Source: Chloropicon primus (Eukaryota > Chlorophyta > Chloropicophyceae > Chloropicales > Chloropicaceae). From it: a stretch of 64,000 nt of DNA. Made by a program: the position numbers and the translations under genes. The stretch spans positions 310,001 through 374,000 of the forward strand of contig CP060772.1 of NCBI GenBank assembly GCA_023205875.1, written 5' to 3'. Shown here piece after piece: positions 1-64,000 of this stretch (position 1 is the stretch's first letter; the number at the start of each line of letters is the position of its first letter). The notes under the pieces were generated by a model. That model did no database searches and was not told where the DNA came from. It saw only the letters and a list, made by a program, of their open reading frames with translations.

Positions 1-1470
1 AGGAGCTCGACCTGCTGTACGAATTCGTCCTGCTGCTTGACCTCATCTGGTACGCACCCCTTCCGCCCCCGGCTTTGAGGGTCTTCGGACGGTGCTTCAT
101 GTCCTTGCACCTCTCGATGTGCCTCTCCGCAGCCGTCTCGTTGAACGTCCTGCCGCAGTGCGGGCAAGGGATCAATCCGTCGTCCACCGGCGTGGAGGAG
201 GAGGACGAGCCTCCGAATCCCCCGTAGCTGCTGCTGCCGTCATTCACCCCCCTTGCCGCCATCATGGCCGCCCTGAACTGCTCGCTCTGGACTTTCCACT
301 TTGGCTTGGAACCCCCAACGGGCCTGTCCTGGCCGAACTTTCCTCCCCTGGACCCCTGGACCTTCTTCTTCCTCGAGTTGTAACGCCCGTAACTCCCACC
401 GCCGGAGGAGGAGGACCCCAAGCCGTCGTCCACCTTCTCCATCCCGGACATTCTAGCATCCTGGCTCGAGAACTTTGGCCTCTTGGACTTGAACACCTTT
501 TGGCATATCTTCATGTGCTTCTCCAGGGCCTTGGGGTTGAAGGTACGGTCGCACGTCGGGCACCGGCTCAGCACCGCAGTGGACTCCTCGCTCGCTCCGC
601 TGCTGAACGTATCCACCTCGGAAACGTTGGAGAAGTCGTACTTGAGTGGCTTGCCGCCGGTGCAGGATACAACTGCACCTTCTGTGGAGACTTGCTGCGA
701 TGCGTCGAAGCCGCGTTCGGACCCGCCGCGTGGTGACCGTAGCTGCCGTGATGGTGGCCTTGACCGCAGGAATGGCCGTGACTTTGGTGTGACACCACAG
801 GTTCTGACACCGTCCTCTTCAAGACGGTCCTCCTCTGCTCGTTCCTGTACCCGGACGTCGTCGTCCTCTCCCTCGAAGTGGTGAGCCTCGTCCGCAGGTT
901 CTGGCCCGATGGCAAAGAAGACGAGTAACCATTGGCGTTGGTGGCCAGAACAGCGCTCGATCCAAACCTTTGCTGCATCCTCTCCCTGCTGCTTCCCCTC
1001 GATCCAAGCCTCGCTTTCAGGTTCGCCAAGCTGCTCGCGAGCTGGCCGCGCCCAAGGGACTGGCTCCTCTGCAAGGAACCGTTCGAGGACTGGCTCCTGA
1101 GTATAGCATTCTTGTTCTTCTGCTGGCTGCCAAAGGTGTTTCCAATGTAAGTCGAAGCCTTTCCATTGATGTTCTCGATATCGTTGCTGCGCACGGCTGC
1201 CGAGTACTGTCCAGCGTTGTACGCCGCACCCTCCGAGGGGTTCTCCTTCCTCCTTAAGGACAAGGAGGACATGTTGGAAGTGGTCACCGGAAGATTAGCC
1301 CTCTGCACGGCTTGCTCCGTCTGATCGAGGTTGTACTCCACGTTGTGCAGCCACTTGTCCACCTGAGACACGTTGTCGTACCCAACGCCGACCAAAGCCG
1401 TGGCCTTGTTGCCCCCAGCACCAAAGTTATCATATACCCCAGTATTGTTCAAGGAACTGTAAGGGGACAT
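1..1470 (-). CDS. ZC2HC1: ZC2HC1 (FAM164)-like C2HC zinc-finger protein, partial
   Basis: The ATG at 1470 opens a low-complexity Ser/Arg-rich N-terminal part. Two C2HC fingers follow in a second minus-strand frame: CPTCDRTF...HMKIC (about 503-562) and CPHCGRTF...HIERC (about 107-166). Between them lies the motif KWKVQSEQFRAA, characteristic of the ZC2HC1 family. The reading frame changes somewhere in about 570-760; the first frame stops at 568, while the second is already open well upstream. I cannot tell a very short intron from a sequence error. The gene continues off the left edge. Family function is poorly known (zinc binding; some members are linked to cilia or testis). Family assignment is firm, exon structure is not. 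Confidence 0.8.
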
Positions 1471-2805
1471 GGTGACGGCCACAAAATCCTAATCCAATCC
1501 TTCAGTCACCTCAACGCCTCTCTCTGTCTCTGTCTCTGTCTCTGTGTGTCAACGAAGACGAAGACGACTCAATTATCAATTGATCTGTCTGTTGTCTCAA
1601 CGGCCTCTAAAGGTACGAGCAAGTCTCTCCCCCAAGGGAAGGGAAACTCAAGACGAATCCAATGGTGTCGAATCCCAATGAAAAATGATGTCGAGTGATC
1701 AGCTCAAACACGCGCCTCCCGTTTTTGCTCTGCCCCCTTTGCTTTCCCTCTCCCTGCCCTTTGGCTGGATGGACGGGTTGGTGATCTAAACCACTGGGTT
1801 TGGAGTTTCGAGCAACTTGCAGTGAATGAAACGACGCGAGACTTGGCACGGATCCAAGTTGCGAGTATCCCGATCGAATGACACCGCCCTTGGCAAAAAT
1901 GAATCGGTATGGGACCTACTGGGACCAACCAATGTTACGCCTCTCCTCGCTCCTCAATGGACCTCGATGGACCTCGATGGGCTCAAGGAAATTCGCTCCT
2001 TTTGGTCTCGAAACCGCGTGATGCGACGATAACACGGGATTTCTACACGAAACGACGTTCCCCCCCGAAATGACTTTTCGGTGTATTCGCTACGTGACGT
2101 ACCACAGCAGTGGACGAGTCCTGTAGTATTCTCAAGCTGGGGTTGGCTTTCGTGGTCCGATGTGGAACGTCGTACAAGGAATGCGTCGTCTTTGGGTTTT
2201 TCGCGACGGATTAACAAGGGTTTCGTACAGGGAAATGTGCGGGATATTTTGGAGTCGTTGAGGGCGAACGGAAACCGGAGGCCAGAGCCGAGGAGAGCAC
2301 AGCACAGCACAGCACAGCACAGTGTTTGACGAGGACGAGGATGATCGTGATGATGATCTTGGAACATCACTCTTGGAGCATCACTCTTGGAGCATCACTC
2401 TTGGAGCATCACTCTTGGCGCTTGCAGCTTCGTTTCTTTCTTCGTTCCCTCCCGCTCCGTTGTCCTCTTACGTTGTCCTCTCGCTCGACAATACTTGCTG
2501 CTCATCGGCTTTGCTTCGGCTCACCATGGATGTTTGGGAAAGGAGCTGCCATGGTAAAGTATCGTCTAAGGATGCAATGGCAAGCAGCAAGTGGCTTTAA
2601 AGGTTGGACAAGAACAACGAGCTGTACTCGCTCTCTCCTCCCCGCCTTTCCATGAGGAAGCCCCTTCCCTCCGTCGAACAACTCTCGCCTCGAATTGTTT
2701 CACGGGGCAAGTGAGGTAGCCATGGAATGTCCGAGAGGTGCGCTACCACCCTTCGTCCCTCCCGCGCCCTTGATCCGTCGTCCTCTCATCATGAAACGCC
2801 CCTTC

Positions 2806-2836
<31 letters not shown>

Positions 2837-3453
2837 CAGCATCAGCATCATTCGCATCAAGGCGGCGGCCGAGAGAGGGAGGGAGGGGCAGTGAGGTGAG
2901 TTTGATCAAAACATTGACGACGAGGTCGAAGAGGGACGAGGAGGGGGGGAGTTCATTTCAAAAGATCGCGTCTTTGTCTTTCGATAGACTCTACTCTTGA
3001 AAGAATGGCGGACATGAAAGTCCTTTTCTTTCCGTTTTGGAGACCATACATGATAATTGATGATCCTCGGCCGGTGATTATACCATGTTCAATATCACTC
3101 TACCAACGCTGAGCCAAAAGCTTTGAGGAATGAAAACATGTTACGGATCTATATGAGGCCTTGCGATGATCATCATGACAAAGTATCCGACGAACGGCGG
3201 TGGGGCACTACTTTCTTTGGAGTCATTGACAGCCCTCTTCCCTTCCTAGTTTTTGCCTTGTCTCTCCTCTCAGCAGGTCGTCAGTCGACGCCGCGCCTCT
3301 TGCGTTGGAATCGCCATCATTCGAAGCCAGTAACCGGCGGAGGGCAGCGCCAATGGATGGATGAGCGGGCCCAAGCTGCGATCCGGCATCGATTTGTACA
3401 AAGTAAATGAATCCATTTGTAGAATAAATATCATGATAGGGTCTTTGGATTGA
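1471..3453. other. Intergenic spacer with simple repeats and one box copy
   Basis: No convincing gene is visible on either strand; the open frames are short and lack plausible starts or composition. The spacer holds (AGCAC)n at about 2297-2322, the 15-bp tandem repeat listed separately, a (CT)n tract at about 2811-2831, and one copy of the dispersed box at about 2976-3020 on the plus strand (GTCTTTCGATAGACTC, then GAATGGCGGACATGAAAG). No plus-strand gene follows that copy. Confidence 0.55.
2358..2420. repeat. 15-bp tandem repeat, about four copies
   Basis: The unit CATCACTCTTGGAG is repeated head to tail with one extra base, giving a 15-bp period; the last copies vary slightly. It lies in the spacer upstream of the ZC2HC1 gene and has no visible coding role. 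Confidence 0.85.
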
Positions 3454-4539
3454 TCAAGTGCAGCTCGAGCACGTGCAACGGAAGCCGTAGTCCCGCAGGA
3501 GGTCTTGCCTCTCCTCTGTCTCGAGCTCGAGCTGCTCTGCGTCGAGGTAAGAGCAAGTGATTTCCTCCCCCTCCTCGATGTCGCGAAGAGCGTAGGCGTA
3601 GACCTTGGAGCAAGGCGAGTAGTCTCCCTCCTCACCCTCCTCCTCGTCGGCTTCGTAAAACATGGAGACGTTCGGTTCACAGCTGTGGTTCATCATGCTG
3701 TGCAGGGGGTAGAACCCGGTTCCCTCCAATTCCCCGTTGTGCAAGAAGATCTCAAGATTGTTCAGCTCAAACATGCCAACCAGGGAGCCGTACACGTCCA
3801 GGCTGAACAAGCTGCCCTCCTCGCGTTCGCTCACGTTTCCAATTCGACTCTTCAGAGCAGCACGAAGCAGAGCGAAGGAATCCCCTGCCAGCTCTTTCAG
3901 CTGGGACCTGAACTCGTCCTCGTCCTCCACGTCGTGGGGAAGGGCCACCTGAGACCACCAAGGAGCTTTCCACCCGCACCGTATCGCATCCAAGAAAGAA
4001 GCGGCAGATGACTCCGCCGAGTCCGACCCCGCCCCGCTTCCTGTTTTGCTGCTTCCCTCCCCCTTGTCCTTGAGCAACGAAGCGACAATCATCGCGTAAA
4101 ACTGCGTGCGTGCGTGAACGAGGAGAAGAGGGGCGCGTCGTCAGCTCTCTGAACTTCTCATCATTTCTATCGAGACGTCGAAACCCGTAAGTCACCTTAC
4201 CCTTGCAGCGAGTCTGAAAATGTCGTTGGTGCTGTCGGCGTGGTCGTTGAACTCCCTCATGTAGTGCCTCCCGGGATCGTCTCCTTCGCGATCCCCTCCC
4301 GCGAGAGGGCCGCAGCACAGCAAGTGATGGTAGTGCCGCCACGCAACCGTTTCGCAGCTCGTGCAGCAGTAGCACTCGCTGCAACCGCCTCGGCAACGGA
4401 CGACAGCGCTTCCCGAGCCCACCCGTGAGCTCGATGATGACCCCGACACCCTGCCCCCAGCCGTGCCAAGAAACGCATCCCTGTCCCCCAAGGAACCTGC
4501 ACCGCGCGAGCGAGAGCGACGACGCCACGGGAACAAGTT

Positions 4540-4571
<32 letters not shown>

Positions 4572-4889
4572 AGCTGGTGCTAAAGAAGATTCTTCGATCC
4601 TGAAGACCAGCGACGACTCACCTAATCGCTTCATGCATCGGTCGCATGCCCAAGACGCTTCCTTGCTCGCAGAGTGCTGCATACTTATCACAGGCTCGTC
4701 CTCGAAAGCAACATAACCTTGCTCAATGATACTCCTCGCGAAGACGCCTTTCCCTTTCCCGTCACCAGCATTCGACCTCACCTCCACATGCTCCCTCTCC
4801 AGACCCTCGAGGTGACGCCTGACAAATTCACCGTCCTCCTTCACCCCTCCATACTCCTCTATCCCTCCCCTCTCCTCCTCTGTAGCCAT
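3454..4889 (-). CDS. SET-domain (SMYD-type) protein lysine methyltransferase
   Basis: Three exons: 4889-4622, 4496-4201 and 4101-3454, joined at GTGAGT/GTAAGG donors and CAG acceptors. Together they give an intact 403-residue protein. The N-terminal SET part carries GDGKGKGVFA. A cysteine/histidine-rich MYND-like segment follows (CDRC, then CSECYCCTSC, then HYHHLLC). The third exon has the catalytic SET motifs NHSCEPN and GEEITCSYLD and a post-SET CTCSSC. This order is that of the SMYD family, closest in feel to SMYD5, whose members methylate histones or cytosolic proteins using S-adenosylmethionine. The start was set at ATG 4889; four bases of open frame upstream lack another ATG. The polypyrimidine tract of intron 1 is a (CT)n run. 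A minus-strand box copy lies upstream at about 5140. Substrate unknown. Confidence 0.85.
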
Positions 4890-5970
4890 CTGCCACACTG
4901 CCTCCTTCCTCTCTCAAAGCAAACCTGCGAGCGTCAATTCGTTCGAAACCAGACAAGCGACCACCCAATCGAATTACCGCGAGTCCATTCTTCGTTTGGC
5001 ACCTTCCCCTTCCCCTCTCGTCGCTCTCCTCGCCGCCACCGTCCTCGATAAGGTGAGCCACTCGGATGGTTTCTCCTTCACTTTCTGTCCTCTTCGTCGA
5101 TCCCTCGACCACTCCGAGCGTCGATTTGGCCAACCAAGGGCTCTTTGGAAAGCTCTCGCGACGATTTTTTGTCTGACGTCGTCGACGCGAGTAATCGTCC
5201 ACAAAATAATCTCGCTAAGCCCTCTGCTTCACCCCTTGGCCGCCCTCTCTGTCTCACTGGCTGCTGCTCATCCCAAAGACAAATGTGAGCGGCGGAGAGG
5301 CCTGCTGATCCCAAGGACAAGTCAGGTGAGTTGAGCGCAATATGGAGGACGAGGACGGATGTAATGACGTCAAGAAACAGCTTGGAGGAATTTCATGTCT
5401 CGATATCTTTCCATAGAGCCGTCGCACGAAACAAATGGCGTCGTATTGAGCTTGAAACCTGAACATGATGATCATCTCGCTTCCTGTTTACTCCACTGGA
5501 TTCCAGGTTGGTGCGTTTGATGGCACAGGCGAGAGGGAGGCGAAGCAAGGGGCAGAGGAGTTACGCATCTCGTAGCATCACGTCGTGATCTTTCGAATGA
5601 TACCTCTCTTGAAGCGGTTGACTTCATTTTGAGGAAGCTGGAGACTGACGAGCGACTTCCCTCTGGGTGTTTGACAGAGGTCAACAAGGCAGGGGACTGA
5701 GGGGCACTGGCGGTGAGGAGGGCAAAGAGTCGGAGGCGTTGACCCATTTCAGGATTGGGACGCATCCTCATCAATCCCGAATCGGTCTTCTCTCTTTGCC
5801 ATCCCTTGGGTTTCATGAAGGTCCTCCTCGGTGACCGAGAACGGAGTGAAGCAAGAACAGGGAAGGAGGGCCTGCGGTGTGTGGGGGCGGCAGGTGTGGT
5901 CTGAGCCCAGGCCAAGCGTCGTGAGAACGTGATTGGTTTCCGCTGATCCAACACGAGAGCTTGGAGAAGG
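4890..5970. promoter_or_regulatory. Divergent spacer with dispersed intron-like repeats
   Basis: Between two divergent genes. On the minus strand, about 4995-5165 is a dispersed repeat whose near-identical copy lies at 16440-16600 in the opposite orientation; its box core is at 5139-5160 and points toward the SET gene. On the plus strand, 5326-5506 is intron-like (starts GTGAGT, ends TTCCAG) with box core GATATCTTTCCATAGAGCC at 5402-5420. A second plus box, GATCTTTCGAATGATACC, is at 5587-5612. Both plus copies point toward the gene at 5971. Open frames here are not convincing as genes. Confidence 0.6.
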
Positions 5971-8370
5971 ATGCTGCCAACAACAACAACAACGAGCAAT
6001 GGGAATGGGCACCACTACCACAAGGGCAGCTATGGCAGCGTGAACCAGTTCTCCAAGATCATGTGGAGCTTGAAAAAGTTCTTCAGGCATGTCAAAGCGA
6101 GGCTCTCGAAAGAGAGCAAGATCAAGCTGATCGTCTACGCCATCTTCTTGCTGGTCAACGTGGCGTGGCTCGGCTCCACATTGATGGGCCTCGGGAGCGA
6201 AAGCGGTTACGACACGTCGCCGGGTGTGGCGAGGTCCGGGAGGAAGGGTAACGTCTGGGGGACAGCCGAGGGGAAGTCTCGGCACGGTCAGGGAGGTCAG
6301 AGAGGGAGGGGGGATGGGCAAGATCGCAACAGATCCGACCGCTCGGCGTCCAAGAGGAATGTGGATGACCTGGTTGAGTCGAAGGAGCACTGGCCCGGCG
6401 GGGACTTGGGTGGCATCGCCGTGAACGAGAACGTCATCCGTGCGAGAACGGGGGAGCAGATCAGCCTAGCGGCCAAGGTGGTGCACATCAACACGAGGAA
6501 GGATGCGGGAAGCGACTTGGTGATCGAGGGGGGGTCCATCCGCTTCAGCAGCGTCGGCAAGGAATTGCGCAGCATTCTGTGCACGCAGGAGAGGAGGGGC
6601 ACGATCGTGTACCTCTCCGGAACCGGGCCAGATGCAGACCAGATGGTCGCCTGCTTGAGAGCCAGCACGGGCACTTTCGAATGGAAGGCCCTGGCGGGAA
6701 GCGGATCGGACGTGAATGCCGTGATGGCGGGCTCGGCGCAATCGTCGTCGGGCTCGGAAGCCGACTTGCCCGTGTCCGTGCAGGGAGGGATCTCGGGCAT
6801 CTCAAGGAGCTTTGATGTGGGGGCGAAGAACGCCATTAGTGAGGGGCAGGCTGTGAGTTTCGTGGGGGGGAAGTTGTACCCCGGAGCGGCTCTGCACCTC
6901 AGCGAACCTCTGGAATTCGGGAAGGAGGACCTGCTCACGTCCCAAGGCATCAGCGGCGCGAGAAAGAAGATTGGACTGTACCCCTTGAGCTCCAAGCGCT
7001 TCTTGCTGTCGTACTGTAACAGCGTAGGAAGCGTTTACTTGCAGCTGGGAAAGTTTTCTGGCCAGGAGGGGGTCACGGAGAGCGTGGGAGCAATCTTGAA
7101 CAAGGCCAAGGTCGTGTTCTCCAAGGGTGGCAAGGTGGACGAGATCGAGATCTTGGTGCTTGGGGAAGACCGGTTCATCATCGTTTACACAGAGTACCAG
7201 TCGGGTGGCAGGCTCATGGCGGTGGCGGGGGAGGTGCTGTCCAACGACGTGGTCTCCTTTGGCGTCCCTCTGGAAGTGGATCCCAAGGGAGCGAGGCACC
7301 TCTCCATTGCCCCGATGGGGTCGAACCACATCGCGGTCCTCTTCACCAGAATGAAGCACCACGGGGATGCCAAGAAGGGAGGCTGCCTGGTGGTCTTGGA
7401 GCACAGCCCAAAGTTCAAGCACCTGGACTTGAGCATGCCGCAGGGGAAGTGCGTGACCAACATCGGAAGCGTGATTGACGCCACGCAGATCGTTAACCCG
7501 TCGAACAACCCCCAGATGAGCATCGTGAAGGACACGAGGCTCGTGGTGGCCTACAGGGATATGGTCTCGAGGAACACGGTCGTGAGGCACGTGGTCGTCC
7601 ACGACCTGAGCAGCGCGGATGCTTCCAAGAAGTCGATCGAGGCCGGGGGGGGGCAAGAGGATCTCAAGTTCTCGGGCACCGTGGGTGACGCCCTTGTCGT
7701 GCACGACTACGCGGTGAGACTGACGGACATCAAGCTGAGCCCGATCTCCAATTCGCATGTGATGGTCACCTACGCGGACAAGAAAAACGCTGGGCTGATT
7801 CTACTGGACGTGAGCTCGGCCCAGCCCTCTGTTGCCCTCGATCCCATGATCTTTTCCAACATGATGGTCCACTCCCTTGGGGTCCACGTCCAGGACCACC
7901 GCACCTTCCTGGTCTCCTACGGCGTGACCGAGCCCGTGAAGCTCGTCCGTATGATCAAAGTGGACATCAACATGAACCAAGGCGCAGGGGAGATGCACAT
8001 GCAAGAGTCCAGCCTGATGTCCAGCATCCTGACGCACTCGCAGATCCTGTCCATCGACGCGGACAACTTTCTGTTTGGATTTCTCCTGGGGTCCCAGGAG
8101 GAGGGGGGGGAGGTCCCGGGAACCGGTGGAATCCTCGCTGGATCCTTCGGACACGTCATCGGTGTGGCGGGAAGCAATGCTGCTCCCGGGAGCAAGGCCC
8201 CCGTCGTGCTGTCCGGCGTTTCGGCCCACCACAAGGGGCTTCACCCAGGCCAGTGCTACTACGCGTCTTCCTCGGGGATGCCTACGATCTCGAGAACAAC
8301 CACGCCGATCGGACTCTCCGTCTCGGACACGGAGATCCTCCTCTTTGCCCCGGGCTGCAGGACTGATTAG
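5971..8370 (+). CDS. Type II membrane-anchored protein of unknown function, beta-rich repeats
   Basis: A single exon of 799 residues. The first 50 residues are basic and Thr/Asn/His-rich, followed by one hydrophobic segment (about 51-73, IVYAIFLLVNVAW). This suggests a signal anchor with a short cytosolic tail and a large lumenal or extracellular domain. From about residue 160 the protein shows recurring beta-strand units of the type RFLLSYC, RFIIVYTEY, HIAVLFTR, HVMVTYAD and TFLVSYGV, each separated by about 60-80 residues. This looks like a beta-propeller, but I recognise no family. No catalytic motif stands out. The ATG at 5971 is the first in frame; Met31 is an alternative. Two box copies lie 360-570 bp upstream. 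It converges on the FAD oxidoreductase with 135 bp between stops; TCTGTAAC follows the stop. Confidence 0.85.
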   Translation: MLPTTTTTSNGNGHHYHKGSYGSVNQFSKIMWSLKKFFRHVKARLSKESKIKLIVYAIFLLVNVAWLGSTLMGLGSESGYDTSPGVARSGRKGNVWGTAEGKSRHGQGGQRGRGDGQDRNRSDRSASKRNVDDLVESKEHWPGGDLGGIAVNENVIRARTGEQISLAAKVVHINTRKDAGSDLVIEGGSIRFSSVGKELRSILCTQERRGTIVYLSGTGPDADQMVACLRASTGTFEWKALAGSGSDVNAVMAGSAQSSSGSEADLPVSVQGGISGISRSFDVGAKNAISEGQAVSFVGGKLYPGAALHLSEPLEFGKEDLLTSQGISGARKKIGLYPLSSKRFLLSYCNSVGSVYLQLGKFSGQEGVTESVGAILNKAKVVFSKGGKVDEIEILVLGEDRFIIVYTEYQSGGRLMAVAGEVLSNDVVSFGVPLEVDPKGARHLSIAPMGSNHIAVLFTRMKHHGDAKKGGCLVVLEHSPKFKHLDLSMPQGKCVTNIGSVIDATQIVNPSNNPQMSIVKDTRLVVAYRDMVSRNTVVRHVVVHDLSSADASKKSIEAGGGQEDLKFSGTVGDALVVHDYAVRLTDIKLSPISNSHVMVTYADKKNAGLILLDVSSAQPSVALDPMIFSNMMVHSLGVHVQDHRTFLVSYGVTEPVKLVRMIKVDINMNQGAGEMHMQESSLMSSILTHSQILSIDADNFLFGFLLGSQEEGGEVPGTGGILAGSFGHVIGVAGSNAAPGSKAPVVLSGVSAHHKGLHPGQCYYASSSGMPTISRTTTPIGLSVSDTEILLFAPGCRTD

Positions 8371-8505
8371 GCGCATTCTTATCTGTAACAGCACTCCCCT
8401 CTCAAAGGGGCGCTGGCTTTGTAAATCAAAATCAACCGAAAGCAGCAGAGTGACAGTTGACACCAACTTTTGTTATTACAAGCAAGGAAGCGACAGGCGA
8501 AGGCT

Positions 8506-9756
8506 TCACCACTGCTCACCCACATCCAGATCAACTTTCTTCCTTCCTCGCTTGCCTCTCTGGGCCCTGGGCAGAAACCTCGAAGGGGAGAAGGGTCTCA
8601 AATCGATGCTCGATGTTTGGCCGTCGAGGATGAGCTCCGCCATCAGCAGCCCGCACACCGGCGCCCAGCAGATGCCCCAACAGTTGTGACCCGAGCTCAA
8701 GAAAGCGTTGCAGCATCCGTCAATCTTTCCCATGAAAGGCAGGGCATCGGGAGGGCAAGGCCTCATGCAAGCTCCGACATGCTCCGGCGCTTCTTTCAGA
8801 AGGGAGCTCAGTTTCCCTGCGGATTCAGTGGCAGCAGCAACCCTGGACATGTCCGCCCTCACGCTGGAGGGAGTTCCGCAATCCCCGCCCTCGGCAAGCC
8901 GGTTCCTGTCTTCCACGTAGTCGCTCCCGCCGATGCCACACGCATACAAATCGCCATTGGACCGAGGGTAAAGCTCAAGGTGGGTCCCATTTTGCTCCTG
9001 GGAGCAAAACAACGCCGCTGGCTCTCGAACGACAGCTTCCCTTTTCCCACCCGAGTTCCGCCAGATCACGTGAGTGCTCTTAATCCCCGTGATCGGCCAG
9101 GACTCGTCCGGAAGCCCAAACCACGGCGCCACGAGTGTGGACCAAACCCCCATCGCGACCAAGACGTCCGTGCAACGAATGAGCTCCTCGCCCTTTCCGT
9201 CCGCGAGCTCGACCCTGACCGCCTCGGCCTTGAGATCCTCCCCGACCTCGGAAAACTTGATGCCCTTGGCGCGCCCAAGGACGACCTCGCAGCCCTTCTC
9301 CTGAGCAGCCTCCGCGAGCTTGGTCGTGATCTCCAGCGGAGTCACCTGCGCCGTGTTGCTGTCCAGCAGCTTCGCTTGAGCGATGTCGCCGTCGAGCCAA
9401 CTCCGCATGCCCAGCCCCTTCTGGCCCCTGCCACTCGCAACACTCAAAGTGTCGATCTCCCTGAACGTCTCCAGGCCGAGCTCCTCCGCCAGCTCCTTGT
9501 GCATCCGGAAGGACTCCGTGTGGAGTGCACTCGTGGGACCATCACCCCAATCCCTTGCCAGGAATCCTCCAGCCTTTCCAGATGCTGCAGACCCAATACC
9601 CTCGAGCTCAACAATGGTGCAACCACAACCTCTCTTGGCCAACTGGTACGCCGCGGAGGTTCCTTGGATCCCTCCACCCAATATCACAACATGCCTCTGC
9701 CTCGGCACTCCCTCTCCAGCCTTGGACATCACGACCACCGCCTTCGTGGACCTCAT
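8506..9756 (-). CDS. FAD-dependent oxidoreductase, DAO superfamily (TDA3-like)
   Basis: About 416 residues from ATG 9756. A Rossmann dinucleotide-binding motif VVILGGGIQG lies at about residues 22-31. It is followed by SAASGKAGGFLA, which is typical of the TDA3/plant oxidoreductase branch of the D-amino-acid-oxidase superfamily. The C-terminal FAD contact is SSGHNCWGICWAPVCG. Yeast TDA3 has been linked to endosome-Golgi recycling; the substrate is unknown here. The frame stays open 45 codons upstream of this ATG (Ala/Ser/Pro-rich), but without another ATG, so a 5' exon or transit peptide is possible. A minus-strand box copy at about 10105-10140 lies upstream and points toward this gene. Confidence 0.85.
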   Translation of the reverse strand: MRSTKAVVVMSKAGEGVPRQRHVVILGGGIQGTSAAYQLAKRGCGCTIVELEGIGSAASGKAGGFLARDWGDGPTSALHTESFRMHKELAEELGLETFREIDTLSVASGRGQKGLGMRSWLDGDIAQAKLLDSNTAQVTPLEITTKLAEAAQEKGCEVVLGRAKGIKFSEVGEDLKAEAVRVELADGKGEELIRCTDVLVAMGVWSTLVAPWFGLPDESWPITGIKSTHVIWRNSGGKREAVVREPAALFCSQEQNGTHLELYPRSNGDLYACGIGGSDYVEDRNRLAEGGDCGTPSSVRADMSRVAAATESAGKLSSLLKEAPEHVGACMRPCPPDALPFMGKIDGCCNAFLSSGHNCWGICWAPVCGLLMAELILDGQTSSIDLRPFSPSRFLPRAQRGKRGRKKVDLDVGEQW

Positions 9757-10441
9757 ATCCTCCTCCTCCTCCTCCTCAGTGACACCAACGCAAACAGGAC
9801 AAGCAGATGCTGATGATGAAGCCGGTGATGAAGCTGGTGGTGAGAGTGTTTGTGCTGCTGCTTCCTTCCAAGTCCTCGTGTAAGTCTGCAACCAGAACGA
9901 TGTGTTTGTTCCCAGGTCAAGTCAAGTCAGAACTCGTTGGAAACAGGAGGAGATGTTGAAGATGATGGCGGTCGGTGGCGATGTTTGCCCCTGCTGCTTC
10001 CTCTAGGTTCCCTCCTCGTCCTCGTTGTCTGTTCAACTCTGACATCCAAAAAAAGAGGTGGACAATGAGAATGAGAATTACGTTTCAGGTTGCTTCATCC
10101 TCCACACGACGCCATTTCTTTCAAGAGAGCAGTCAAACGAAAGAAGAAAGGACGAAGAATTGTATTATGCCAAGGTCCCTACACACCTGTGGACGCCACC
10201 CACCGTGTTCCCTCCACACAAGTTCTGCTCCTTTCGTTCCCGCGAAAAATTGTTAAAAAAAAAAAAGATTTTTCCTCCTTTTTTTTTGGCGGGAGATCCA
10301 ACGAAACCACAAACAAACGGAAGACGAACGCAAACCAAGGAAGGAGGAGGAGGAGGAGGTTTCAACAGCATTCGGTTCAGCATCTCCTTTCCCCTCCGAC
10401 GACAGACGACTCGGCATCCTCTTCGCCGATCGTGTCGCGCG

Positions 10442-10507
<66 letters not shown>

Positions 10508-10553
10508 CTCATCGGATGGATCGGATTGATTGGATTGGATTGGATTGATCGCC
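9757..10553. promoter_or_regulatory. Divergent spacer with (CT)n leader tract
   Basis: It contains a minus-strand box copy at about 10105-10140 (CTTTCGTTTGACTGCTCTC then GAAAGAAATGGCGTCGTG) oriented toward the FAD oxidoreductase. Poly-A and poly-T runs lie at about 10254-10288, and a pure (CT)n run of about 60 bp at 10443-10502. The run ends about 50 bp before the ATG of the plus-strand gene and probably lies in its promoter or leader. Confidence 0.55.
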
Positions 10554-11411
10554 ATGGAGGACAGTGACGGTGCGACGTGTTCCGACACGATAGAGGAGGA
10601 TCCGGTGGACGACTCGGGCGTTACGAGTTCGAAACGTTCGGTGGACAAGAAGTTCGTGGAAGCTTGTGACAAGTTGAGGCAAGGGATGCCGTTCCTGAAC
10701 TTGTGTGAAGAGGACACGGCGTTGTCGATCGCGGAGTTGAACTACCACTTGGTGGACAGCCGATGGCAGAGGAAAGAGATGCAGGATGAGACGAATCTGT
10801 CGGTTATACAGGGGTTCATCGTAACGGTCGCCAGGGAATACGACATGAGTGCGTTTGGTAGGTTCGACCACTTGTGCGATTTCATCGGGGCACAGGGTCT
10901 GCAGAGGGATGGCGTGCAGATCCTCGTCAAGTTCCAGGGAGGAGAACACCTCCTCCGTGGTGGAGGAGAGGCAGACAGTGAGGATTCCGAAAGTGACAAT
11001 CCTGGAACCGAAGCGGACACCGTTGTCCGAACCGAAACCCACAGTACACGGAGTCGCAGGTTAAGAAACTCGCGGAGATCTGCCCGCCGAACGAGAACGC
11101 GGTGAAGAAACTTCCTTTTGCTCCGCTACCGGCGGGACAACAACGGAGCGGCTCCAAAGAAGTGGGATGTGAGACAGAAAGGGGGACGAAAGAAGAAGAA
11201 GCCTCCCAGAACACCCTTCAACGCTGCAAAGGCAAGGCCGCCTGCAGGTCTACCTGCGGAAGAGCCATCCACTGTGCAAGACACCGAGAAGGCAAAAGTA
11301 GCGGTGGAGAGGGAATGCCCACCGCATTCATCTGCGCTGCCCACCGGTGATGCCCCGAAGCCCGGCGAGGGACTCACGGAGAATAATCCAAGCCAACTAC
11401 CGACGAACTAG
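10554..11411 (+). CDS. Unknown acidic protein, reading frame disturbed
   Basis: ATG 10554 (GCCATGG context) opens a frame that runs to TGA at 11103: an acidic N-terminus, a helical middle (FVEACDKLRQGMPFLNLC, IVTVAREYDMSAFGRFDHL), then a Glu/Asp/Ser-rich stretch. From about 11040 to 11125 a different plus frame is far more protein-like (YTESQVKKLAEICPPNENAV), and after about 11130 the first frame becomes protein-like again (APKKWDVRQKGGRKKKKPP) until the stop at 11411. Two opposite one-base shifts, or two introns not visible to me, would explain this. I recognise no domain. Leader has a long CT run. Confidence 0.5.
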
Positions 11412-11518
11412 CGGCTGCGCATAACGGAACCGGCACCCATGGTGGGACTCCGCAAGGAAATCGTTGACCTGTACCTCCTTTGTAATCTACACGGCACAAG
11501 GAAGGACTCTTGCTTGCT

Positions 11519-11875
11519 CTACCCTAAACTCTCCTTCCTCACTCTTCCTGCTTGACCTTGACGATGGAGGGCCGTCTTGCTTCGTGTTCTCTTCTTCGAC
11601 GAGCGACGAGGAGCAGCTTTGCAGAGCCCGACCTCTTCGAGGTACTCTCTCTTCACAACACATTGTTCCTTGTCGCTCAGCATAAGAGATGCGTCCGCAA
11701 AGATGATCCTCAACGCCTCGTTGTAGTCCTCGATCTCTCTCTTCTTCTCCGGCGACTTGCTGTCATAACGCTGGGCCTCCTGCACTGCGCTGGCGTACTC
11801 CTCCTCCGTCATCAGGCCGGACTCGAGAGCCTCTCTCCAATCCAAAGCATAGGGAGAAGGAGAATTCATCTTCAT
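11519..11875 (-). CDS. Small unknown protein
   Basis: 118 residues from ATG 11875; a second in-frame ATG lies two codons on. The N-terminal two thirds look like a real helical protein (YALDWREALESGLMTEEEY, EIEDYNEALRIIFADASL); the C-terminal third is basic (SSKKRTRSKTALHRQ) and could be low-complexity. No family recognised. Transcription would run through or start within the intron-like minisatellite immediately upstream (about 11950-12812). Confidence 0.5.
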   Translation of the reverse strand: MKMNSPSPYALDWREALESGLMTEEEYASAVQEAQRYDSKSPEKKREIEDYNEALRIIFADASLMLSDKEQCVVKREYLEEVGLCKAAPRRSSKKRTRSKTALHRQGQAGRVRKESLG

Positions 11876-11949
11876 GTTGTTGTTGGTGGTGGTCCCTTGT
11901 CATCATCACTACCGTCAGCGACCCTCGTCGCCGCGATCATCGCTGCCGT

Positions 11950-12812
11950 CGACCTGATCCCCATCACCATCACCATCACCATCACCATCAGTCTGGATGA
12001 TCATTCTGGTCTCCGCCTCCCAGGCTGGTGTGTGAGAGAGAGAGAGATACTGAGTTGAGTCTGTATTCACTTACCCCTCTCTCCCTCCCTCCATCGCCAT
12101 CCCCATCCCCATCCCCATCCCCATCACCATCACCATCACCATCACCATCACCATCAGTCTGGATGATCATTCTGGTCTCCGCCTCCCAGGCTGGTGGTTG
12201 AGAGAGAGAGAGATACTGAGTTGAGTCTGTATTCACTTACCCCTCTCTCCCTCCCTCCATCGCCATCCCCATCCCCATCCCCATCCCCATCACCATCACC
12301 ATCACCATCACCATCACCATCAGTCTGGATGATCATTCTGGTCTCCGCCTCCCAGGCTGGTGTAGAGAGAGAGAGAGAGATACTGAGTTGAGTCTGTATT
12401 CACTTACCCCTCTCTCCCTCCCTCCATCGCCATCACTCCCTCCACCATCACCATCACCATCACCATCCCCATCACCATCAGTCTGGATGATCATTCTGGT
12501 CTCCGCCTCCCAGGCTGGTGTGAGAGAGAGAGAGAGATACTGAGTTGAGTCTGTATTCACTTACCCCTCTCTCCCTCCCTCCATCGCCATCACTCCCTCC
12601 ACCATCACCATCACCATCACCATCCCCATCACCATCAGTCTGGATGATCATTCTGGTCTCCGCCTCCCAGGCTGGTGTGAGAGAGAGAGAGAGATACTGA
12701 GTTGAGTCTGTATTCACTTACCCCTCTCTCCCTCCCTCCATCACCATCACTCCCTCCACCATCACCATCCCCATCACCATCCCCATCCCCATCACCATCA
12801 CCATCACCTAAT
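11950..12812 (-). repeat. Minisatellite of 157-166 bp units with intron-like borders
   Basis: Five to six tandem units; the landmark GTCTGGATGATCATTCTGG recurs at 11991, 12157, 12323, 12481 and 12638 (periods 166, 166, 158, 157). Each unit contains a nested CCATCA/CCATCC microsatellite and a (GA)n run. Read on the minus strand, every full unit contains a 47-48 bp segment that begins GTAAGTGAATAC, has a CT-rich tract, and ends CACCAG, which looks like a complete short intron. The exon-like parts are about 110-118 bp, not a multiple of three, so a coding role for repeated exons is unlikely. Open frames with Asp-Gly repeats are by-products of the microsatellite. Confidence 0.85.
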
Positions 12813-13214
12813 GTGCTCCAGATCTCCCGGTCGTCGGGCGGCTGCTGGGAACACGGCGAAGCGAAGGCGGAGAACGCAGCAAGCGGCGACGTCGAGGACG
12901 AGCGGAGGAGGGAGCGAAAGGCGGAGGGGAGGGACCACACGATTTAGCATCTCTTGATCTTTCCAAAGACCTCTCACTTGCACGAGGAAGCGCGAGAGTT
13001 TCGTTGCCATTCACGAAAAGATCCATCCTCCGGAAAAAGTTTGTCGAAAAACAAAACGAGTGACTTTTGGATCGAATTACGGGCGGAAGAGGGAGAGGAA
13101 GAGAGCGAGCGTCACACCATTGGAGAGAGAATCTCACGCTTGTTTGATTCGTAGGTCACTTGACGCTATTTTCGTGACGCATCGATCATTTTGTTTGAGT
13201 TCATTCCCATCAGC
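12813..13214 (+). promoter_or_regulatory. Leader/promoter region of the helical unknown
   Basis: A box copy at about 12955-12980 (TTGATCTTTCCAAAGACC then CTCACTTGCACGAGG) points toward ATG 13215. The sequence immediately before the ATG ends TTCCCATCAG, an intron-like acceptor two bases from the start codon. No gene is seen in the rest. Confidence 0.5.
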
Positions 13215-15431
13215 ATGGAGGCGGCTCTGCATGAATGGAGGCACCAGTTGAGTGAGCAAGTGGCCAAGGAAGCGGATGGTAATGACGAGCAGCTTCGTGA
13301 CGACAAGTCAAGATTCTCATCCTTGTCCTCGACCCGGAGGCAAAGGAACAAATCTCGGAAACCATCGACTTCCTCGGTGGTGCTGGACAAGAGCCTAGAG
13401 GCTTGGACGTCCCTCGTTTGTGCAAAGTTGTTGCTCGAGGAGGAGGAGGAGGTGATGGCGGCATGTGGATCGGTGCTGGAGGCCACGATGGATGAGAACG
13501 TGAGAGGACTGGGCTTGAACTTGAGCAAGCACTTTTCGAAAGTGATGATGCAGAGGGGTGAGGTTGGGAACGGGTTGAGTCGGAGGGCACGAGCTCACGT
13601 TCACGCGAGTTTGATGGAGGTGTTGCTCGCGACGAATCCAAGGAAGGATGCGGAGACTTGCACACGATTCTGCGATGACGTTGGCAAGGGTCTCGAGACT
13701 TACCTGAAGCATTCTTATTTCGGGGACAGCACTGGCGCCGTTGTCGAGGGGAGGGCGTTGGAGTTGCTGGAGGCCAGAACATGGTCGCTCGTGCCGCAGC
13801 TGAAGGAGAACTTGCTGGGCACCTCGAAGACGAGAGGGGTGGAGGGCAAGAGGTGCTTCGGGGAGAGAATGTCGAGGCTTTGCGACGAGATCCAGACCGA
13901 ATTGAAGCAGAACTCGGACCTGAATCACTTGCCTCTCGACGAGGTGAAACGGGTGGTGCACAAGTGCAACATCCTTTGCAGATACGTTTCCAAGCTCCTG
14001 ATGACCAAGTTCAGCTTCGTTCCAACAGTGAGCGTCCAAATGATTGCGGCAGCGATGGATTCCTACTTTTTGTTTTGCCGGAAGATATTGTCGTCGCCCT
14101 CCGCCACCAAGGGGAGCGAGTTGGTCGACACGTGCAGACAGGCAGCTCGGGGGTTGTCCAGTCTCTTGAGCTTGCAGAGAGTCTTGGTCGAGACGACTTC
14201 GGGTTCCATTTTGATTTGGGTGGAGCCTTTCGTGAAGCAACTGAACGTGGTCTCAAAGCTGGCGCTGTCGAGACACCTGATGCTCGTAGAGACGGAATTC
14301 GTGAGGGGTGAAGTCAGCTTGATACGGGAAACCATGCTGACCATGATGACGTGGCTCAAGGCCTACAAGGCGGCCTTTGCCCTCAAGCTGAAGCCCCAGG
14401 TCCTTGCCGTCCCCTTTGTTGTTCTCATTCACCTTTGCAAGAAGCTCGAGTCCAGGCGGAGGGGAAAAATCAGCGGCGAACGGTGGATCGAAGAAAAGTG
14501 GAGAAGTGACTGGCTCGCAGGATTATCCAAAACCAGTTTTGAGTTCCTTTCCGTTGTCTGCCAGTGCACCTCCCTCCTGTGGCCGACCCAAGAGATGCAA
14601 GCGATGATTGGAATGTCCTTGATCGACACCTGCAGCGACCTCGTGGCGACCACGAGGCTGCTCTTGCAGGAAGACAAAGTGGGGGGCACGACGACGACGA
14701 TAATGCGTGGACTCCAGAGGACCGATCTCGACGAAATGGAATCCCTTTGCGTCAGCGGATTGAATGCCCTGACGCAAATGAGCCAGTGCTCGAGCTCGCC
14801 CACGTTCGCCTCTCTGAGAGAGAGAACGATTTCTGTGGCGCGGGAAGCGTGCAGGTTTTCGAACTCGCACCACCTGGGAGCCTTGGCTCTGGCCTCTGAC
14901 ACGACTTTGCAGGGACTGCGTTGCGTGCTGAGGCCCAAGGTCCTGCGCAAGTGGGACATCATCGGGGAAGAGGATAGGGAAACGGATCGAGGAAGGTTCT
15001 TGCTGCTGACGACGGGAACGATTCCTGACTTGTTCGAGGAATTGTTCGACCAGCATGCAAAGGCGAGAGCCACGACGGCAACCAAGACTGAGAACGGCGA
15101 CGCCGCCCAACAGCATCCGCCGAAAGAGGCGGCTGCGGGATCGGCCAAGGGCTCGATTCCGGAGGCAAAGAAGGTCGCCGCAGCCAGGGGGCAGACGAGT
15201 CTGAAACCCATCCCCCCCGCGCCGGCGGCGAGCAAGAGAGAGAGGGAAGGGCGCCCCCCTACCAAGAGTCAGGAAAGGGATCAGGTGAAGGTGCGAGCTT
15301 TGGAATCCCCAGAAGAGCCGCGGAAGCCTTTGATGCCGCCCACCAAAACATCGATGTCCAACTACGAGGACCTTCTCTCGGTCAGCGAGGGGGATTCCCT
15401 TTCCCTGGACTCTGGCATGGGAGACGATTGA
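13215..15431 (+). CDS. Large alpha-helical protein of unknown function
   Basis: A single exon of 738 residues from ATG 13215. The composition is that of an all-helical repeat protein (HEAT-like or cullin-repeat-like): long amphipathic helices such as SLEAWTSLVCAKLLLEEEEE, MIAAAMDSYFLFCRKILSS and PFVKQLNVVSKLALSRHL. The last 130 residues are disordered, rich in Ala, Pro, Lys and Glu, and end with an acidic Ser-rich tail (SVSEGDSLSLDSGMGDD). No transmembrane segment, signal peptide or catalytic motif is visible. I do not recognise the family. Its stop is only 45 bp from the stop of the convergent LNR gene. Confidence 0.8.
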   Translation: MEAALHEWRHQLSEQVAKEADGNDEQLRDDKSRFSSLSSTRRQRNKSRKPSTSSVVLDKSLEAWTSLVCAKLLLEEEEEVMAACGSVLEATMDENVRGLGLNLSKHFSKVMMQRGEVGNGLSRRARAHVHASLMEVLLATNPRKDAETCTRFCDDVGKGLETYLKHSYFGDSTGAVVEGRALELLEARTWSLVPQLKENLLGTSKTRGVEGKRCFGERMSRLCDEIQTELKQNSDLNHLPLDEVKRVVHKCNILCRYVSKLLMTKFSFVPTVSVQMIAAAMDSYFLFCRKILSSPSATKGSELVDTCRQAARGLSSLLSLQRVLVETTSGSILIWVEPFVKQLNVVSKLALSRHLMLVETEFVRGEVSLIRETMLTMMTWLKAYKAAFALKLKPQVLAVPFVVLIHLCKKLESRRRGKISGERWIEEKWRSDWLAGLSKTSFEFLSVVCQCTSLLWPTQEMQAMIGMSLIDTCSDLVATTRLLLQEDKVGGTTTTIMRGLQRTDLDEMESLCVSGLNALTQMSQCSSSPTFASLRERTISVAREACRFSNSHHLGALALASDTTLQGLRCVLRPKVLRKWDIIGEEDRETDRGRFLLLTTGTIPDLFEELFDQHAKARATTATKTENGDAAQQHPPKEAAAGSAKGSIPEAKKVAAARGQTSLKPIPPAPAASKREREGRPPTKSQERDQVKVRALESPEEPRKPLMPPTKTSMSNYEDLLSVSEGDSLSLDSGMGDD

Positions 15432-15475
15432 TGACTCCATAAAGCTAAAATACTCCTGATACACGATTCATTCTG

Positions 15476-16097
15476 TCAGAGATCCGAGAGCGAGTTCCGC
15501 CAATTATTGTCCTGCTCCTCGTCGTCGTAGTCCTCGTCCTCGTCCTCGCGAGTGTCTCCCCTCTGCTCCTTCTGCCCCTCGAGAAGCCCTTCCCACTGCA
15601 GTCCCTCCTCCAGGGAGAGCGTCTGCTTCTGCCCCGCTGGTCCCACGCACTGGTACTCCACATGGTCAACCTCCTTGTAGTAAGGACCCAGCACAACCAT
15701 CCTCCTCAACTCACAGGACTTCTCACAGTCCCCTGAGTCCCACTGACAAGCCTCAGTGAAGCACTCCTTGTCACAGTGGCTGTCACCGATGAAAGCTTTC
15801 TTGCATCCTGGAGCACATTCACCGGGAAGGAGCTCCCGCCCGCCATCTCCCTCTCCCGCCTCTGCCACCTCTTCCACTTGGCCAAGGCAGGACAGGGACA
15901 GAGTGGTGGTGAGGAGGAGGAGGACACAGAGGAAGGATGATGATGGAGCTGATGCCGCCAGCTTGACCCTTCCAATTGTTCCAGTTTCACACCAATCGAA
16001 ATATCTTGTGATACAATTATAATCTATTGCGCTCCCTGTTCAAGCTGACTCCACCTCAACCCCTGATACCCTTCAAACTACCTTTCCTTCCTGCCAT
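15476..16097 (-). CDS. Small secreted protein with one LNR (Lin-12/Notch) domain
   Basis: The main exon (15948-15476) encodes a hydrophobic segment (SSSFLCVLLLLTTTLSLSC), an LNR-type module (CAPGCKKAF, GDSHCDKEC, CQWDSGDC), another cysteine pair and a very acidic tail. There is no in-frame ATG in this exon. I propose a 16-nt first exon at 16097-16082 (ATGGCAGGAAGGAAAG) spliced through a 133-bp intron (GTAGTT to CATCAG), which restores frame and gives a 162-residue protein beginning MAGRKAPSSSF with a good signal peptide. The donor is weak, so this first exon is inference. LNR modules bind calcium and occur in extracellular proteins. A minus-strand box at 16169-16190 lies upstream and points to this gene. 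Confidence 0.65.
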
Positions 16098-16325
16098 CCA
16101 ACAAACCAGAGGGAAAAGATCACCTTTCAGTCTCTCCCGTCCTCAACAGAGCGCCAAATGGGACAAGCGACGGCTCTATGGAAAGCTCACGACATGTTGC
16201 TTCCGCAAGTTGGTTTCCTTTCCGCATCCTCTCGTCGTCACCGTCGCTAAACGTACCTTGAAGTTGAAGTCCCCTCTGATGACTCACTCAATCCTGTCCT
16301 TGGGATCGAGAGCACTCTGAAATCA

Positions 16326-16367
<42 letters not shown>

Positions 16368-16737
16368 ACGGGTTCATCGATTGCTTGTGAACGAAGGCTG
16401 ACTCTTATCGAGATAAAGAGTGCGTCAAGCAAACGACTGTCTCGAGATCTTTCCAAAGAGCCCTTGGTTGGCCAAATCGACGCTCGGAGTGGTCGAGGGA
16501 TCGACGAAGAGGACAGAAAGTGAAAGAGAAACCACCCGAGTGGCCCACCTTATCGAGGACGGTGGCGGCGAGGACAGCGACGAGAGGGGAAGGGGAGGGT
16601 ACGGGACGAAGCGTTGACTCGTTATCTTTGTCCAACCTTGGTGCAAGGGGGGAACAGGGAGAAAGGGAGGGAGAGATAGAGAGAAGGGAATCCATCCAAG
16701 CATCCATCCAAGCATCCAGGTTCATCCAGGTGGTTGG
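16098..16737. promoter_or_regulatory. Divergent spacer carrying a dispersed repeat copy
   Basis: A minus-strand box at 16169-16190 (GAGCTTTCCATAGAGCC) points to the LNR gene. An (AG)n run lies at about 16329-16361. From 16440 to about 16600 on the plus strand lies the repeat that recurs, inverted and roughly 95% identical by eye, at 4995-5165; its box core GATCTTTCCAAAGAGCCC at 16446-16465 points to the HAD phosphatase. Short ATCCA repeats precede ATG 16738. Confidence 0.65.
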
Positions 16738-17478
16738 ATGATTCTTGTTACTTTTGACGTGGATGGGACTCTCATCGAGAGTGAAGGGTTGCACGCAAAT
16801 AAGCTTCACAAGGAAGCATTCAGCTTTGGGTTCAAGTCTGTTTTTGGATTGGAGACCAGCATCGATGAAGGGGTAAAGCACCATGGCATGACTGATCCAC
16901 TGATCATCCAAGCGGTTTTGGAGCACCACAAGTTGAAGGTGACACAAGACACGATGAAGCAAGTGCAGGATTCCATGGTCACGCATGCTTTGGGTGCGGC
17001 CAAGGAGGCGGACACCGGGTTGAGGGCATTGGAAGGGACGCAGGAGCTCCTTGACAAGTTGAATTCCGCCGGCATGATCGTCGCTCTCACGACAGGAAAC
17101 CTTGAACCCATCGCTTGGTTGAAGATGGATGCCCTGGGACTGAAGCCTTCCTTCAGCGTTCCCCTCGTGGGCGGCTTTGGTTCGGACTACTGGGGGGGAG
17201 ACATCTCAAAAGGCGGAGAGGACCGAGCGCAGCTGCTTCGGATAGCGAGGAAGAGGGCGGGAGACGTGGCCGCTCACTTTCACTTCGGTGACTCTCCATA
17301 CGACATCAGTGCCGCGGAACTCGCTGGCGCCACGCCTATCGGAGTCACCACCGGCGTGTTCTCGGAGAAGGAGCTGCGGGACGCTTCCAAAGATCCGGAA
17401 TCACTCTTGGTCCTCGAGTCCTTACGCGACGCGGACGCCATCCTAGACTTTGTGGCCTCCAAATCAAAGAACGAGTAA
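16738..17478 (+). CDS. HAD-superfamily hydrolase, phosphoglycolate-phosphatase-like
   Basis: A single exon of 246 residues. Motif I FDVDGTL lies at residues 6-12 (nucleophile Asp7, acid/base Asp9), followed by a helical cap. Motif II is ALTTGN at about residue 117, and motif IV is HFGDSPYDISAA at about residue 182, with the metal-binding Asp. The size and cap placement match subfamily I phosphatases of small phosphorylated metabolites. The substrate cannot be told from sequence. No targeting peptide is seen, so cytosolic location is likely. Its stop is 30 bp from that of the convergent RBM25 gene; the shared 3' region contains TTGTTGTACAA. Confidence 0.85.
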   Translation: MILVTFDVDGTLIESEGLHANKLHKEAFSFGFKSVFGLETSIDEGVKHHGMTDPLIIQAVLEHHKLKVTQDTMKQVQDSMVTHALGAAKEADTGLRALEGTQELLDKLNSAGMIVALTTGNLEPIAWLKMDALGLKPSFSVPLVGGFGSDYWGGDISKGGEDRAQLLRIARKRAGDVAAHFHFGDSPYDISAAELAGATPIGVTTGVFSEKELRDASKDPESLLVLESLRDADAILDFVASKSKNE

Positions 17479-17508
17479 TTGTTGTACAAAAAGGAAGAAG
17501 CCTTCTTC

Positions 17509-18531
17509 TTACTTGAGGCCCAAGGCATCTCTTTTGGCAAACACTTTTTTCACGAAGACTGAAGCCTCGTCGTCCAAGAAGGACTTGAGCTCGTCCACCA
17601 AAGCTGCTTCCGTCTCGTCCGTTGCGAGCTTTTCCATGATGAACTTGCAGAGACTCGGCTCTTCTTCGCCCAAGAGGTTCTTCGTCTCCTGCAGAATCCA
17701 CGCTTCGAGCTCGTCCGTTCCAGCCTTCGCGGTCTCCTCGGTTTCAGGATCCTCCTCGAAGATGTTCTTCTTCTTCACGCTGACGTTCATGACGTTCACT
17801 TTTACCTTCCCCTCGAGCTTCACGGGAGCAACGCCATCATCTTCTGCCTCCTGCCGCACTGGAGGCGATGGTCCCCTGCCCTCGCGATCCCCTTCCCTCT
17901 TGGCATCCCCCCTTTCCTCCCCCTCCCCCTCCTCTGCCCTCCTCTTCCTGCCCCTCCGCCTCTCGTCCTCGTGCGCCGACCCTCTCCTCCTCCGGTCATC
18001 CCTTGACGCCCTCGCATCATCCCTCCTCCTCTCCTCCAAGAACCTCTCGATCGCTGCCCTGGTCGCCATGAACTCCACCTTGGACCCCTGGCTCTCCTCC
18101 CCCTCCTCCGGCTCCTCCGTGGAGGCCAACTTGGCACTGAGAGTCTCCAGGTACTGCGCCGTTGCTTGGTTGGGCTTCACCACCAGCGGACGCTCCCCTC
18201 CCACTAGAAGAAGCAGAACACATAATGTCGTTAGTTCAATGTCTCACCTCAACCAACCGGGAGGCAACTCACCATCCAGGCCATGGAGGACCTCCAAAGC
18301 ACTCAAGCAACTCACGCCGTGCTGATACTCGCAGAACCCGTAGTGCTTCGCCCTCTCAGTCTCCCAGTCCGCCGCCCGGAGCCAAGACTTGACCTTGCCA
18401 CAGGCATCGAGGATGAAGTCCACATCACGCTCGCTCCATCCTGAAGGGATCTCACCCACGAACACAGTCGTGCTCCTCGGAAGACCCAAGCGGACCTCCA
18501 CATCCAATGCCTTGGCTACTGGACAAGCCAT
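17509..18531 (-). CDS. RBM25: RBM25-like splicing factor (RRM + PWI)
   Basis: Two exons, 18531-18273 and 18203-17509, with a 69-bp intron (GTGAGT to TTCTAG); total 317 residues. The RRM occupies the first exon: RNP2-like TVFVGEIP at about residue 22, and RNP1-like HYGFCEYQ at about 63. The middle is Arg/Glu/Asp-rich (RRRDDARASRDDRRRRG), as in SR-related proteins. The C-terminal PWI fold is visible as LEAWILQETKNLLGEE through VFVKKVFAKRDALGL. RBM25 acts with U1 snRNP in splice-site choice in the nucleus. Human RBM25 is far longer; this is a compact version with a short RE-rich linker. Upstream minus-strand box at 18593-18612. Confidence 0.9.
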
Positions 18532-18947
18532 GATGTTGATCTCAAGGTTAGGTCCTCTCTAATGAGCAAATCAGAGCCAAACGAAGAAAGCGACGGCTCT
18601 TTCGAAAGATCAAGAGATGAACTTTCTGGTGACGATCCGTCCTTCTGTCCCTTTCTCCTCCTGCTCGCGATACCTCCCCTCCTTTGCTCCCCTCCCTCCT
18701 CCTCCCACGATGTAGATCAATTCTTTCGTTACTTTTCTAAATCTCCACCAAATGGACCGATCTCGGGCTCTACGGAAAGATCACGATACTCTCTTCCCTC
18801 TGTTCCCCTTCCCTTCCCCTCCTTCTCCCCTTGTGCTCGCGATACCTCCCCTCCTTTGCTCCCCTCCCTCCTCCTCAGCAGAAGCCCAGAAGCGTAGTGG
18901 TGACGGCGCCACAGAACGGAGGAGGAGAAGGCGAAGAGGGCGAGAGG
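18532..18947. promoter_or_regulatory. Divergent spacer with two minus-strand box copies
   Basis: Box cores at 18593-18612 (TTGATCTTTCGAAAGAGCC then TTCGTTTGGCTCTG) and 18765-18784 (GATCTTTCCGTAGAGCCC then CCATTTGGTGGAG) are both on the minus strand, upstream of RBM25. The rest is CT-rich, and the phrase GCTCGCGATACCTCCCCTC is repeated at about 18666 and 18836. Confidence 0.55.
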
Positions 18948-19929
18948 ATGGCAAAAGGCGAGGAGAGACACGGAGCATGGTCCATCGGGTGCTTCGTAAC
19001 GCTCGAGACGACGTTAGAGTCCGACCCTCTTGTTCAAGGACAAGTGTTCTGTTACGATGACAGAACAAAAGTTCTCGTTCTTTTGGAAGGGAACAAGAAT
19101 TCGTTCTCTTTAGGGGAGAAGGAAGGGTACGACTTGAGGATGTTGAGCGTTAACTTCGTGAAGAGAGTCGTAACGGCCGAGCACCTTCAGGACAATAGCA
19201 AGAAACAAATGAACAAGCCATTGCCTTACGTCTGCACGAAGAGAACGGAACAAAGGTGAGTCCATGAAATCCACATGAAATCCCCTTTCCTGCCGTCAAC
19301 GATGCATGCTTCAGCGGAGGAAGAGAGAGAAAGGGATGAGATCAGTGTGTGCATCAGGAAGAGAGTCTTCCTCTCTCTCTGTCTTTGCTCTGGTTCCTTC
19401 TGCCTCCTCTTTCCACTTCAACAGAAGAGGCAGAGAGAGAGAGAGAGGTGATGATGATGATGATAAAGAGGAGGAAGAGTGGAGTTCAGGTGGCCTCACC
19501 TCCCCGTGTGATGATGGGCCAAGAGTCTTTCTCCTTTCCCATTGGGAACTCGCTCCCGAGGTGGTGAACTGCTCGATCGGCGTTGGACGGACTGGAGTGA
19601 CTGACTGTTTTTTTGTGCGTGTGTGTGTGTGCGTGTGTGTGTATCCAATTGCTGCCTTTGCTGTTGCTGCGATGGTTGCTCTTCCAAGGGAGGCCAAGGC
19701 TCTGCAGGAGGCGAAGAAGCGTGCCGATCAGATTGGCGTCGGTGTCACAAGGGAAGCCCAGAGAATTTTCGACAGCGTCAACAAAACTCTTCCTTGCGAG
19801 TGGAAAGGCAAAGACATCGTCGTCATCGGTGAGGTCACGATTGTGGCTCCTTACGGCGTCGAGAACTGCAGTGTCGTGGCTGGCGCAGAGAAAACTTTGC
19901 AGCAGGTGGTCAAGGTGCTGAGCTCCTAA
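18948..19929 (+). CDS. LSM12: LSM12 homologue (LSM + anticodon-binding-like domain)
   Basis: Exon 1 is 18948-19255 and exon 2 19689-19929, giving 182 residues. Exon 1 encodes the divergent Sm-like domain (SIGCFVTLETTLESDPLVQG, FCYDDRTKVLVLLEG). Exon 2 encodes the AD domain (ADQIGVGVTREAQRIFDSV, CEWKGKDIVVIGEVTI, YGVENCSV), matching LSM12 in order and sequence. LSM12 associates with ataxin-2 and poly(A)-binding protein complexes. The donor is CAAAG/GTGAGT. The acceptor TTCCAAG at 19688 is chosen because it keeps frame and matches the family; other AG sites exist. The intron (433 bp) is unusually long for this window and holds (GT)n, GATGAT and AG repeats. Confidence 0.85.
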
Positions 19930-20474
19930 CTTTGTATTCTACTTTTGGCTTTTTGAAGAGCAAGGACCACGGGCGAGTCCGACCGACCGTACGCACCTGC
20001 AGTGCCTTCCCTCCTCGTCCCCGTTGCCAATCATCACGGCTCCCGCTCCGCTCGTGCACTCTCCTCCTCCTCACCAGTGCATCAGCATCATTCCTCCCAA
20101 GTGAGGGCATTTCAGAAAGAGCAAAAGATAGCAAGACGATCTGTTGGCGTCCTTTCTTCTCATCACCCTGCCTCCCGTCCTCCTCGTCTTCCAACCAACC
20201 AACTCCTTGCCACCTTCATCCACTCACTCATCCAAGAGCTCGGCCGTTATAATTCAAACTGGAAAACGCCAGAACTTCGTAACGGGCGGGCAACGCAACA
20301 GAGAGACAGAGAGACGAGGACGAGGAAGGGGAGGAGGAAGGGGAGGAGGAAAGGGAAGCTCCCGGTGCACCGCGTCGTGGCTTCTCTTCTCTTCCGGAGC
20401 AAGCTTCTCGTTAGAGAGTCAGAGTGTTCGCGAACGAGAGAACGAGAGAGAGAGAGAGAGAGAGAGAGACGGGG
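19930..20474. other. Spacer with AG-rich repeat and one box copy
   Basis: It contains one minus-strand box copy at about 20097-20125 (CCAAGTGAGGGCATTTC), related to the tandem copies at 35.9 and 55.6 kb and pointing away from the following plus-strand gene. AGGGGAGGAGG runs and a short (AG)n tract end just before ATG 20475. I see no gene. Confidence 0.5.
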
Positions 20475-21149
20475 ATGGTGAGGATGGAGGTGGACGACGG
20501 GACGAGGAAGCGGGCGATGATTTTGGCCAAGGGGTCCTGGCTCGATGGTCTCCTGAAAGCGAAAGGGTACTACCTGCAGGGCAGAGGGAAAACGAAAGCG
20601 GCGAAGAGACTCTTTCCGCCGAGGAGATCGGCATCCCAAGCGCAAGCGTCCCAAGCGCAAGCCCCACCGCGGACTTCAAGGATTCTTCAAGACATCTCCA
20701 ACACGAGGCTGGCGTCGTCCAACAACAACAACGAGAGCGGGGGCAACCGTCCATCGGACCGCCACACGATGCAGGTGGTGAGGAGAACGAGGTCGCCGTG
20801 GTCGTGCGGCTCCAAGGGCAGCAGCATGGGCTCGAGCGAGCCCCTCAGGGTGAAAGTGAAGCGGGCGGACATGGCACCGGACGCCGTAGCCCTCGCCGTT
20901 CAGGTGGCAACCGATGCGATACAGTTGTCGGGCGTGGACAACCACAGGGATATCGCCAAGACTCTCAAGGAAGAATTTGATCGTGAGCTGAGCCCCGCGT
21001 GGCAGTGCATTGTTGGGCAGCGCTTCGGAAGCTTCATCACGCACGCCGAGGGCACCTTCGTGTACTTCATCGTGGGCGACTTGGCGATTCTTCTCTTTCG
21101 AACGATTCCAGCGAGCTGCACAGAGGCAGACTCGTCGTGCGAGAGATAG
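20475..21149 (+). CDS. LC8-type dynein light chain with long N-terminal extension
   Basis: A single exon of 224 residues from ATG 20475. The last ~95 residues are a recognisable LC8/DYNLL fold: VKRADMAPDAVALAVQVAT, HRDIAKTLKEEFD, then WQCIVGQRFGSFITH and FVYFIVGDLAILLF. The canonical protein is about 90 residues, so the first ~130 residues (Arg/Ser/Gln-rich, with a poly-Asn patch) and a 13-residue Cys/Glu tail are additions. Several positions differ from the near-invariant LC8 sequence (for example the FGS-TH region), so it may be an axonemal or divergent LC8 paralogue rather than the hub protein. Family members dimerise and bind partner peptides in dynein complexes. Confidence 0.85.
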   Translation: MVRMEVDDGTRKRAMILAKGSWLDGLLKAKGYYLQGRGKTKAAKRLFPPRRSASQAQASQAQAPPRTSRILQDISNTRLASSNNNNESGGNRPSDRHTMQVVRRTRSPWSCGSKGSSMGSSEPLRVKVKRADMAPDAVALAVQVATDAIQLSGVDNHRDIAKTLKEEFDRELSPAWQCIVGQRFGSFITHAEGTFVYFIVGDLAILLFRTIPASCTEADSSCER

Positions 21150-21222
21150 ACAGGTAGACAGACAAAGAATGTTATGATGATTCCCGACGACGACGGGGAG
21201 CTTACAGCGGTTACATATATAG

Positions 21223-22140
21223 CTACAATTCGGACTTGGCCTTTCCCTTCTTCTTCTTCTTCTTCTTCTTGGGAGCTTGCGCCTTGGGAGAAGGCGACGA
21301 GAACGGGTCCACAGTTTTGCCTGGAGCACTCGAAAGGAACGACGACGACGACGGAAGAATCAGTTAACAAAGTCAAAGTCGGTGCAGAATCAGTGGAAGC
21401 CACTCCCTCCCAGCACATTGCCATGAAAGGCAATGCAAAAGTCCTCGTGGTGGACTCACCTGCTGGCCTCGCCCTCTCCTCGTCCTCATCCCAGACGTAA
21501 ATCGTCTTGTCCATCTCAAAGTGCTTGACGTCTTCGTGCTTGAGAAAGAGCTCCAAGTATTCGCCAACGTCATTCGAGTACTTGACTGAGAGGAACAATC
21601 TGTCCTCGTTGACAGCAAAGACGGATTCCTCGTAGCCACCCAGCCTGAGCCAAGACCTGAACTTGTGGGCCAGCTTCTGCTGGTCCTTCTCCTCCCTCAC
21701 CGCCTTTGGCTTCAGTTGGACAAACACCAACTGCGGGCTCGCGGCGTCTATCCTGTTCTGCTCATCGAGCTCCTCGCCCCATGCCAACCAATCCTCATCC
21801 TCTTCGGTATCCTGCCGAGTCAAACCAATCAAGAAAGAGGAGAGAGAGAGAGAGAGAGCACAAGTGAAGCAGAGCACACAGTAGCGTCAGCAAAGTTCTG
21901 GCAGAAGTGTCTTCCACCCAGAGCCCGCCCCTCTCGCACGAAGAGCACCCAAGAAAACCTGGATGCCAACTCCACCGAGCTTCAGAAGGATGCAAGCGAA
22001 GTGTTACTTACGACAACATCCCTGAGATCGTGTCCTACTGTTGTCTGTCCTTCCACTGGTCTTGTCACTTGTGCCAGGAACAGGCACAAGCCCAGCACGA
22101 GCACGAGCGTCGCCGAGGCGTGCCAGGAGTGCCCTCGCAT
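21223..22140 (-). CDS. MESD: MESD-like ER chaperone with C-terminal KSEL
   Basis: Three exons, 22140-22012, 21811-21460 and 21320-21223, joined at GTAAGT/GTGAGT donors; 192 residues. Exon 1 is a clear signal peptide (TLVLVLGLCLFLAQ). Exon 2 holds the conserved MESD core: EDWLAWGEEL, QLVFVQLKP, FRSWLRLGGYEESVFAVNED, and DVGEYLELFLKHEDVKHFE. Exon 3 is lysine-rich (APKKKKKKKGKAKSEL) and ends in KSEL, a KDEL-type retrieval signal. MESD assists folding of LRP-type beta-propeller/EGF receptors in the ER. The length is close to animal MESD after its signal peptide. This gene is easily missed because each exon sits in a different frame. Confidence 0.85.
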
Positions 22141-23368
22141 CTCCTTCCTTCAAGCAGGGCAGCCGAGATCTTCCGTTGGGCTTCAATCATCGAGAGGGAA
22201 AGGAAGGTGAGACGCAAACACGTCAGTGGCTTGCCTCTTGGCGAAGCAAACGAGGAGCTTGTCCTTCGTGACAAAGTGGACTACCCAAGTGAGGTCCTGG
22301 GCTCCTCACAGTGGAACCAGTGGGCCATTTCCTTCGAGTAAACACTCTAATGAAAGCTGATGAGAAGGAGATTCTGATTGTTTCTCTTCTCTCTTGCTTT
22401 GGCCCTCTCTTCCGTGCGTAATCAGGGGAGGAACTCCTTCGTGACAAAATGGACAACCATGCGAGGTCCAGGGCTCCTCACAATGGAAACAGTGGACCAT
22501 TTCCTTCGAGTGAACACTCTGATGAAAGAGGAAGAGAAGCTGGTTCCAGTAGTGCCCTCCGTTGTTGCTTTACTCCCCTCCATCGGTAGCAATCTTCCTT
22601 CAACTTACCTCTGGTGCGCCACCTCCTTGAAATGCTTTGGTCCACAAGATGAAAATGAAAACCAAAAAACACAGAACACAGAAAACACAAGAAAATTCAT
22701 CGAAAGTCACAAGAGGAGGTGAGTTTGAGCGCGAAAGAGAAGCAAAGGTGGAGACTTGGAGCAAAAGATCCGGTCGTGGATGGAAGCTTGACCTCAAGAG
22801 CTTTCCATAGACCCCTCACTTGGCGAAGATGACGCTCGGGGGAAGATTTGACAACTGAAACCAGCTCGTTTTCTCCTATTCTGCAGTGAAGACAGGTGAG
22901 TTTGGAGGCGGAGGGAAGTTCGAGGTTGGCACCCCGAGTCGTGGAGCTGGCACAGATGAAAGCATCACGTCATGATCTTTCCGTGGAGCATTCGCACGAA
23001 TGATTTGGTCCAGTGGTGAAGTTGTGAGAGACTGAAACGAGGCCTCTTTACTTTGGCTCTTGGGTCTCTGGCAAGGTTTCATACTTTTCCAGGGAGGAGG
23101 AGAGGAGGAGGAGGAGGCACAAGCGGTTTCCAGGGTTTGGAGACTGGTAGGGTACCTCTCCCACTTGGTTGCCTCACTCCCACTTGCTCTTCCTTCAGCT
23201 GGGGTGAACTTGGTCCTTGGCTAAAGCACAGCTGTACCTTGGAGTCAAGGAGGAAGGGGCAGAGGTGGTGGTGGTGGCCGTTGTCTGCCAAAGGTTCCGC
23301 CTTTGTTACCTTCTTGGGACTTGGTCCAGCGTAACGGGCTCGAGAGTAACGGCTGTGACGGTGGCAGG
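22141..23368 (+). promoter_or_regulatory. Spacer with tandem repeat and two consecutive intron-like blocks
   Basis: A ~172-bp tandem duplication occupies about 22262-22530; CTTCGTGACAAARTGGAC recurs at 22264 and 22437. Then come two intron-like blocks in a row. Block 1, 22719-22886, runs GTGAGTTTGAG to ATTCTGCAG with box core GAGCTTTCCATAGACCCC at 22799. A 9-nt mini-exon follows. Block 2, 22896-23092, runs GTGAGTTTGGAG to TTTTCCAG with box core GATCTTTCCGTGGAGC at 22975. Both point toward the glycosyltransferase ATG at 23369. Block 1 and its flank recur inverted at 52420-52660. Confidence 0.65.
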
Positions 23369-25001
23369 ATGGACTTCGATGCGGATGACTTGAAGAAGAA
23401 GTATGGCAAGTACCTCCCAGCTGGAGCAAGCGCAGGGAAGCTTCAGCGGAAGGTTAGGAAGGTTGTGCACCGGGTGGAGAAGCGCTTGAAGGAAGTGAAG
23501 TTCAGCTTCGCTCACTTGATCTTCATCTTGGGTTTGTTGTTCATGACGGGGAACATCGCGCTTTCCTTTCGCTCTCATCACAACAACAAGCACCACGGTC
23601 CCACTCCTCAGGCGGGGCACCTCAGCGAAGCGGCCAGGAGCAGCAGCGGGCAATCGTCCGTCCTCGCGGCAGTTGCGGGGAAGATCGACTTGGCGAGGGC
23701 ATCCACGACGGCGCAGTCGAGAAAGATGGCATCATTCGGGAAGCTCCCCATGCCCGGCGGCTTCAGCGACAGGGTAGAGGACCTCATCAAAAAGTAAGTC
23801 CGCAATCATTCATTGCCCCCGTCTTCTCTTCCCCTCCGCATGCATGCATGTGCCGGGGATTGAACCGAACCTGACTGACTCTCCCTCTCTCTCCCGTTGG
23901 CCTCGTTGCAGGACCAAGTGCAGCACAAACTTTTTCCTGGCGTGGACAACGCCGGCGGAGTCGTTCACGCTCCGTTACCGGCGGACGGTGGAGAGCACCT
24001 TGAGGTTCCATCCTGACTCTTGTGTCATCGTCATCTCCCCCACTTTGCCCCTGGATTACTTCCAAGTGTTCTGGGACCTGGGGTACAACATCATCGTGGA
24101 GAGGCCTGAGACCGAGGAGCTGATCCAAGGGACGCCCGCGGAGCACTGGTGGTCCAACATCGAAAAGTGGAGGACCGGGCCGTTCTTCTTCAGTCACCAC
24201 ACGGAGATCCTTCGCCTGGCCACGTTGTGGCATTACGGCGGGGTTTACTTAGACACCGATGTGATCATCATGAAGCCCCTCAAGCCTGACTTGCACAACT
24301 GCTTGGGAACGGAGCTCGCGGGCAAGTACGGGGAGTCCAAGGTCCTCAACGGAGCCATCTTGGTGTTCGAGAAAGGCTCCAGGTTCATCTGGGAGGCCAT
24401 GCATGAGTTCAACTCCACCTACCGCATCGATTCTTGGGGCTGGAACGGCCCCGAGCTCGTGACCCGAGTGTCTCGAAGGTTTCAGCACCACCAGGCCCAA
24501 GAGAAGAAGGAAAGGATCGAGCTGAAGCAGCTCAAGAGGAGGTCCAGGGGAAGGACAAAGGGTGGCAAGCATTCCAAGACCTTCCAAGAGAGTGGCCAGC
24601 TCTACATGGAGAAGATGCAGACTTCAGCGAGCAACGAGATGGCGGCCAAGGATCTCACCGTCCTTCCCACCGACGCATTCTATCCCATTCACTGGGCGGT
24701 GGTCAAGAAGTATTTCACGCTGGAGGACATGCAGGACCAGTACAAAGTCTGGAACCGGATCGAGAAGAACACCTACCTCTTCCACTACTGGAACAAAGTG
24801 ACCAAGGACTTGGTCCCTGAGCCCGGCAGTCTGATGTACAAAGTCCTGAACAACTACTGCTTGCTGTGCAACGAGAGCGCGACGGATGACGGGCTCCCGC
24901 TCCGCCCCGCTTACGCCGAGGAGGAGGAGGACAACAGCATTGAAGTCCAAGATCCCGACGCCACCGAGGAGGAGGAAGAAGACACCACCGAGGAGAAGTA
25001 A
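23369..25001 (+). CDS. Golgi type II glycosyltransferase, DXD sugar-binding (GT32-like)
   Basis: Exons 23369-23793 and 23912-25001 (GTAAGT to TTGCAG) give 504 residues. A signal-anchor helix lies at about 48-66 (AHLIFILGLLFMTGN) after a basic cytosolic tail. The lumenal domain has FFLAWTTPAESF, the acceptor/donor strand SHHTEILRLATLWHYGGVYLD, and the DXD motif in YLDTDVIIMKPL that coordinates metal and nucleotide sugar. This is the signature of the Gly_transf_sug / alpha-1,4-GalT-GlcNAcT group. The C-terminus is a long acidic tail (Glu/Asp runs), unusual for the family, and a basic insert (QLKRRSRGRTKGGK) lies in the middle. Probably modifies secreted glycans; the sugar is unknown. Confidence 0.85.
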
Positions 25002-25016
25002 TGGAGTCACACAAAT

Positions 25017-25375
25017 GCATTCCAACTTGCGCTCGACGACAGACACGACAGGAGAAGGAAGAGGAAGAGGACACCAACACTGAGCGAGTGAGCGTCGTCC
25101 TCCATCGATCAAGAGAAAGAAGCAGAGAATGTGGTGGTGGTGGTGGTGATGATGGACAAGCACGAGTCTTGCTTCCATCTTCCAACTTGCGCTCGACGAC
25201 AGACACGACAGAAGAAGGAAGAGGAAGAGGACACCAACACTGAGCGAGTGAGCGTCGTCCTCCATCGATCAAGAGAAAGAAGGAGAGATGAAAGAGAGAG
25301 AGAGAGAGAGAGAGAGAGACAATGTTGTGTTGGTGGTGGTGATGGACAAGCATGAGTCTTGCTTCCATCAGGACG
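25017..25375. repeat. Tandem repeat of 160-bp units, two full copies plus a partial
   Basis: The phrase TCCAACTTGCGCTCGACGAC recurs at 25021 and 25181 with the following ~120 bp nearly unchanged, including CACTGAGCGAGTGAGCGTCG. A third partial copy begins near 25345. (GGT)n and (AG)n runs are nested inside. It starts 16 bp after the glycosyltransferase stop. Leucine/histidine-rich frames on the minus strand are by-products. Confidence 0.85.
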
Positions 25376-25724
25376 AGGAGGAGAGCGTCCTCTCGATGTA
25401 ACAGAAAACTTTTTTCCATTTTCCTCCAAATTGATTTCATTTCAATTTTCATTTTTTTCCCGGGAAGGCGGCTGACGAAAACCCAAAGGTGAGGAACGAC
25501 GAGGATGACGACGACGACGACGACCGAGAGGGCAAACCACTCGAGGAGGGAGGAGGTTCAACGCAACCGTTACGTTTTCCTCTTTCCATCGACCCCTCCC
25601 TCGAAAGAAACGGACCAGGGATGAGAATGCAAAAAGACTGATGAGTTGGATTGATTGATTTTTTTTTTCATCCTGCTGCTGATGGTTGATGGATGGTGAG
25701 CAGAGGGAGAAGAAACTTTTGAAG
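25376..25724 (+). promoter_or_regulatory. Intron-like leader block upstream of fumarylacetoacetase
   Basis: 25489-25703 begins GTGAGGAACG, carries box core CTCTTTCCATCGACCCC at about 25580-25597 with CCCTCGAAAGAAACGG after it, has AGACTGATG and a T-rich tract, and ends GGTGAGCAG 21 bp before ATG 25725. This is the same architecture as the other leader blocks. Confidence 0.55.
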
Positions 25725-27231
25725 ATGGCAGCTTCCTTCGTCGAGTCGGCTCAATCGATTGGCTCGGACTTCACGATTCATAACCTTCCTCTAGGCGTCG
25801 GTCTCGTGGATGCCAAGCCAAAGGTTTTGACTCGAATAGGAGATGAAGTCCTCAACCTGTGTGCGTGCTCGGAGCATGGATTGCTGAATGGTTCGGTCCT
25901 TTCATCAGAGATTGGAAGGAAAGCAATCGAGTCGACATCCTTGAATGCTTTGGGTGGTCTTGGTCCCACGGCATGGACCGAATTGAGGCAGACGGTGACC
26001 AGGCTGGTGTCCGCCCACGAGGGCGTCCTGAGGTGAGTGACGGAGTGACGGTGTCTGTGGGTTGTGTCTGTGGGTTGCCGTGATGGGTTTGGAATGGATG
26101 GAAGGAGCTGACCGATCGGAATGTCTTCCTGCTTGATGGTTGGATAGGGATGATGTGAAATTGAGGGAGGAGGTGCTGCTCAAGGCAAAAGAGGTGTCCA
26201 TGCTGAGGCCGATGAACATTGGGGACTACACGGACTTTTACGCTTCCAAGGAGCACGCTTCGAATGTCGGGACGATGTTTGGAAGGGACCCGCCCCTGAA
26301 CCAGAACTGGATCAACATTCCGATCGGGTATCATGGCAGGGCGTCTTCGGTGGTTGTGTCAGGGACGCCTGTGCGAAGACCCAGAGGACTCGTGATGCCT
26401 AAAGGAACGACGGAGCCGGTCTACAGCAAGTGCAACGTCCTCGACTACGAGCTCGAGATGGGATTTTTCGTGGGCCAGGGCAACGACCTGGGCTGGTAAG
26501 TCTTTCTTTGATCCTTCCGCTATTTGTTGTCCAACGCCGCGGTGCGTTCCGTAGTTCTGACCTTTGCCCATTGCTTGTTCCTCTCTCGCAGTCCCATTTC
26601 TTGTGATGACGCCAGGAAGCACATCATGGGCATGGTCCTCGTGAACGACTGGAGCGCCAGGGACATCCAAAAGTTCGAGTACGTGCCCCTGGGACCCTTC
26701 ACTGCGAAGAATTTCGCAACTTCGGTATCTCCCTGGGTCGTGACCTTGGATGCTCTGGAGCCGTTTAGCGAGGAAGCGGAGGAGCAGACTCTGGCCCAAG
26801 TCAGCAGCTACCTGTCCCACTCGTCTGGGAGGAAGCGAACGTCTTATTGCATTGATTTAGAGGTGTCGCTGTCTACTTCGGCCCACCCGGAGGTCGAGAC
26901 GGTGACCACCAAGTCCAACTTCAGGCACCTTTATTGGACGATCGATCAAATGCTGGCCCACCACACCGTCACCGGGTGCAATGCCATGACCGGAGACCTG
27001 ATAGCGACGGGGACAATCACGGGCAGCCGGGAGGATCCGATGAGCTACGGCTCACTCCTCGAGAAGAGCTGGGGCGGGACCAAAACATTCAAACTGAGTA
27101 CGGGGGAGGAAAGGAAATACTTGCTCGATGGCGACAAGGTGACTATGAGGGGCCGATGCGAGAAGGACGGAGTCCGCATTGGCTTTGGAGTCTGCGAGGG
27201 CACGGTCCTCCCCTGCAAGGAGGAGCAGTAA
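25725..27231 (+). CDS. FAH: Fumarylacetoacetase
   Basis: Three exons, 25725-26032, 26148-26495 and 26592-27231, give 431 residues, close to the 419 of animal FAH. The N-terminal SH3-like domain carries SDFTIHNLPLGVG. The catalytic domain shows FYASKEHASNVGTMF, the active-site NWINIPIGYHGRASS, ELEMGFFVGQGN, then GMVLVNDWSARDIQKFEYVP and FTAKNFATSVSPWVV. It hydrolyses fumarylacetoacetate to fumarate and acetoacetate, the last step of tyrosine breakdown, in the cytosol. Start 25725 matches the family; ATG 25689 is in frame but inside the leader block. Together with the IVD and TDH genes nearby it indicates amino-acid catabolism. Confidence 0.95.
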
Positions 27232-28012
27232 ACTCGCTACTAACTTAATTCACTTTTTTTTCAAGTCTGTCCCACCGCATTCCACTCGACGACGGCGGCG
27301 CTCATTCTATTGCTCCTGACGGCCCAATACAGGCATCTCTCCACATCCCAAGGGCAAGGTGGATCCTCTTGCTCGCTCCCCTCGTCACCGCCATCCTTCG
27401 AGCGTTACGCTCCCTCTTCCTAACGCTAACGCTTCGCTTCCTCACCCGAGCGTCACATCCTTCAAGAGAGGCTTCTTTCGAAAGATCAAGACACAGAGCT
27501 TCCCTCTGTTGCTTCTCCCTTCGCTACCTTCCTCGTCCTCGTCCTCTGCTTCCCTCTCTCTCTCCCTCTCTCCGCCTCTCTCTCGCTCTGCTCCGCTCTG
27601 CTCTCCCTCCAAAGAATCCTCACCACTGCATCGTTTCCTTCGAGCGAGGGCTCGTTCGAAAGAGCAAGACCAGACGTTTCGACTTGCTTCCCTTTCCTCC
27701 TCTCCTCTCCTCCGCCGCGCGCTCCACTCCTCACCTTCTCTCTCGCAACCGCGCGCTCCTCGCCTCAGGCCAGTGGCGGCTGCAGACTGGCGACGGCTGG
27801 AGTAACGAAGAGGTGAGTGTTCGAGGAGGCCTCACGGTCGGCGAGAGCAAAAGCAGAGGGGGTGTGACACACCAATGGATGCGTTTCGTTCTCATCTTTC
27901 GAATGAGTGGTCGCATGAAGGGATTGCGTTTCGGATGAACTGACTCGATTCCATTTTGTTTGGGATGGACAAGCAGGAGCAGGAGCAGGCCAAGGAGTAA
28001 GAGCAGGAGAGG
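27232..28012. promoter_or_regulatory. Spacer with three box copies and a leader intron-like block
   Basis: Two minus-strand boxes (27469-27492, TTGATCTTTCGAAAGAAGCC; 27646-27668, TTGCTCTTTCGAACGAGCCC) have no minus-strand gene downstream. The plus-strand block 27813-27976 (GTGAGTGTTCG to GACAAGCAG, 164 bp) holds box core CATCTTTCGAATGAGTGG at about 27893 and GAACTGACTCG. It ends 37 bp before the NOP14 ATG, as a leader intron would. Confidence 0.6.
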
Positions 28013-30886
28013 ATGGTGACGAAGAGGAAGAGGAATGAGGCGAAGCGGATGGGTCGTTTGTATTCTTCAGGTGGCGGAGGCGGAGGCAGCAGAGGAGGAG
28101 GAGGAGGAGGGAAGTACAACCCCTTCGAGTACAAGCACGCTTCCAGTCGGTTTGATGTGTTAGGGAAGACCAAGGGCAAGAGGGTGCAGACGAAGCAAGG
28201 TGACGGCAAGGAGTTCAGAAGGACGCAGAGGACGAATGTGATGAGCAAGCATGACGAAGGGATCCGCCGGAGGGAGAAGAGCTTGCTTGTGGAGTATCAG
28301 CAGAGACATAGCGCGAATACTTTCATGGATAGGAGGTTTGGGGAGAAGGACGAGAGTTTGAACGAGGAGGACAGGGCTATCTTGAGGTTCCAGAGGGAGA
28401 GGGTGAGGCAAGCGAAGCGGAACCGTTACGCTTTGGATGACGGGGAAGGTGACTCGGAGGAGGATGGGTATGGGTATGGATTGGGGGAGGGGGAGGACCT
28501 GACGCACGGCGGTCGGAAGCTGGATGACTTTGATGACAAGGAGCTTGGGGGCGAGCTGGACTCGGACGACGGGGGTGACTTTGGGTTCGTGGCCAAAGGG
28601 AGTTACTCCACCGACAAGGAGTTCGAGAACATGATGACCGAGTTCCAGTTTGGGAATGGTGGGAAGGAGGTGGACGGCGGCGAGGCCGGGTCGGATGAGG
28701 AGGGAGAGAGGGAGAGGAAGAAGACGAAGAAGGAGATTATGCAGGAGCTCATCGCGAAAAGCAAGTACTTCAAGGGCCTGAAGGCGAAGGAGAAGGATGA
28801 GGTCGAGACCTTGAGGAACAAGCTCGACAACGAGTTCAAGGAGATCATGCAGGACCAGGACACCGTGGCCAAGATGTCGAGACTGAGAATGCTGAAGAAG
28901 GAGCAGAGCTTGAAACAGAAGAGCGAGAGGAAGACGGAGGCCGATGCGGGGTACGACAAGATCACCGAGGACCTCATCTTCGAGTTCAGGCAGTCGGGCG
29001 CCCAGGCCCAGCCCACGAGGGAGGAGATCGCCAGGAAGGCGAAGCAGAGGCTGGAGGAGCTGGAGAAGGAGAGGCAGCAGATGATTGAAGGCAAGGAGGA
29101 GCTCGAGGACGAGGACCCGGACAAGGTGAAGGGTTTCCGAGGGAGGAGGATGAGGCAGAAGCTCCTGGAAGAGGAAGGCGGCGCCGGGTCCACGGCATCA
29201 TTCAATGAGAGGCTCCGCAAGAAGAACAGCGCCTTGGAGGAGACTGGCGATGACCTGGGGGACGACTTCGTGCTCTCCGATGACGACCAGGGGGACTACG
29301 ACGACGACGACTCGGGTGATGGCAGCGAGTCGAGCTACTACTCGGAATCAGAGGAGAGCAAGGAAGACGAGGAGGGGGTCGTGGAGGGGATCGAGGAGGA
29401 CGAGGAGGAGCCTTCGAAGAAGAAGAAGGCGGACAAGGACGTAGAGGCAGAGAGGGAGAGCCTCAAGGTAACGGGGGAGGAGGCGTACCTGAGAAGGGCG
29501 AATCTGGGAGCCAAGCCCAAGGAGAGCGACCAGCACAAGGCCTCAAGCAGCCACAGAACAGTGAATGAGCTTGATTCCTCCATCCCTTACGTCATCGGCA
29601 TTCCCAAGACGTACGAGGAGTTCGACCAGCTCATGGAAGGTCGAACGCCATCGCAGCAGGCTGAGATTTTGCAAAGGATCAGAATCTCAAACCCAGTTTC
29701 GATGGGTCCAGACAACAGGAAGAAGGTGCAAGCCTTCTATGGCATCTTGCTCCAGTTCTTCGTGAACCAGTGCAAGGCGTGCCCTCTGCCGAGGGAGTTG
29801 CTGAACGTGGTTGTGCCCGAGATCCACACCGTGACGAGCGAGGTCCCCCTTTACGCCTCCACGGTGGCGAGGGCGAGACTCAGCCAGATGCACAAGCGCC
29901 TGCTGAGAGGCATGTGGCCGACCAAACACATGTTGGGAACCCTGGAGCTCTTCAACCACCTCTTCGACCCTCTGCAGCCGAGCCACCCCGTCCTGACGCC
30001 CATGCTGCTGGTCATGTCCAAGTGGCTTCTCTTCACGCCGACCCGCAGCGGGGTGGATGTGGCCAAGGGCCTGTACTTGGTGAAGATCCTGAAGAGGTAC
30101 GCCGAGCAGTCCACCGTGCTGGTCCCCGAGTGCATCAAGTTCTTGCACTCCATCGCAAAGCAAGTCAAGGTGGATTCAACCGAGCCGGGCCTCCTCGTTT
30201 TCCCGAAGAAGACCAAGGCCATCGGAAAGGCCTTGAAGACGAGCAAGATGGCCGTGGAAGACGTTCTCGACGCGGATGTCTCCTCGGATGACGTCAAGAG
30301 GTTTGAGACGGCACCTTTCAAGGTCTGCGCCCTCAACTTTGCCTACAAGACGACTGTAGACCTGTGCGACATGCACAAGAAGCTGCCCTCGGCGCCTGAG
30401 CTGTTTGAGCCCCTGGCACAGACCCTGAGATCCGTGGCTGATGACTTTGGCAAGTCGTCTTACGCGAGCGAGGCCAAAAAGTTGGGTGAGATGGCCACGA
30501 CCCTGGAGGAGATCATCCTCGAGTGCAAGATGAGCAGGCCTTCCTTGGGCAACGCTTTCAAGGAAGATGTGAAGCAAGTGAAGCAGTTCAATCCAAGGTT
30601 CGAAGAGGACTACGTCGCGGGAAAGGACTACGACATCGACAGGGACAGGTCGGAGAGAAAGAGGCTCCGAAGGGAATTGAAGCGGGAACGCAGAGGAGCG
30701 ATGAGGGAGCTGAGAAAGGACAACAAGTTCTTGGCCACGGTGAAGAACAAGGAAACGGATGCGCAGAAGGAGGAGCTCCAGAAGAAGTACAACAAGCAAT
30801 TCCATTTCCTGGAACAGCAGCAGTCGGACTTCCGCAGCGGCGGCCAGAAGGGGACGAATTTCAAGAAGCTGATGAAGAGGAACTAG
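28013..30886 (+). CDS. NOP14: NOP14, small-subunit processome protein
   Basis: A single exon of 957 residues. The N-terminus has the NOP14 hallmark NPFEYKHASSRFDVLGK, then NVMSKHDEGIRRREKSLL and ANTFMDRRFGEKDESL. Long acidic/charged coiled regions follow (about 150-530), then the conserved C-terminal half: FDQLMEGRTPSQQAEILQRI, PVLTPMLLVMSKWLLF, FNPRFEEDYVAGKDYDIDRD, and FLATVKNKETDAQK. NOP14 is an essential U3-processome component needed for 18S rRNA maturation in the nucleolus. The length matches the family (810-960). It converges on the mitochondrial carrier gene with 68 bp between stops. Confidence 0.95.
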   Translation: MVTKRKRNEAKRMGRLYSSGGGGGGSRGGGGGGKYNPFEYKHASSRFDVLGKTKGKRVQTKQGDGKEFRRTQRTNVMSKHDEGIRRREKSLLVEYQQRHSANTFMDRRFGEKDESLNEEDRAILRFQRERVRQAKRNRYALDDGEGDSEEDGYGYGLGEGEDLTHGGRKLDDFDDKELGGELDSDDGGDFGFVAKGSYSTDKEFENMMTEFQFGNGGKEVDGGEAGSDEEGERERKKTKKEIMQELIAKSKYFKGLKAKEKDEVETLRNKLDNEFKEIMQDQDTVAKMSRLRMLKKEQSLKQKSERKTEADAGYDKITEDLIFEFRQSGAQAQPTREEIARKAKQRLEELEKERQQMIEGKEELEDEDPDKVKGFRGRRMRQKLLEEEGGAGSTASFNERLRKKNSALEETGDDLGDDFVLSDDDQGDYDDDDSGDGSESSYYSESEESKEDEEGVVEGIEEDEEEPSKKKKADKDVEAERESLKVTGEEAYLRRANLGAKPKESDQHKASSSHRTVNELDSSIPYVIGIPKTYEEFDQLMEGRTPSQQAEILQRIRISNPVSMGPDNRKKVQAFYGILLQFFVNQCKACPLPRELLNVVVPEIHTVTSEVPLYASTVARARLSQMHKRLLRGMWPTKHMLGTLELFNHLFDPLQPSHPVLTPMLLVMSKWLLFTPTRSGVDVAKGLYLVKILKRYAEQSTVLVPECIKFLHSIAKQVKVDSTEPGLLVFPKKTKAIGKALKTSKMAVEDVLDADVSSDDVKRFETAPFKVCALNFAYKTTVDLCDMHKKLPSAPELFEPLAQTLRSVADDFGKSSYASEAKKLGEMATTLEEIILECKMSRPSLGNAFKEDVKQVKQFNPRFEEDYVAGKDYDIDRDRSERKRLRRELKRERRGAMRELRKDNKFLATVKNKETDAQKEELQKKYNKQFHFLEQQQSDFRSGGQKGTNFKKLMKRN

Positions 30887-30954
30887 AGGCAAAGGTAAAG
30901 AAAAGAGTGGGACTCCGGTATTGTTTTACAAGCAACTATTTTATCTACACGCAA

Positions 30955-31441
30955 TCACGTATCTGTCTTGCCTTTCTTCAGGCCCAGGGCGCTCTTCCCG
31001 ACCTCGTACGCGACAAAGCGTATGCTGTTCTGTGGTATCACCTTGAGAATGTTAGCGGCCCAGCCGCGGTAAAACCCCCTGTACCCCTCGCTCCTCCAGA
31101 TGGTCCTGAACGCGTCCACCTGGCTCTTGTACGTGCTTCCCTTCATCTGCATCCTTCGCCGGATCGTGTCGAGGGGGTAGCAGCAAGTTGCAGCAAAGCA
31201 ACCGGTGATACCGCCGAGCACCAAGTTTGTGATTGGACTCTCCGCCTTGCTCCTCCCGTTCCCGTAAAACTGCTCCTTCACCAGGTCGTACGTCGCGAAG
31301 TTCAACGCAGCGTATGGTGCGATGCCCACCAGAGTCGGCCCAAGCCCCTTGTAAAGTGCGGCGTACCCCTCCTTGCGCACAACCGTTACCATCGCGTTGC
31401 CGAGGCCGGTGTACGGGTGCTGTCGTCAAGAGAGCCGCACA

Positions 31442-31506
<65 letters not shown>

Positions 31507-32123
31507 AAGCACGGGCAAGAGCCAACGAGCGAGTGAGTTTTACGGGACGGGCAGGCAGCGCGGGACTCTGGAATTCCTCACCTTGGGCATAGCGAGCCTG
31601 AGTCTGACCGTGTCGAGGGGGTGGGTCACCGCGGTGGCCGTCATCCCGGCAAATGCGCCAGCGATCAGCCGGGTGGAGACGCTGAGCGTGCCACCTTCCC
31701 CGGACAGGAGCCTCTTGTAGAGATCATTCGCCATGAGCTGGCAAGCAGAGTAGGGAAACACTCGCACGACGTTGGTGAAGTTTCCCTTCCAGAAGGCCAG
31801 GACGCCCTCCTCCGTGTAAATCTTCCTCAAGCTTTGGTACACGCCCGTGTAAGCCGTCGAGGTCATCCCGGAGGAAGCCATGGCCTTGGATATGCAACGC
31901 AGGGACCGAGCGAGCCAGCACGACGACGACGACGACGACAAGGCGTTAGTCAGCCCTTCTCCGTTTCGAAAAGGATGTGGCCGGTCCTCACCTGGACTTG
32001 AAAGAGGAGCTTAATTCGGTCCAAGGGAGCCGAGGCCGTACGAGCGGATGCACCTGCAATCCCCCCGGCCAAGAACATCTTCAACGGAACGTAAGCCCCT
32101 CCTCCCTTCTCCTCCTTTGCCAT
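30955..32123 (-). CDS. Mitochondrial carrier family (SLC25) protein
   Basis: Three exons, 32123-31992, 31884-31582 and 31419-30955, all phase 0, give 299 residues, the usual size. Each third of the protein has one carrier signature: APLDRIKLLFQ (exon 1), HPLDTVRLRLA (exon 2), and YPLDTIRRRMQM (exon 3), each followed by the matching helix pair. The first exon is only 44 codons (start MAKEEKGGG) and lies outside any long frame. The family exchanges metabolites across the inner mitochondrial membrane; the sequence feel (SARTASAPLDR, GFYRGWAANILKVIP) is that of the CoA/adenine-nucleotide/Mg-ATP branch, but the substrate is not proven. Intron 2 contains (AG)n and (CA)n runs. Confidence 0.9.
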
Positions 32124-33243
32124 CCTCTCCTTCCTAAACCTTCCTCAACCGCGCCAGCAATGAAACTTGCCGATGCCAAGGGAACGAATCGCCGACGGAG
32201 CGATGTCCTGGGATCAAAACCGAGCAGGAGAAGAGGACGAACCGCCGCGTGGGAACCTTCCCAAACACGAAAACGCTTCCACTTTCCAATGGGAACAACA
32301 ACTTCAAGCAGATCAAAATCACGTCAAATGGAACACTTCAAGTCGAACCGGAGTACCAAATCTTTCCAGCGACCACTCAATCGAAAGATGAGGAGACGTA
32401 GATTCTATCCGTGACGCTCTTCGCCGCTCCAGGACTCGACACCGTTCCCTAACGCATCCTCAAAGTCACTCAAACCCGTTGCTGAGAGCAATCCGATCAA
32501 ACATTTGTCAGTCTACCATCTTCACCAGGGCACCATTCTTTTCCATGGAGAGGTCTACGGAAAGATCTCGAGGTAACGGTTCCGCTCGTACCCGTAACGC
32601 ACGCTTCACACTTCAATCCTCGATGGTATTTCCCGCCCCAACCTTCGTGTCTGCCAATCGTTCTTCGCGGGAGAAAAACTTTGAATAGAATAGAGCTCTC
32701 TCTCTCTAGGGAAAAAGCAGTAAGACTCAAGGGGCGACACGAAGAGGGCTTCGGAGGACGGAGGAGAGCGATAGAGGAGGCGAGGAACACATCATTCCAA
32801 AGGTCTTGTCGAGAGCTTTCCAACGATACCTTACTTGACCCATTTGGTGCCCGGAGTGATCGATTAGACTCGAGTGTTTGAGAATTTGAACCAGAAAACA
32901 CCCGAGAGCTACACCTTGTCGAGGACGGTGACGGCGAGGACGGTAACGAGAGTGGGGGAGGAAGGTGTAGAACGAAGCTTTGACTCGAGGTCTTTCGATT
33001 GGTGGGTCGCACGCTTGGTTTGGTTACCGGAGTGTCGATTAAGGTCCGGTTCTTCGGAGCGAGAAGAGCAGAGGGTGGCCAAGGTGTGAAGCAGGGAGGG
33101 CAGAGAGGTGTGAGGTCGTGAGGGTTCTCGGTGGCAGTGGGGGAAAGAGGTTGGCGGGAGGTGGTTTGGATTGATTGAGTCGTTCACTGGACGGCGGGTG
33201 GGTCGTGTTTCCTTTTTGTTGGAGGGAGAGGGAGGGAGGTGGT
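32124..33243. promoter_or_regulatory. Divergent spacer with box copies facing both genes
   Basis: The minus-strand element at about 32505-32575 (box GAGATCTTTCCGTAGACC, then GAATGGTGCCCTGGTGAAG, then GACTGAC) points to the carrier gene. The plus-strand element at 32813-32990 (box GAGCTTTCCAACGATACC, then CCATTTGGTGCCCGGAG) points to CENPJ. Its distal part (about 32895-32990) is a diverged copy of the 4995/16440 repeat. No gene is seen. Confidence 0.6.
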
Positions 33244-35616
33244 ATGGTAGAAGAGGAAGCGGCTGCGGTGTTAACGCCCGAGGCGGAGAGGGTTTTGGGT
33301 ACCAGCAGCAAGGATGCTGACTTCGATGATACCCCCGTGAAGACGCGTGGTCACGAACTCACATTCGAGGAGCTCATCGAGCAGCAGCTGAAGCTGGAAG
33401 AGGAGAGGCGTGGTGAGGCGTCGTCGACGACGGTGGCGACGGGGAGGCCCAAGTTTAAGTTCCTCAGGAAAGGGGAAAGGGAGGGGAGGAGGGGAGGGTC
33501 GGCCCAGGGCGAAGGTGGCGCGAAGAGGAAGACTTTGGGTCCAAGGAAGCAGCGCGGCTCGGGTTCCAGAAAGGCGGTGGGCGCCGCGAGAGTGCCGGAA
33601 GAGAAGCCAGCGGCCGCGGTGGAAGTCGACGAGGCGGGTCGACACGACGACGGGTACGGCCAGCCGTCCAGCAAGAAGTCCCCAAGCCCCGTGAAGATCG
33701 AGGCGCATGCTTTGAGCCCCTCCCAGACCAAGTACGTGGAGCAATTTTACGAAGACTACCTGGACGATGACGAGGAGGAGGAGGAGGAGGTCGGGTTCGA
33801 GGAGGTCTCGTCCGGCCGCGCCCAGTCGCCCGATGGGTCGGAGACGGAGTTCAGGGAGGCGCACACCTTCAAGGAGGTCTTCGGCCAGCAGCTGGAGCGC
33901 CTGGACAGGGAGCTCGCCGAGGGAAGCGTGTCTTACGAGTCGGAGGAGGAATACGACTCGCTCGACGACGAGGAGGGCCAGTCCCCTGTCGAGGTCGGGA
34001 TGAGGGGGCACCTGAGCGCCGAGAGAAGGGCGAATTGGGAGAAGAAGACGGTCCAGGAGGAGCTTGAGCTTCGAGAATTCGAGCAGCTGGAGAGGCAGAT
34101 CCAGGAGGAGCTCGAGGGCGCCGCTTCGGGGGCGACTGCCGACGAGGGCGGGGTACAGGAGGACGACCACCTGTACCAGGACATGTCGAGGCACCTTGAC
34201 CTTTCCGTGGGCGGAGGGAGCGGCCTCCACGCCGGGGATTCGGGGATGCCCACCATGCTCCAGCAGGCCAGCTTCAGCGGGAAGTCCTTCAGCGAGACCA
34301 TGAAAGGCATCAGCCTGGAGACGCAGTTCGATGACACGACCAAGTGGGAGGAGGAGGAGGACGACGAGGCGGTGGACGTGGAGGTGGTCCCCCAGATGCG
34401 CGATGAGGACGGGGCCGCGGGTGTCGGGAGCTACGCAGAGCAGCACGCGAGGGCCTTGCACGGGAGGGGCGCCGATAACGGGGCCAACGGGGCCAACGGG
34501 GCCAAGGACAGAAAGGCCAAGGCGAGGAAGGTTGGGGCGGGCAAGGGAGGCAGGAGCTCGGCTCCGAGGAAGGCGGAGCCGTCCTCGAGCAATGGCGACG
34601 GCCACGGGGACCAGGATCGGCCCATGAGCGCCCGGGAGGAGAAGCACATTAAGCTTCTGGACGAGGAGATCAAAAAAGTCGTTGAGGAGAGGAAGAAGTT
34701 CAAGAGGATGCAGACGGATTACAAGAAGAGGGTCTCGAGCTTGGAGCAGGCGGAGCAGGAGTTCGACAGAAGGCGCGAGGCCGAGATCGAGAACATCCAG
34801 GTCATGAAGGAGAAGGCCGAGAAGAAGATCAAGCGGGACAAGAGGGTCCTCGACCAGCAGTCCAGGACCCTGCTCTCCAAGCTTCCCAGCAAGAAGGACC
34901 GGGAGGAGATCCAGCAGCTGGAGGAGCAGCTGGAGAAGGAGAAGGCCGCACACAAGCGGAAGGAGAGGACGCACAAGATGAACGAGGACAGGTTGAGGCG
35001 CCAGGTGGCGGAGCTCACCAAGAGGAACGAGGAGCTCAAGGACGAGATCCGCAGGCTGGAGAAGAGGCAGCTGGAGGCCTTCGAGAAGAGGTTGGAGAGG
35101 GACCATGCCAAGGCGGAGAGGGGCGTTACCCACAACCGCCACCAGTCCGCCGCTGCGGCAGTGCAGCCCCTGTCCGAGAAAGAGAACCGGGAGCAGCGGC
35201 AGCCGAGGAAGAAGCCGGCCCAGCAGTCTGGGGGCGCCAACAGCAACAGCAGCAAGAAGGGGCCGAGCAAGGTGACTTACCCCAACGGGACCCAGAAGCA
35301 CGTGTACCTCAACGGGGACACCGTGATCCACTTCAACAACGGCGATGTGAAGAAGTCCACCAAGGGCACGACGGAGTACTACTACGCGGAGGTGGACACG
35401 TGGCACAGCACCCACGACAACGGCATCGAGGTGTTCCACTTCCCGTCGGGTCAGATCGAGGCCCACTTCCCCAACGGGGCCAAGGAGGTCCTGTTCCCGG
35501 ACGGCATCGCTCACAGGCTCACGGATCCGGACGGCGAGGAGCACCAGCTCATCGACCCGAAGGACCTTTGCGAGGTCTTCTCCAAGCCCAAGCCTCAGCT
35601 CACAGTGGTCTCATGA
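33244..35616 (+). CDS. CENPJ: CENPJ/CPAP/SAS-4 centriole protein
   Basis: A single exon of 790 residues from ATG 33244. The N-terminal half is acidic and disordered with a short conserved stretch (ELTFEELIEQQLKLEEE at about residue 37). A long coiled coil runs over about 460-630 (EEKHIKLLDEEIKKVVEE, QQLEEQLEKEKAAHKRKE). The C-terminus (about 676-775) is the TCP10/G-box beta-sheet domain with its repeated hairpins: YPNGTQKHVYLNGDTVIHF, HDNGIEVFHFPSGQIEAHFP, and GAKEVLFPDG. The family sets centriole length, binding tubulin and STIL/Ana2. It implies that the organism makes centrioles or basal bodies. A 757-codon antisense frame over this gene is a codon-bias artefact. Confidence 0.93.
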   Translation: MVEEEAAAVLTPEAERVLGTSSKDADFDDTPVKTRGHELTFEELIEQQLKLEEERRGEASSTTVATGRPKFKFLRKGEREGRRGGSAQGEGGAKRKTLGPRKQRGSGSRKAVGAARVPEEKPAAAVEVDEAGRHDDGYGQPSSKKSPSPVKIEAHALSPSQTKYVEQFYEDYLDDDEEEEEEVGFEEVSSGRAQSPDGSETEFREAHTFKEVFGQQLERLDRELAEGSVSYESEEEYDSLDDEEGQSPVEVGMRGHLSAERRANWEKKTVQEELELREFEQLERQIQEELEGAASGATADEGGVQEDDHLYQDMSRHLDLSVGGGSGLHAGDSGMPTMLQQASFSGKSFSETMKGISLETQFDDTTKWEEEEDDEAVDVEVVPQMRDEDGAAGVGSYAEQHARALHGRGADNGANGANGAKDRKAKARKVGAGKGGRSSAPRKAEPSSSNGDGHGDQDRPMSAREEKHIKLLDEEIKKVVEERKKFKRMQTDYKKRVSSLEQAEQEFDRRREAEIENIQVMKEKAEKKIKRDKRVLDQQSRTLLSKLPSKKDREEIQQLEEQLEKEKAAHKRKERTHKMNEDRLRRQVAELTKRNEELKDEIRRLEKRQLEAFEKRLERDHAKAERGVTHNRHQSAAAAVQPLSEKENREQRQPRKKPAQQSGGANSNSSKKGPSKVTYPNGTQKHVYLNGDTVIHFNNGDVKKSTKGTTEYYYAEVDTWHSTHDNGIEVFHFPSGQIEAHFPNGAKEVLFPDGIAHRLTDPDGEEHQLIDPKDLCEVFSKPKPQLTVVS

Positions 35617-36478
35617 TCCATTGGCGATCGACGACGACTTACGACGACTTACGACGACGACTTTTTGCAGCATCCATAAGTAATGATGTATTCCATTTCA
35701 CGATTCATATAGGCAAGTGGAAACAATGCGGGAGAGGGAGAGTGCAAGAGATCCACAGCAAGCAAGCAAGCGCTGGCAATAATCCGATCCACCATCACCA
35801 TCACCAGGATTATTCCATTCCTCACCGATCCATGATGTGATCCCTGTCACCATTCCTCCCAAGTGAGGGCTCTTCGGAAAGAGCAAGAGACAACGCATCC
35901 ATCCATCCATGACCCCTCTCCCCCTCCCTCCCCGTCCCTCCACCATCACCCCCCTCCTTCCACCCCATCATCATCATCATCACCTCTCTGTCTGTCTCCT
36001 TGCCATGATCCCTGTCACCATTCCTCCCAAGTGAGGGCTCTTCGGAAAGAGCAAGAGACAATACATCCATCCATCCGTGATCCCTCCTCCCCCTCTCTCC
36101 CTGTCTCTCCACCATCACCCCCTCCTTCCACCCCATCATCACCATCACCTTCACCTTCACCTTCACCAGCAGCTCAAGATTTGGCCGTTCGACGAGACGA
36201 GACGAATTTCACGTCAAAATCTGGGAAATAAAAGCGTCGACGCGTCGGTGGATCGGGTCGGTGACGAGACTCCCTCGTGGTGGCGGAAGTCGGCGACGAG
36301 GACGGAGGCGGGAGGTGCGGAGGACCGCGAAAACCGACGGAACATCTCGCGAGCTTTCTGTCGAACCCTCACTCGACGGAATACGCCGACGACGACGGGA
36401 ATTCTTGGTCAAACCCTCGCTTGTGTGTGGCCGTTACGAGGACAAGGGGTTCGTAACCGATCGGAGCGGAAACCCACG
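35617..36478. promoter_or_regulatory. Spacer with 168-bp tandem repeat and a box before the lectin-like gene
   Basis: Two tandem copies (period 168; CCCTGTCACCATTCCTCCC at 35842 and 36010) span about 35826-36165, each with a minus-strand box (CTCTTCGGAAAGAGCAAGAG on plus). The same tandem pair recurs at 55.54-55.86 kb. Closer to the gene a plus-strand box lies at 36349-36380 (GCGAGCTTTCTGTCGAACCC, then CACTCGACGGAATACGCCG), about 100 bp before ATG 36479. Confidence 0.65.
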
Positions 36479-39400
36479 ATGGCGGGGGGAAAGCGAAGGG
36501 AGCTTCCGCGACGAGGTTTTCGTTTCTCTTTCACTTTCGCGCTTCTTGCTGTTGCCGCTTGCCTTGGCCTGTGCGTCGTCGGCGCGCAGAACGGTTCTGG
36601 CCTCGATGCCTCGCTGCGTGGCGTGGAGGCCAAGCCCGTGGCGTTCTTCCCGCTCAAGGGCGGCAACTTGGACTCCACTTACCCGAGTACCGAGTTCAAG
36701 GGCACCGTGGTCGGCGGAGCGGGCGCCGAGGGAGTCCAGTGGGCCTCCCGAGCCAACGGCGGCGACCCGTTCCCGGAGGCGCTGGAGTGCTTGGACCACG
36801 CCAAGGGCCTGGTGCAGCTGGACAGCGTGCCGTACGGGACCAAGGGAGACTTCTCGGTCAACCTTTGGATGAAGCAGAAGCCTCCGAAGCTGTTGTTCGA
36901 CGACGATGAGGACGGGGACGAGGACGGTCCCTCGGGCTCCGTCTCGAACAGGATGCAAATGCCTCGCTTCGAGTACATCTTCTCCCACGCGGAGAAGGGC
37001 TTGGAGGGCGACCAGGGCGGTTTCTTCCCGTGGAGCCCGAACCAGATCCACGTCTTCATGCCGAGCGTGGCCATGCCGGCCCACGGCATCGTCAGGGCGG
37101 TGGTGAAAGATTCCACGGACGAGTACGAGGGAACGATGAGCCAGACGTACTTGGATTCGGACGGAAGGTTCATGGACAACAACCCGAGGAACATGCCGGG
37201 CCACGTGGACCTCGAGGACGAAGCCTGGCACATGATCACGCTCACCTCGGAGGGCGGGGGGAGGAAGGGCTACCGGATGTACGTCGACGGCGTCCTGGCC
37301 GGGGAGGCGCCGCCCTCGATACTCTTGCAGCAGCTGGAGAGCGGCCTCTCCGGGATCCCTGGCGTCCAGGTGGATGGCGGAGAGCCCTTGAACTTGAGCG
37401 GAAAGATTCACCTGTGCGGCAGAGTGGACCAGGACGAGGACAGGCACTTTGGTGGAAATTTGGCCGACCTCTCCTTGTGGGACCAGGTGCTCACCGCGGA
37501 CCAGGTGGCCAAGATGTACGAGGCCATCATGGGGAGGGACAAGCTCGAGCAGAGGTGCAAGGAGGCCGGGAAATCCGAGATGGTGACCCTCGACAAGATC
37601 GACGTCTGCCCCTTCCTCTCGCCGAGCACTCCGGCTTCCTCCTCGGCGACGTTGAGCGACGTGCTCAAGGACATCTCCGGCAGCGGCGGGGACGCCGCTG
37701 CCTCGGCTGGCTGGGGCTGCTATGACATGAAGATCCACCAGTGCAAGTGCAACTCCGCGGTCACCAAGGAGGACTGCGAGGCGAACCAGAACATTTACAC
37801 CAAGGACTGTAACTGCCCTGCGAGTGGAAGCGCCCCCCCACCATCGAACAGGGTCGGAGAGGTGAAGGTCACGTTCCCAAGCAGCAGCAGCAGCCAAGAG
37901 ACTTGCTCTGTGCTCCAGGTGCCGAGTTCATGCGGCCGCGATTCCGTTTGCCTTCCCTACACGATCTTCAAGGACCTTTACGGGCAGAAGGTCCCTGTGG
38001 GAGTGAGCCCCGACACGGAAGGGAAGTGCGTCAAAGTTCCTGTCGGAGGTTTGTATCCGCCGGACGCCTCTGTCAGCATTCCCCTGCCAGTGGCCTTCTT
38101 CCCTCTGACTGGAGGAAACTTGGAGTCCTGGCCGGTGGACAAGTACAAGGGGGAGGGGTCTGGAGTGGACTGGGTTCCTGACGCCAGGTTTGAGAACTCC
38201 CTCAAGTGCAGCGAGAAGGAGGGCAGTTACGTGAAACTCCCTAACGTCAAGTACGGAGAGGACGGCCAATTCGCAGTGAACTTCTGGATGAAGAAGGACA
38301 CGAGCGAGCCCCAGGACAATGGATTCGAGTACATCTTCTCCAATGGACAGACCCAGGGCGGGTTCAATCCCTTCGGGCCAAACAACCTTCATGTTTACCT
38401 TCCAGAAGTCGCTCACCCGGCGCACGGCGTCGCGAGGGTCATCCTGAAGGATTCTGCCTCGGACTACAAGGGCCTGCTCTCCCACACTTTCTTTGACTCT
38501 GACGGGAAGTTCATGGACAACAACCCCAGAAACACCGTGGGCCACGTGAATCTTGAGGACGGAGACTGGCACATGTTCACGGTCACAACCAAGGCCAACG
38601 GGGAGCCCGGCTACCAAATCTTTGTAGACGCCACCCTCGGAGGCTCCTTCCCTACCCCAGAGATCCAAGACTTTGTGGACACGAACCAAGGTACCGGGGT
38701 CTCTCCCATCATTCATGTGGACGGCAGTGCCCCCATGAACATCGATGGTGACATTTACTTGTGCGGAAGGGCGGACCTCTCCGCGGACAGGCACTTTGAT
38801 GGGCAGCTCGCACATGTCGAGATCTTCGACAAGAGCCTGAGCCCAGAAATGGTGACCGCCCTGTTCACGGCTGTCGAAGGAGATTCTGTGTTGTTGGAGA
38901 CTCTTTCTGATCTCGCCAACTCCATCAGGGCGCTGCAGCCGAACACCACGGAGGGCAGGCCGCAGTACCTGCAGACCCTGACGTCCGAGGAAATCATCAA
39001 TGCTCTGAGAGCGGCGGGGACCGGAAACAAGGACCTGGCAAGGGACAACGAAGCCATCATCAGCAAGATCAAGGACGGGGAATTGTATTGCTCCATCGAT
39101 GTGAAGCAGTCTGGAATTGTTACTCCGTTTGGGTGCGAGGAGGAGGGGCTCGTCTGCGCGGCCTTGCACGACGATCAAATCAAGTCTGCGAATGCGAACG
39201 GGCTGTGCGTGCCCACCCCAGAGGGAGGCATTTACATTCCAAGTCCAAACAAGGATGTCCCGGTGCCGGAGGCTTACTTTCCTTTGACGGGTGGCTCTGT
39301 CAAGTCCTGGCCGGATGAGAGGTACGGGGGAGTCGCCAAAGGGGTCACTTGGGTGGACGACGAGTTCTTCGGCAGCGTCTTGCAGTGTGAGGAGGACAAC

Positions 39401-41746
39401 CTGGATTACGTCGAGCTGGACAACGTGCCTTACGGAAAGGATGGGCAGTGGGCCATCAACTTCTGGATGGCTCACAACGGCAGCAAGGGCGACACCTTTG
39501 AGTTCTTGTTCTCTCACGGCAACGTGGATGGCCAGAATGCTGCTTGGCAGCCCAACGAGGTCCAAATTTACTTGCCAGAGATCGCCCATCCTGCGCATGG
39601 CGTGGTGAGAACGATTGTCAAGGACTCCACGGACACCTTCCAGGGCCCAATGTCGCAAACCTTCTTGGACTCTGACGGCGGATTCATGAACAACATGCCT
39701 CGTAACGTCCCAGGTCACACGGAGCTTGACGACGGGAAGTGGCACATGATCACGCTCACCACGCAGGGAGAGGGCGACAAGGGGTACTCGGTGTTCGTGG
39801 ACGGAATCTTGGGGGGCACCTCGCCACCTGCGTTTGTGAACGAGATCGACACAGAAATCGCAGTGGATGGGGGAGACCCGCTCTTGCCCACGGGAAAGAT
39901 GTACCTGTGCGGAAGGAACGACTTGAACAGGGAGCGCCACTTTGGTGGAAGGCTCGCGCACTTCAGCTTCTTCGACGAGTCTCTTGGCCCGGCCCAAATC
40001 ATGGACATGTACGTGGCCGGGGCGGGGGAGGCTGCGGCTATTCAGAGAACGATGCAACTGATCGTGAGCCAGATCCCTCAGGGTCAGACCACCGACTCGA
40101 GCGATCCGCTGAGAACTCTCAACAGGGCCCAGATCGGCGAGGCTTGCTACGTGAGGAGCGGGGAGTACAATATTCAGCAGAGGATATACGAGAGCACTTT
40201 GAAGAACAAGATGTGTGTCGATGGCGCAGTTTGCGCCCCAAAGGCCAACTCGCCCGTTCAGGTCACCGCCCCGGACAGAAATGCTGGTAACATCGATTAC
40301 GCCCAAGCGCTGCACGGTCAGTGCGTGGAAGTGCCTGATTCGGAGTTGCTCCCCGAGCTCGATTCCCACGACGGCGCCATGTTCTTTCCCAATCCTTTGA
40401 TGAATGTGCCGACCCCAGCTGCTTTCTTCCCGCTCACGGCGGGAAGGACGGACTCCTGGCCGAGCGGGCTCTACGAAGGAACGAACAGAGGAGCCACTTG
40501 GGTCAAAGATCCTACCTTTGGCAGCGTCTTGTCCTGTGACGCGGAAGATAACGCTTTCCTGACCCTGGCACCTGTGCCTTACGCCGAAAAGGGTAGCTTT
40601 GCACTGAACTTCTGGTTCAGAAACAACGATTCGACGGGAAACACTTTCGAGTACATCTACTCGCACTCCGCGGACGATGACATGGCGTTCAACCCGTTCT
40701 ATCCGAATCAGGTTCATGTTTACTTGCCTGAGGTGAGCCATCCTGCGCACGGAGTCATCAGGACCATCGTGAAGGACAGCCAGGACCTTTACCAGGGATC
40801 AAAGTCGGAGACGTTCTTGGACTCGGATGGCTTGGTCAATGACAACGAGGCGAGAGACTCGCCCGGGCACATCGATGTGAACGACGATGCTTGGCACATG
40901 ATCACCCTCACCACGAGAGCTGACGGTGGTAAGGGCTACGCCATATTTGTTGACGGGGTCCTGGGAGGCGCGAACTTTTTGCCCACGACCCGAGAGGAGC
41001 AGATGATCGGCAAGCCCTTCAATGTCGACGGTGGTGAGCCCGTGATGCTGGACGGGCATATCTTTTTGTGCGGGAGGAATGACATGAACCCCCAGAGGCA
41101 CTTTAAGGGAATGCTGACTCACTTGTCCTTGTTCGACACGGCCCTGACCCCCGCTGAAATCGCCGCTCTCTTCGTGAGCGTGAAGGGGGAGAAAGCCTTC
41201 GAGGACAGGTTGATCGAGATCGCGACCGCCCAGGAACCAAAGCTTGTGGAGACCATCCCGGGCCCAGGTTCTCCTTTGCCACCCAATGATGTGATCCGGG
41301 GCATCCCCGAGGACGACGGTCCACTTGTCCTCAGGACGCCATCCACGAACAGGGAGGGGGAGGAGCAGGCAAAGACAAGCACGCTCCAGAACACCATAAG
41401 CAAGCTGAAGAATCTCTTGAACGAGAAAGTCGCCGAGACCACGCACGATCCCAAGAAGTCTGCAACGGCTGCCGGCGTCATTGGGCTCTTCGTGGGCTTG
41501 CTCGTCATGGGCATCGTGGGGGGACTTGCTTTCTTGATATACAAGAGGAGGAACAGGAGACCCCACGGCCCGGGCATGGTCTCCCTCCCCACCATCTCCA
41601 GAAACGCCAGCACCGTTGCCGCGAACCCGGACACGTGCATGAGTCCCGACGAGTCGACAAGCAACCCCGTCTCCGAAAGGTTTCACAGTGCCCAGATCAA
41701 GATGGAGCACAACAAGCTCTCCAAGTACAACCAGATGGAGGACTGA
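36479..41746 (+). CDS. Giant type I membrane protein with four LamG/ConA-like lectin modules
   Basis: A single exon of 1755 residues. A signal peptide lies at about 18-40 (FALLAVAACLGLCVVGAQ). Four homologous modules start near residues 52, 536, 930 and 1314. Each opens with an A-F/Y-FPL-x-G strand and has an SVPYG/NVPYG-like strand, a (H/N)P(A)HG motif within LPEVAHPAHGV, an FLDSDG motif, a WHM-T strand and an LCGR-D-DRHF strand. This is the jelly-roll order of LamG/concanavalin-A-like domains. Cysteine-containing linkers join the modules. A transmembrane helix follows near 1662-1684 (GVIGLFVGLLVMGIVGGLAF), then a basic stop-transfer and a ~70-residue cytosolic tail. It is probably a cell-surface glycan-binding or adhesion protein; I know no named orthologue. 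It lies 172 bp upstream of WASHC5 on the same strand. Confidence 0.85.
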   Translation: MAGGKRRELPRRGFRFSFTFALLAVAACLGLCVVGAQNGSGLDASLRGVEAKPVAFFPLKGGNLDSTYPSTEFKGTVVGGAGAEGVQWASRANGGDPFPEALECLDHAKGLVQLDSVPYGTKGDFSVNLWMKQKPPKLLFDDDEDGDEDGPSGSVSNRMQMPRFEYIFSHAEKGLEGDQGGFFPWSPNQIHVFMPSVAMPAHGIVRAVVKDSTDEYEGTMSQTYLDSDGRFMDNNPRNMPGHVDLEDEAWHMITLTSEGGGRKGYRMYVDGVLAGEAPPSILLQQLESGLSGIPGVQVDGGEPLNLSGKIHLCGRVDQDEDRHFGGNLADLSLWDQVLTADQVAKMYEAIMGRDKLEQRCKEAGKSEMVTLDKIDVCPFLSPSTPASSSATLSDVLKDISGSGGDAAASAGWGCYDMKIHQCKCNSAVTKEDCEANQNIYTKDCNCPASGSAPPPSNRVGEVKVTFPSSSSSQETCSVLQVPSSCGRDSVCLPYTIFKDLYGQKVPVGVSPDTEGKCVKVPVGGLYPPDASVSIPLPVAFFPLTGGNLESWPVDKYKGEGSGVDWVPDARFENSLKCSEKEGSYVKLPNVKYGEDGQFAVNFWMKKDTSEPQDNGFEYIFSNGQTQGGFNPFGPNNLHVYLPEVAHPAHGVARVILKDSASDYKGLLSHTFFDSDGKFMDNNPRNTVGHVNLEDGDWHMFTVTTKANGEPGYQIFVDATLGGSFPTPEIQDFVDTNQGTGVSPIIHVDGSAPMNIDGDIYLCGRADLSADRHFDGQLAHVEIFDKSLSPEMVTALFTAVEGDSVLLETLSDLANSIRALQPNTTEGRPQYLQTLTSEEIINALRAAGTGNKDLARDNEAIISKIKDGELYCSIDVKQSGIVTPFGCEEEGLVCAALHDDQIKSANANGLCVPTPEGGIYIPSPNKDVPVPEAYFPLTGGSVKSWPDERYGGVAKGVTWVDDEFFGSVLQCEEDNLDYVELDNVPYGKDGQWAINFWMAHNGSKGDTFEFLFSHGNVDGQNAAWQPNEVQIYLPEIAHPAHGVVRTIVKDSTDTFQGPMSQTFLDSDGGFMNNMPRNVPGHTELDDGKWHMITLTTQGEGDKGYSVFVDGILGGTSPPAFVNEIDTEIAVDGGDPLLPTGKMYLCGRNDLNRERHFGGRLAHFSFFDESLGPAQIMDMYVAGAGEAAAIQRTMQLIVSQIPQGQTTDSSDPLRTLNRAQIGEACYVRSGEYNIQQRIYESTLKNKMCVDGAVCAPKANSPVQVTAPDRNAGNIDYAQALHGQCVEVPDSELLPELDSHDGAMFFPNPLMNVPTPAAFFPLTAGRTDSWPSGLYEGTNRGATWVKDPTFGSVLSCDAEDNAFLTLAPVPYAEKGSFALNFWFRNNDSTGNTFEYIYSHSADDDMAFNPFYPNQVHVYLPEVSHPAHGVIRTIVKDSQDLYQGSKSETFLDSDGLVNDNEARDSPGHIDVNDDAWHMITLTTRADGGKGYAIFVDGVLGGANFLPTTREEQMIGKPFNVDGGEPVMLDGHIFLCGRNDMNPQRHFKGMLTHLSLFDTALTPAEIAALFVSVKGEKAFEDRLIEIATAQEPKLVETIPGPGSPLPPNDVIRGIPEDDGPLVLRTPSTNREGEEQAKTSTLQNTISKLKNLLNEKVAETTHDPKKSATAAGVIGLFVGLLVMGIVGGLAFLIYKRRNRRPHGPGMVSLPTISRNASTVAANPDTCMSPDESTSNPVSERFHSAQIKMEHNKLSKYNQMED

Positions 41747-41917
41747 AAGCATTGAGAACGAACGTTTTGCTTGCACCTTTCACAAAACCATAAAACACAA
41801 ACCACTTTTTTTTTCTTAACAACTTTTTTACGTTCAATATTCAATCCTTGCCAAGGTGGCATCTTGGAGAGAGGCCAGAAGGAGAGAGAGAGGGAGGGAG
41901 TTGCCAAGGAGGTGAAG

Positions 41918-44900
41918 ATGGAGAGCCCCAATGTTGTTGGTGTTGGAGGAGGGTTTGACGATGAGGTGCACACCGCTGCCATTGATTCGCTCCTCTCTCT
42001 CGTCTCACGGGCTCATGCATTAAACGCCGAGCTTTTGCGTTTGAGCCGCCGGGTGTCTCCACTCGTGTTCAACTCAAGTTTTCATACAAAGTACAAAGAA
42101 GTTTTGTTCGACTTCGATTACCTCAAAGCTCCAGAGCATCATGAGGACAAGATCGAGAGGTCTGCGGATCTCCTTGAGCTCAGTGATGGTCTCAAAGAGG
42201 AGTACCTCACCGTCTTCAAACGATACTTCACTTTGTTTGAGCACTTGGTCCAATACCACGAAGACTTGAGTCAGATTACCCAAGACTTGCAGAAGGGTGC
42301 ATACATCCAGAGCACGATAGATGGCCTGCTACAGGACAGAGAAGGGAAGCAGCTGATTCTGGAAGCATTCTCGATGCTTGGGGTGATGCTCCTTCTGTTG
42401 GATAAGGAGATACCTGCCAAGCAGAGGCAGATAGTGATAGTGAGCACTTACAGGTATGTGGGAACGGCAGACATACCCAACTTTGAGGCCATCTGTTCCC
42501 TTTGTGCGAACACTGCTTACCAGGGTCAGGGTCAGGGACAAGCATTCGGGGTGCAGAAGATGCCGAAAGGATATCCAGCAAGTCTCTTCGCCCGGATGCC
42601 GATCCCAAAGGAGTTTGTGTCCAAGATAGTGATGCGTCTGTTGAGTGAGGACTTTTATAACCAGCTGGTATACTTTTCTTTGGAGGGGAACCATCGCTCC
42701 AGGGCTCTGGCACACCAAGCTGCGATGCTTTTCGTGCTCCTGTTCTTCAGGGAAGATATCTTGGAGCAAGAGTTCTCGGTGATGAGAGAATTGTTTGACA
42801 AGCACTTTGCAGACAACTGGGTGGTTTGTGTCTACCCAACGCTTTACTTGGACGTCACGACGGCTTGGTATGACTACAAGGCAGCTCAGAAAGCAATGCA
42901 CAGCGTCATCACGCCAGAGAGAGCAAGGGAGGTGACCAACAGGCACTTCCAAGCCTTTGCGAGGGGGGCCAAGGACGTCGAGGACGTCCTGCACGACGGC
43001 GTGCTCAACGCGAAGAAGATCATGGATCTCAAAAGCACGGATAGGGGAGGGGAGGATGGAAAGTACTTGGAGCAGCACGCCAAGAGGATTACCAAGGTCG
43101 TGCAGTCGTGCAACGTGTCGATGAGGTGGCTCCTCTTGAACGTGTTCACGGAGCATAGCCACTCCAAGGTCGTGCGAGCCTGCGTCGGTGGCATCGCGGA
43201 CGCCGCGAGGGACATCGTAAAGGTTCTGCTGGCGCTGGTTGTGGTGGAGAACGAACTGATGCAGGTGGTGAGGGACCTCGTCTCGACCAAGAAGGAGAGG
43301 TGGGAGCGGACTCAGGAGGACATCATTCTGCTTCTCAGCGATTTGGGCGCGTTCTATTCCGGAACGCAGGTCCTGTCCAGGAGGGAGGAGGTGAAGGACG
43401 AGGGGTTGCAAAAGTACTTTGAGCAGATGGCAAAGCACGTCAAGAAGCTTGACATGTCCAAGCCAACGTCCTGCGGCAGGAAGATTCAGCAAATCACGCA
43501 AGCCCTCAAGGATGTCGAAGACTTCCACCAGCTCCAAGTCTCCTTGCAGACCAAGGAGTACCTGCACCGGGTGAGGAGGATGCTTGTCAAGATGACTCAC
43601 ATTGCCAGCGTGAGCGACCACGATGTCAGAACGTGCGAGGTTGCCGCAGATTGCTCCCATGCCTTCCAGCTCTTCGACCATCTCATCCCTCATCTGCACA
43701 GGAGGATCGCGCACGACTCTGTCGGCAACGTGAGGGACTCCAACTCTGCTTTGAGCTTGAAGTTCCTCTTCATCAAGCTTCGATCGGTTCTGGACTGGCC
43801 TTTGCTGAGGATCAGCGAAGCGGAGTCTCCAGACCTCCAGAGCGTTTCTGAGTTTTGGTCCGGGGAGCTCATCAAGTTCGTCACGCGGGTCACGGAGTGC
43901 ATCCCTTACTCGATGTTCGTCAAGCTGGACGACATCTTTGTGCTGCAGACTCACAAACTGAGGGAGCTGCCCACCAAGCTGGAGAGAACCCAGCTGAGGA
44001 ACTACGTCTTTGCCCAGGACAGGCAAAGTTTGGCGAGGGTAACGTACTCGATCGCGATGCTTACGGAGGGAATGATGAAGATCGAGACGACCCAGCTCGG
44101 GGTGGAGGTGGTGGAGCCCTCCGTCCTGTTGGAGAAAGGAGTTCGGAAGCAGCTTGTGAGGAGGATGACCCAATGCCTGCAGAGGGAGCTCACGGAATTC
44201 GAGGCAAAGGCATCGGCCGGGAAGTCTTCCGTGACATCGATCTTCTCGTCCTCCTCCTCGTCCCTCAGCAACAGGTCAAAGGTCTTCGAGGACAGCTTGG
44301 TCAGCACCAGGAGGAACTTGAACGGCATCCGTAGGAGCTTGGAGTACATCCAGGACTACATGCAGGTCCACGGCCTGGCGATCTGGCAGGAGGAGCTCTG
44401 CAAGCTGACAAAGATCATCGTCGACAAGGAGCTCAAGCTGCGGAGCGCGAGGACGCGGTACCAGGACTCGAGGACAAACATCGTGGGGTTGAGCAAGTTC
44501 AAACAGCTTGGGAGCGATGACTCGGAGGATTACTTGCTTCAGGCCATCGAACGGGAACTTGATTCCTCGGGCCAGAGAAGCGCCAAGCAGACTTTCTTGG
44601 GATCTGTGTACGATGAGTTGGTGCTGCTGACGAACCCTTACGAGAGCATCTACTCGTTCTCTCTCTGCGGTTGGTTCCACAGCTCCACGGGAAAGGAAGA
44701 GATCGGCTTGAACAGCTTCGAGTTGATCCGAGGCGCGGTTGCCGTGTCGGGCATGCACGGTTTGGACAAGATCGTCCAGCTCGAGATCTACAACGCCGTG
44801 AGGGACACGAGCGTGTTTCTGAACAAACTCCTGCAGCACTCCCTGCGTGACGACGTGACCCACCTTCGGGAGCTCATGCTGAACAGAAAGGATGCCAGGT

Positions 44901-45655
44901 GGAGAGCGGGGATCGAGAAGATTGTCCTTTCCCTCTCCAAGTCGCACTTGCTGAAGCCGATGTACCGCAAGAACTTGCCGGTCATCGGCCAAGGCCAAGT
45001 CCTGAGGCGTCACATCGCCATCGAGCTAAACTCCAACGCCAAGCTGGAGAGCGCCACCTACGTGAGATCCTTGCAGTGCCTGAACAGGTCCTTGATCCGG
45101 CTGGAGAGGAAGGGAAACCGGGAGGCGGATCAAGGTCAGAGCGTCTTGGAGAGCAAACTCTTGGAGAAGGTGGGCCAGCACTTGGAGTACACCGGCCAGC
45201 ACAACCCTTTCCACAAGGTCTACCACACCTTTGTGGAGGCCAAGGAGGACGACAGCATCGCAATCACTCTGTTGATTCTGTCGTGCCTCTTCGCCAGTGA
45301 CTACGTGTACCAGAAGCAGGCGAACAGCAGCGGAAACTCCATCGTCCCCGTGAAGAAGAACAAGCACACACCCGATTTTGTTGTCACGACCGTGGGCTTG
45401 ATGACCATTCTTCAGCAGCTCGCCCTCTCGACGAGGATCGAGTACCTCGAGCTGCTCCAGCAGTATTACAGGGCCAAGCTGAAGCAAGCTTGTGACTCGG
45501 AGCAGCTCGCAGCGGGAACGAAGATCGGGAACGAGGTACTGGTCCTCAACCGGTTCATTAGGCTACTGATTCAGCTTTTGGGCATCGAGGGGTATGCTCT
45601 GCCAAAGCTTCTGGAGGACGCCACGGTGGACATCGACATCGAGCTGGTCGCTTGA
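41918..45655 (+). CDS. WASHC5: Strumpellin, WASH complex subunit 5
   Basis: A single exon of 1245 residues (animal strumpellin 1159). Family landmarks in order: LNAELLRLSRRVSPLVFNSS, EVLFDFDYLKAPE, GAYIQSTIDGLLQDREGKQL, NMTWLL-type SMRWLLLNVFTEHS, the SCGRKIQQITQALKDVEDFH stretch, the SPDLQSVSEFWSGELIKFVT stretch, the RSLEYIQDYMQVHGLAIWQE stretch, and a C-terminal NPFHKVYHTF region. Strumpellin is part of the WASH complex that activates Arp2/3 on endosomes. Ser-rich insert at about residue 775 (SIFSSSSSSLSNRS). ATG 41918 chosen; upstream codons of the open frame overlap a TTTTT-rich leader. Confidence 0.95.
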   Translation: MESPNVVGVGGGFDDEVHTAAIDSLLSLVSRAHALNAELLRLSRRVSPLVFNSSFHTKYKEVLFDFDYLKAPEHHEDKIERSADLLELSDGLKEEYLTVFKRYFTLFEHLVQYHEDLSQITQDLQKGAYIQSTIDGLLQDREGKQLILEAFSMLGVMLLLLDKEIPAKQRQIVIVSTYRYVGTADIPNFEAICSLCANTAYQGQGQGQAFGVQKMPKGYPASLFARMPIPKEFVSKIVMRLLSEDFYNQLVYFSLEGNHRSRALAHQAAMLFVLLFFREDILEQEFSVMRELFDKHFADNWVVCVYPTLYLDVTTAWYDYKAAQKAMHSVITPERAREVTNRHFQAFARGAKDVEDVLHDGVLNAKKIMDLKSTDRGGEDGKYLEQHAKRITKVVQSCNVSMRWLLLNVFTEHSHSKVVRACVGGIADAARDIVKVLLALVVVENELMQVVRDLVSTKKERWERTQEDIILLLSDLGAFYSGTQVLSRREEVKDEGLQKYFEQMAKHVKKLDMSKPTSCGRKIQQITQALKDVEDFHQLQVSLQTKEYLHRVRRMLVKMTHIASVSDHDVRTCEVAADCSHAFQLFDHLIPHLHRRIAHDSVGNVRDSNSALSLKFLFIKLRSVLDWPLLRISEAESPDLQSVSEFWSGELIKFVTRVTECIPYSMFVKLDDIFVLQTHKLRELPTKLERTQLRNYVFAQDRQSLARVTYSIAMLTEGMMKIETTQLGVEVVEPSVLLEKGVRKQLVRRMTQCLQRELTEFEAKASAGKSSVTSIFSSSSSSLSNRSKVFEDSLVSTRRNLNGIRRSLEYIQDYMQVHGLAIWQEELCKLTKIIVDKELKLRSARTRYQDSRTNIVGLSKFKQLGSDDSEDYLLQAIERELDSSGQRSAKQTFLGSVYDELVLLTNPYESIYSFSLCGWFHSSTGKEEIGLNSFELIRGAVAVSGMHGLDKIVQLEIYNAVRDTSVFLNKLLQHSLRDDVTHLRELMLNRKDARWRAGIEKIVLSLSKSHLLKPMYRKNLPVIGQGQVLRRHIAIELNSNAKLESATYVRSLQCLNRSLIRLERKGNREADQGQSVLESKLLEKVGQHLEYTGQHNPFHKVYHTFVEAKEDDSIAITLLILSCLFASDYVYQKQANSSGNSIVPVKKNKHTPDFVVTTVGLMTILQQLALSTRIEYLELLQQYYRAKLKQACDSEQLAAGTKIGNEVLVLNRFIRLLIQLLGIEGYALPKLLEDATVDIDIELVA

Positions 45656-45749
45656 GGAGGAGAAGGAGGAGGAAGAAGAAAAATTCTTTGCTCTTTGTGT
45701 ATTTTATATAGAACACGATACAAAGGGTTGTTTTCGCATCGCAATCAAA

Positions 45750-46679
45750 TCAGTACTTGAGCCTCGCCACCCTCTTGAAAGACAAGTGCTGATCGGCGTA
45801 ATCGGCCTCGATCTCGTCCAGAACCGATTCGAGGTGTCCCTTCCCTATCACCCCGACGACCTCGGTGCAGTTCGTCACGGCCTTGGACCTCTTGAGAGTC
45901 CACGCCATGTACCGGTCCCTCTCCTTGAAGAGCGGCTCGACCAGGCCAGGAAACGTCTCAGTGACCTGCTCGAAGACGAGGTCGAGGTTCAGTTCGGACT
46001 CCATGGTCGAGATTTGCGTCGCGACTTCCCTGCTCACTTGGTCCTGGTTGACAAGCGTGCTGGCCAGCACCAAGGCTAGCTTCAGCCGCTCCTCCATCGT
46101 CAAGTTGACCCAGCACCGCTTCAGCGTGATGTCGATCGGTCGATCCCCAAGCACGACCTCGGCGTCCACGTCTCTCGCGCTCTTCACGGCCTGCCGAAAC
46201 TCCACGCCGGGAACCACGTTGAGCTCCCGGCCGATGCGATCCGCTTGGGACGAGAGCACCTTCCTCAGAATCCATTTGGTCGTCCTTTCCACCCAAGTTT
46301 CTGTCTCCAAGCTCGAGCGCGAAGGGGGAGACGCCAAGGCGCCGCTCGCGCTTCTGTCCTCGGGCCCCTCCCCTTGCCCAAGGGGCGCCAAATTCAACGC
46401 TCCAGAACGCTTCTTACAGAGCTCCACCACAACGGCCTGCGGCCTCACCGCCTCGATCACCTCCCTCACGTCTGCCGCCGATGCCTCCGACACGTGGCAC
46501 GTCCCGAGGACAAATATTGTTTCAGGCTCCCGCGGCTCCCCTTGTCCCTTCCAGAACCTCCTCTCCCTCCTCCTCTCATCGTACTCGGCCGGCTTCCGAC
46601 TCACGCGAAGCACGCCTCTTCTGACCAGTGGAGCCAGCCTCGGATACTTCCTCTCCACAAACTTGAGAGAATTATCCAT
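45750..46679 (-). CDS. TraB family protein (TRABD-like)
   Basis: A single exon of 309 residues from ATG 46679. It has the TraB/PrgY signature: FVLGTCHVSEASAADV at about residue 56 and AVVVELCKKR; then EVVLGDRPIDITLKRCW at about 170; then VVGVIGKGHLESVLDEIEAD near the C-terminus, with paired His/Glu residues. Eukaryotic TRABD proteins are mitochondrial or ER-linked; the bacterial homologue PrgY modulates a peptide pheromone, and a hydrolase-like fold is proposed. No obvious transmembrane helix is seen here. It converges on WASHC5 with 94 bp between stops. A minus-strand box (about 47036-47062) lies upstream. Confidence 0.9.
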   Translation of the reverse strand: MDNSLKFVERKYPRLAPLVRRGVLRVSRKPAEYDERRRERRFWKGQGEPREPETIFVLGTCHVSEASAADVREVIEAVRPQAVVVELCKKRSGALNLAPLGQGEGPEDRSASGALASPPSRSSLETETWVERTTKWILRKVLSSQADRIGRELNVVPGVEFRQAVKSARDVDAEVVLGDRPIDITLKRCWVNLTMEERLKLALVLASTLVNQDQVSREVATQISTMESELNLDLVFEQVTETFPGLVEPLFKERDRYMAWTLKRSKAVTNCTEVVGVIGKGHLESVLDEIEADYADQHLSFKRVARLKY

Positions 46680-47558
46680 TCAGATGAAGACCCGAGCACC
46701 TTTGACTCCCCTCGTCCTAATGCAGAGCCATGGCGAGCGTCTTCCACCCTCTGCTTCACCCTCTGCCTCTCCTACCTGGTGACCAGCACAGACAAAAACC
46801 AACGCCAAAAAGTCAGTCATTCCTTCCTAGCAACTTCACCAAAGCTTCGTTTCGGCCGTGCGGGTGCGCTTTCGAACGCTAGCGAGATGCGTTTTCGAAT
46901 GACCCGTCGTTCTCTTCCTCTTCTCCTCACCTCGTTCCCTCCTTGTCACGAGAAAACCATCATCCGAGGCAAAAACGTTTGACAAAAGTCAGTCCATGAA
47001 GCACAGAAACTTCACCAGGGCACCAAACTCGTCATGGGAGGCATCGTTGGAAAGATCTCGAGAAGATCTTTCCATGGATACCTCACTCGCCTCCATCGCG
47101 CCTCACCTTGACCCCCTTGTCCCCCCTTTCGCGTCCCGATGGCCTCTCTCCTCCTCTCCTCTCTGCGCACCACGAGTTCCTCGGCAAAACGCCGCCTTCT
47201 GCGCGGAGGAGGAGCTCGAAGAGAGCTCGAACTTTGACAGAGTCCAGAGGACGCATCCGTGCGTGAAACGAGTCGACGAGTGGATCAATCGAAAGAGATC
47301 AAGAAGATCTTTCCATCGATACCTCACTCGACCCAAACCTCGCTCCATCACGTTCTAAAGCTTTGGTTTGATCCGACCGTGATTGACGAATTGGTTCCGA
47401 CGAGCAACACAACTGTTCCGAATCGTAACGCACGCGTTCTGTCGTTACACGAGTCGCCGTGAGGATCGTTCGAAAGAGCGTCTCGCGATCTTTCCATTGA
47501 TACCGTACTCGACCCCATTGTGTTCTCATCGCGTCCTCAAGTTTGAGTTTGATTGAAG
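46680..47558. promoter_or_regulatory. Divergent spacer with four box copies
   Basis: A back-to-back pair meets at about 47050: the minus copy (47036-47062; distal block about 47005-47035 reading TTTGGTGCCCTGGTGAAG) faces TraB, while the plus copy (47062-47090, AGATCTTTCCATGGATACC) faces NAA15. Further plus copies at 47305-47330 (GATCTTTCCATCGATACC) and 47485-47512 (GATCTTTCCATTGATACC) also face NAA15, the last about 70 bp before its ATG. This is the clearest display of the box family. Confidence 0.7.
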
Positions 47559-50450
47559 ATGAGCAAGGGAAAGAAAGTTGGAGGCACCAAGTTGTCTCCC
47601 GAGGAGAAGAGGCAGCTTCCGAGCAAAGAGCAGAGCTTGTTCCGACAGATCGTGAAGTTTTACGAGACGAAGCAGTACAAGAAAGGTTTGAAAGCAGCGG
47701 AACAGATCCTGAAGAAGCATCCAGAGCATGGAGAGACCTTATCGATGAAGGGATTGACTTTGAACTGTCTGGAGAGGAAGGAGGAAGCGTACGAGTTCGT
47801 GAAGAAAGGTTTGAGGAATGACTTGAGTTCCCACGTGTGCTGGCACGTGTTCGGTTTGCTCTACAGGAGTGATCACGATTACAAGGAAGCGATCAAGTGT
47901 TACCTGAATGCTTTGAGGTTGGATAAGGAGAACATTCAGATACTGAGGGACTTGTCTTTGCTCCAGATCCAGATGAGAGACTTGAATGGTTTCGTGCAGA
48001 CCAGGAGGCAGCTGCTTACGCTGAGGCCAGCGCAGAGGACCAACTGGATAGCATTCGCGGTGTCACATCACTTGGTGCGTAACTATGACATGTGCCTGCA
48101 TGTGATCGATGCGTACGAGAAGACAACGACGCAGGACACGGCCAAGGCCCAGGACCAGAAGAAGGACAGGGGGAACGACTCTTCGTCTTCTTCTTCGAAC
48201 AATAACAGCAGCGGGAGCGGCAGCTCGAGCCCGGACGAGCAGTTCGAGACGAGCGAGATGGTCCTGTACAAGGCGAGGGTAATGGAGGAGAGCAAGCAGT
48301 TCGACAAGGCGATTGGCTTGATACTGAGCGAGGACAACAAGTTGCTCGACAAGCTGGGGGCCAAGGAGGCCTTGGGCAGGATGTACCTTGGCAGCGGCCA
48401 GCTCGACAAGGCGGAGGCGCTCTACAGGGAGCTGATCGACAGGAACCCGGAGAACACAAGGTATCACGACGGGCTCTTCAACGCCATGGAGCTGCTCGGA
48501 GTCGACAAGGGGTTCGAGGAGGACGTCCTGCCCCTCCAAGTGAGGCAGAAGATGATACGCGAGTACGAGGCCTTGAAAGAGAAGCACCCAAAGTGCATAG
48601 CTTTTGTTCGGAGGATCATCGATTTGCACTCGTGCGAGGACGACCCGAAGGGGGAGAACTTTGCCAACGCGGTGGACGTCTACGCCCGCCCCTGGCTGAA
48701 GAAGGGCGTCCCCTCTCTCTTCCAGTCTCTCAAGGCGCTTTACAAGAACGACAAGAACGTGGATCTGATTGGCAACTTGTTTGAGAGCTACGAGAAGTCT
48801 CTCCGCGGCGAGGAGAAGCTCCCCAAGGAGGAGGACAAGCAGGCCCCAGACGTGTTGGTTTGGGTCCTGGCCTTCCTCGCGCAACATTACGACTACGTCG
48901 GGCAGATCCAGAAGGCGTTGGAAAAGGTTGACAGCGCCATCTCTCACACGCCGACAGTCATCGAGCTCTACACGATCAAGTCAAAGATCATGAAGCATGC
49001 TGGGCACTTGGACAGCGCCGCCCTGCTTTCGGACCACGCCAGGCAGCTTGATCTTGCGGACAGGTACTTGAATTGCCACACCGTGAAGTACATGCTTCGG
49101 GCCGGCCAGATTAATGAGGCGAACAGCCTCGCCGTGCTCTTCACCAAGGACAACGTGTCCTCGAATTCGAAAGACGAGGACAAGAAGAAGAAGGAGAAGA
49201 CTGATCCGCTGGAGAGCTTGAAGAACCTGCACGAGATGCAGTGCATGTGGTACGAGTATGAGATCGGGAGGGCTTACCTGAAGCTGGCGCACTCGGACAA
49301 TGGCTTCGAGAACACGGGAAGGGCTCTGCACAAGTTCAATTACATCCTCAAGCACTTTGACGACATGCAAGAGGATCAATTCGACTTCCACAGCTACTGC
49401 TTGAGGAAGATGACCCTGAGGAGCTACCTGGACATGCTCAAGTTCGAGGACAAGATTTACGCGCATCCCTTCTACTCCAAGGGAGCGTGGGGGGCCATCA
49501 GGTGCTACCTGCAGCTCCACGACGACCCTCCCTCGGAGCGGAAGCAGAAGGAGCAGGAGCAGGAGGAGCTCATGCTCGCCAAGATGACTCCCAACGAGAG
49601 GAAGAAGTACAAAGCAAAGCAGAGGAAGCTGGCGAAACAGAAGCAGCAGCAGAGTGAGGCGGAGTCCGCTGCCGACGCAAAGGAGGGAGGAAAGGGCAAC
49701 AAGGACACGAGGCCCTTCTTGGTGAAGGAGGAAGAAGAGTCCCAGAAGCTGCTGTACACAGAGAAGCCCCTCGAGGAGGCCCACAAGCTCTTGCAGAAAC
49801 TGCAAGAGTACCAGAAGGATGACCCCCAGGTCGACACTCAGCTGCTTTTGTTTGAGTGGGCGATGCGCAGCAATAAATTATTGATGGCCCTGCAAGCCGT
49901 GAGAAGGGCGTTGAAGATCGACAGGAAGCATCCAGAGGCACACAAAGCCTTCGTCAGGCTCGTGCTGGAGAATCAGAAGGAGGGGGACTGCAAGAAGAAG
50001 CTGCACCCCGTCGTAGACAAGGTGATGACGAATTACATCACTGAGATCATAGGGAGCGCCTCCACGCTGGAAGAATACACGAAGAACTACATTGAAGTGG
50101 TAGGGTCTACGTCAATGTTGCACGGCTTGGCAGGTGTAGAGGCCATGTGCCTGGTGAAACCAAGGGAAAACGCAGAGGAGCTACTGAAGAAGAACCTCAT
50201 TGGCAAATCTTGGTTCGGAGCGAGCTACCTCAGCGGCAGAGTGACTACGCACGAGAGCTGCGAAGCTGTTCACAAGTGCCTCCAGAGGGAAGACAAGTTC
50301 CGAGTCCTTGAGCAGGAGTGGAAGCAAAATTGCGCGAAGCACTTCCCGTACTCGGCTTACTTTGAGGGCTCGCGGGTTGCTGAACTGGCGGAAAACCCAA
50401 GCAGCGTTCTCAAGGTCCAAAGCGCTCTTGACAGCCTTGCAATCCAGTAG
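47559..50450 (+). CDS. NAA15: NAA15, auxiliary subunit of the NatA N-terminal acetyltransferase
   Basis: A single exon of 963 residues from ATG 47559. The TPR solenoid begins LPSKEQSLFRQIVKFYETKQ, KGLKAAEQILKKHPEHGET, and LRNDLSSHVCWHVFGLLYRS, as in NAA15. Later LRKMTLRSYLDMLKFED, YTKNYIEVVGS and the helical C-terminus match too. NAA15 anchors the catalytic subunit NAA10 to ribosomes for co-translational acetylation. Two low-complexity inserts are present: a Ser/Asn run at about residues 209-230 and a Lys/Gln/Glu linker at about 680-720. Three box copies stand upstream. Confidence 0.95.
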   Translation: MSKGKKVGGTKLSPEEKRQLPSKEQSLFRQIVKFYETKQYKKGLKAAEQILKKHPEHGETLSMKGLTLNCLERKEEAYEFVKKGLRNDLSSHVCWHVFGLLYRSDHDYKEAIKCYLNALRLDKENIQILRDLSLLQIQMRDLNGFVQTRRQLLTLRPAQRTNWIAFAVSHHLVRNYDMCLHVIDAYEKTTTQDTAKAQDQKKDRGNDSSSSSSNNNSSGSGSSSPDEQFETSEMVLYKARVMEESKQFDKAIGLILSEDNKLLDKLGAKEALGRMYLGSGQLDKAEALYRELIDRNPENTRYHDGLFNAMELLGVDKGFEEDVLPLQVRQKMIREYEALKEKHPKCIAFVRRIIDLHSCEDDPKGENFANAVDVYARPWLKKGVPSLFQSLKALYKNDKNVDLIGNLFESYEKSLRGEEKLPKEEDKQAPDVLVWVLAFLAQHYDYVGQIQKALEKVDSAISHTPTVIELYTIKSKIMKHAGHLDSAALLSDHARQLDLADRYLNCHTVKYMLRAGQINEANSLAVLFTKDNVSSNSKDEDKKKKEKTDPLESLKNLHEMQCMWYEYEIGRAYLKLAHSDNGFENTGRALHKFNYILKHFDDMQEDQFDFHSYCLRKMTLRSYLDMLKFEDKIYAHPFYSKGAWGAIRCYLQLHDDPPSERKQKEQEQEELMLAKMTPNERKKYKAKQRKLAKQKQQQSEAESAADAKEGGKGNKDTRPFLVKEEEESQKLLYTEKPLEEAHKLLQKLQEYQKDDPQVDTQLLLFEWAMRSNKLLMALQAVRRALKIDRKHPEAHKAFVRLVLENQKEGDCKKKLHPVVDKVMTNYITEIIGSASTLEEYTKNYIEVVGSTSMLHGLAGVEAMCLVKPRENAEELLKKNLIGKSWFGASYLSGRVTTHESCEAVHKCLQREDKFRVLEQEWKQNCAKHFPYSAYFEGSRVAELAENPSSVLKVQSALDSLAIQ

Positions 50451-50535
50451 CCCGTATTACAATAAAGGAAGAACATTTTATTTAGGGAATACAAGAGTCT
50501 TAATAACTGATTTGACTCTTTTTTGTCGTTGTTGG

Positions 50536-51935
50536 TCAACTTGTGGCCTTCTCCTGGTCCTGGACCTTCTCCTGCGCCCTCTGCCTGTCTTGCAACTTTC
50601 TTCTGAACTTGGCCATGTTGGCCATCCTCTCCGCGGCGAGGGCATCCAAGATGTCCTTGGTGATGTCGTCCAAATCGTACGTGTGCTGCCAGTTCCAGTC
50701 CCTCCTGGCGTAGCTATCGTCCACACTGTTGGGCCAAGTCAGCGCGATCTCCTCTCTGTAATCAGGCTCGTACTGGACCTGGATCTCTGGAATGAACTTC
50801 CGGATCGATTCGTACACCTCCCTTGGGGTGGCACTGAAAGCCGTTACGTTGTAGACCCTCCTCGTCAAGCTCTCACTCGGCGCGACAAGCAACTCGATGG
50901 CTGATCTCAGACAGTCCTCCATGTGCATGAATGGTAGCTCGATGTCCTCTGACAGGAAGCTCGTGCACTGGTTGTACTTGAGCGCTTCGCTGTACATGTC
51001 CATCACGTAGTCGGTCGTACCGCCCCCGGGAGCGCTTGCGCTGATGATTCCAGGGAAGCGCAGGGACCTAAAGTCAATGCCGTAACGCTCGTGATAATAG
51101 TTGCCCAAGCACTCCAAGTGAAGCTTGGATATGCCGTACATGGTCGTCGGAGAACACACCACGTCGTCGGGAGTCATGTCCTGTGGCGTGGAGGGTCCGA
51201 ACACCGCAATGCTGCTGGGGGCAAAGACGCTGGCAACGGTGGGAGCCTCCTTCGCTGTGCCGGCTCCGGACGCCGAGAACGCCTTGTTCTGCTTGATCTC
51301 TCGAGCGCACTCCAAGATGTTCAAGGACCCCTGCACGTTGACATCGTGCGCTGCAGCAGCAAGTGACGGACAACGACGACCACGATGGCGGACGGGCGGG
51401 TCACAAACAGAGAGGGAGAAAGAGAGAAGGAAAAAAGTCTTCGTCAGTCGCTGCATGATGTCTCGGACGGAAAAGATTCCGTCCCCCGCAACGGAAGGGG
51501 TCTTCCATTGGTTCTTTTGATGCCAAGCTTGGCGCGAGGCCGCCCAAAGGTGGGGCCGGTCGTTGTCTTACCTTTCATGGGGAGCTTCTCTCCCACCGCT
51601 GACAACATGGTGGCAAGATGAACGATTCTGTTGACCTTGAAGGACTTGACGGCGTCTTTCAAGGCTCCCCTGTCACACACGTCCAGCTCGATGGTCTGCA
51701 AGTTGTCGTAGTCGTACCTCTCCTCGTTGAGCTTGCTCGCCGTGGGCTTGGCGACGTCACTAGCAATGACGTTTTCCTCTCCGAAGAGCTGCCTCAGTAT
51801 CGGCATGAAGTCCCTTCCGATCTGACCGAAAGCTCCCGTCACCAAAACCATGTCCTTCTCCTGGGAGCCCAAGTTCTTGGCATACTGCTGCCTCAGACCC
51901 TGGACCCATCGGTAACCGGTCTGCGCGCCGCTCAT
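50536..51935 (-). CDS. TDH: L-threonine 3-dehydrogenase, SDR type
   Basis: Exons 51935-51572 and 51350-50536 (GTAAGA to CTGCAG, 221-bp intron) give 392 residues. The Rossmann motif is VLVTGAFGQIGRDF at about residue 30; IVHLATMLSAVGE precedes the splice; after it come DVNVQGSLNILECA, SSIAVFGPSTP, catalytic TTMYGISKLHLECLGNYY (YxxxK), LRFPGIISASAPGGGTTDY and RRVYNVTAFSATP. This is the mitochondrial short-chain TDH that oxidises threonine to 2-amino-3-ketobutyrate using NAD+. An Ala/Gly insert (KAFSASGAGTAKEAPTVAS) and a Gln/Arg tail are extra. No strong presequence visible. Three minus-strand boxes lie upstream, all pointing to this gene. Confidence 0.93.
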
Positions 51936-52860
51936 ACTGCTTCAACAACGTCCTTCCTCAACCCCCTTGACAGAGACACGATCAACCGATGACACAAGCA
52001 AGCAACAACGGGCTTCCTGCTTCAAGCACGGGGAAGGAGAGGAAACACAAACAAACAGAAACGAGAGATGCTTTTGGTTTCAGTTCCTCCATTCAAGTCA
52101 TGCAAGTCAGGACTCTTTCCAATGCATTGAAGCGTGACGTTCCCGAGTTGAGGTGTGGCATGTAGGTACTCTTTCGAAAGCTTGTGACATGATGCTTGCA
52201 TCTAGCACTCCCCTTCACCGCTTTCCCCTCCTCTGATCCTCCTGGATCCGTCCAAACTTACTTATGGCAATGGCATCAACACAAACGCGACAAGAGAAAA
52301 CCACGAATAAGTCGGTCAAATCTTCACCAGGACGCCATTCGTTTCGAGACCGATATCTTTCGAAAGCTTACGGCCAGGCGCGTTCGTTCATGCCCAACAC
52401 ACTCTACCTATGCCTCCACTTCTGACACCCCAAAGTCTCCAAACTCACCTGTTTCACTGCATCAAAGAGAAAACAAGCAGGTTTCAGTTGTCAAATCTTC
52501 CCCCGAGCGTCATCTTCGCCAAGTGAGGGGTCTATGGAAAGCTCTTGAGGTCAAGCTTCCATCCACGACCGGATCTTTTGCTCCAAGTCTCCACCTTTGC
52601 TTCTCTTTCGCGCTCAAACTCACCTCCTCCTGTGACTTTCTGAATCTTTTCCTGAGGCCACGCAATAGTCAGGACGTCTAAAGAGATTCTCGACGAACCC
52701 GAGGATGGATGACTCATCATCACCCTCTTTCCCTTTTTGCCTCCCGCGATCCTGGAAACCTGAACCTAAAAACCTAAACCCTAAAACCTTGGGGCTCCGG
52801 AAGAAAAACTTGTCCTTGGGATCAGAACCCCACAAGGGAATGATCCTCTCCTCTCCTCTT
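51936..52860 (-). promoter_or_regulatory. Upstream region of TDH with stacked intron-like repeats
   Basis: Three minus-strand boxes lie at about 52163-52185, 52345-52370 and 52518-52548. The block 52623-52457 (minus; GTGAGTTTGAG to TGATGCAG, 167 bp) is nearly identical to 22719-22886. It is followed by an 8-nt mini-exon and a second GTGAGTTTGGAG block, copying the arrangement at 22.7-23.1 kb but inverted. ACCTAAAAACCTAAACCCTAAAACC at about 52765-52790 resembles telomere-like repeats but is short. No gene is seen. Confidence 0.65.
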
Positions 52861-53370
52861 CCTCTTCTTCGTGGATGTTGATGTTGATGTTGGTGTTGAT
52901 GAGAAGAGCGTCCTCGCTTCTCCACTCTCTCCACGTCCTCTGGATCCATCCAGATGATCCCTCCCCTTTCCTCTTCTTCGAGGATGTTGATGTTGGTGTT
53001 GGTGTTGATGAGAAGAGCGTCCTCGCTGCTCCACTCTCTCCACGTCCTCTGGATCCATCCAGATGATCCTTCTCCTCTTTCCTCTTCTTCGTTGATGTTG
53101 ATGTTGGTGTTGGTGTTGATGAGAAGAGCGTCCTCGCTTCTCCACTCTCTCCACGTCCTCTGGATCCATCCAGATCATCCTCTCCTCTCCCCTCCTTGGA
53201 AGGAGGCTCTCCTCTTTCCTCTTCTTCGTGGATGTTGATGTTGATGTTGGTGTTGATGAGAAGAGCGTCCTCGCTGCTCCACTCTCTCCTCCTCCTCTCC
53301 ATCCAGATGATCCTCTCCTTGATGTTTGTTCCTGATGTTGATGTTGATGAGCTGATGCTCCTCCTCTGCT
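52861..53370. repeat. Minisatellite of 109-137 bp units, about four and a half copies
   Basis: GAGAAGAGCGTCCTCGCT recurs at 52901, 53010, 53121 and 53258, each with the same flanks (CACGTCCTCTGGATCCATCC; TTGATGTTGGTGTTGATG hexamers). Minus-strand open frames with His-Gln or Asn-Ile repeats run through it, but change frame register between units and have no supported start, so I treat it as noncoding. Confidence 0.85.
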
Positions 53371-53736
53371 CCTTCTCCTCCTCTCTCCTCTCCTCCTCCT
53401 TCTCCTGATCCTCTTCCGCGCTGGGAGGAAGCTACCAAGCGATAGGACTCTTCGTGATGTTGAGTCCTGGATCTTCTCCTCCCCCTGGAGGCTGCAAGCT
53501 CGGAAAACTCACTCACTCTTCTTACTTGTCACTCAAAAGATGTCAGGAGACTTGACGGGCGTACCGTACCCGTGAAGGTAACTCATTGACTTGCTCCTCT
53601 TGGGGATCTTCTTCAACGTCCTTTTGAAGTGGAAGGCACGAGAGCATCGCAAAGAAGACAAAGAAGAAAAGTTTGCCGAGTCAGGGTTCAAGAATCACGA
53701 CAATCATCCGCGCCGCTGAGCAGAGCAGAGGTCGTC
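53371..53736. other. 3' spacer without a recognised gene
   Basis: CT-rich sequence grading out of the minisatellite. I see nothing recognisable before the stop of the small spliced gene at 53737. Confidence 0.4.
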
Positions 53737-54179
53737 CTACCAGTCTCCGTCATCCGTGACGCTGAAGTTCATGGGGTAACCATTCGTCAAGGGATCCATC
53801 TGCGCCGGCTTGCTCGACCCTTCCCTAGGCTTCGAAGCCGTAAGGGCGATGGTCTGATCGGCCCACTCTTCCGTGAGCGTCGTTGGCACTGCGGGCAGCA
53901 GAACACGAGAAGACAGGAAAGCAAGTCAGTTGAATCCGGCAACCGAAACGAGAAACCAGGACGCTTGGCATCTCACCATCTCCTCCCAAGACCTTCATGT
54001 TCCTGATGGCGTGGAACACGACGCCGGCTAAGAGAGAGCAGAGGAAAGAGAGATCATGTGAAGAAAGTCAACGAGCGTCCGTTCAGGAAAGCAGGAGACG
54101 GAAAGAAACCAGACGCACATCCCACGAATGAAGCCACGAGCATTGGCATGATCTCCTTGGCACCGAGCATGTACGCCAT
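53737..54179 (-). CDS. 87-residue three-exon protein, single membrane helix, unknown
   Basis: Exons 54179-54119, 54027-53977 (51 nt) and 53888-53737, introns of 91 and 88 bp (GTGCGT to CTTAG; GTGAGA to CGCAG), phases 1 and 1. The product starts MAYMLGAKEIMPMLVASFVG, continues GVVFHAIRNMKVLGGD, and ends FSVTDDGDW. Residues 10-27 form one hydrophobic helix; the rest is hydrophilic. Size and layout resemble supernumerary subunits of mitochondrial respiratory complexes, but I recognise no family. The reading frame closing exactly over two introns, and a leader block (54397-54217) ending TTTTTAG 37 bp before the ATG, support it as real. Confidence 0.7.
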
Positions 54180-54849
54180 GACGATTGGATGAATGGATTG
54201 GATTGATAGCAAAACCCTAAAAAGCAAAATCGAGGCAAGATTGTCAGTTAGCCTCCCTCTCTTCCTCACGAGAACGCCATTCGGTTCGAGCGAGGAGTCA
54301 TTCGAAAGAGGAGGACAAGACGCTTCCACCAGTCCCTCCCTCTTCCATACTCTTCCACCTTTCCATCGCTCACATCGCCATCAAACTTGCATCTCACCTC
54401 GCCTCCTCCTCGATAACGCTTCGTCCTCCTCGATAACGCTTCGTTTGGATAAGCGAGTGACTGACAAGGAAGGAAGGTGTCTGGGCTTTGGAAGGTCAAG
54501 GAGAGCGAAGGAGAGCGAAGGGAAGAGAGAGGGAAGGATCATTGGAAAGTACGTCTCACTGGCTTTCCAAAGACACCTCGATCGCTTCGTTTGGCCCTCG
54601 GAGTGATCAGAAGGAGTTGCTTGAAGTTGTTCCTCGAAGCCTTTTGGAGCGAAAGGGAGGGAGGGAGGGAGAGAGAGGGTGGGTGGGAGGGTACTGGGCG
54701 GCGCTTGGGAGGGCATACGACCTTCACTTCTCCGAATCACACACGCAGCGAGGAAAGGGGAGCGTGAGCGGCGAGTTCGAGGAGAGGAAAGGTCTCTGGC
54801 GCATCACAAGAGACGCGACGAACTCGGGCGTTAATCTTCCCAAGAGTAT
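54180..54849. promoter_or_regulatory. Divergent spacer with leader intron-like block and box copies
   Basis: Minus strand: block 54397-54217 (GTGAGATGC to TTTTTAG, 181 bp) with box TCCTCTTTCGAATGACTCC at about 54286-54312, distal block CGAATGGCGTTCTCGTGAGG and AACTGACAATC, all in order toward the 87-residue gene. Plus strand: box GGCTTTCCAAAGACACC at 54561-54590 with TTTGGCCCTCGGAGTG after it, toward the rhodanese gene. GATAACGCTTCGT is tandemly repeated near 54413. Confidence 0.65.
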
Positions 54850-55446
54850 ATGTTGTTGCAGAGCAGAGCACGAGGCGCGTTGGCTTGGCGTCCTCGCGAT
54901 GGAGGGAAGCGATGCGTGGTCGGCAGGACACGGCGTGGCCTCGGTAGGACGGTGCGAGCGTCGGAGGTGGACGAGGTGGAACCGAGTGAGGTGAACCCCA
55001 ACGTTTTGTTCAAGCAGCAGTACAAGTTCTTGGACGTGAGGGAGGAAAGAGCATACGAGGAGGAGCACCTGACCAAGCCAGCGCAGTGTAGCAAGAACCT
55101 GCCCCTTCCGGAGGACGTGGAGTTGCTGCCACAGGCTGCGGAGGCGGAGCGGTTGAGCAAAGGGACGGCGTGGCTCGTTGCGGACGAGGACGGGACGAGG
55201 GCGGTGGAGGCGGCACGTGCCTTGAAGGACGCTGGTTGGGAGACTGCTGCTGTCGTGGGCGGGTACAGGGGGTGGAGGGAGGTGTGGACGACGTCGGGGA
55301 GGAGGGTCCCCCCCAAGGGCCGGTGGGTTGCCACCGGCAAGGAGGCGCTTAAGAGCGGGCTGAACGTTGGGGGGGCCGCTTTGTCGTACGAGGAGCGCCT
55401 CAACGTCGAGGACCTCTCGAAGAAAGAATACAAGGAATTCGAGTAA
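54850..55446 (+). CDS. Rhodanese-like domain protein without catalytic cysteine
   Basis: A single exon of 198 residues. The first ~38 residues are Arg/Ala/Ser-rich without acids, as expected for an organelle transit peptide. The rhodanese fold follows: YKFLDVREERAYEEEHL at about 58-74, then WLVADEDGTRAVEAARALKD and VVGGYRGWREVW. In active rhodaneses the loop reads CxxGxR; here it is DEDGTR (residues 112-117), with Asp in place of the sulfur-carrying Cys. It is therefore probably a non-catalytic, protein-binding rhodanese, like several plastid or mitochondrial ones. Plus-strand box about 270 bp upstream. Confidence 0.85.
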   Translation: MLLQSRARGALAWRPRDGGKRCVVGRTRRGLGRTVRASEVDEVEPSEVNPNVLFKQQYKFLDVREERAYEEEHLTKPAQCSKNLPLPEDVELLPQAAEAERLSKGTAWLVADEDGTRAVEAARALKDAGWETAAVVGGYRGWREVWTTSGRRVPPKGRWVATGKEALKSGLNVGGAALSYEERLNVEDLSKKEYKEFE

Positions 55447-55956
55447 TGGGACGTTTGCTTTCGGGGGCTCAGACGGACCACTACCAAGTGGCGGTGGAGG
55501 CCACCACTCCTCCTCTTTCGCCCGGGCGAGGAGCATTCATCATCACCATCACCTCTCTCTCTGTGTGTCTCCTTGCCATGATCCCTGTCACCATTCCTCC
55601 CAAGTGAGGGCTCTTTGGAAAGAGCAAGAGACAAGGCATCCATCCATCCATGACCCCTCCTCTCCCTCTCCCCCTCCCTCCCATCACCCCCTCCTTCCAC
55701 CCCATCATCATCACCATCACCTCTCTGTGTGTCTCCTTGCCATGATCCCTGTCACCATTCCTCCCAAGTGAGGGCTCTTTGGAAAGAGCAAGAGACAAGG
55801 CATCCATCCATCCATGACCCCTCCTCTCCCTCTCCCCCTCCCTCCCATCACCCCCTCCTCCCTCCTCCCTCCTCCCTCTTCCCTCTGACAAAATCCACGT
55901 CATCCGAGAGAGAGAGAGAGAAGCGTCATATCGTCCTCGTCCTCGTCGCCATCGCC
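55447..55956. repeat. 164-bp tandem repeat shared with the 35.8-kb spacer
   Basis: CCCTGTCACCATTCCTCCC at 55583 and 55747 marks two copies in about 55530-55862. They are nearly identical to the pair at 35826-36165, including the minus-strand box (CTCTTTGGAAAGAGCAAGAG on plus), ATCCATCCATCCATGACCCC, CCATCACCCCCTCC and the CATCATCACC tract. The repeats lie between two plus-strand genes. (CCTCCCT)n and a short (AG)n run precede the IVD start. Confidence 0.85.
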
Positions 55957-57476
55957 ATGGCTTTCGTCTTGGGATCCCTTCGCGGCATCCTCACAAGGAG
56001 ACCGAACACATCGAGCCAGGCTCACTGGATCAAAAAATGTTTCGCGACTCAAGCGCCGACCGACCAAGAACTCGACGAATTCAGAGAACAGGTAAGAGGA
56101 ATGCATGCACAGAAAAAAATTAACGCTAGAGTTCACCCATTTCCCATTTCCCATTCCTTTCTGACTCTTTTGTCCTCGCCTCGTTCTATGTAACGCCTGG
56201 TGGTTTCGTAACGGACGAAAGGTGAAGGAGTTTGCTCAGAATGAGGTTGCCCCTCACGCTGTTGCGGTGGATGAAGCGAATGACTTTGGAAAGTATGCGA
56301 GAGGTGAACCAGACTTGTGGAAGAAATTGGGTGACTTTGGTCTGCATGGCTTGACCGTGCCGGAGGACAAGGGAGGGTAAGGGGGGTTGACATGTCTTGC
56401 ATCATGCTGATGGATTTCATTCTGACATTCATTCCATTCATTCATTCTTCATGACTTTACCTTACCTTGCTGCTCGTTCATCCCATTCCTTCCTCAGGTT
56501 GGGTTTGGGATACGCGTATCACTGCGTGGCTATGGAGGAGCTCTCGAGAGCTAGCGGTGCGATAGCATTGAGTTATGGAGCGCACAGCAACTTGTGCATC
56601 AACCAATTGACGAGGCATGCGACAAAGGAGCAGGCAGACAAGTACCTCCCTCCGTTGATATCGGGAGACCATATCGGAGCTCTGGCTATGAGTGAGCCTG
56701 GCTCGGGAAGCGACGTCGTCAGCATGACTTGCCAAGCCAAGGAGAACTCTAATGGAGACTTTGTGCTGAATGGCAACAAGATGTGGTGCACGAACGGCAC
56801 GATCGCGGATACGCTTGTGGTTTACGCGAAGACTGACATGGAACTCAAGTCAAGAGGCATCACGGCGTTCGTGATCGAGAAGGGAATGAAAGGGTTCTCC
56901 ACGGCCCAGAAGCTGGACAAGCTTGGCATGAGAGGCAGCGACACGTGCGAACTCGTGTTCGAGGACTGCGTCGTGCCCAGGGAGAATGTCTTGGGCGAGG
57001 TGAACAAAGGAGTCTACGTGCTCATGAGTGGCTTGGACTTGGAGCGTATGGTGCTCTCCGCGGGGCCCATTGGGCTCATGCAGAACGTCCTCGACGTCGT
57101 CATGCCTTACGTGCACGAGAGGAAGCAATTTGGGCAGAAGATCGGGGAGTTCCAGCTCGTTCAGGCCAAGATAGCTGACATGTACACCAAGATGGTCTCC
57201 GCAAGAGCCCTTACTTTCGCCACCGCGAGGAAAGCGGACCGGAACATGATCGACAGGAGGTTCGCCAAGGACTGCGCCAGCTGCATCCTTTACGCGGCCG
57301 AGAGTGCCACCCAAGTCGCTCTGGACGGCATTCAGATTCTCGGAGGGAACGGCTACATCAACGAGTATCCCACCGGAAGGCTCTTGAGGGACGCAAAGTT
57401 GTACGAGATCGGCGCCGGGACGAGCGAGATCCGAAGGCTGATTATCGGAAGGGACCTGTTCTCGGAGTACGAGTAA
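55957..57476 (+). CDS. IVD: Isovaleryl-CoA dehydrogenase, mitochondrial
   Basis: Exons 55957-56091, 56222-56376 and 56498-57476 give 422 residues. The N-terminus ([16 protein letters not shown]) is an amphipathic basic mitochondrial presequence. Acyl-CoA dehydrogenase landmarks: [40 protein letters not shown], the FAD/substrate loop [60 protein letters not shown] and [17 protein letters not shown]. The catalytic Glu of IVD lies in helix G (the [13 protein letters not shown] region, Glu conserved). It oxidises isovaleryl-CoA to 3-methylcrotonyl-CoA in leucine breakdown, passing electrons to ETF. It converges on the GTPase gene (81 bp between stops). Confidence 0.95.
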
Positions 57477-57557
57477 GCAAGAGCCCGAGACTCATGTCGA
57501 AAAGGTTTTGTGACCCTTTGATAGAGAAAAAGTCATACATTTTTATCCCGAAACGCC

Positions 57558-60362
57558 CTAGTGCACAAGCCCAACGCCTCCAAGTCTTCCCGTTTGCTGG
57601 TTCCGCAGTACGACCGTCGAGCCCTTTGGCATCCACTCCGCCCAGTGAAGGAACTTGAGGTCCACGAGCAACGGCAAGCTGTAGAAATGAATCTCCTCCT
57701 GCTTCAGAGATACGATGTCTTCCAGCGCCTGGTACACTTGAGCCGAAACGCCAGACTCCCCCAGATCACTCAGGGCTCTGCAAGATGCGATGGCAGCGGC
57801 TTGCCTGATGCTCCCGCAGTGGACCACAACGGTGCTCCCTTTCAGAACTTTGGACAAGAATGTGATATCATCGATGACCGAGAGGTCGCTGGATTCCCCG
57901 CAAAAAGAGTCCTTCACCAGCTTCATAACGGCCCTGAAGCTTCTGGCGGCGGAGGGGGTAAGCCCCCTGAGCAGGACGGTGCCCTTCTTCGTGGGCGGGG
58001 AGCCTCCACTGGACGGGGAGAAAGAATGAGAGTGAGGAGGAGAACCAGCCTTCTCGGCGGAAGCCTTGCAAGGAATGTTGATGCTCGAGGATTCCTCCGG
58101 CTTGCCGCTTCCTGGTGCTTTGCCACTGCCACCGAGATCGTGCAGGTCCAATCGGGCCCTCTCAGATGACTCCCACCGGAAGCCCCGCTTCTCCCCCTCG
58201 TGGTGCTTGAAGTCCAAGGCCAGCGTGCCCGTTTGCCCCACGGCGAGTTTGTTCACCGGAACTTGGGATCTCTCGATGCTCTTGACTCGCACGGGGGAGA
58301 AGCTGCCGTCCTCCATCGGACCAAGCAGCAGCTGATAGCCCACCTTGATCTTGCCGCTGAGAACAGTACCGAACAGCACGTGTCCAACAGCCGGGACCTC
58401 GAAGGTCTTGTAAACTTGAAAATGCAGCAGCTGCATCTGCTGCTGCTGTTGCAAGGCCTCACTCGGTTGAGATTGCTGGGCATGGTTGCCTGCGAGAGAA
58501 TCAGAGAATTCAGGGGCAGGCGACTTTGTGTTGCTGTTCCTCCTTCTCCAGTCTCTCGGCCTGAGCTTCTTCAGGAATGCGTGGAGCAAGGTCATGCCAT
58601 CGCCGCTCACGCAGCTCACGCCGAGCACGGGGACAATGGCATCCGCAGCTGCGCCACCGCACTCTCCACTGCTTGCGGGCTGCTTTCCTAGCCTCTTTCC
58701 CAACTCTCTGGCCTGCTCAATGGTTTGCACCAACTCGGTACAACTGTTCTCACCAAGCAATGCTTTCACCTCCTTGTACACGTGCAAGGACTCCAAGCTC
58801 TTGGCATCCTCCTCACCTTCCAGGGACGAGGATGGCGTCAGGTCAATCTTGGTCATCACAACAAAGATGGGAGCGCCGAGCACTCTGGCCAATGCAGCGT
58901 GCTCCCTTGTCATTTCAGAAACCCCTTCCTGGGCAGACACGATTAGCATCACGAAATCAGGGACCAAGCACGTCAAGCCGTAGCAGGTTGTCTTGAGGTA
59001 CCTCTCGTGGCCGGAGAGGTCAAACAGCCGCAGCATCTTCCCCGCTTCCCTCGACATCTCCACGGGGGAAAGGGGCCAGCAAACGCTGTCGGTTTGGTAA
59101 TTCAGGCAAAGGCCGTTCTTCCCGTAGGCCAAGACCTCGTGAGCGATGCTGCTGGTCCTCCCGCTCTCCACCTCGTGCCTGTGGGTGAACACCCTCGACC
59201 GCGCCTGTCCCATCCCATTGCAAAGCAGCGGCTTCCTGTGCTCCCCGTGCGTCAGCACACTCATCAGTGTGCTCTTTCCCGCATCGTGGGCCCCGCACAT
59301 GGCCACTCGCAGCTCCGTGTAACTATACGCGTGCTGCTTCGGAATCAGTCTTACGTGGACCGAGGCGTACTTCCCTTCGTAACCCTCGAGAAGCGTTACC
59401 TTCATCGTGAAGAGCTCCCCGCCTAGGAAGGGATCCAGGCTAAAGTCCTGGCCCGCAGCGTGCCTCTCGATGAGCCCGTCCAAAAAATCAAAGGAACCCT
59501 CCCCAAAAGGCCGAGGCTTGGCGCCGCCGCTGCCCGCTAGAATCGCACACATCGAGATGAGCGTCCCCAGCGTCTCCTTGAGCTCCCTTTGAACGAGGCC
59601 TCTGCAGAAACCGTCGTCCTGCACTCCAAGGTAATACACGCAAGTTCCCCTCTCGTCCCCGCTGGACTCGGAGAACCGGAACTTCATCTGTGTCACGAGA
59701 TGCTCCAACCGATTGCACGAGACCTTCACCAGCTTCAGCTTGTATTCCACGTTCCCTTCAGGGTTCTCCCTCCCCAACCAAAGCTTCGGACCCGACCGAC
59801 GACGCTCTCCCCGTCCTCTCCCGCTCCCCGACGTCGTCGAGACCGATACTCCACCGCAAGAGCAGACGCTCTCGCCACCCCTCCCAGCTCCCCCCTCCTC
59901 CTGATCCCTCCTCGTGGAGGACGACGGTCCCACCCCATGGCTCCCACACTGCCTCGCCCTCCCCTCCCTCTTCTTCCTCTCCCTCTCCCTGCACTTATCC
60001 AGTTTGCTCTCCCTCCTTTCCACCTCCTCGTCCAAGTTCACCGTAAAAGCAAACGTCCTCCGTGATCCTGTGCCACCCAGACCTTCACCAAGTGAATCTC
60101 CGCCGCCCTGGCCCTCCTCTGCCGCCCCTTTGCCCTCCTCCTCCTCCACTCCCCTCTCCAGGCTCGCACCTTGTCCACCCATGAAAACACACAAACACAA
60201 GTCAGAAACCTTTGCAAAGAGCGTTACTCGTAACGTCCGACGGCACTTTCGAAAGAGGAGAGCATGAAGATTCGTGACAACTGACTTCCTCCCCCCTCGG
60301 GTCGATAACACGAGGACAGTGTCCTGCTCACCTAGACGGATGCCATCAATGACGCCAGCCAT
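57558..60362 (-). CDS. GTPBP1/GTPBP2-like translational GTPase
   Basis: An open frame of 934 residues from ATG 60362; 880 if the intron-like block 60331-60170 is spliced. The G domain has G1 CGAHDAGKSTL at about residue 352, G3 RLFDLSGHERYLKTT, and G4 VVMTKIDL. After it come EF-Tu-like domain II (VPAVGHVLFGTVLSGKIKVG, LLGPMEDGSFSPVRVKSIER) and a domain III-like end (GSTVVLRNQQTGRLGGVGLV). The upstream region YKLKLVKVSCNRLEHLVTQM matches GTPBP1/2. These GTPases act in ribosome rescue and mRNA surveillance. The long charged N-terminus and a Ser/Pro-rich insert in domain III are lineage-specific. Minus-strand box immediately upstream. Confidence 0.9.
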   Translation of the reverse strand: MAGVIDGIRLGEQDTVLVLSTRGGRKSVVTNLHALLFRKCRRTLRVTLFAKVSDLCLCVFMGGQGASLERGVEEEEGKGAAEEGQGGGDSLGEGLGGTGSRRTFAFTVNLDEEVERRESKLDKCRERERKKREGRARQCGSHGVGPSSSTRRDQEEGGAGRGGESVCSCGGVSVSTTSGSGRGRGERRRSGPKLWLGRENPEGNVEYKLKLVKVSCNRLEHLVTQMKFRFSESSGDERGTCVYYLGVQDDGFCRGLVQRELKETLGTLISMCAILAGSGGAKPRPFGEGSFDFLDGLIERHAAGQDFSLDPFLGGELFTMKVTLLEGYEGKYASVHVRLIPKQHAYSYTELRVAMCGAHDAGKSTLMSVLTHGEHRKPLLCNGMGQARSRVFTHRHEVESGRTSSIAHEVLAYGKNGLCLNYQTDSVCWPLSPVEMSREAGKMLRLFDLSGHERYLKTTCYGLTCLVPDFVMLIVSAQEGVSEMTREHAALARVLGAPIFVVMTKIDLTPSSSLEGEEDAKSLESLHVYKEVKALLGENSCTELVQTIEQARELGKRLGKQPASSGECGGAAADAIVPVLGVSCVSGDGMTLLHAFLKKLRPRDWRRRNSNTKSPAPEFSDSLAGNHAQQSQPSEALQQQQQMQLLHFQVYKTFEVPAVGHVLFGTVLSGKIKVGYQLLLGPMEDGSFSPVRVKSIERSQVPVNKLAVGQTGTLALDFKHHEGEKRGFRWESSERARLDLHDLGGSGKAPGSGKPEESSSINIPCKASAEKAGSPPHSHSFSPSSGGSPPTKKGTVLLRGLTPSAARSFRAVMKLVKDSFCGESSDLSVIDDITFLSKVLKGSTVVVHCGSIRQAAAIASCRALSDLGESGVSAQVYQALEDIVSLKQEEIHFYSLPLLVDLKFLHWAEWMPKGSTVVLRNQQTGRLGGVGLVH
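60170..60331 (-). other. Intron-like box element inside the GTPase coding frame
   Basis: A 162-bp block begins GTGAGCAGG right after codon 10 plus one base, carries box core CTCTTTCGAAAGTGCC at about 60243-60260, a TGACTTG site and a T/G-rich tract, and ends GGACAAG. Splicing it would join CTA-G to GT-GCG without changing frame, and the retained version also stays open. The residues it would encode are unlike the family. Splicing is inference. Confidence 0.5.
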
Positions 60363-60736
60363 CTTAGCCTTCTCCCTTGGCTTTTCGTCCTCAGAGCGTC
60401 ATTCTTTTCATGCGAGGGCTCGTTGGAAAGCTCGCGACAAGATCTTTCCCGTGGTTCTTCTCCCTTCGCTTCCCTCGTCCTCCCTCGCCGCTCAGCTCTG
60501 CGAACGCGCCGCTCCTCAAGAGACGTCGTCCTCTGGCGAGAGAGAGAGAGAGAGCAAAGGGACTGACTGGAGGAGGAGGAGGAGGAGGAGACGAAGGAGA
60601 ATATTGTGAACGATTGGAAGATATTTAGAAAACTTGGAAGCATTCGTTCGAAAGATCGTCTCGAGATCTTTCCAGTGATACCTTACTCGACCCCTTGGGT
60701 GGTCTGTGGAAGGATTGAGACGTGAAAAGCATCCAG
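60363..60736. promoter_or_regulatory. Divergent promoter region with box copies facing both genes
   Basis: The minus box at about 60412-60436 (GCGAGCTTTCCAACGAGCCC, then GAAAAGAATGACGCTCTGAGG) ends about 30 bp before the GTPase ATG. A back-to-back pair at about 60640-60690 has its plus member, GAGATCTTTCCAGTGATACC at 60664, ending about 50 bp before PIG-T ATG 60737; GCATCCAG immediately precedes that ATG. Confidence 0.65.
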
Positions 60737-62065
60737 ATGGCAACAAAGTTGTTTGCTGATGGTGATGCCATTGTGTTGACGGTGACGACGGCAGAGATGG
60801 CAATGGCGAGTGGAGGACCGTTGGGAGCGTTTCTCGGGAAGGTCATGACATCGTCCCGGGGCGGAAGGGGCGGTGGAATGGAGGAGGCGGAAGCATCTTC
60901 AAGGAAGAGTGTCGGACAGCAGAGGTTCAGGTATGTGACGAGTGTCAAGGGAGGGACGCTTGTGGAGCACACGAGTGGCGAGGGGTCGAGGGAATGGAGT
61001 GGGAAGCTGCTGGAGATGTTCAAGCGATGGTTTCCTTGGTCTCTGTCGAGGGACGTGATCGAGTATGCTTCGGAGGGCGAGGGCGAGGGAGGCGAGGGCG
61101 CGACGACGGCATACCGGAGTCACGAGACCGGCGTCACCAGGGAGGGTCTGAAGCAGTTGGCAAGGCTGATGGGGAAGAGCGAAGGTCAAGGGATCAAGTA
61201 TGGCAACCAAGTTGAGAGTTGCTCGGGTTTTGAGGTCGCGGTCACGATGTTTGGCGACGGCAGCGCACGCATCGAGGCCGGGATTACCTGGAGGGAAGAC
61301 GGGGACGGGGGCGGAAGTGCGGTGGTTTCCATGCCAGGGATGAAGGCGAGGGTGAGCCGGAGGTTGTTTGGCCTCCCCACCTCTTTGTCTGTTGTGGAGG
61401 AGCACGACTTCGACTTGGCATCGACGCGGCAGTCTGAAGAGCCAAACATTTGCGTCGAGTCCTACCTGCCCTCGTACCTTTCTCCTCTCCTCAGCTCCTC
61501 CAAGGTGCAGGTCGGGAACGCGGGGGCGCGCCCTCTCCTGGATGTTGCGGGGGTCGACATTGCTCTCAGTCCCGGCAAGGGTTCGAGCTTGCTTGAGGTT
61601 TGCCTGAACCCTTCCGGGTGGGACAAGGGCTACGTCGACGGCGGCCAAGCACCGCCCTCGGCGAAACTTCTCCTCAGCTACCGCAAGAGCTTTCCGTCCG
61701 TCTTCAGCCTGCCTGCGGATCGAAGCGCCGGGCTCTACTTTCCTTCGAGTTACGTCTACTTGGAGGGGCACAGAAGCCTTGGACAGTTCACGGATTCGCT
61801 GCGAGTCCAGTTTCCTCTGCCCGACGCCTCGATGCCGTACAACGCCTGCATCATCACTTGCACGGTCTTCGCCTTGTGCGTGGGGGTCACTCTCAAGAAC
61901 TTGGGCTACGTGATCAAGCCAGCCAAGGGAGAGGCGGAGGGGAAGAGGAAGGCGCAGAAGCGTTTGAAGCTCCTGGTTAACCTGGTTGTCCTGGTGGCTC
62001 TGGTCGTGGTTGTCCTGGTGGCAGACAGCGAAACGAGGCTCTACATCCAATCACTGGTGGCGTGA
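60737..62065 (+). CDS. PIGT: PIG-T-like GPI transamidase subunit
   Basis: A single exon of 442 residues from ATG 60737. Assignment rests on the C-terminal third: LLLSYRKSFPSVFSLPADRS, AGLYFPSSYVYL, LRVQFPLPDASMPYNACIIT and CTVFALCVGVTLKNLGY. These match the PIG-T pattern of a lumenal beta domain followed by the D-x-SMPYN stretch and a membrane helix. The N-terminal part is divergent and shorter than in animal PIG-T (about 578). It is odd in having a second C-terminal helix (LLVNLVVLVALVVVVLVA), where PIG-T usually has one. The complex attaches GPI anchors to proteins in the ER. A divergent paralogue remains possible. Confidence 0.65.
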   Translation: MATKLFADGDAIVLTVTTAEMAMASGGPLGAFLGKVMTSSRGGRGGGMEEAEASSRKSVGQQRFRYVTSVKGGTLVEHTSGEGSREWSGKLLEMFKRWFPWSLSRDVIEYASEGEGEGGEGATTAYRSHETGVTREGLKQLARLMGKSEGQGIKYGNQVESCSGFEVAVTMFGDGSARIEAGITWREDGDGGGSAVVSMPGMKARVSRRLFGLPTSLSVVEEHDFDLASTRQSEEPNICVESYLPSYLSPLLSSSKVQVGNAGARPLLDVAGVDIALSPGKGSSLLEVCLNPSGWDKGYVDGGQAPPSAKLLLSYRKSFPSVFSLPADRSAGLYFPSSYVYLEGHRSLGQFTDSLRVQFPLPDASMPYNACIITCTVFALCVGVTLKNLGYVIKPAKGEAEGKRKAQKRLKLLVNLVVLVALVVVVLVADSETRLYIQSLVA

Positions 62066-62195
62066 CAGCGAAGAGACGGGGAGAGGAGAGGGGTTTTCTC
62101 ACAATGACATATGACATGTCATCCACAATTATACTTACAACAAAAAACGATACACCTCGATATATATATATATATATCTTGTAGCTTACAAAGTC
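62066..62195. other. Shared 3' region of convergent genes with (TA)n
   Basis: The 130-bp gap between convergent stops holds an alternating (TA)n tract at about 62160-62178 and the surrounding A/T-rich sequence, likely serving as 3' end-processing region for both genes. Confidence 0.5.
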
Positions 62196-63956
62196 CTACT
62201 CTTCCTCGTCGATCTCATTCATCTTTCCAAGACCGAAGAGGCTCATGCTGGCGAGACCCGATGTGGCAGCAACGGAGAGGGTCCTGACCTTTCCCACGGC
62301 CGTCTTTCCATCCTTGGACCGCCGACCGCCGCCACTGAAGTTGAAGGCACTTGACCTACCGCCCGCGGGCCTCTTGTTCAAGATGGACACCCTCTTGCGC
62401 GTCCTGGACTCGGACGACCTCGATGGGTCCACTGTCTGGCTCCGCTTCGGTCTCGTTGGAAGCTCGTCTGGCAAGCTCGCATCACCCTCTTCCATCGCAG
62501 CCAGAGGATTCGCGACATCTGTTGTCAAGCTCTTCTTCTGTTGGGTGACTGCCGGCGATGGCGTTGTCTCCATCCCCGCGTCCGAGAGCGAGCCGGCGTA
62601 CAGTATGATGGACGCCCTTCCCACCGAGGAAGTTCTTCTCATGAGACGCTTCTCGGACTCGGATGTCAAGCCAATGCGCATGGAGTCATCCTCGTCGATT
62701 CTCTCGTCCTCGGTCACGCCACAAACCTCGAGGTCCTCCATGTAAACGTCGTCCTCGTGCCACATGAGGAGACCCATACCGAAGAGCATGACGACCATGC
62801 CGGAGCAAAAGATTCCTATCTGTTGGTTCGACAGGCCATTGAACTCCTGGAAGAACATGCCTCCGTTGCAGATGGCAAAGATGGTCCAGAAGGACTGCAT
62901 GACGGGCACGATGACCAGGGCATCGAACTCCCTCAGGCCGACGTTGATCTGCTTGTCCCAAAAGATGCCTGTCACGATCATGCCAATGATGAACACGTAG
63001 GTCAGCACCCGGTCGAACTGCTGCTCTCCATCGATGGAGAGCCTGATCTGAAGCATCGTGATCTTCGCGAACGTTACGACTTGGGTACCGATGACAGCGG
63101 AATACGCCGCGAAACACAGCGGTCGGAGCGTCTCCACCCTGATGTTGCCTATCCTCGTGAAGACCAAGTCTCCCTTGTCCCTGTTCTTGATGGGAGACAT
63201 ATCCGTCCCGCTGTAATACGTCTCCAGGTTGGACCCCTTCCTGCTCTGCTTCCGGTCATTGCCCTTCTCCTTCTCCTTCCTCATGTTCTCCTCCGTGTCC
63301 AGCTTGAACGCGTAAAAGTCTCCCGTGTAAGTCATGTAGGCCAAGACGCCCAGCACCACCAGAACTCCCAGGTAGGTCAAGTAACTTCGGTCCTGCATGA
63401 GGTCGATGAGCTCGTCGACGGTGTACGTCTTGTTTCCCGAGCCGCTGCTGTTGGCAACGATGCAGATGACGACGCCGGTAATGATGGAGATCGTCCCGAG
63501 GACGTCGTTCAAGCCCAACCTCTCGTGCAGCACAAAGTAACAGAAGATGAGGTTGCTGACGAACTGCACGGAGGACAAGGACGCGAGTACGCTCTGCTTT
63601 CCGAATCCCAGTGAGATGAAGTTCACCACGTTACTCGCCTTGAAGATGATGAACCCGATCTGCCACGACCTCCACTTGTATATCGGAGCTATGCTCGTGC
63701 GCTTCTTGGCAACCTTGCCACCCTTTCCCGTCTCCCCCGCTTTGGCCACGTGGCCAGGCACCTCACTGATCGGATTCAGGACGAAAGTGCTCCTCGAGTT
63801 CTTGTGCCCGTTCATCCCTCCCCCGTCGACCTCCCTCAAGGCCTCCTCCTCCTGTTCTACCATGTTCTGCCGCCTGTTGAACGCCAGCTTGATAATATTG
63901 GTCCCCAAGTTGATACCAACGTTTGCCATGGTGCACATGCATATTCCCAGCAACAT
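62196..63956 (-). CDS. NIPA-like multi-pass membrane protein (putative Mg2+ transporter)
   Basis: 586 residues from ATG 63956 (GCCACCATG context); the frame stays open upstream to the window edge, so an earlier exon is possible. Hydrophobic helices recur: MLLGICMCTMANVGINLG at the start, ASVVN-type NVVNFISLGFGKQS, LSSVQFVSNLIFCYFVLHE, VLGTISIITGVVICIVA, then YLGVLVVLGVLAYMTY and four more in the second half. The order FGKQS...FVLHERLGLNDVLG matches NIPA/DMT transporters. Two long hydrophilic inserts occur (about 40-85 and 225-265), and the last ~170 residues are a Ser/Arg-rich cytosolic tail not found in animal NIPA. NIPA proteins move magnesium across endosomal or plasma membranes. Confidence 0.75.
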   Translation of the reverse strand: MLLGICMCTMANVGINLGTNIIKLAFNRRQNMVEQEEEALREVDGGGMNGHKNSRSTFVLNPISEVPGHVAKAGETGKGGKVAKKRTSIAPIYKWRSWQIGFIIFKASNVVNFISLGFGKQSVLASLSSVQFVSNLIFCYFVLHERLGLNDVLGTISIITGVVICIVANSSGSGNKTYTVDELIDLMQDRSYLTYLGVLVVLGVLAYMTYTGDFYAFKLDTEENMRKEKEKGNDRKQSRKGSNLETYYSGTDMSPIKNRDKGDLVFTRIGNIRVETLRPLCFAAYSAVIGTQVVTFAKITMLQIRLSIDGEQQFDRVLTYVFIIGMIVTGIFWDKQINVGLREFDALVIVPVMQSFWTIFAICNGGMFFQEFNGLSNQQIGIFCSGMVVMLFGMGLLMWHEDDVYMEDLEVCGVTEDERIDEDDSMRIGLTSESEKRLMRRTSSVGRASIILYAGSLSDAGMETTPSPAVTQQKKSLTTDVANPLAAMEEGDASLPDELPTRPKRSQTVDPSRSSESRTRKRVSILNKRPAGGRSSAFNFSGGGRRSKDGKTAVGKVRTLSVAATSGLASMSLFGLGKMNEIDEEE

Positions 63957-64000
63957 GGTGGCCCTTCTTATTGATAACAATTCTATATGGATTGCTCTGG

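What the first reader, a model, noticed from the sequence alone, without database searches (positions are those of the whole stretch)
5397..60690. A conserved box family in front of most genes, oriented toward the start codon
A two-part box recurs more than 30 times. Part one is GATCTTTCCNNNGANNCCTC (often TTTCGAAAG instead of TTTCC); part two, about 10 bases on, is like AATGGCGTCCTGGTGAAG. Cores by eye: plus strand near 2976, 5402, 5587, 12955, 16446, 22799, 22974, 25580, 27893, 32813, 36349, 47062, 47305, 47485, 54561, 60663; minus strand near 5160, 10140, 16190, 18612, 18784, 20125, 27492, 27668, 32575, 35891, 36060, 47062, 52185, 52370, 52548, 54312, 55632, 55795, 60262, 60436, 60660. In about 20 genes the copy nearest the ATG has the same orientation as the gene and lies about 50-300 bp away. 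This could be a genome-wide core promoter or a leader element; I know of no described counterpart.
Basis: partly seen in the sequence, partly recalled or inferred. Interest (0 to 1): 0.92.

Follow-up and report, generated by a model that had tools for sequence, protein, structure and literature searches.

The report
Outward-pointing gene-start boxes, 179-bp steps
A tiny marine green alga carries many copies of a roughly 65-letter DNA box at the front ends of genes, pointing outward from the space between genes in steps of about one nucleosome and often sitting in what look like short first introns, which may be an unrecognised way of organising gene starts.

Summary
Genome-wide, a pattern with up to two mismatches gives 1,073 hits against 4 in the reversed control. 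By exact size the genome is Chloropicon primus RCC138.

(1) Geometry: same-strand copies step by about 179 bp (126 pairs at 157-187 bp, 5 and 18 in the adjoining bins); opposite-strand neighbours are divergent, about 261 bp apart (68 divergent against 3 convergent at 232-262 bp). Boxes radiate from a centre. (2) About half of the sampled copies have splice-like signals: GGTRAGT about 83 bp before TTTC (171 against 14 in the next bin) and CTGA about 54 bp after it. Backward-pointing copies mostly lack them. (3) Density falls with chromosome size (rho -0.82), so this is no universal core promoter.

Best reading: a promoter-proximal, nucleosome-length module read at the DNA level and often packed in leader introns. 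The geometry is shown; nucleosomes, splicing, binding factor and effect are inferred.

The parts
2955..3024 (+). box, TTTC anchor 2979
   Evidence: profile hit
5106..5175 (-). box, anchor 5151; left half of a divergent pair with 5408
5384..5453 (+). box, anchor 5408; GT[AG]AG at -82 and CTGA at +51
5567..5636 (+). box, anchor 5591; 183 bp after 5408
9898..9967 (-). box (weak, 14.7 bits with the outside profile), anchor 9943
10097..10166 (-). box, anchor 10142
12936..13005 (+). box, anchor 12960
16139..16208 (-). box, anchor 16184; divergent pair with 16450
16426..16495 (+). box, anchor 16450
18562..18631 (-). box, anchor 18607
18733..18802 (-). box, anchor 18778; 171 bp from 18607
20073..20142 (-). 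box, anchor 20118
22310..22379 (-). box, anchor 22355
22482..22551 (-). box, anchor 22527; divergent pair with 22802
22778..22847 (+). box, anchor 22802
22719..22886 (+). predicted 168-nt leader intron around box 22802 (GTGAGT ... ACTGAAAC ... CTGCAG)
   Evidence: splicing not shown
22954..23023 (+). box, anchor 22978; 176 bp after 22802, GTGAG at -82
25559..25628 (+). box, anchor 25583
27438..27507 (-). box, anchor 27483, points to the end of the upstream gene
27616..27685 (-). box, anchor 27661, backward-pointing; divergent pair with 27897
27873..27942 (+). box, anchor 27897, upstream of the Nop14 frame at 28013
27813..27976 (+). predicted 164-nt leader intron around box 27897
   Evidence: splicing not shown
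32341..32410 (-). box, anchor 32386
32518..32587 (-). box, anchor 32563; 177 bp from 32386
32588..32792 (.). example of a centre between divergent boxes (anchors 254 bp apart); the window has 9 such centres
32793..32862 (+). box, anchor 32817
32969..33038 (+). box, anchor 32993; 176 bp after 32817
35835..35904 (-). box, anchor 35880, backward-pointing
36003..36072 (-). box, anchor 36048, backward-pointing; recent tandem duplicate of 35880, step 168
36331..36400 (+). box, anchor 36355
47008..47077 (-). box, anchor 47053; near-palindromic, weaker plus-strand hit at 47067 dropped from counts
47249..47318 (-). box, anchor 47294; near-palindromic, plus-strand hit at 47308
47467..47536 (+). box, anchor 47491, 68 bp before the ATG of the NAA15-like frame at 47559
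52134..52203 (-). box, anchor 52179
52320..52389 (-). box, anchor 52365
52495..52564 (-). box, anchor 52540; unit nearly identical to that at 22802
52457..52623 (-). predicted 167-nt intron around box 52540
   Evidence: splicing not shown
54262..54331 (-). box, anchor 54307; divergent pair with 54564
54217..54397 (-). predicted 181-nt leader intron around box 54307, ending shortly before ATGGCGTACATG
   Evidence: splicing not shown
54540..54609 (+). box, anchor 54564
55576..55645 (-). box, anchor 55621, backward-pointing by the gene calls
55740..55809 (-). box, anchor 55785; recent tandem duplicate of 55621, step 164
60209..60278 (-). box, anchor 60254, inside the called frame 57558-60362, with GTGAG at -77; possible first coding intron
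60384..60453 (-). box, anchor 60429, about 67 bp before the ATG of the frame 57558-60362
60645..60714 (+). box, anchor 60669, about 68 bp before the ATG at 60737

Best explanation
The boxes are the conserved core of a promoter-proximal module about 179 bp long, the length of a nucleosome repeat. Modules are laid head-outward on both sides of a centre (TTTC to TTTC about 261 bp), in the sample mostly one or two per side. Each has a purine-rich tract, then the box (left arm GGAA-N3-TC, then GATCTTTCS-N3-GA-N2-CCTC-N-CTYGA, then WTGG). On the gene side about half are carried in what look like short leader or first introns, with GGTRAGT about 83 bp before TTTC and a branch-point-like CTGA about 54 bp after it. 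Proposed mechanism: a dedicated sequence-specific factor binds each box at the DNA level, phases the first nucleosomes around a bidirectional promoter and stimulates initiation from near the start site, much as in intron-mediated enhancement; carrying the boxes in introns keeps them out of the mRNA. SHOWN: the sequence family, its genome-wide number, orientation, spacing, the place of the splice-like signals, the chromosome bias. INFERRED: that splicing happens, that the step reflects nucleosomes, that a protein binds, that the centre is a promoter, and any effect on expression.
For: Tandem steps: 5, 126 and 18 pairs at 126-156, 157-187 and 188-218 bp, 0 in reversed controls; median 179 over 122 listed steps. 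Divergent pairs: 6, 68 and 63 at 201-231, 232-262 and 263-293 bp; convergent with the same motif pieces 3 at 232-262. Sample: 32 tandem, 18 divergent, 0 convergent neighbours within 450 bp. Spacing outlives flanking sequence: 20 of 32 tandem pairs have flanks no more alike than unlinked copies, and 17 of these 20 step by 175-188; the 12 pairs with alike flanks step by 161-187. Column pattern: CTTTC, GA and the G at +20 near-invariant beside near-random columns. Backward-pointing copies exist without splice-like signals: 16 of 21, or 16 of 19 after moving two misassigned copies; either signal 34 of 66 forward against 3 of 19 backward, p 0.008. ATG not depleted around boxes.
Against: No chromatin, start-site or RNA data could be used. 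46 of 89 de-duplicated copies lack both splice-like signals. Most sampled genes on large chromosomes manage without a box, and the chromosome-size bias is unexplained. Before the two copies are moved the forward/backward contrast is weak (either signal 32 of 64 against 5 of 21, p 0.044; 5' splice-like alone p 0.59, both p 0.50). Helical phasing of the 5' splice distance is only suggestive (24 of 32 off-peak distances in register, p 0.012; permutation p 0.19), and box steps show no clear helical phase.
Confidence: 0.45

Rival explanations
1. Introner-like family: nucleosome-length mobile introns that multiplied in leaders, the box being their conserved interior; copies without splice-like signals are decayed or inserted outside transcripts.
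For: Nucleosome-length units; GGTRAGT at a fixed distance (171 against 14); 5' and branch-point-like signals associated (17 copies with both, p 0.0018); a nearly identical unit at two places 30 kb apart; introners are common in aquatic lineages, and the published survey used introns between start and stop codons only (PMC9860276, passages).
Against: Similarity in the pair runs past the splice sites and does not end there; 46 of 89 copies lack both signals; conservation is column-specific, unlike neutral decay; outward order is kept in backward-pointing copies.
Confidence: 0.2
2. Tandem core promoters: each box is itself a directional initiation site, several in a row, lying between nucleosomes.
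For: Outward direction and divergent pairs; 10 of 32 nearest boxes lie 61-126 bp before the called ATG; boxes about 67-68 bp before three called ATGs without an intron signal (47491, 60429, 60669).
Against: Many genes lack a box; many copies lie where an intron is predicted, hence downstream of a start site.
Confidence: 0.17
3. Repeat-driven structure: unequal exchange or recombination hot spots on small chromosomes multiply a unit of about 165-180 bp near promoters, with no regulatory role.
For: Strong small-chromosome bias; recent tandem duplicates at steps of 161-171 bp.
Against: Near-invariant columns; diverged pairs cluster at 175-188 while alike pairs are spread over 161-187; outward polarity.
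Confidence: 0.08
4. RNA-level splicing or transcript element: the box acts in the nascent RNA to help splicing of leader introns.
For: Fixed offsets to the splice-like signals; an intron-class difference at +36 to +46.
Against: 46 of 89 copies have neither signal; no consensus RNA structure in 54 copies; steps between boxes are kept.
Confidence: 0.07
5. Coding repeat or non-coding RNA gene.
For: One frame has few stops across the box and the third phase is least conserved (0.82, 0.73, 0.53 bits).
Against: The T in the third place of the would-be Leu codon is invariant in 94 copies (anchoring asked for TTTC, but only 4 of 98 copies lacked it); many steps are not multiples of three; no Rfam family at gathering score in the window; no consensus structure.
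Confidence: 0.03

Closest known systems
Intron-mediated enhancement motif TTNGATYTG of Arabidopsis (PMC6760150, passages read)
   Same: [quoted passage not shown] acts from near the start site; works without splicing; more copies, more effect.
   Different: That motif is in 2 of 99 units. The box here is much longer, at a fixed step, on both sides of a centre, and also found without intron signals.
Introners (PMC9860276, passages read; Micromonas and Aureococcus elements)
   Same: Families of similar introns in picoalgae, tied to nucleosome linkers.
   Different: Similarity is concentrated in an internal box, does not stop at splice sites in the pair examined, and 46 of 89 copies have neither splice-like signal.
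Linker 5mC (DNMT5) and AMT1-dependent 6mA ladders near gene starts (PMC12695648, PMC10538959, passages)
   Same: Periodic marks at nucleosome length near gene starts in unicellular algae.
   Different: A long directional DNA sequence, not a base modification; one C5-methylase domain found, DNMT2-like as I read it. 6mA enzymes were not searched.
Core promoter and initiator motifs (general knowledge, recalled)
   Same: Directional, close to gene starts, at divergent gene pairs.
   Different: Longer, in phased arrays, partly in predicted introns, absent from most sampled genes on large chromosomes.

Membership tests
Genome-wide core promoter element | present at most genes in the genome | tested here: not met
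   2 of 29 called genes on C1-C8, 15 of 37 on C9-C20, 15 of 24 in the window
Genome-wide core promoter element | fixed distance to transcription start | not testable with these tools
   no start-site data
Introner | introns of unrelated genes with similarity reaching both splice boundaries and ending there | tested here: not met
   in the pair similarity runs past both boundaries; one pair examined closely
Introner | splice sites in the copies | tested here: inconclusive
   31 of 89 have GT[AG]AG at -92 to -68, 17 also a branch-point-like site, 46 neither; genome-wide 171 against 14
Introner | terminal inverted repeats or target-site duplications | not tested
   no systematic search was made
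IME motif TTNGATYTG | the motif itself | tested here: not met
   2 of 99 units; background expectation 0.006 per unit
IME motif TTNGATYTG | raises expression from transcribed sequence, not from upstream | not testable with these tools
   needs reporters
DNMT5 linker methylation system | a DNMT5-type gene | tested here: not met
   one PF00145 match in the genome, with no long neighbour of SNF2 type looked for beyond 4 kb; its sequence reads as DNMT2 by a recalled motif
DNA-encoded nucleosome phasing array | copies stepped at nucleosome length | tested here: met
   126 pairs at 157-187 bp against 5 and 18
DNA-encoded nucleosome phasing array | nucleosomes at a fixed offset from each copy | not testable with these tools
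   no MNase or accessibility data
Structured RNA family | conserved secondary structure | tested here: not met
   0 predicted pairs on 54 copies; 0 Rfam matches at gathering score in the window

The most novel reading that the evidence does not exclude
The genome carries a sequence-encoded nucleosome ladder: a dedicated factor reads one directional box per nucleosome outward from each bidirectional promoter, and leader introns sit at fixed offsets so that boxes are cut out of the mRNA. I know of no described promoter architecture of this kind.
Probability: 0.3. Interest if true: 0.92.

Novelty: new variant of a known kind. Interest (0 to 1): 0.75.

Why it matters
Whether nucleosome positions at gene starts are set by DNA sequence, by barriers or by remodellers is a long-standing question. 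A genome with over a thousand copies of one directional box at nucleosome-length steps would let it be tested in one organism. The fixed offset between box and 5' splice-like site, together with copies that have no intron signal, also offers a natural test of how introns near promoters could raise expression. Outward polarity gives a clear way to mark bidirectional promoters in a compact genome.

Tried and rejected
Coding repeat: one frame looks open and third-phase variable, but an invariant third-position T and steps that are not triplets speak against it. Structured RNA: nothing. CpG methylation as source of the period: only one C5-methylase domain, DNMT2-like. Subtypes by rank in the array: 5 type-A copies at rank 1 (one more of mixed type) and none at rank 2 of two-sided arrays, too few. 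Helical phase: weak. Relatives elsewhere: pattern scans gave 2 viral and 56 prokaryote stretches; the profile's best score among these 58 is 17.0 bits and the viral contig with two matches is an 87-bp tandem repeat; taken as chance. A profile of the upstream tract alone finds few units (9 hits, 8 before a box, 1 in the reversed control).

Correction made on checking: the first measure of spacer likeness compared DNA downstream of each box and undercounted recent duplicates; one search uses both flanks, and its numbers are the ones reported.

Literature: Chloropicon with genome, promoter, motif, intergenic; nucleosomes, linkers, periodic promoter motifs; introners, Chloropicon; intron motifs. 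No description of this box was seen in the listings or in passages read. Of PMC6731263 passages and one section were seen, of PMC12301720 passages ('motif', 'promoter' and 'intergenic' have 0 occurrences in its main text); PMC9860276, PMC6760150, PMC12695648, PMC10538959, PMC12730881 and PMC10487979 were seen as passages only. Supplements were not read.

Rows dropped before counts: near-identical copies; 4 copies without TTTC; 4 overlapping opposite-strand hits; one overlapping listed row left out, which also used only the listed 100 of 126 pairs; one search uses the listed 100 of 171. The coding-intron script printed 14 candidates and then failed on saving; GT[AG]AG was required by that search, and 6 of the 14 show CTGA in the printed 3' end.
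Full report
ORGANISM. The window is C19:310001-374000 of a genome of 17,584,162 bases in 20 contigs. That is exactly the haploid size printed for Chloropicon primus RCC138 in Table 1 of PMC12301720 (passages), which gives 20 chromosomes and 57.44% G+C. The identification rests on this match.

In 264 kb the iterated profile finds 104 elements, 100 after dropping four weaker opposite-strand overlaps; the reversed sequence gives at best 6.2 bits. A nearly identical pattern at that setting found 51 of the 99 copies then known in the sample, so the true number may be nearer two thousand (inference).

ANATOMY. With TTTC as position 0, over 94 copies, the strongest columns are GAA at -19 to -17, TC at -8/-7, CTTTC at -1 to +3, GA at +8/+9, CCTC at +12 to +15, CWYGA at +17 to +21 and TGG at +28 to +30 (TTTC itself was used for anchoring, and 4 of 98 copies lacked it). 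Columns between them are much less conserved, which is not how a neutrally decaying repeat looks. The left arm GGAA-N3-TC mirrors the right arm, and some sites are near-palindromes with hits on both strands 12 bp apart (47055/47067, 47296/47308, 47477/47489, 60655/60667). Upstream lies a purine-rich tract (A+G 0.79 at -50 to -31).

GEOMETRY. This is the main new result. Same-strand neighbours step by about one nucleosome repeat: 5, 126 and 18 pairs at 126-156, 157-187 and 188-218 bp; the median of 122 listed steps is 179, with 80% between 167 and 188. Opposite-strand neighbours are divergent: 6, 68 and 63 pairs at 201-231, 232-262 and 263-293 bp; with the same motif pieces in convergent order 3 pairs at 232-262. 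Other distance bins were not searched. In the 264-kb sample there are 32 tandem, 18 divergent and no convergent neighbours within 450 bp. So boxes radiate from a centre. Of 99 elements placed against called genes, 45 lie between divergent genes and point to starts; 37 lie between same-strand genes, 19 toward the start and 18 toward the end of the neighbour; none lies between convergent genes, whose gaps total only 3.9 kb; 1 is inside a frame and 16 are at stretch edges.

SPACING OUTLIVES THE FLANKS. Of 32 tandem pairs, 20 have flanks on both sides no more alike than the 95th percentile of unlinked copies; 17 of these 20 step by 175-188 bp (the others 199, 205 and 241). The 12 pairs with alike flanks, the more recent duplicates, step by 161-187, most of them by 161-172. 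Old pairs thus cluster at least as tightly as young ones, and at a longer step, which suggests selection on the step. The numbers are small.

INTRON-LIKE SIGNALS. Reading one repeat pair showed GTGAGT before, and ACTGAAAC, a pyrimidine tract and CTGCAG after the box. GGTRAGT lies before the box core 171 times at a gap of 60-90 bp against 14 times at 91-121, and 68 of 100 listed distances from GT to TTTC are 79-86 bp. CTGA peaks at +54. Among 89 de-duplicated copies 31 have GT[AG]AG at -92 to -68, 29 a branch-point-like site at +44 to +75, 17 both and 46 neither (p 0.0018 for association). With a following YAG also asked for, 20 of 98 copies have a full set, against 2 on the opposite strand, 3 shifted by 90 bp and about 6 in block shuffles. 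Of 14 candidate coding introns found by reading frame, 6 show CTGA near the 3' end. Examples that end just before a start codon are window 54307, L025 468 and L026 3475. Copies with either signal and copies with neither share the core and differ most at +36 to +46. Backward-pointing copies have neither signal in 16 of 21 cases; the contrast with forward copies is weak as first counted (p 0.044) and p 0.008 once two copies that precede a missed start codon (L025 291 and 468) are moved. The box therefore occurs without intron signals, and the intron is more likely its package than its cause. ATG is depleted just upstream of start codons but not around boxes, as expected if boxes are untranscribed or spliced out.

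CHROMOSOME BIAS. Density of the exact pattern is 0-0.5 per Mb on the three largest contigs and 27.9 and 16.8 per Mb on the two smallest (rho -0.82, p 9e-6, 20 contigs, 65 hits). Of the 68 divergent pairs listed, 5 lie on C1-C6, half of the genome by length. Why small chromosomes are favoured is not explained; longer intergenic regions and higher recombination are untested possibilities.

WHAT IT MIGHT BE. I favour a module read by a sequence-specific factor at the DNA level around bidirectional start sites, phased at nucleosome length and often packed in leader introns. The nearest functional idea is intron-mediated enhancement, in which a motif near the start raises expression without splicing (PMC6760150, passages); the motif differs (2 of 99 units). 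The nearest structural idea is the introner (PMC9860276, passages); that survey extracted introns between start and stop codons, so leader introns would fall outside it. Periodic 5mC and 6mA in linkers are known in picoalgae (PMC12695648, PMC10538959, passages); the one C5-methylase domain found here reads like DNMT2 (motif recalled), and 6mA enzymes were not searched. Scans of viral and prokaryote contigs showed no convincing relative; other algae could not be searched.

LIMITS. Gene calls are open reading frames from my script, miss spliced genes and misplace some starts. Only 264 kb plus short loci were read base by base; genome-wide numbers are pattern counts and some lists are capped at 100. 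No expression, chromatin or comparative data were used. That nothing like this is in print rests on the searches named in Tried and rejected, in an open-access library only.

Noticed in passing
G000 C19 296510-302445 and 309506-315438 (the latter reaches into the window start): Three box matches recur with identical letters at an offset of 12,993-12,996 bp, which suggests a tandem segmental duplication of about 13 kb (listing).
   Followed up: no
window 11957-12806 and 52849-53319: Tandem arrays with periods of 157-166 bp and 111-137 bp that do not contain the box.
   Followed up: no
window 22688-22907 and 52437-52654: One whole unit occurs nearly identically at two places 30 kb apart in opposite orientation, so single units can be copied elsewhere.
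   Followed up: partly
G000 C20 181662, 190503, 212173, 238461: The same 32-letter box occurs four times with identical letters on one small chromosome (listing).
   Followed up: no
L029 1324-2595: Only C5-methylase domain found in the genome; reads as a DNMT2-type tRNA methyltransferase (motif recalled).
   Followed up: partly
window 33244-35616: Frame with Tcp10_C and CPAP tubulin-binding domains, a centriole-type protein, in an alga described as lacking flagella in vegetative cells.
   Followed up: no
window 50536-51456 and 56451-57476: Domain matches begin well inside their families (epimerase at profile position 84, acyl-CoA dehydrogenase N domain at 57), so upstream exons were probably missed by the gene calls.
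   Followed up: no
genome-wide, 5' splice-like site before boxes: Distances cluster near 72, 83 and 93 bp, about one helical turn apart; suggestive only.
   Followed up: partly
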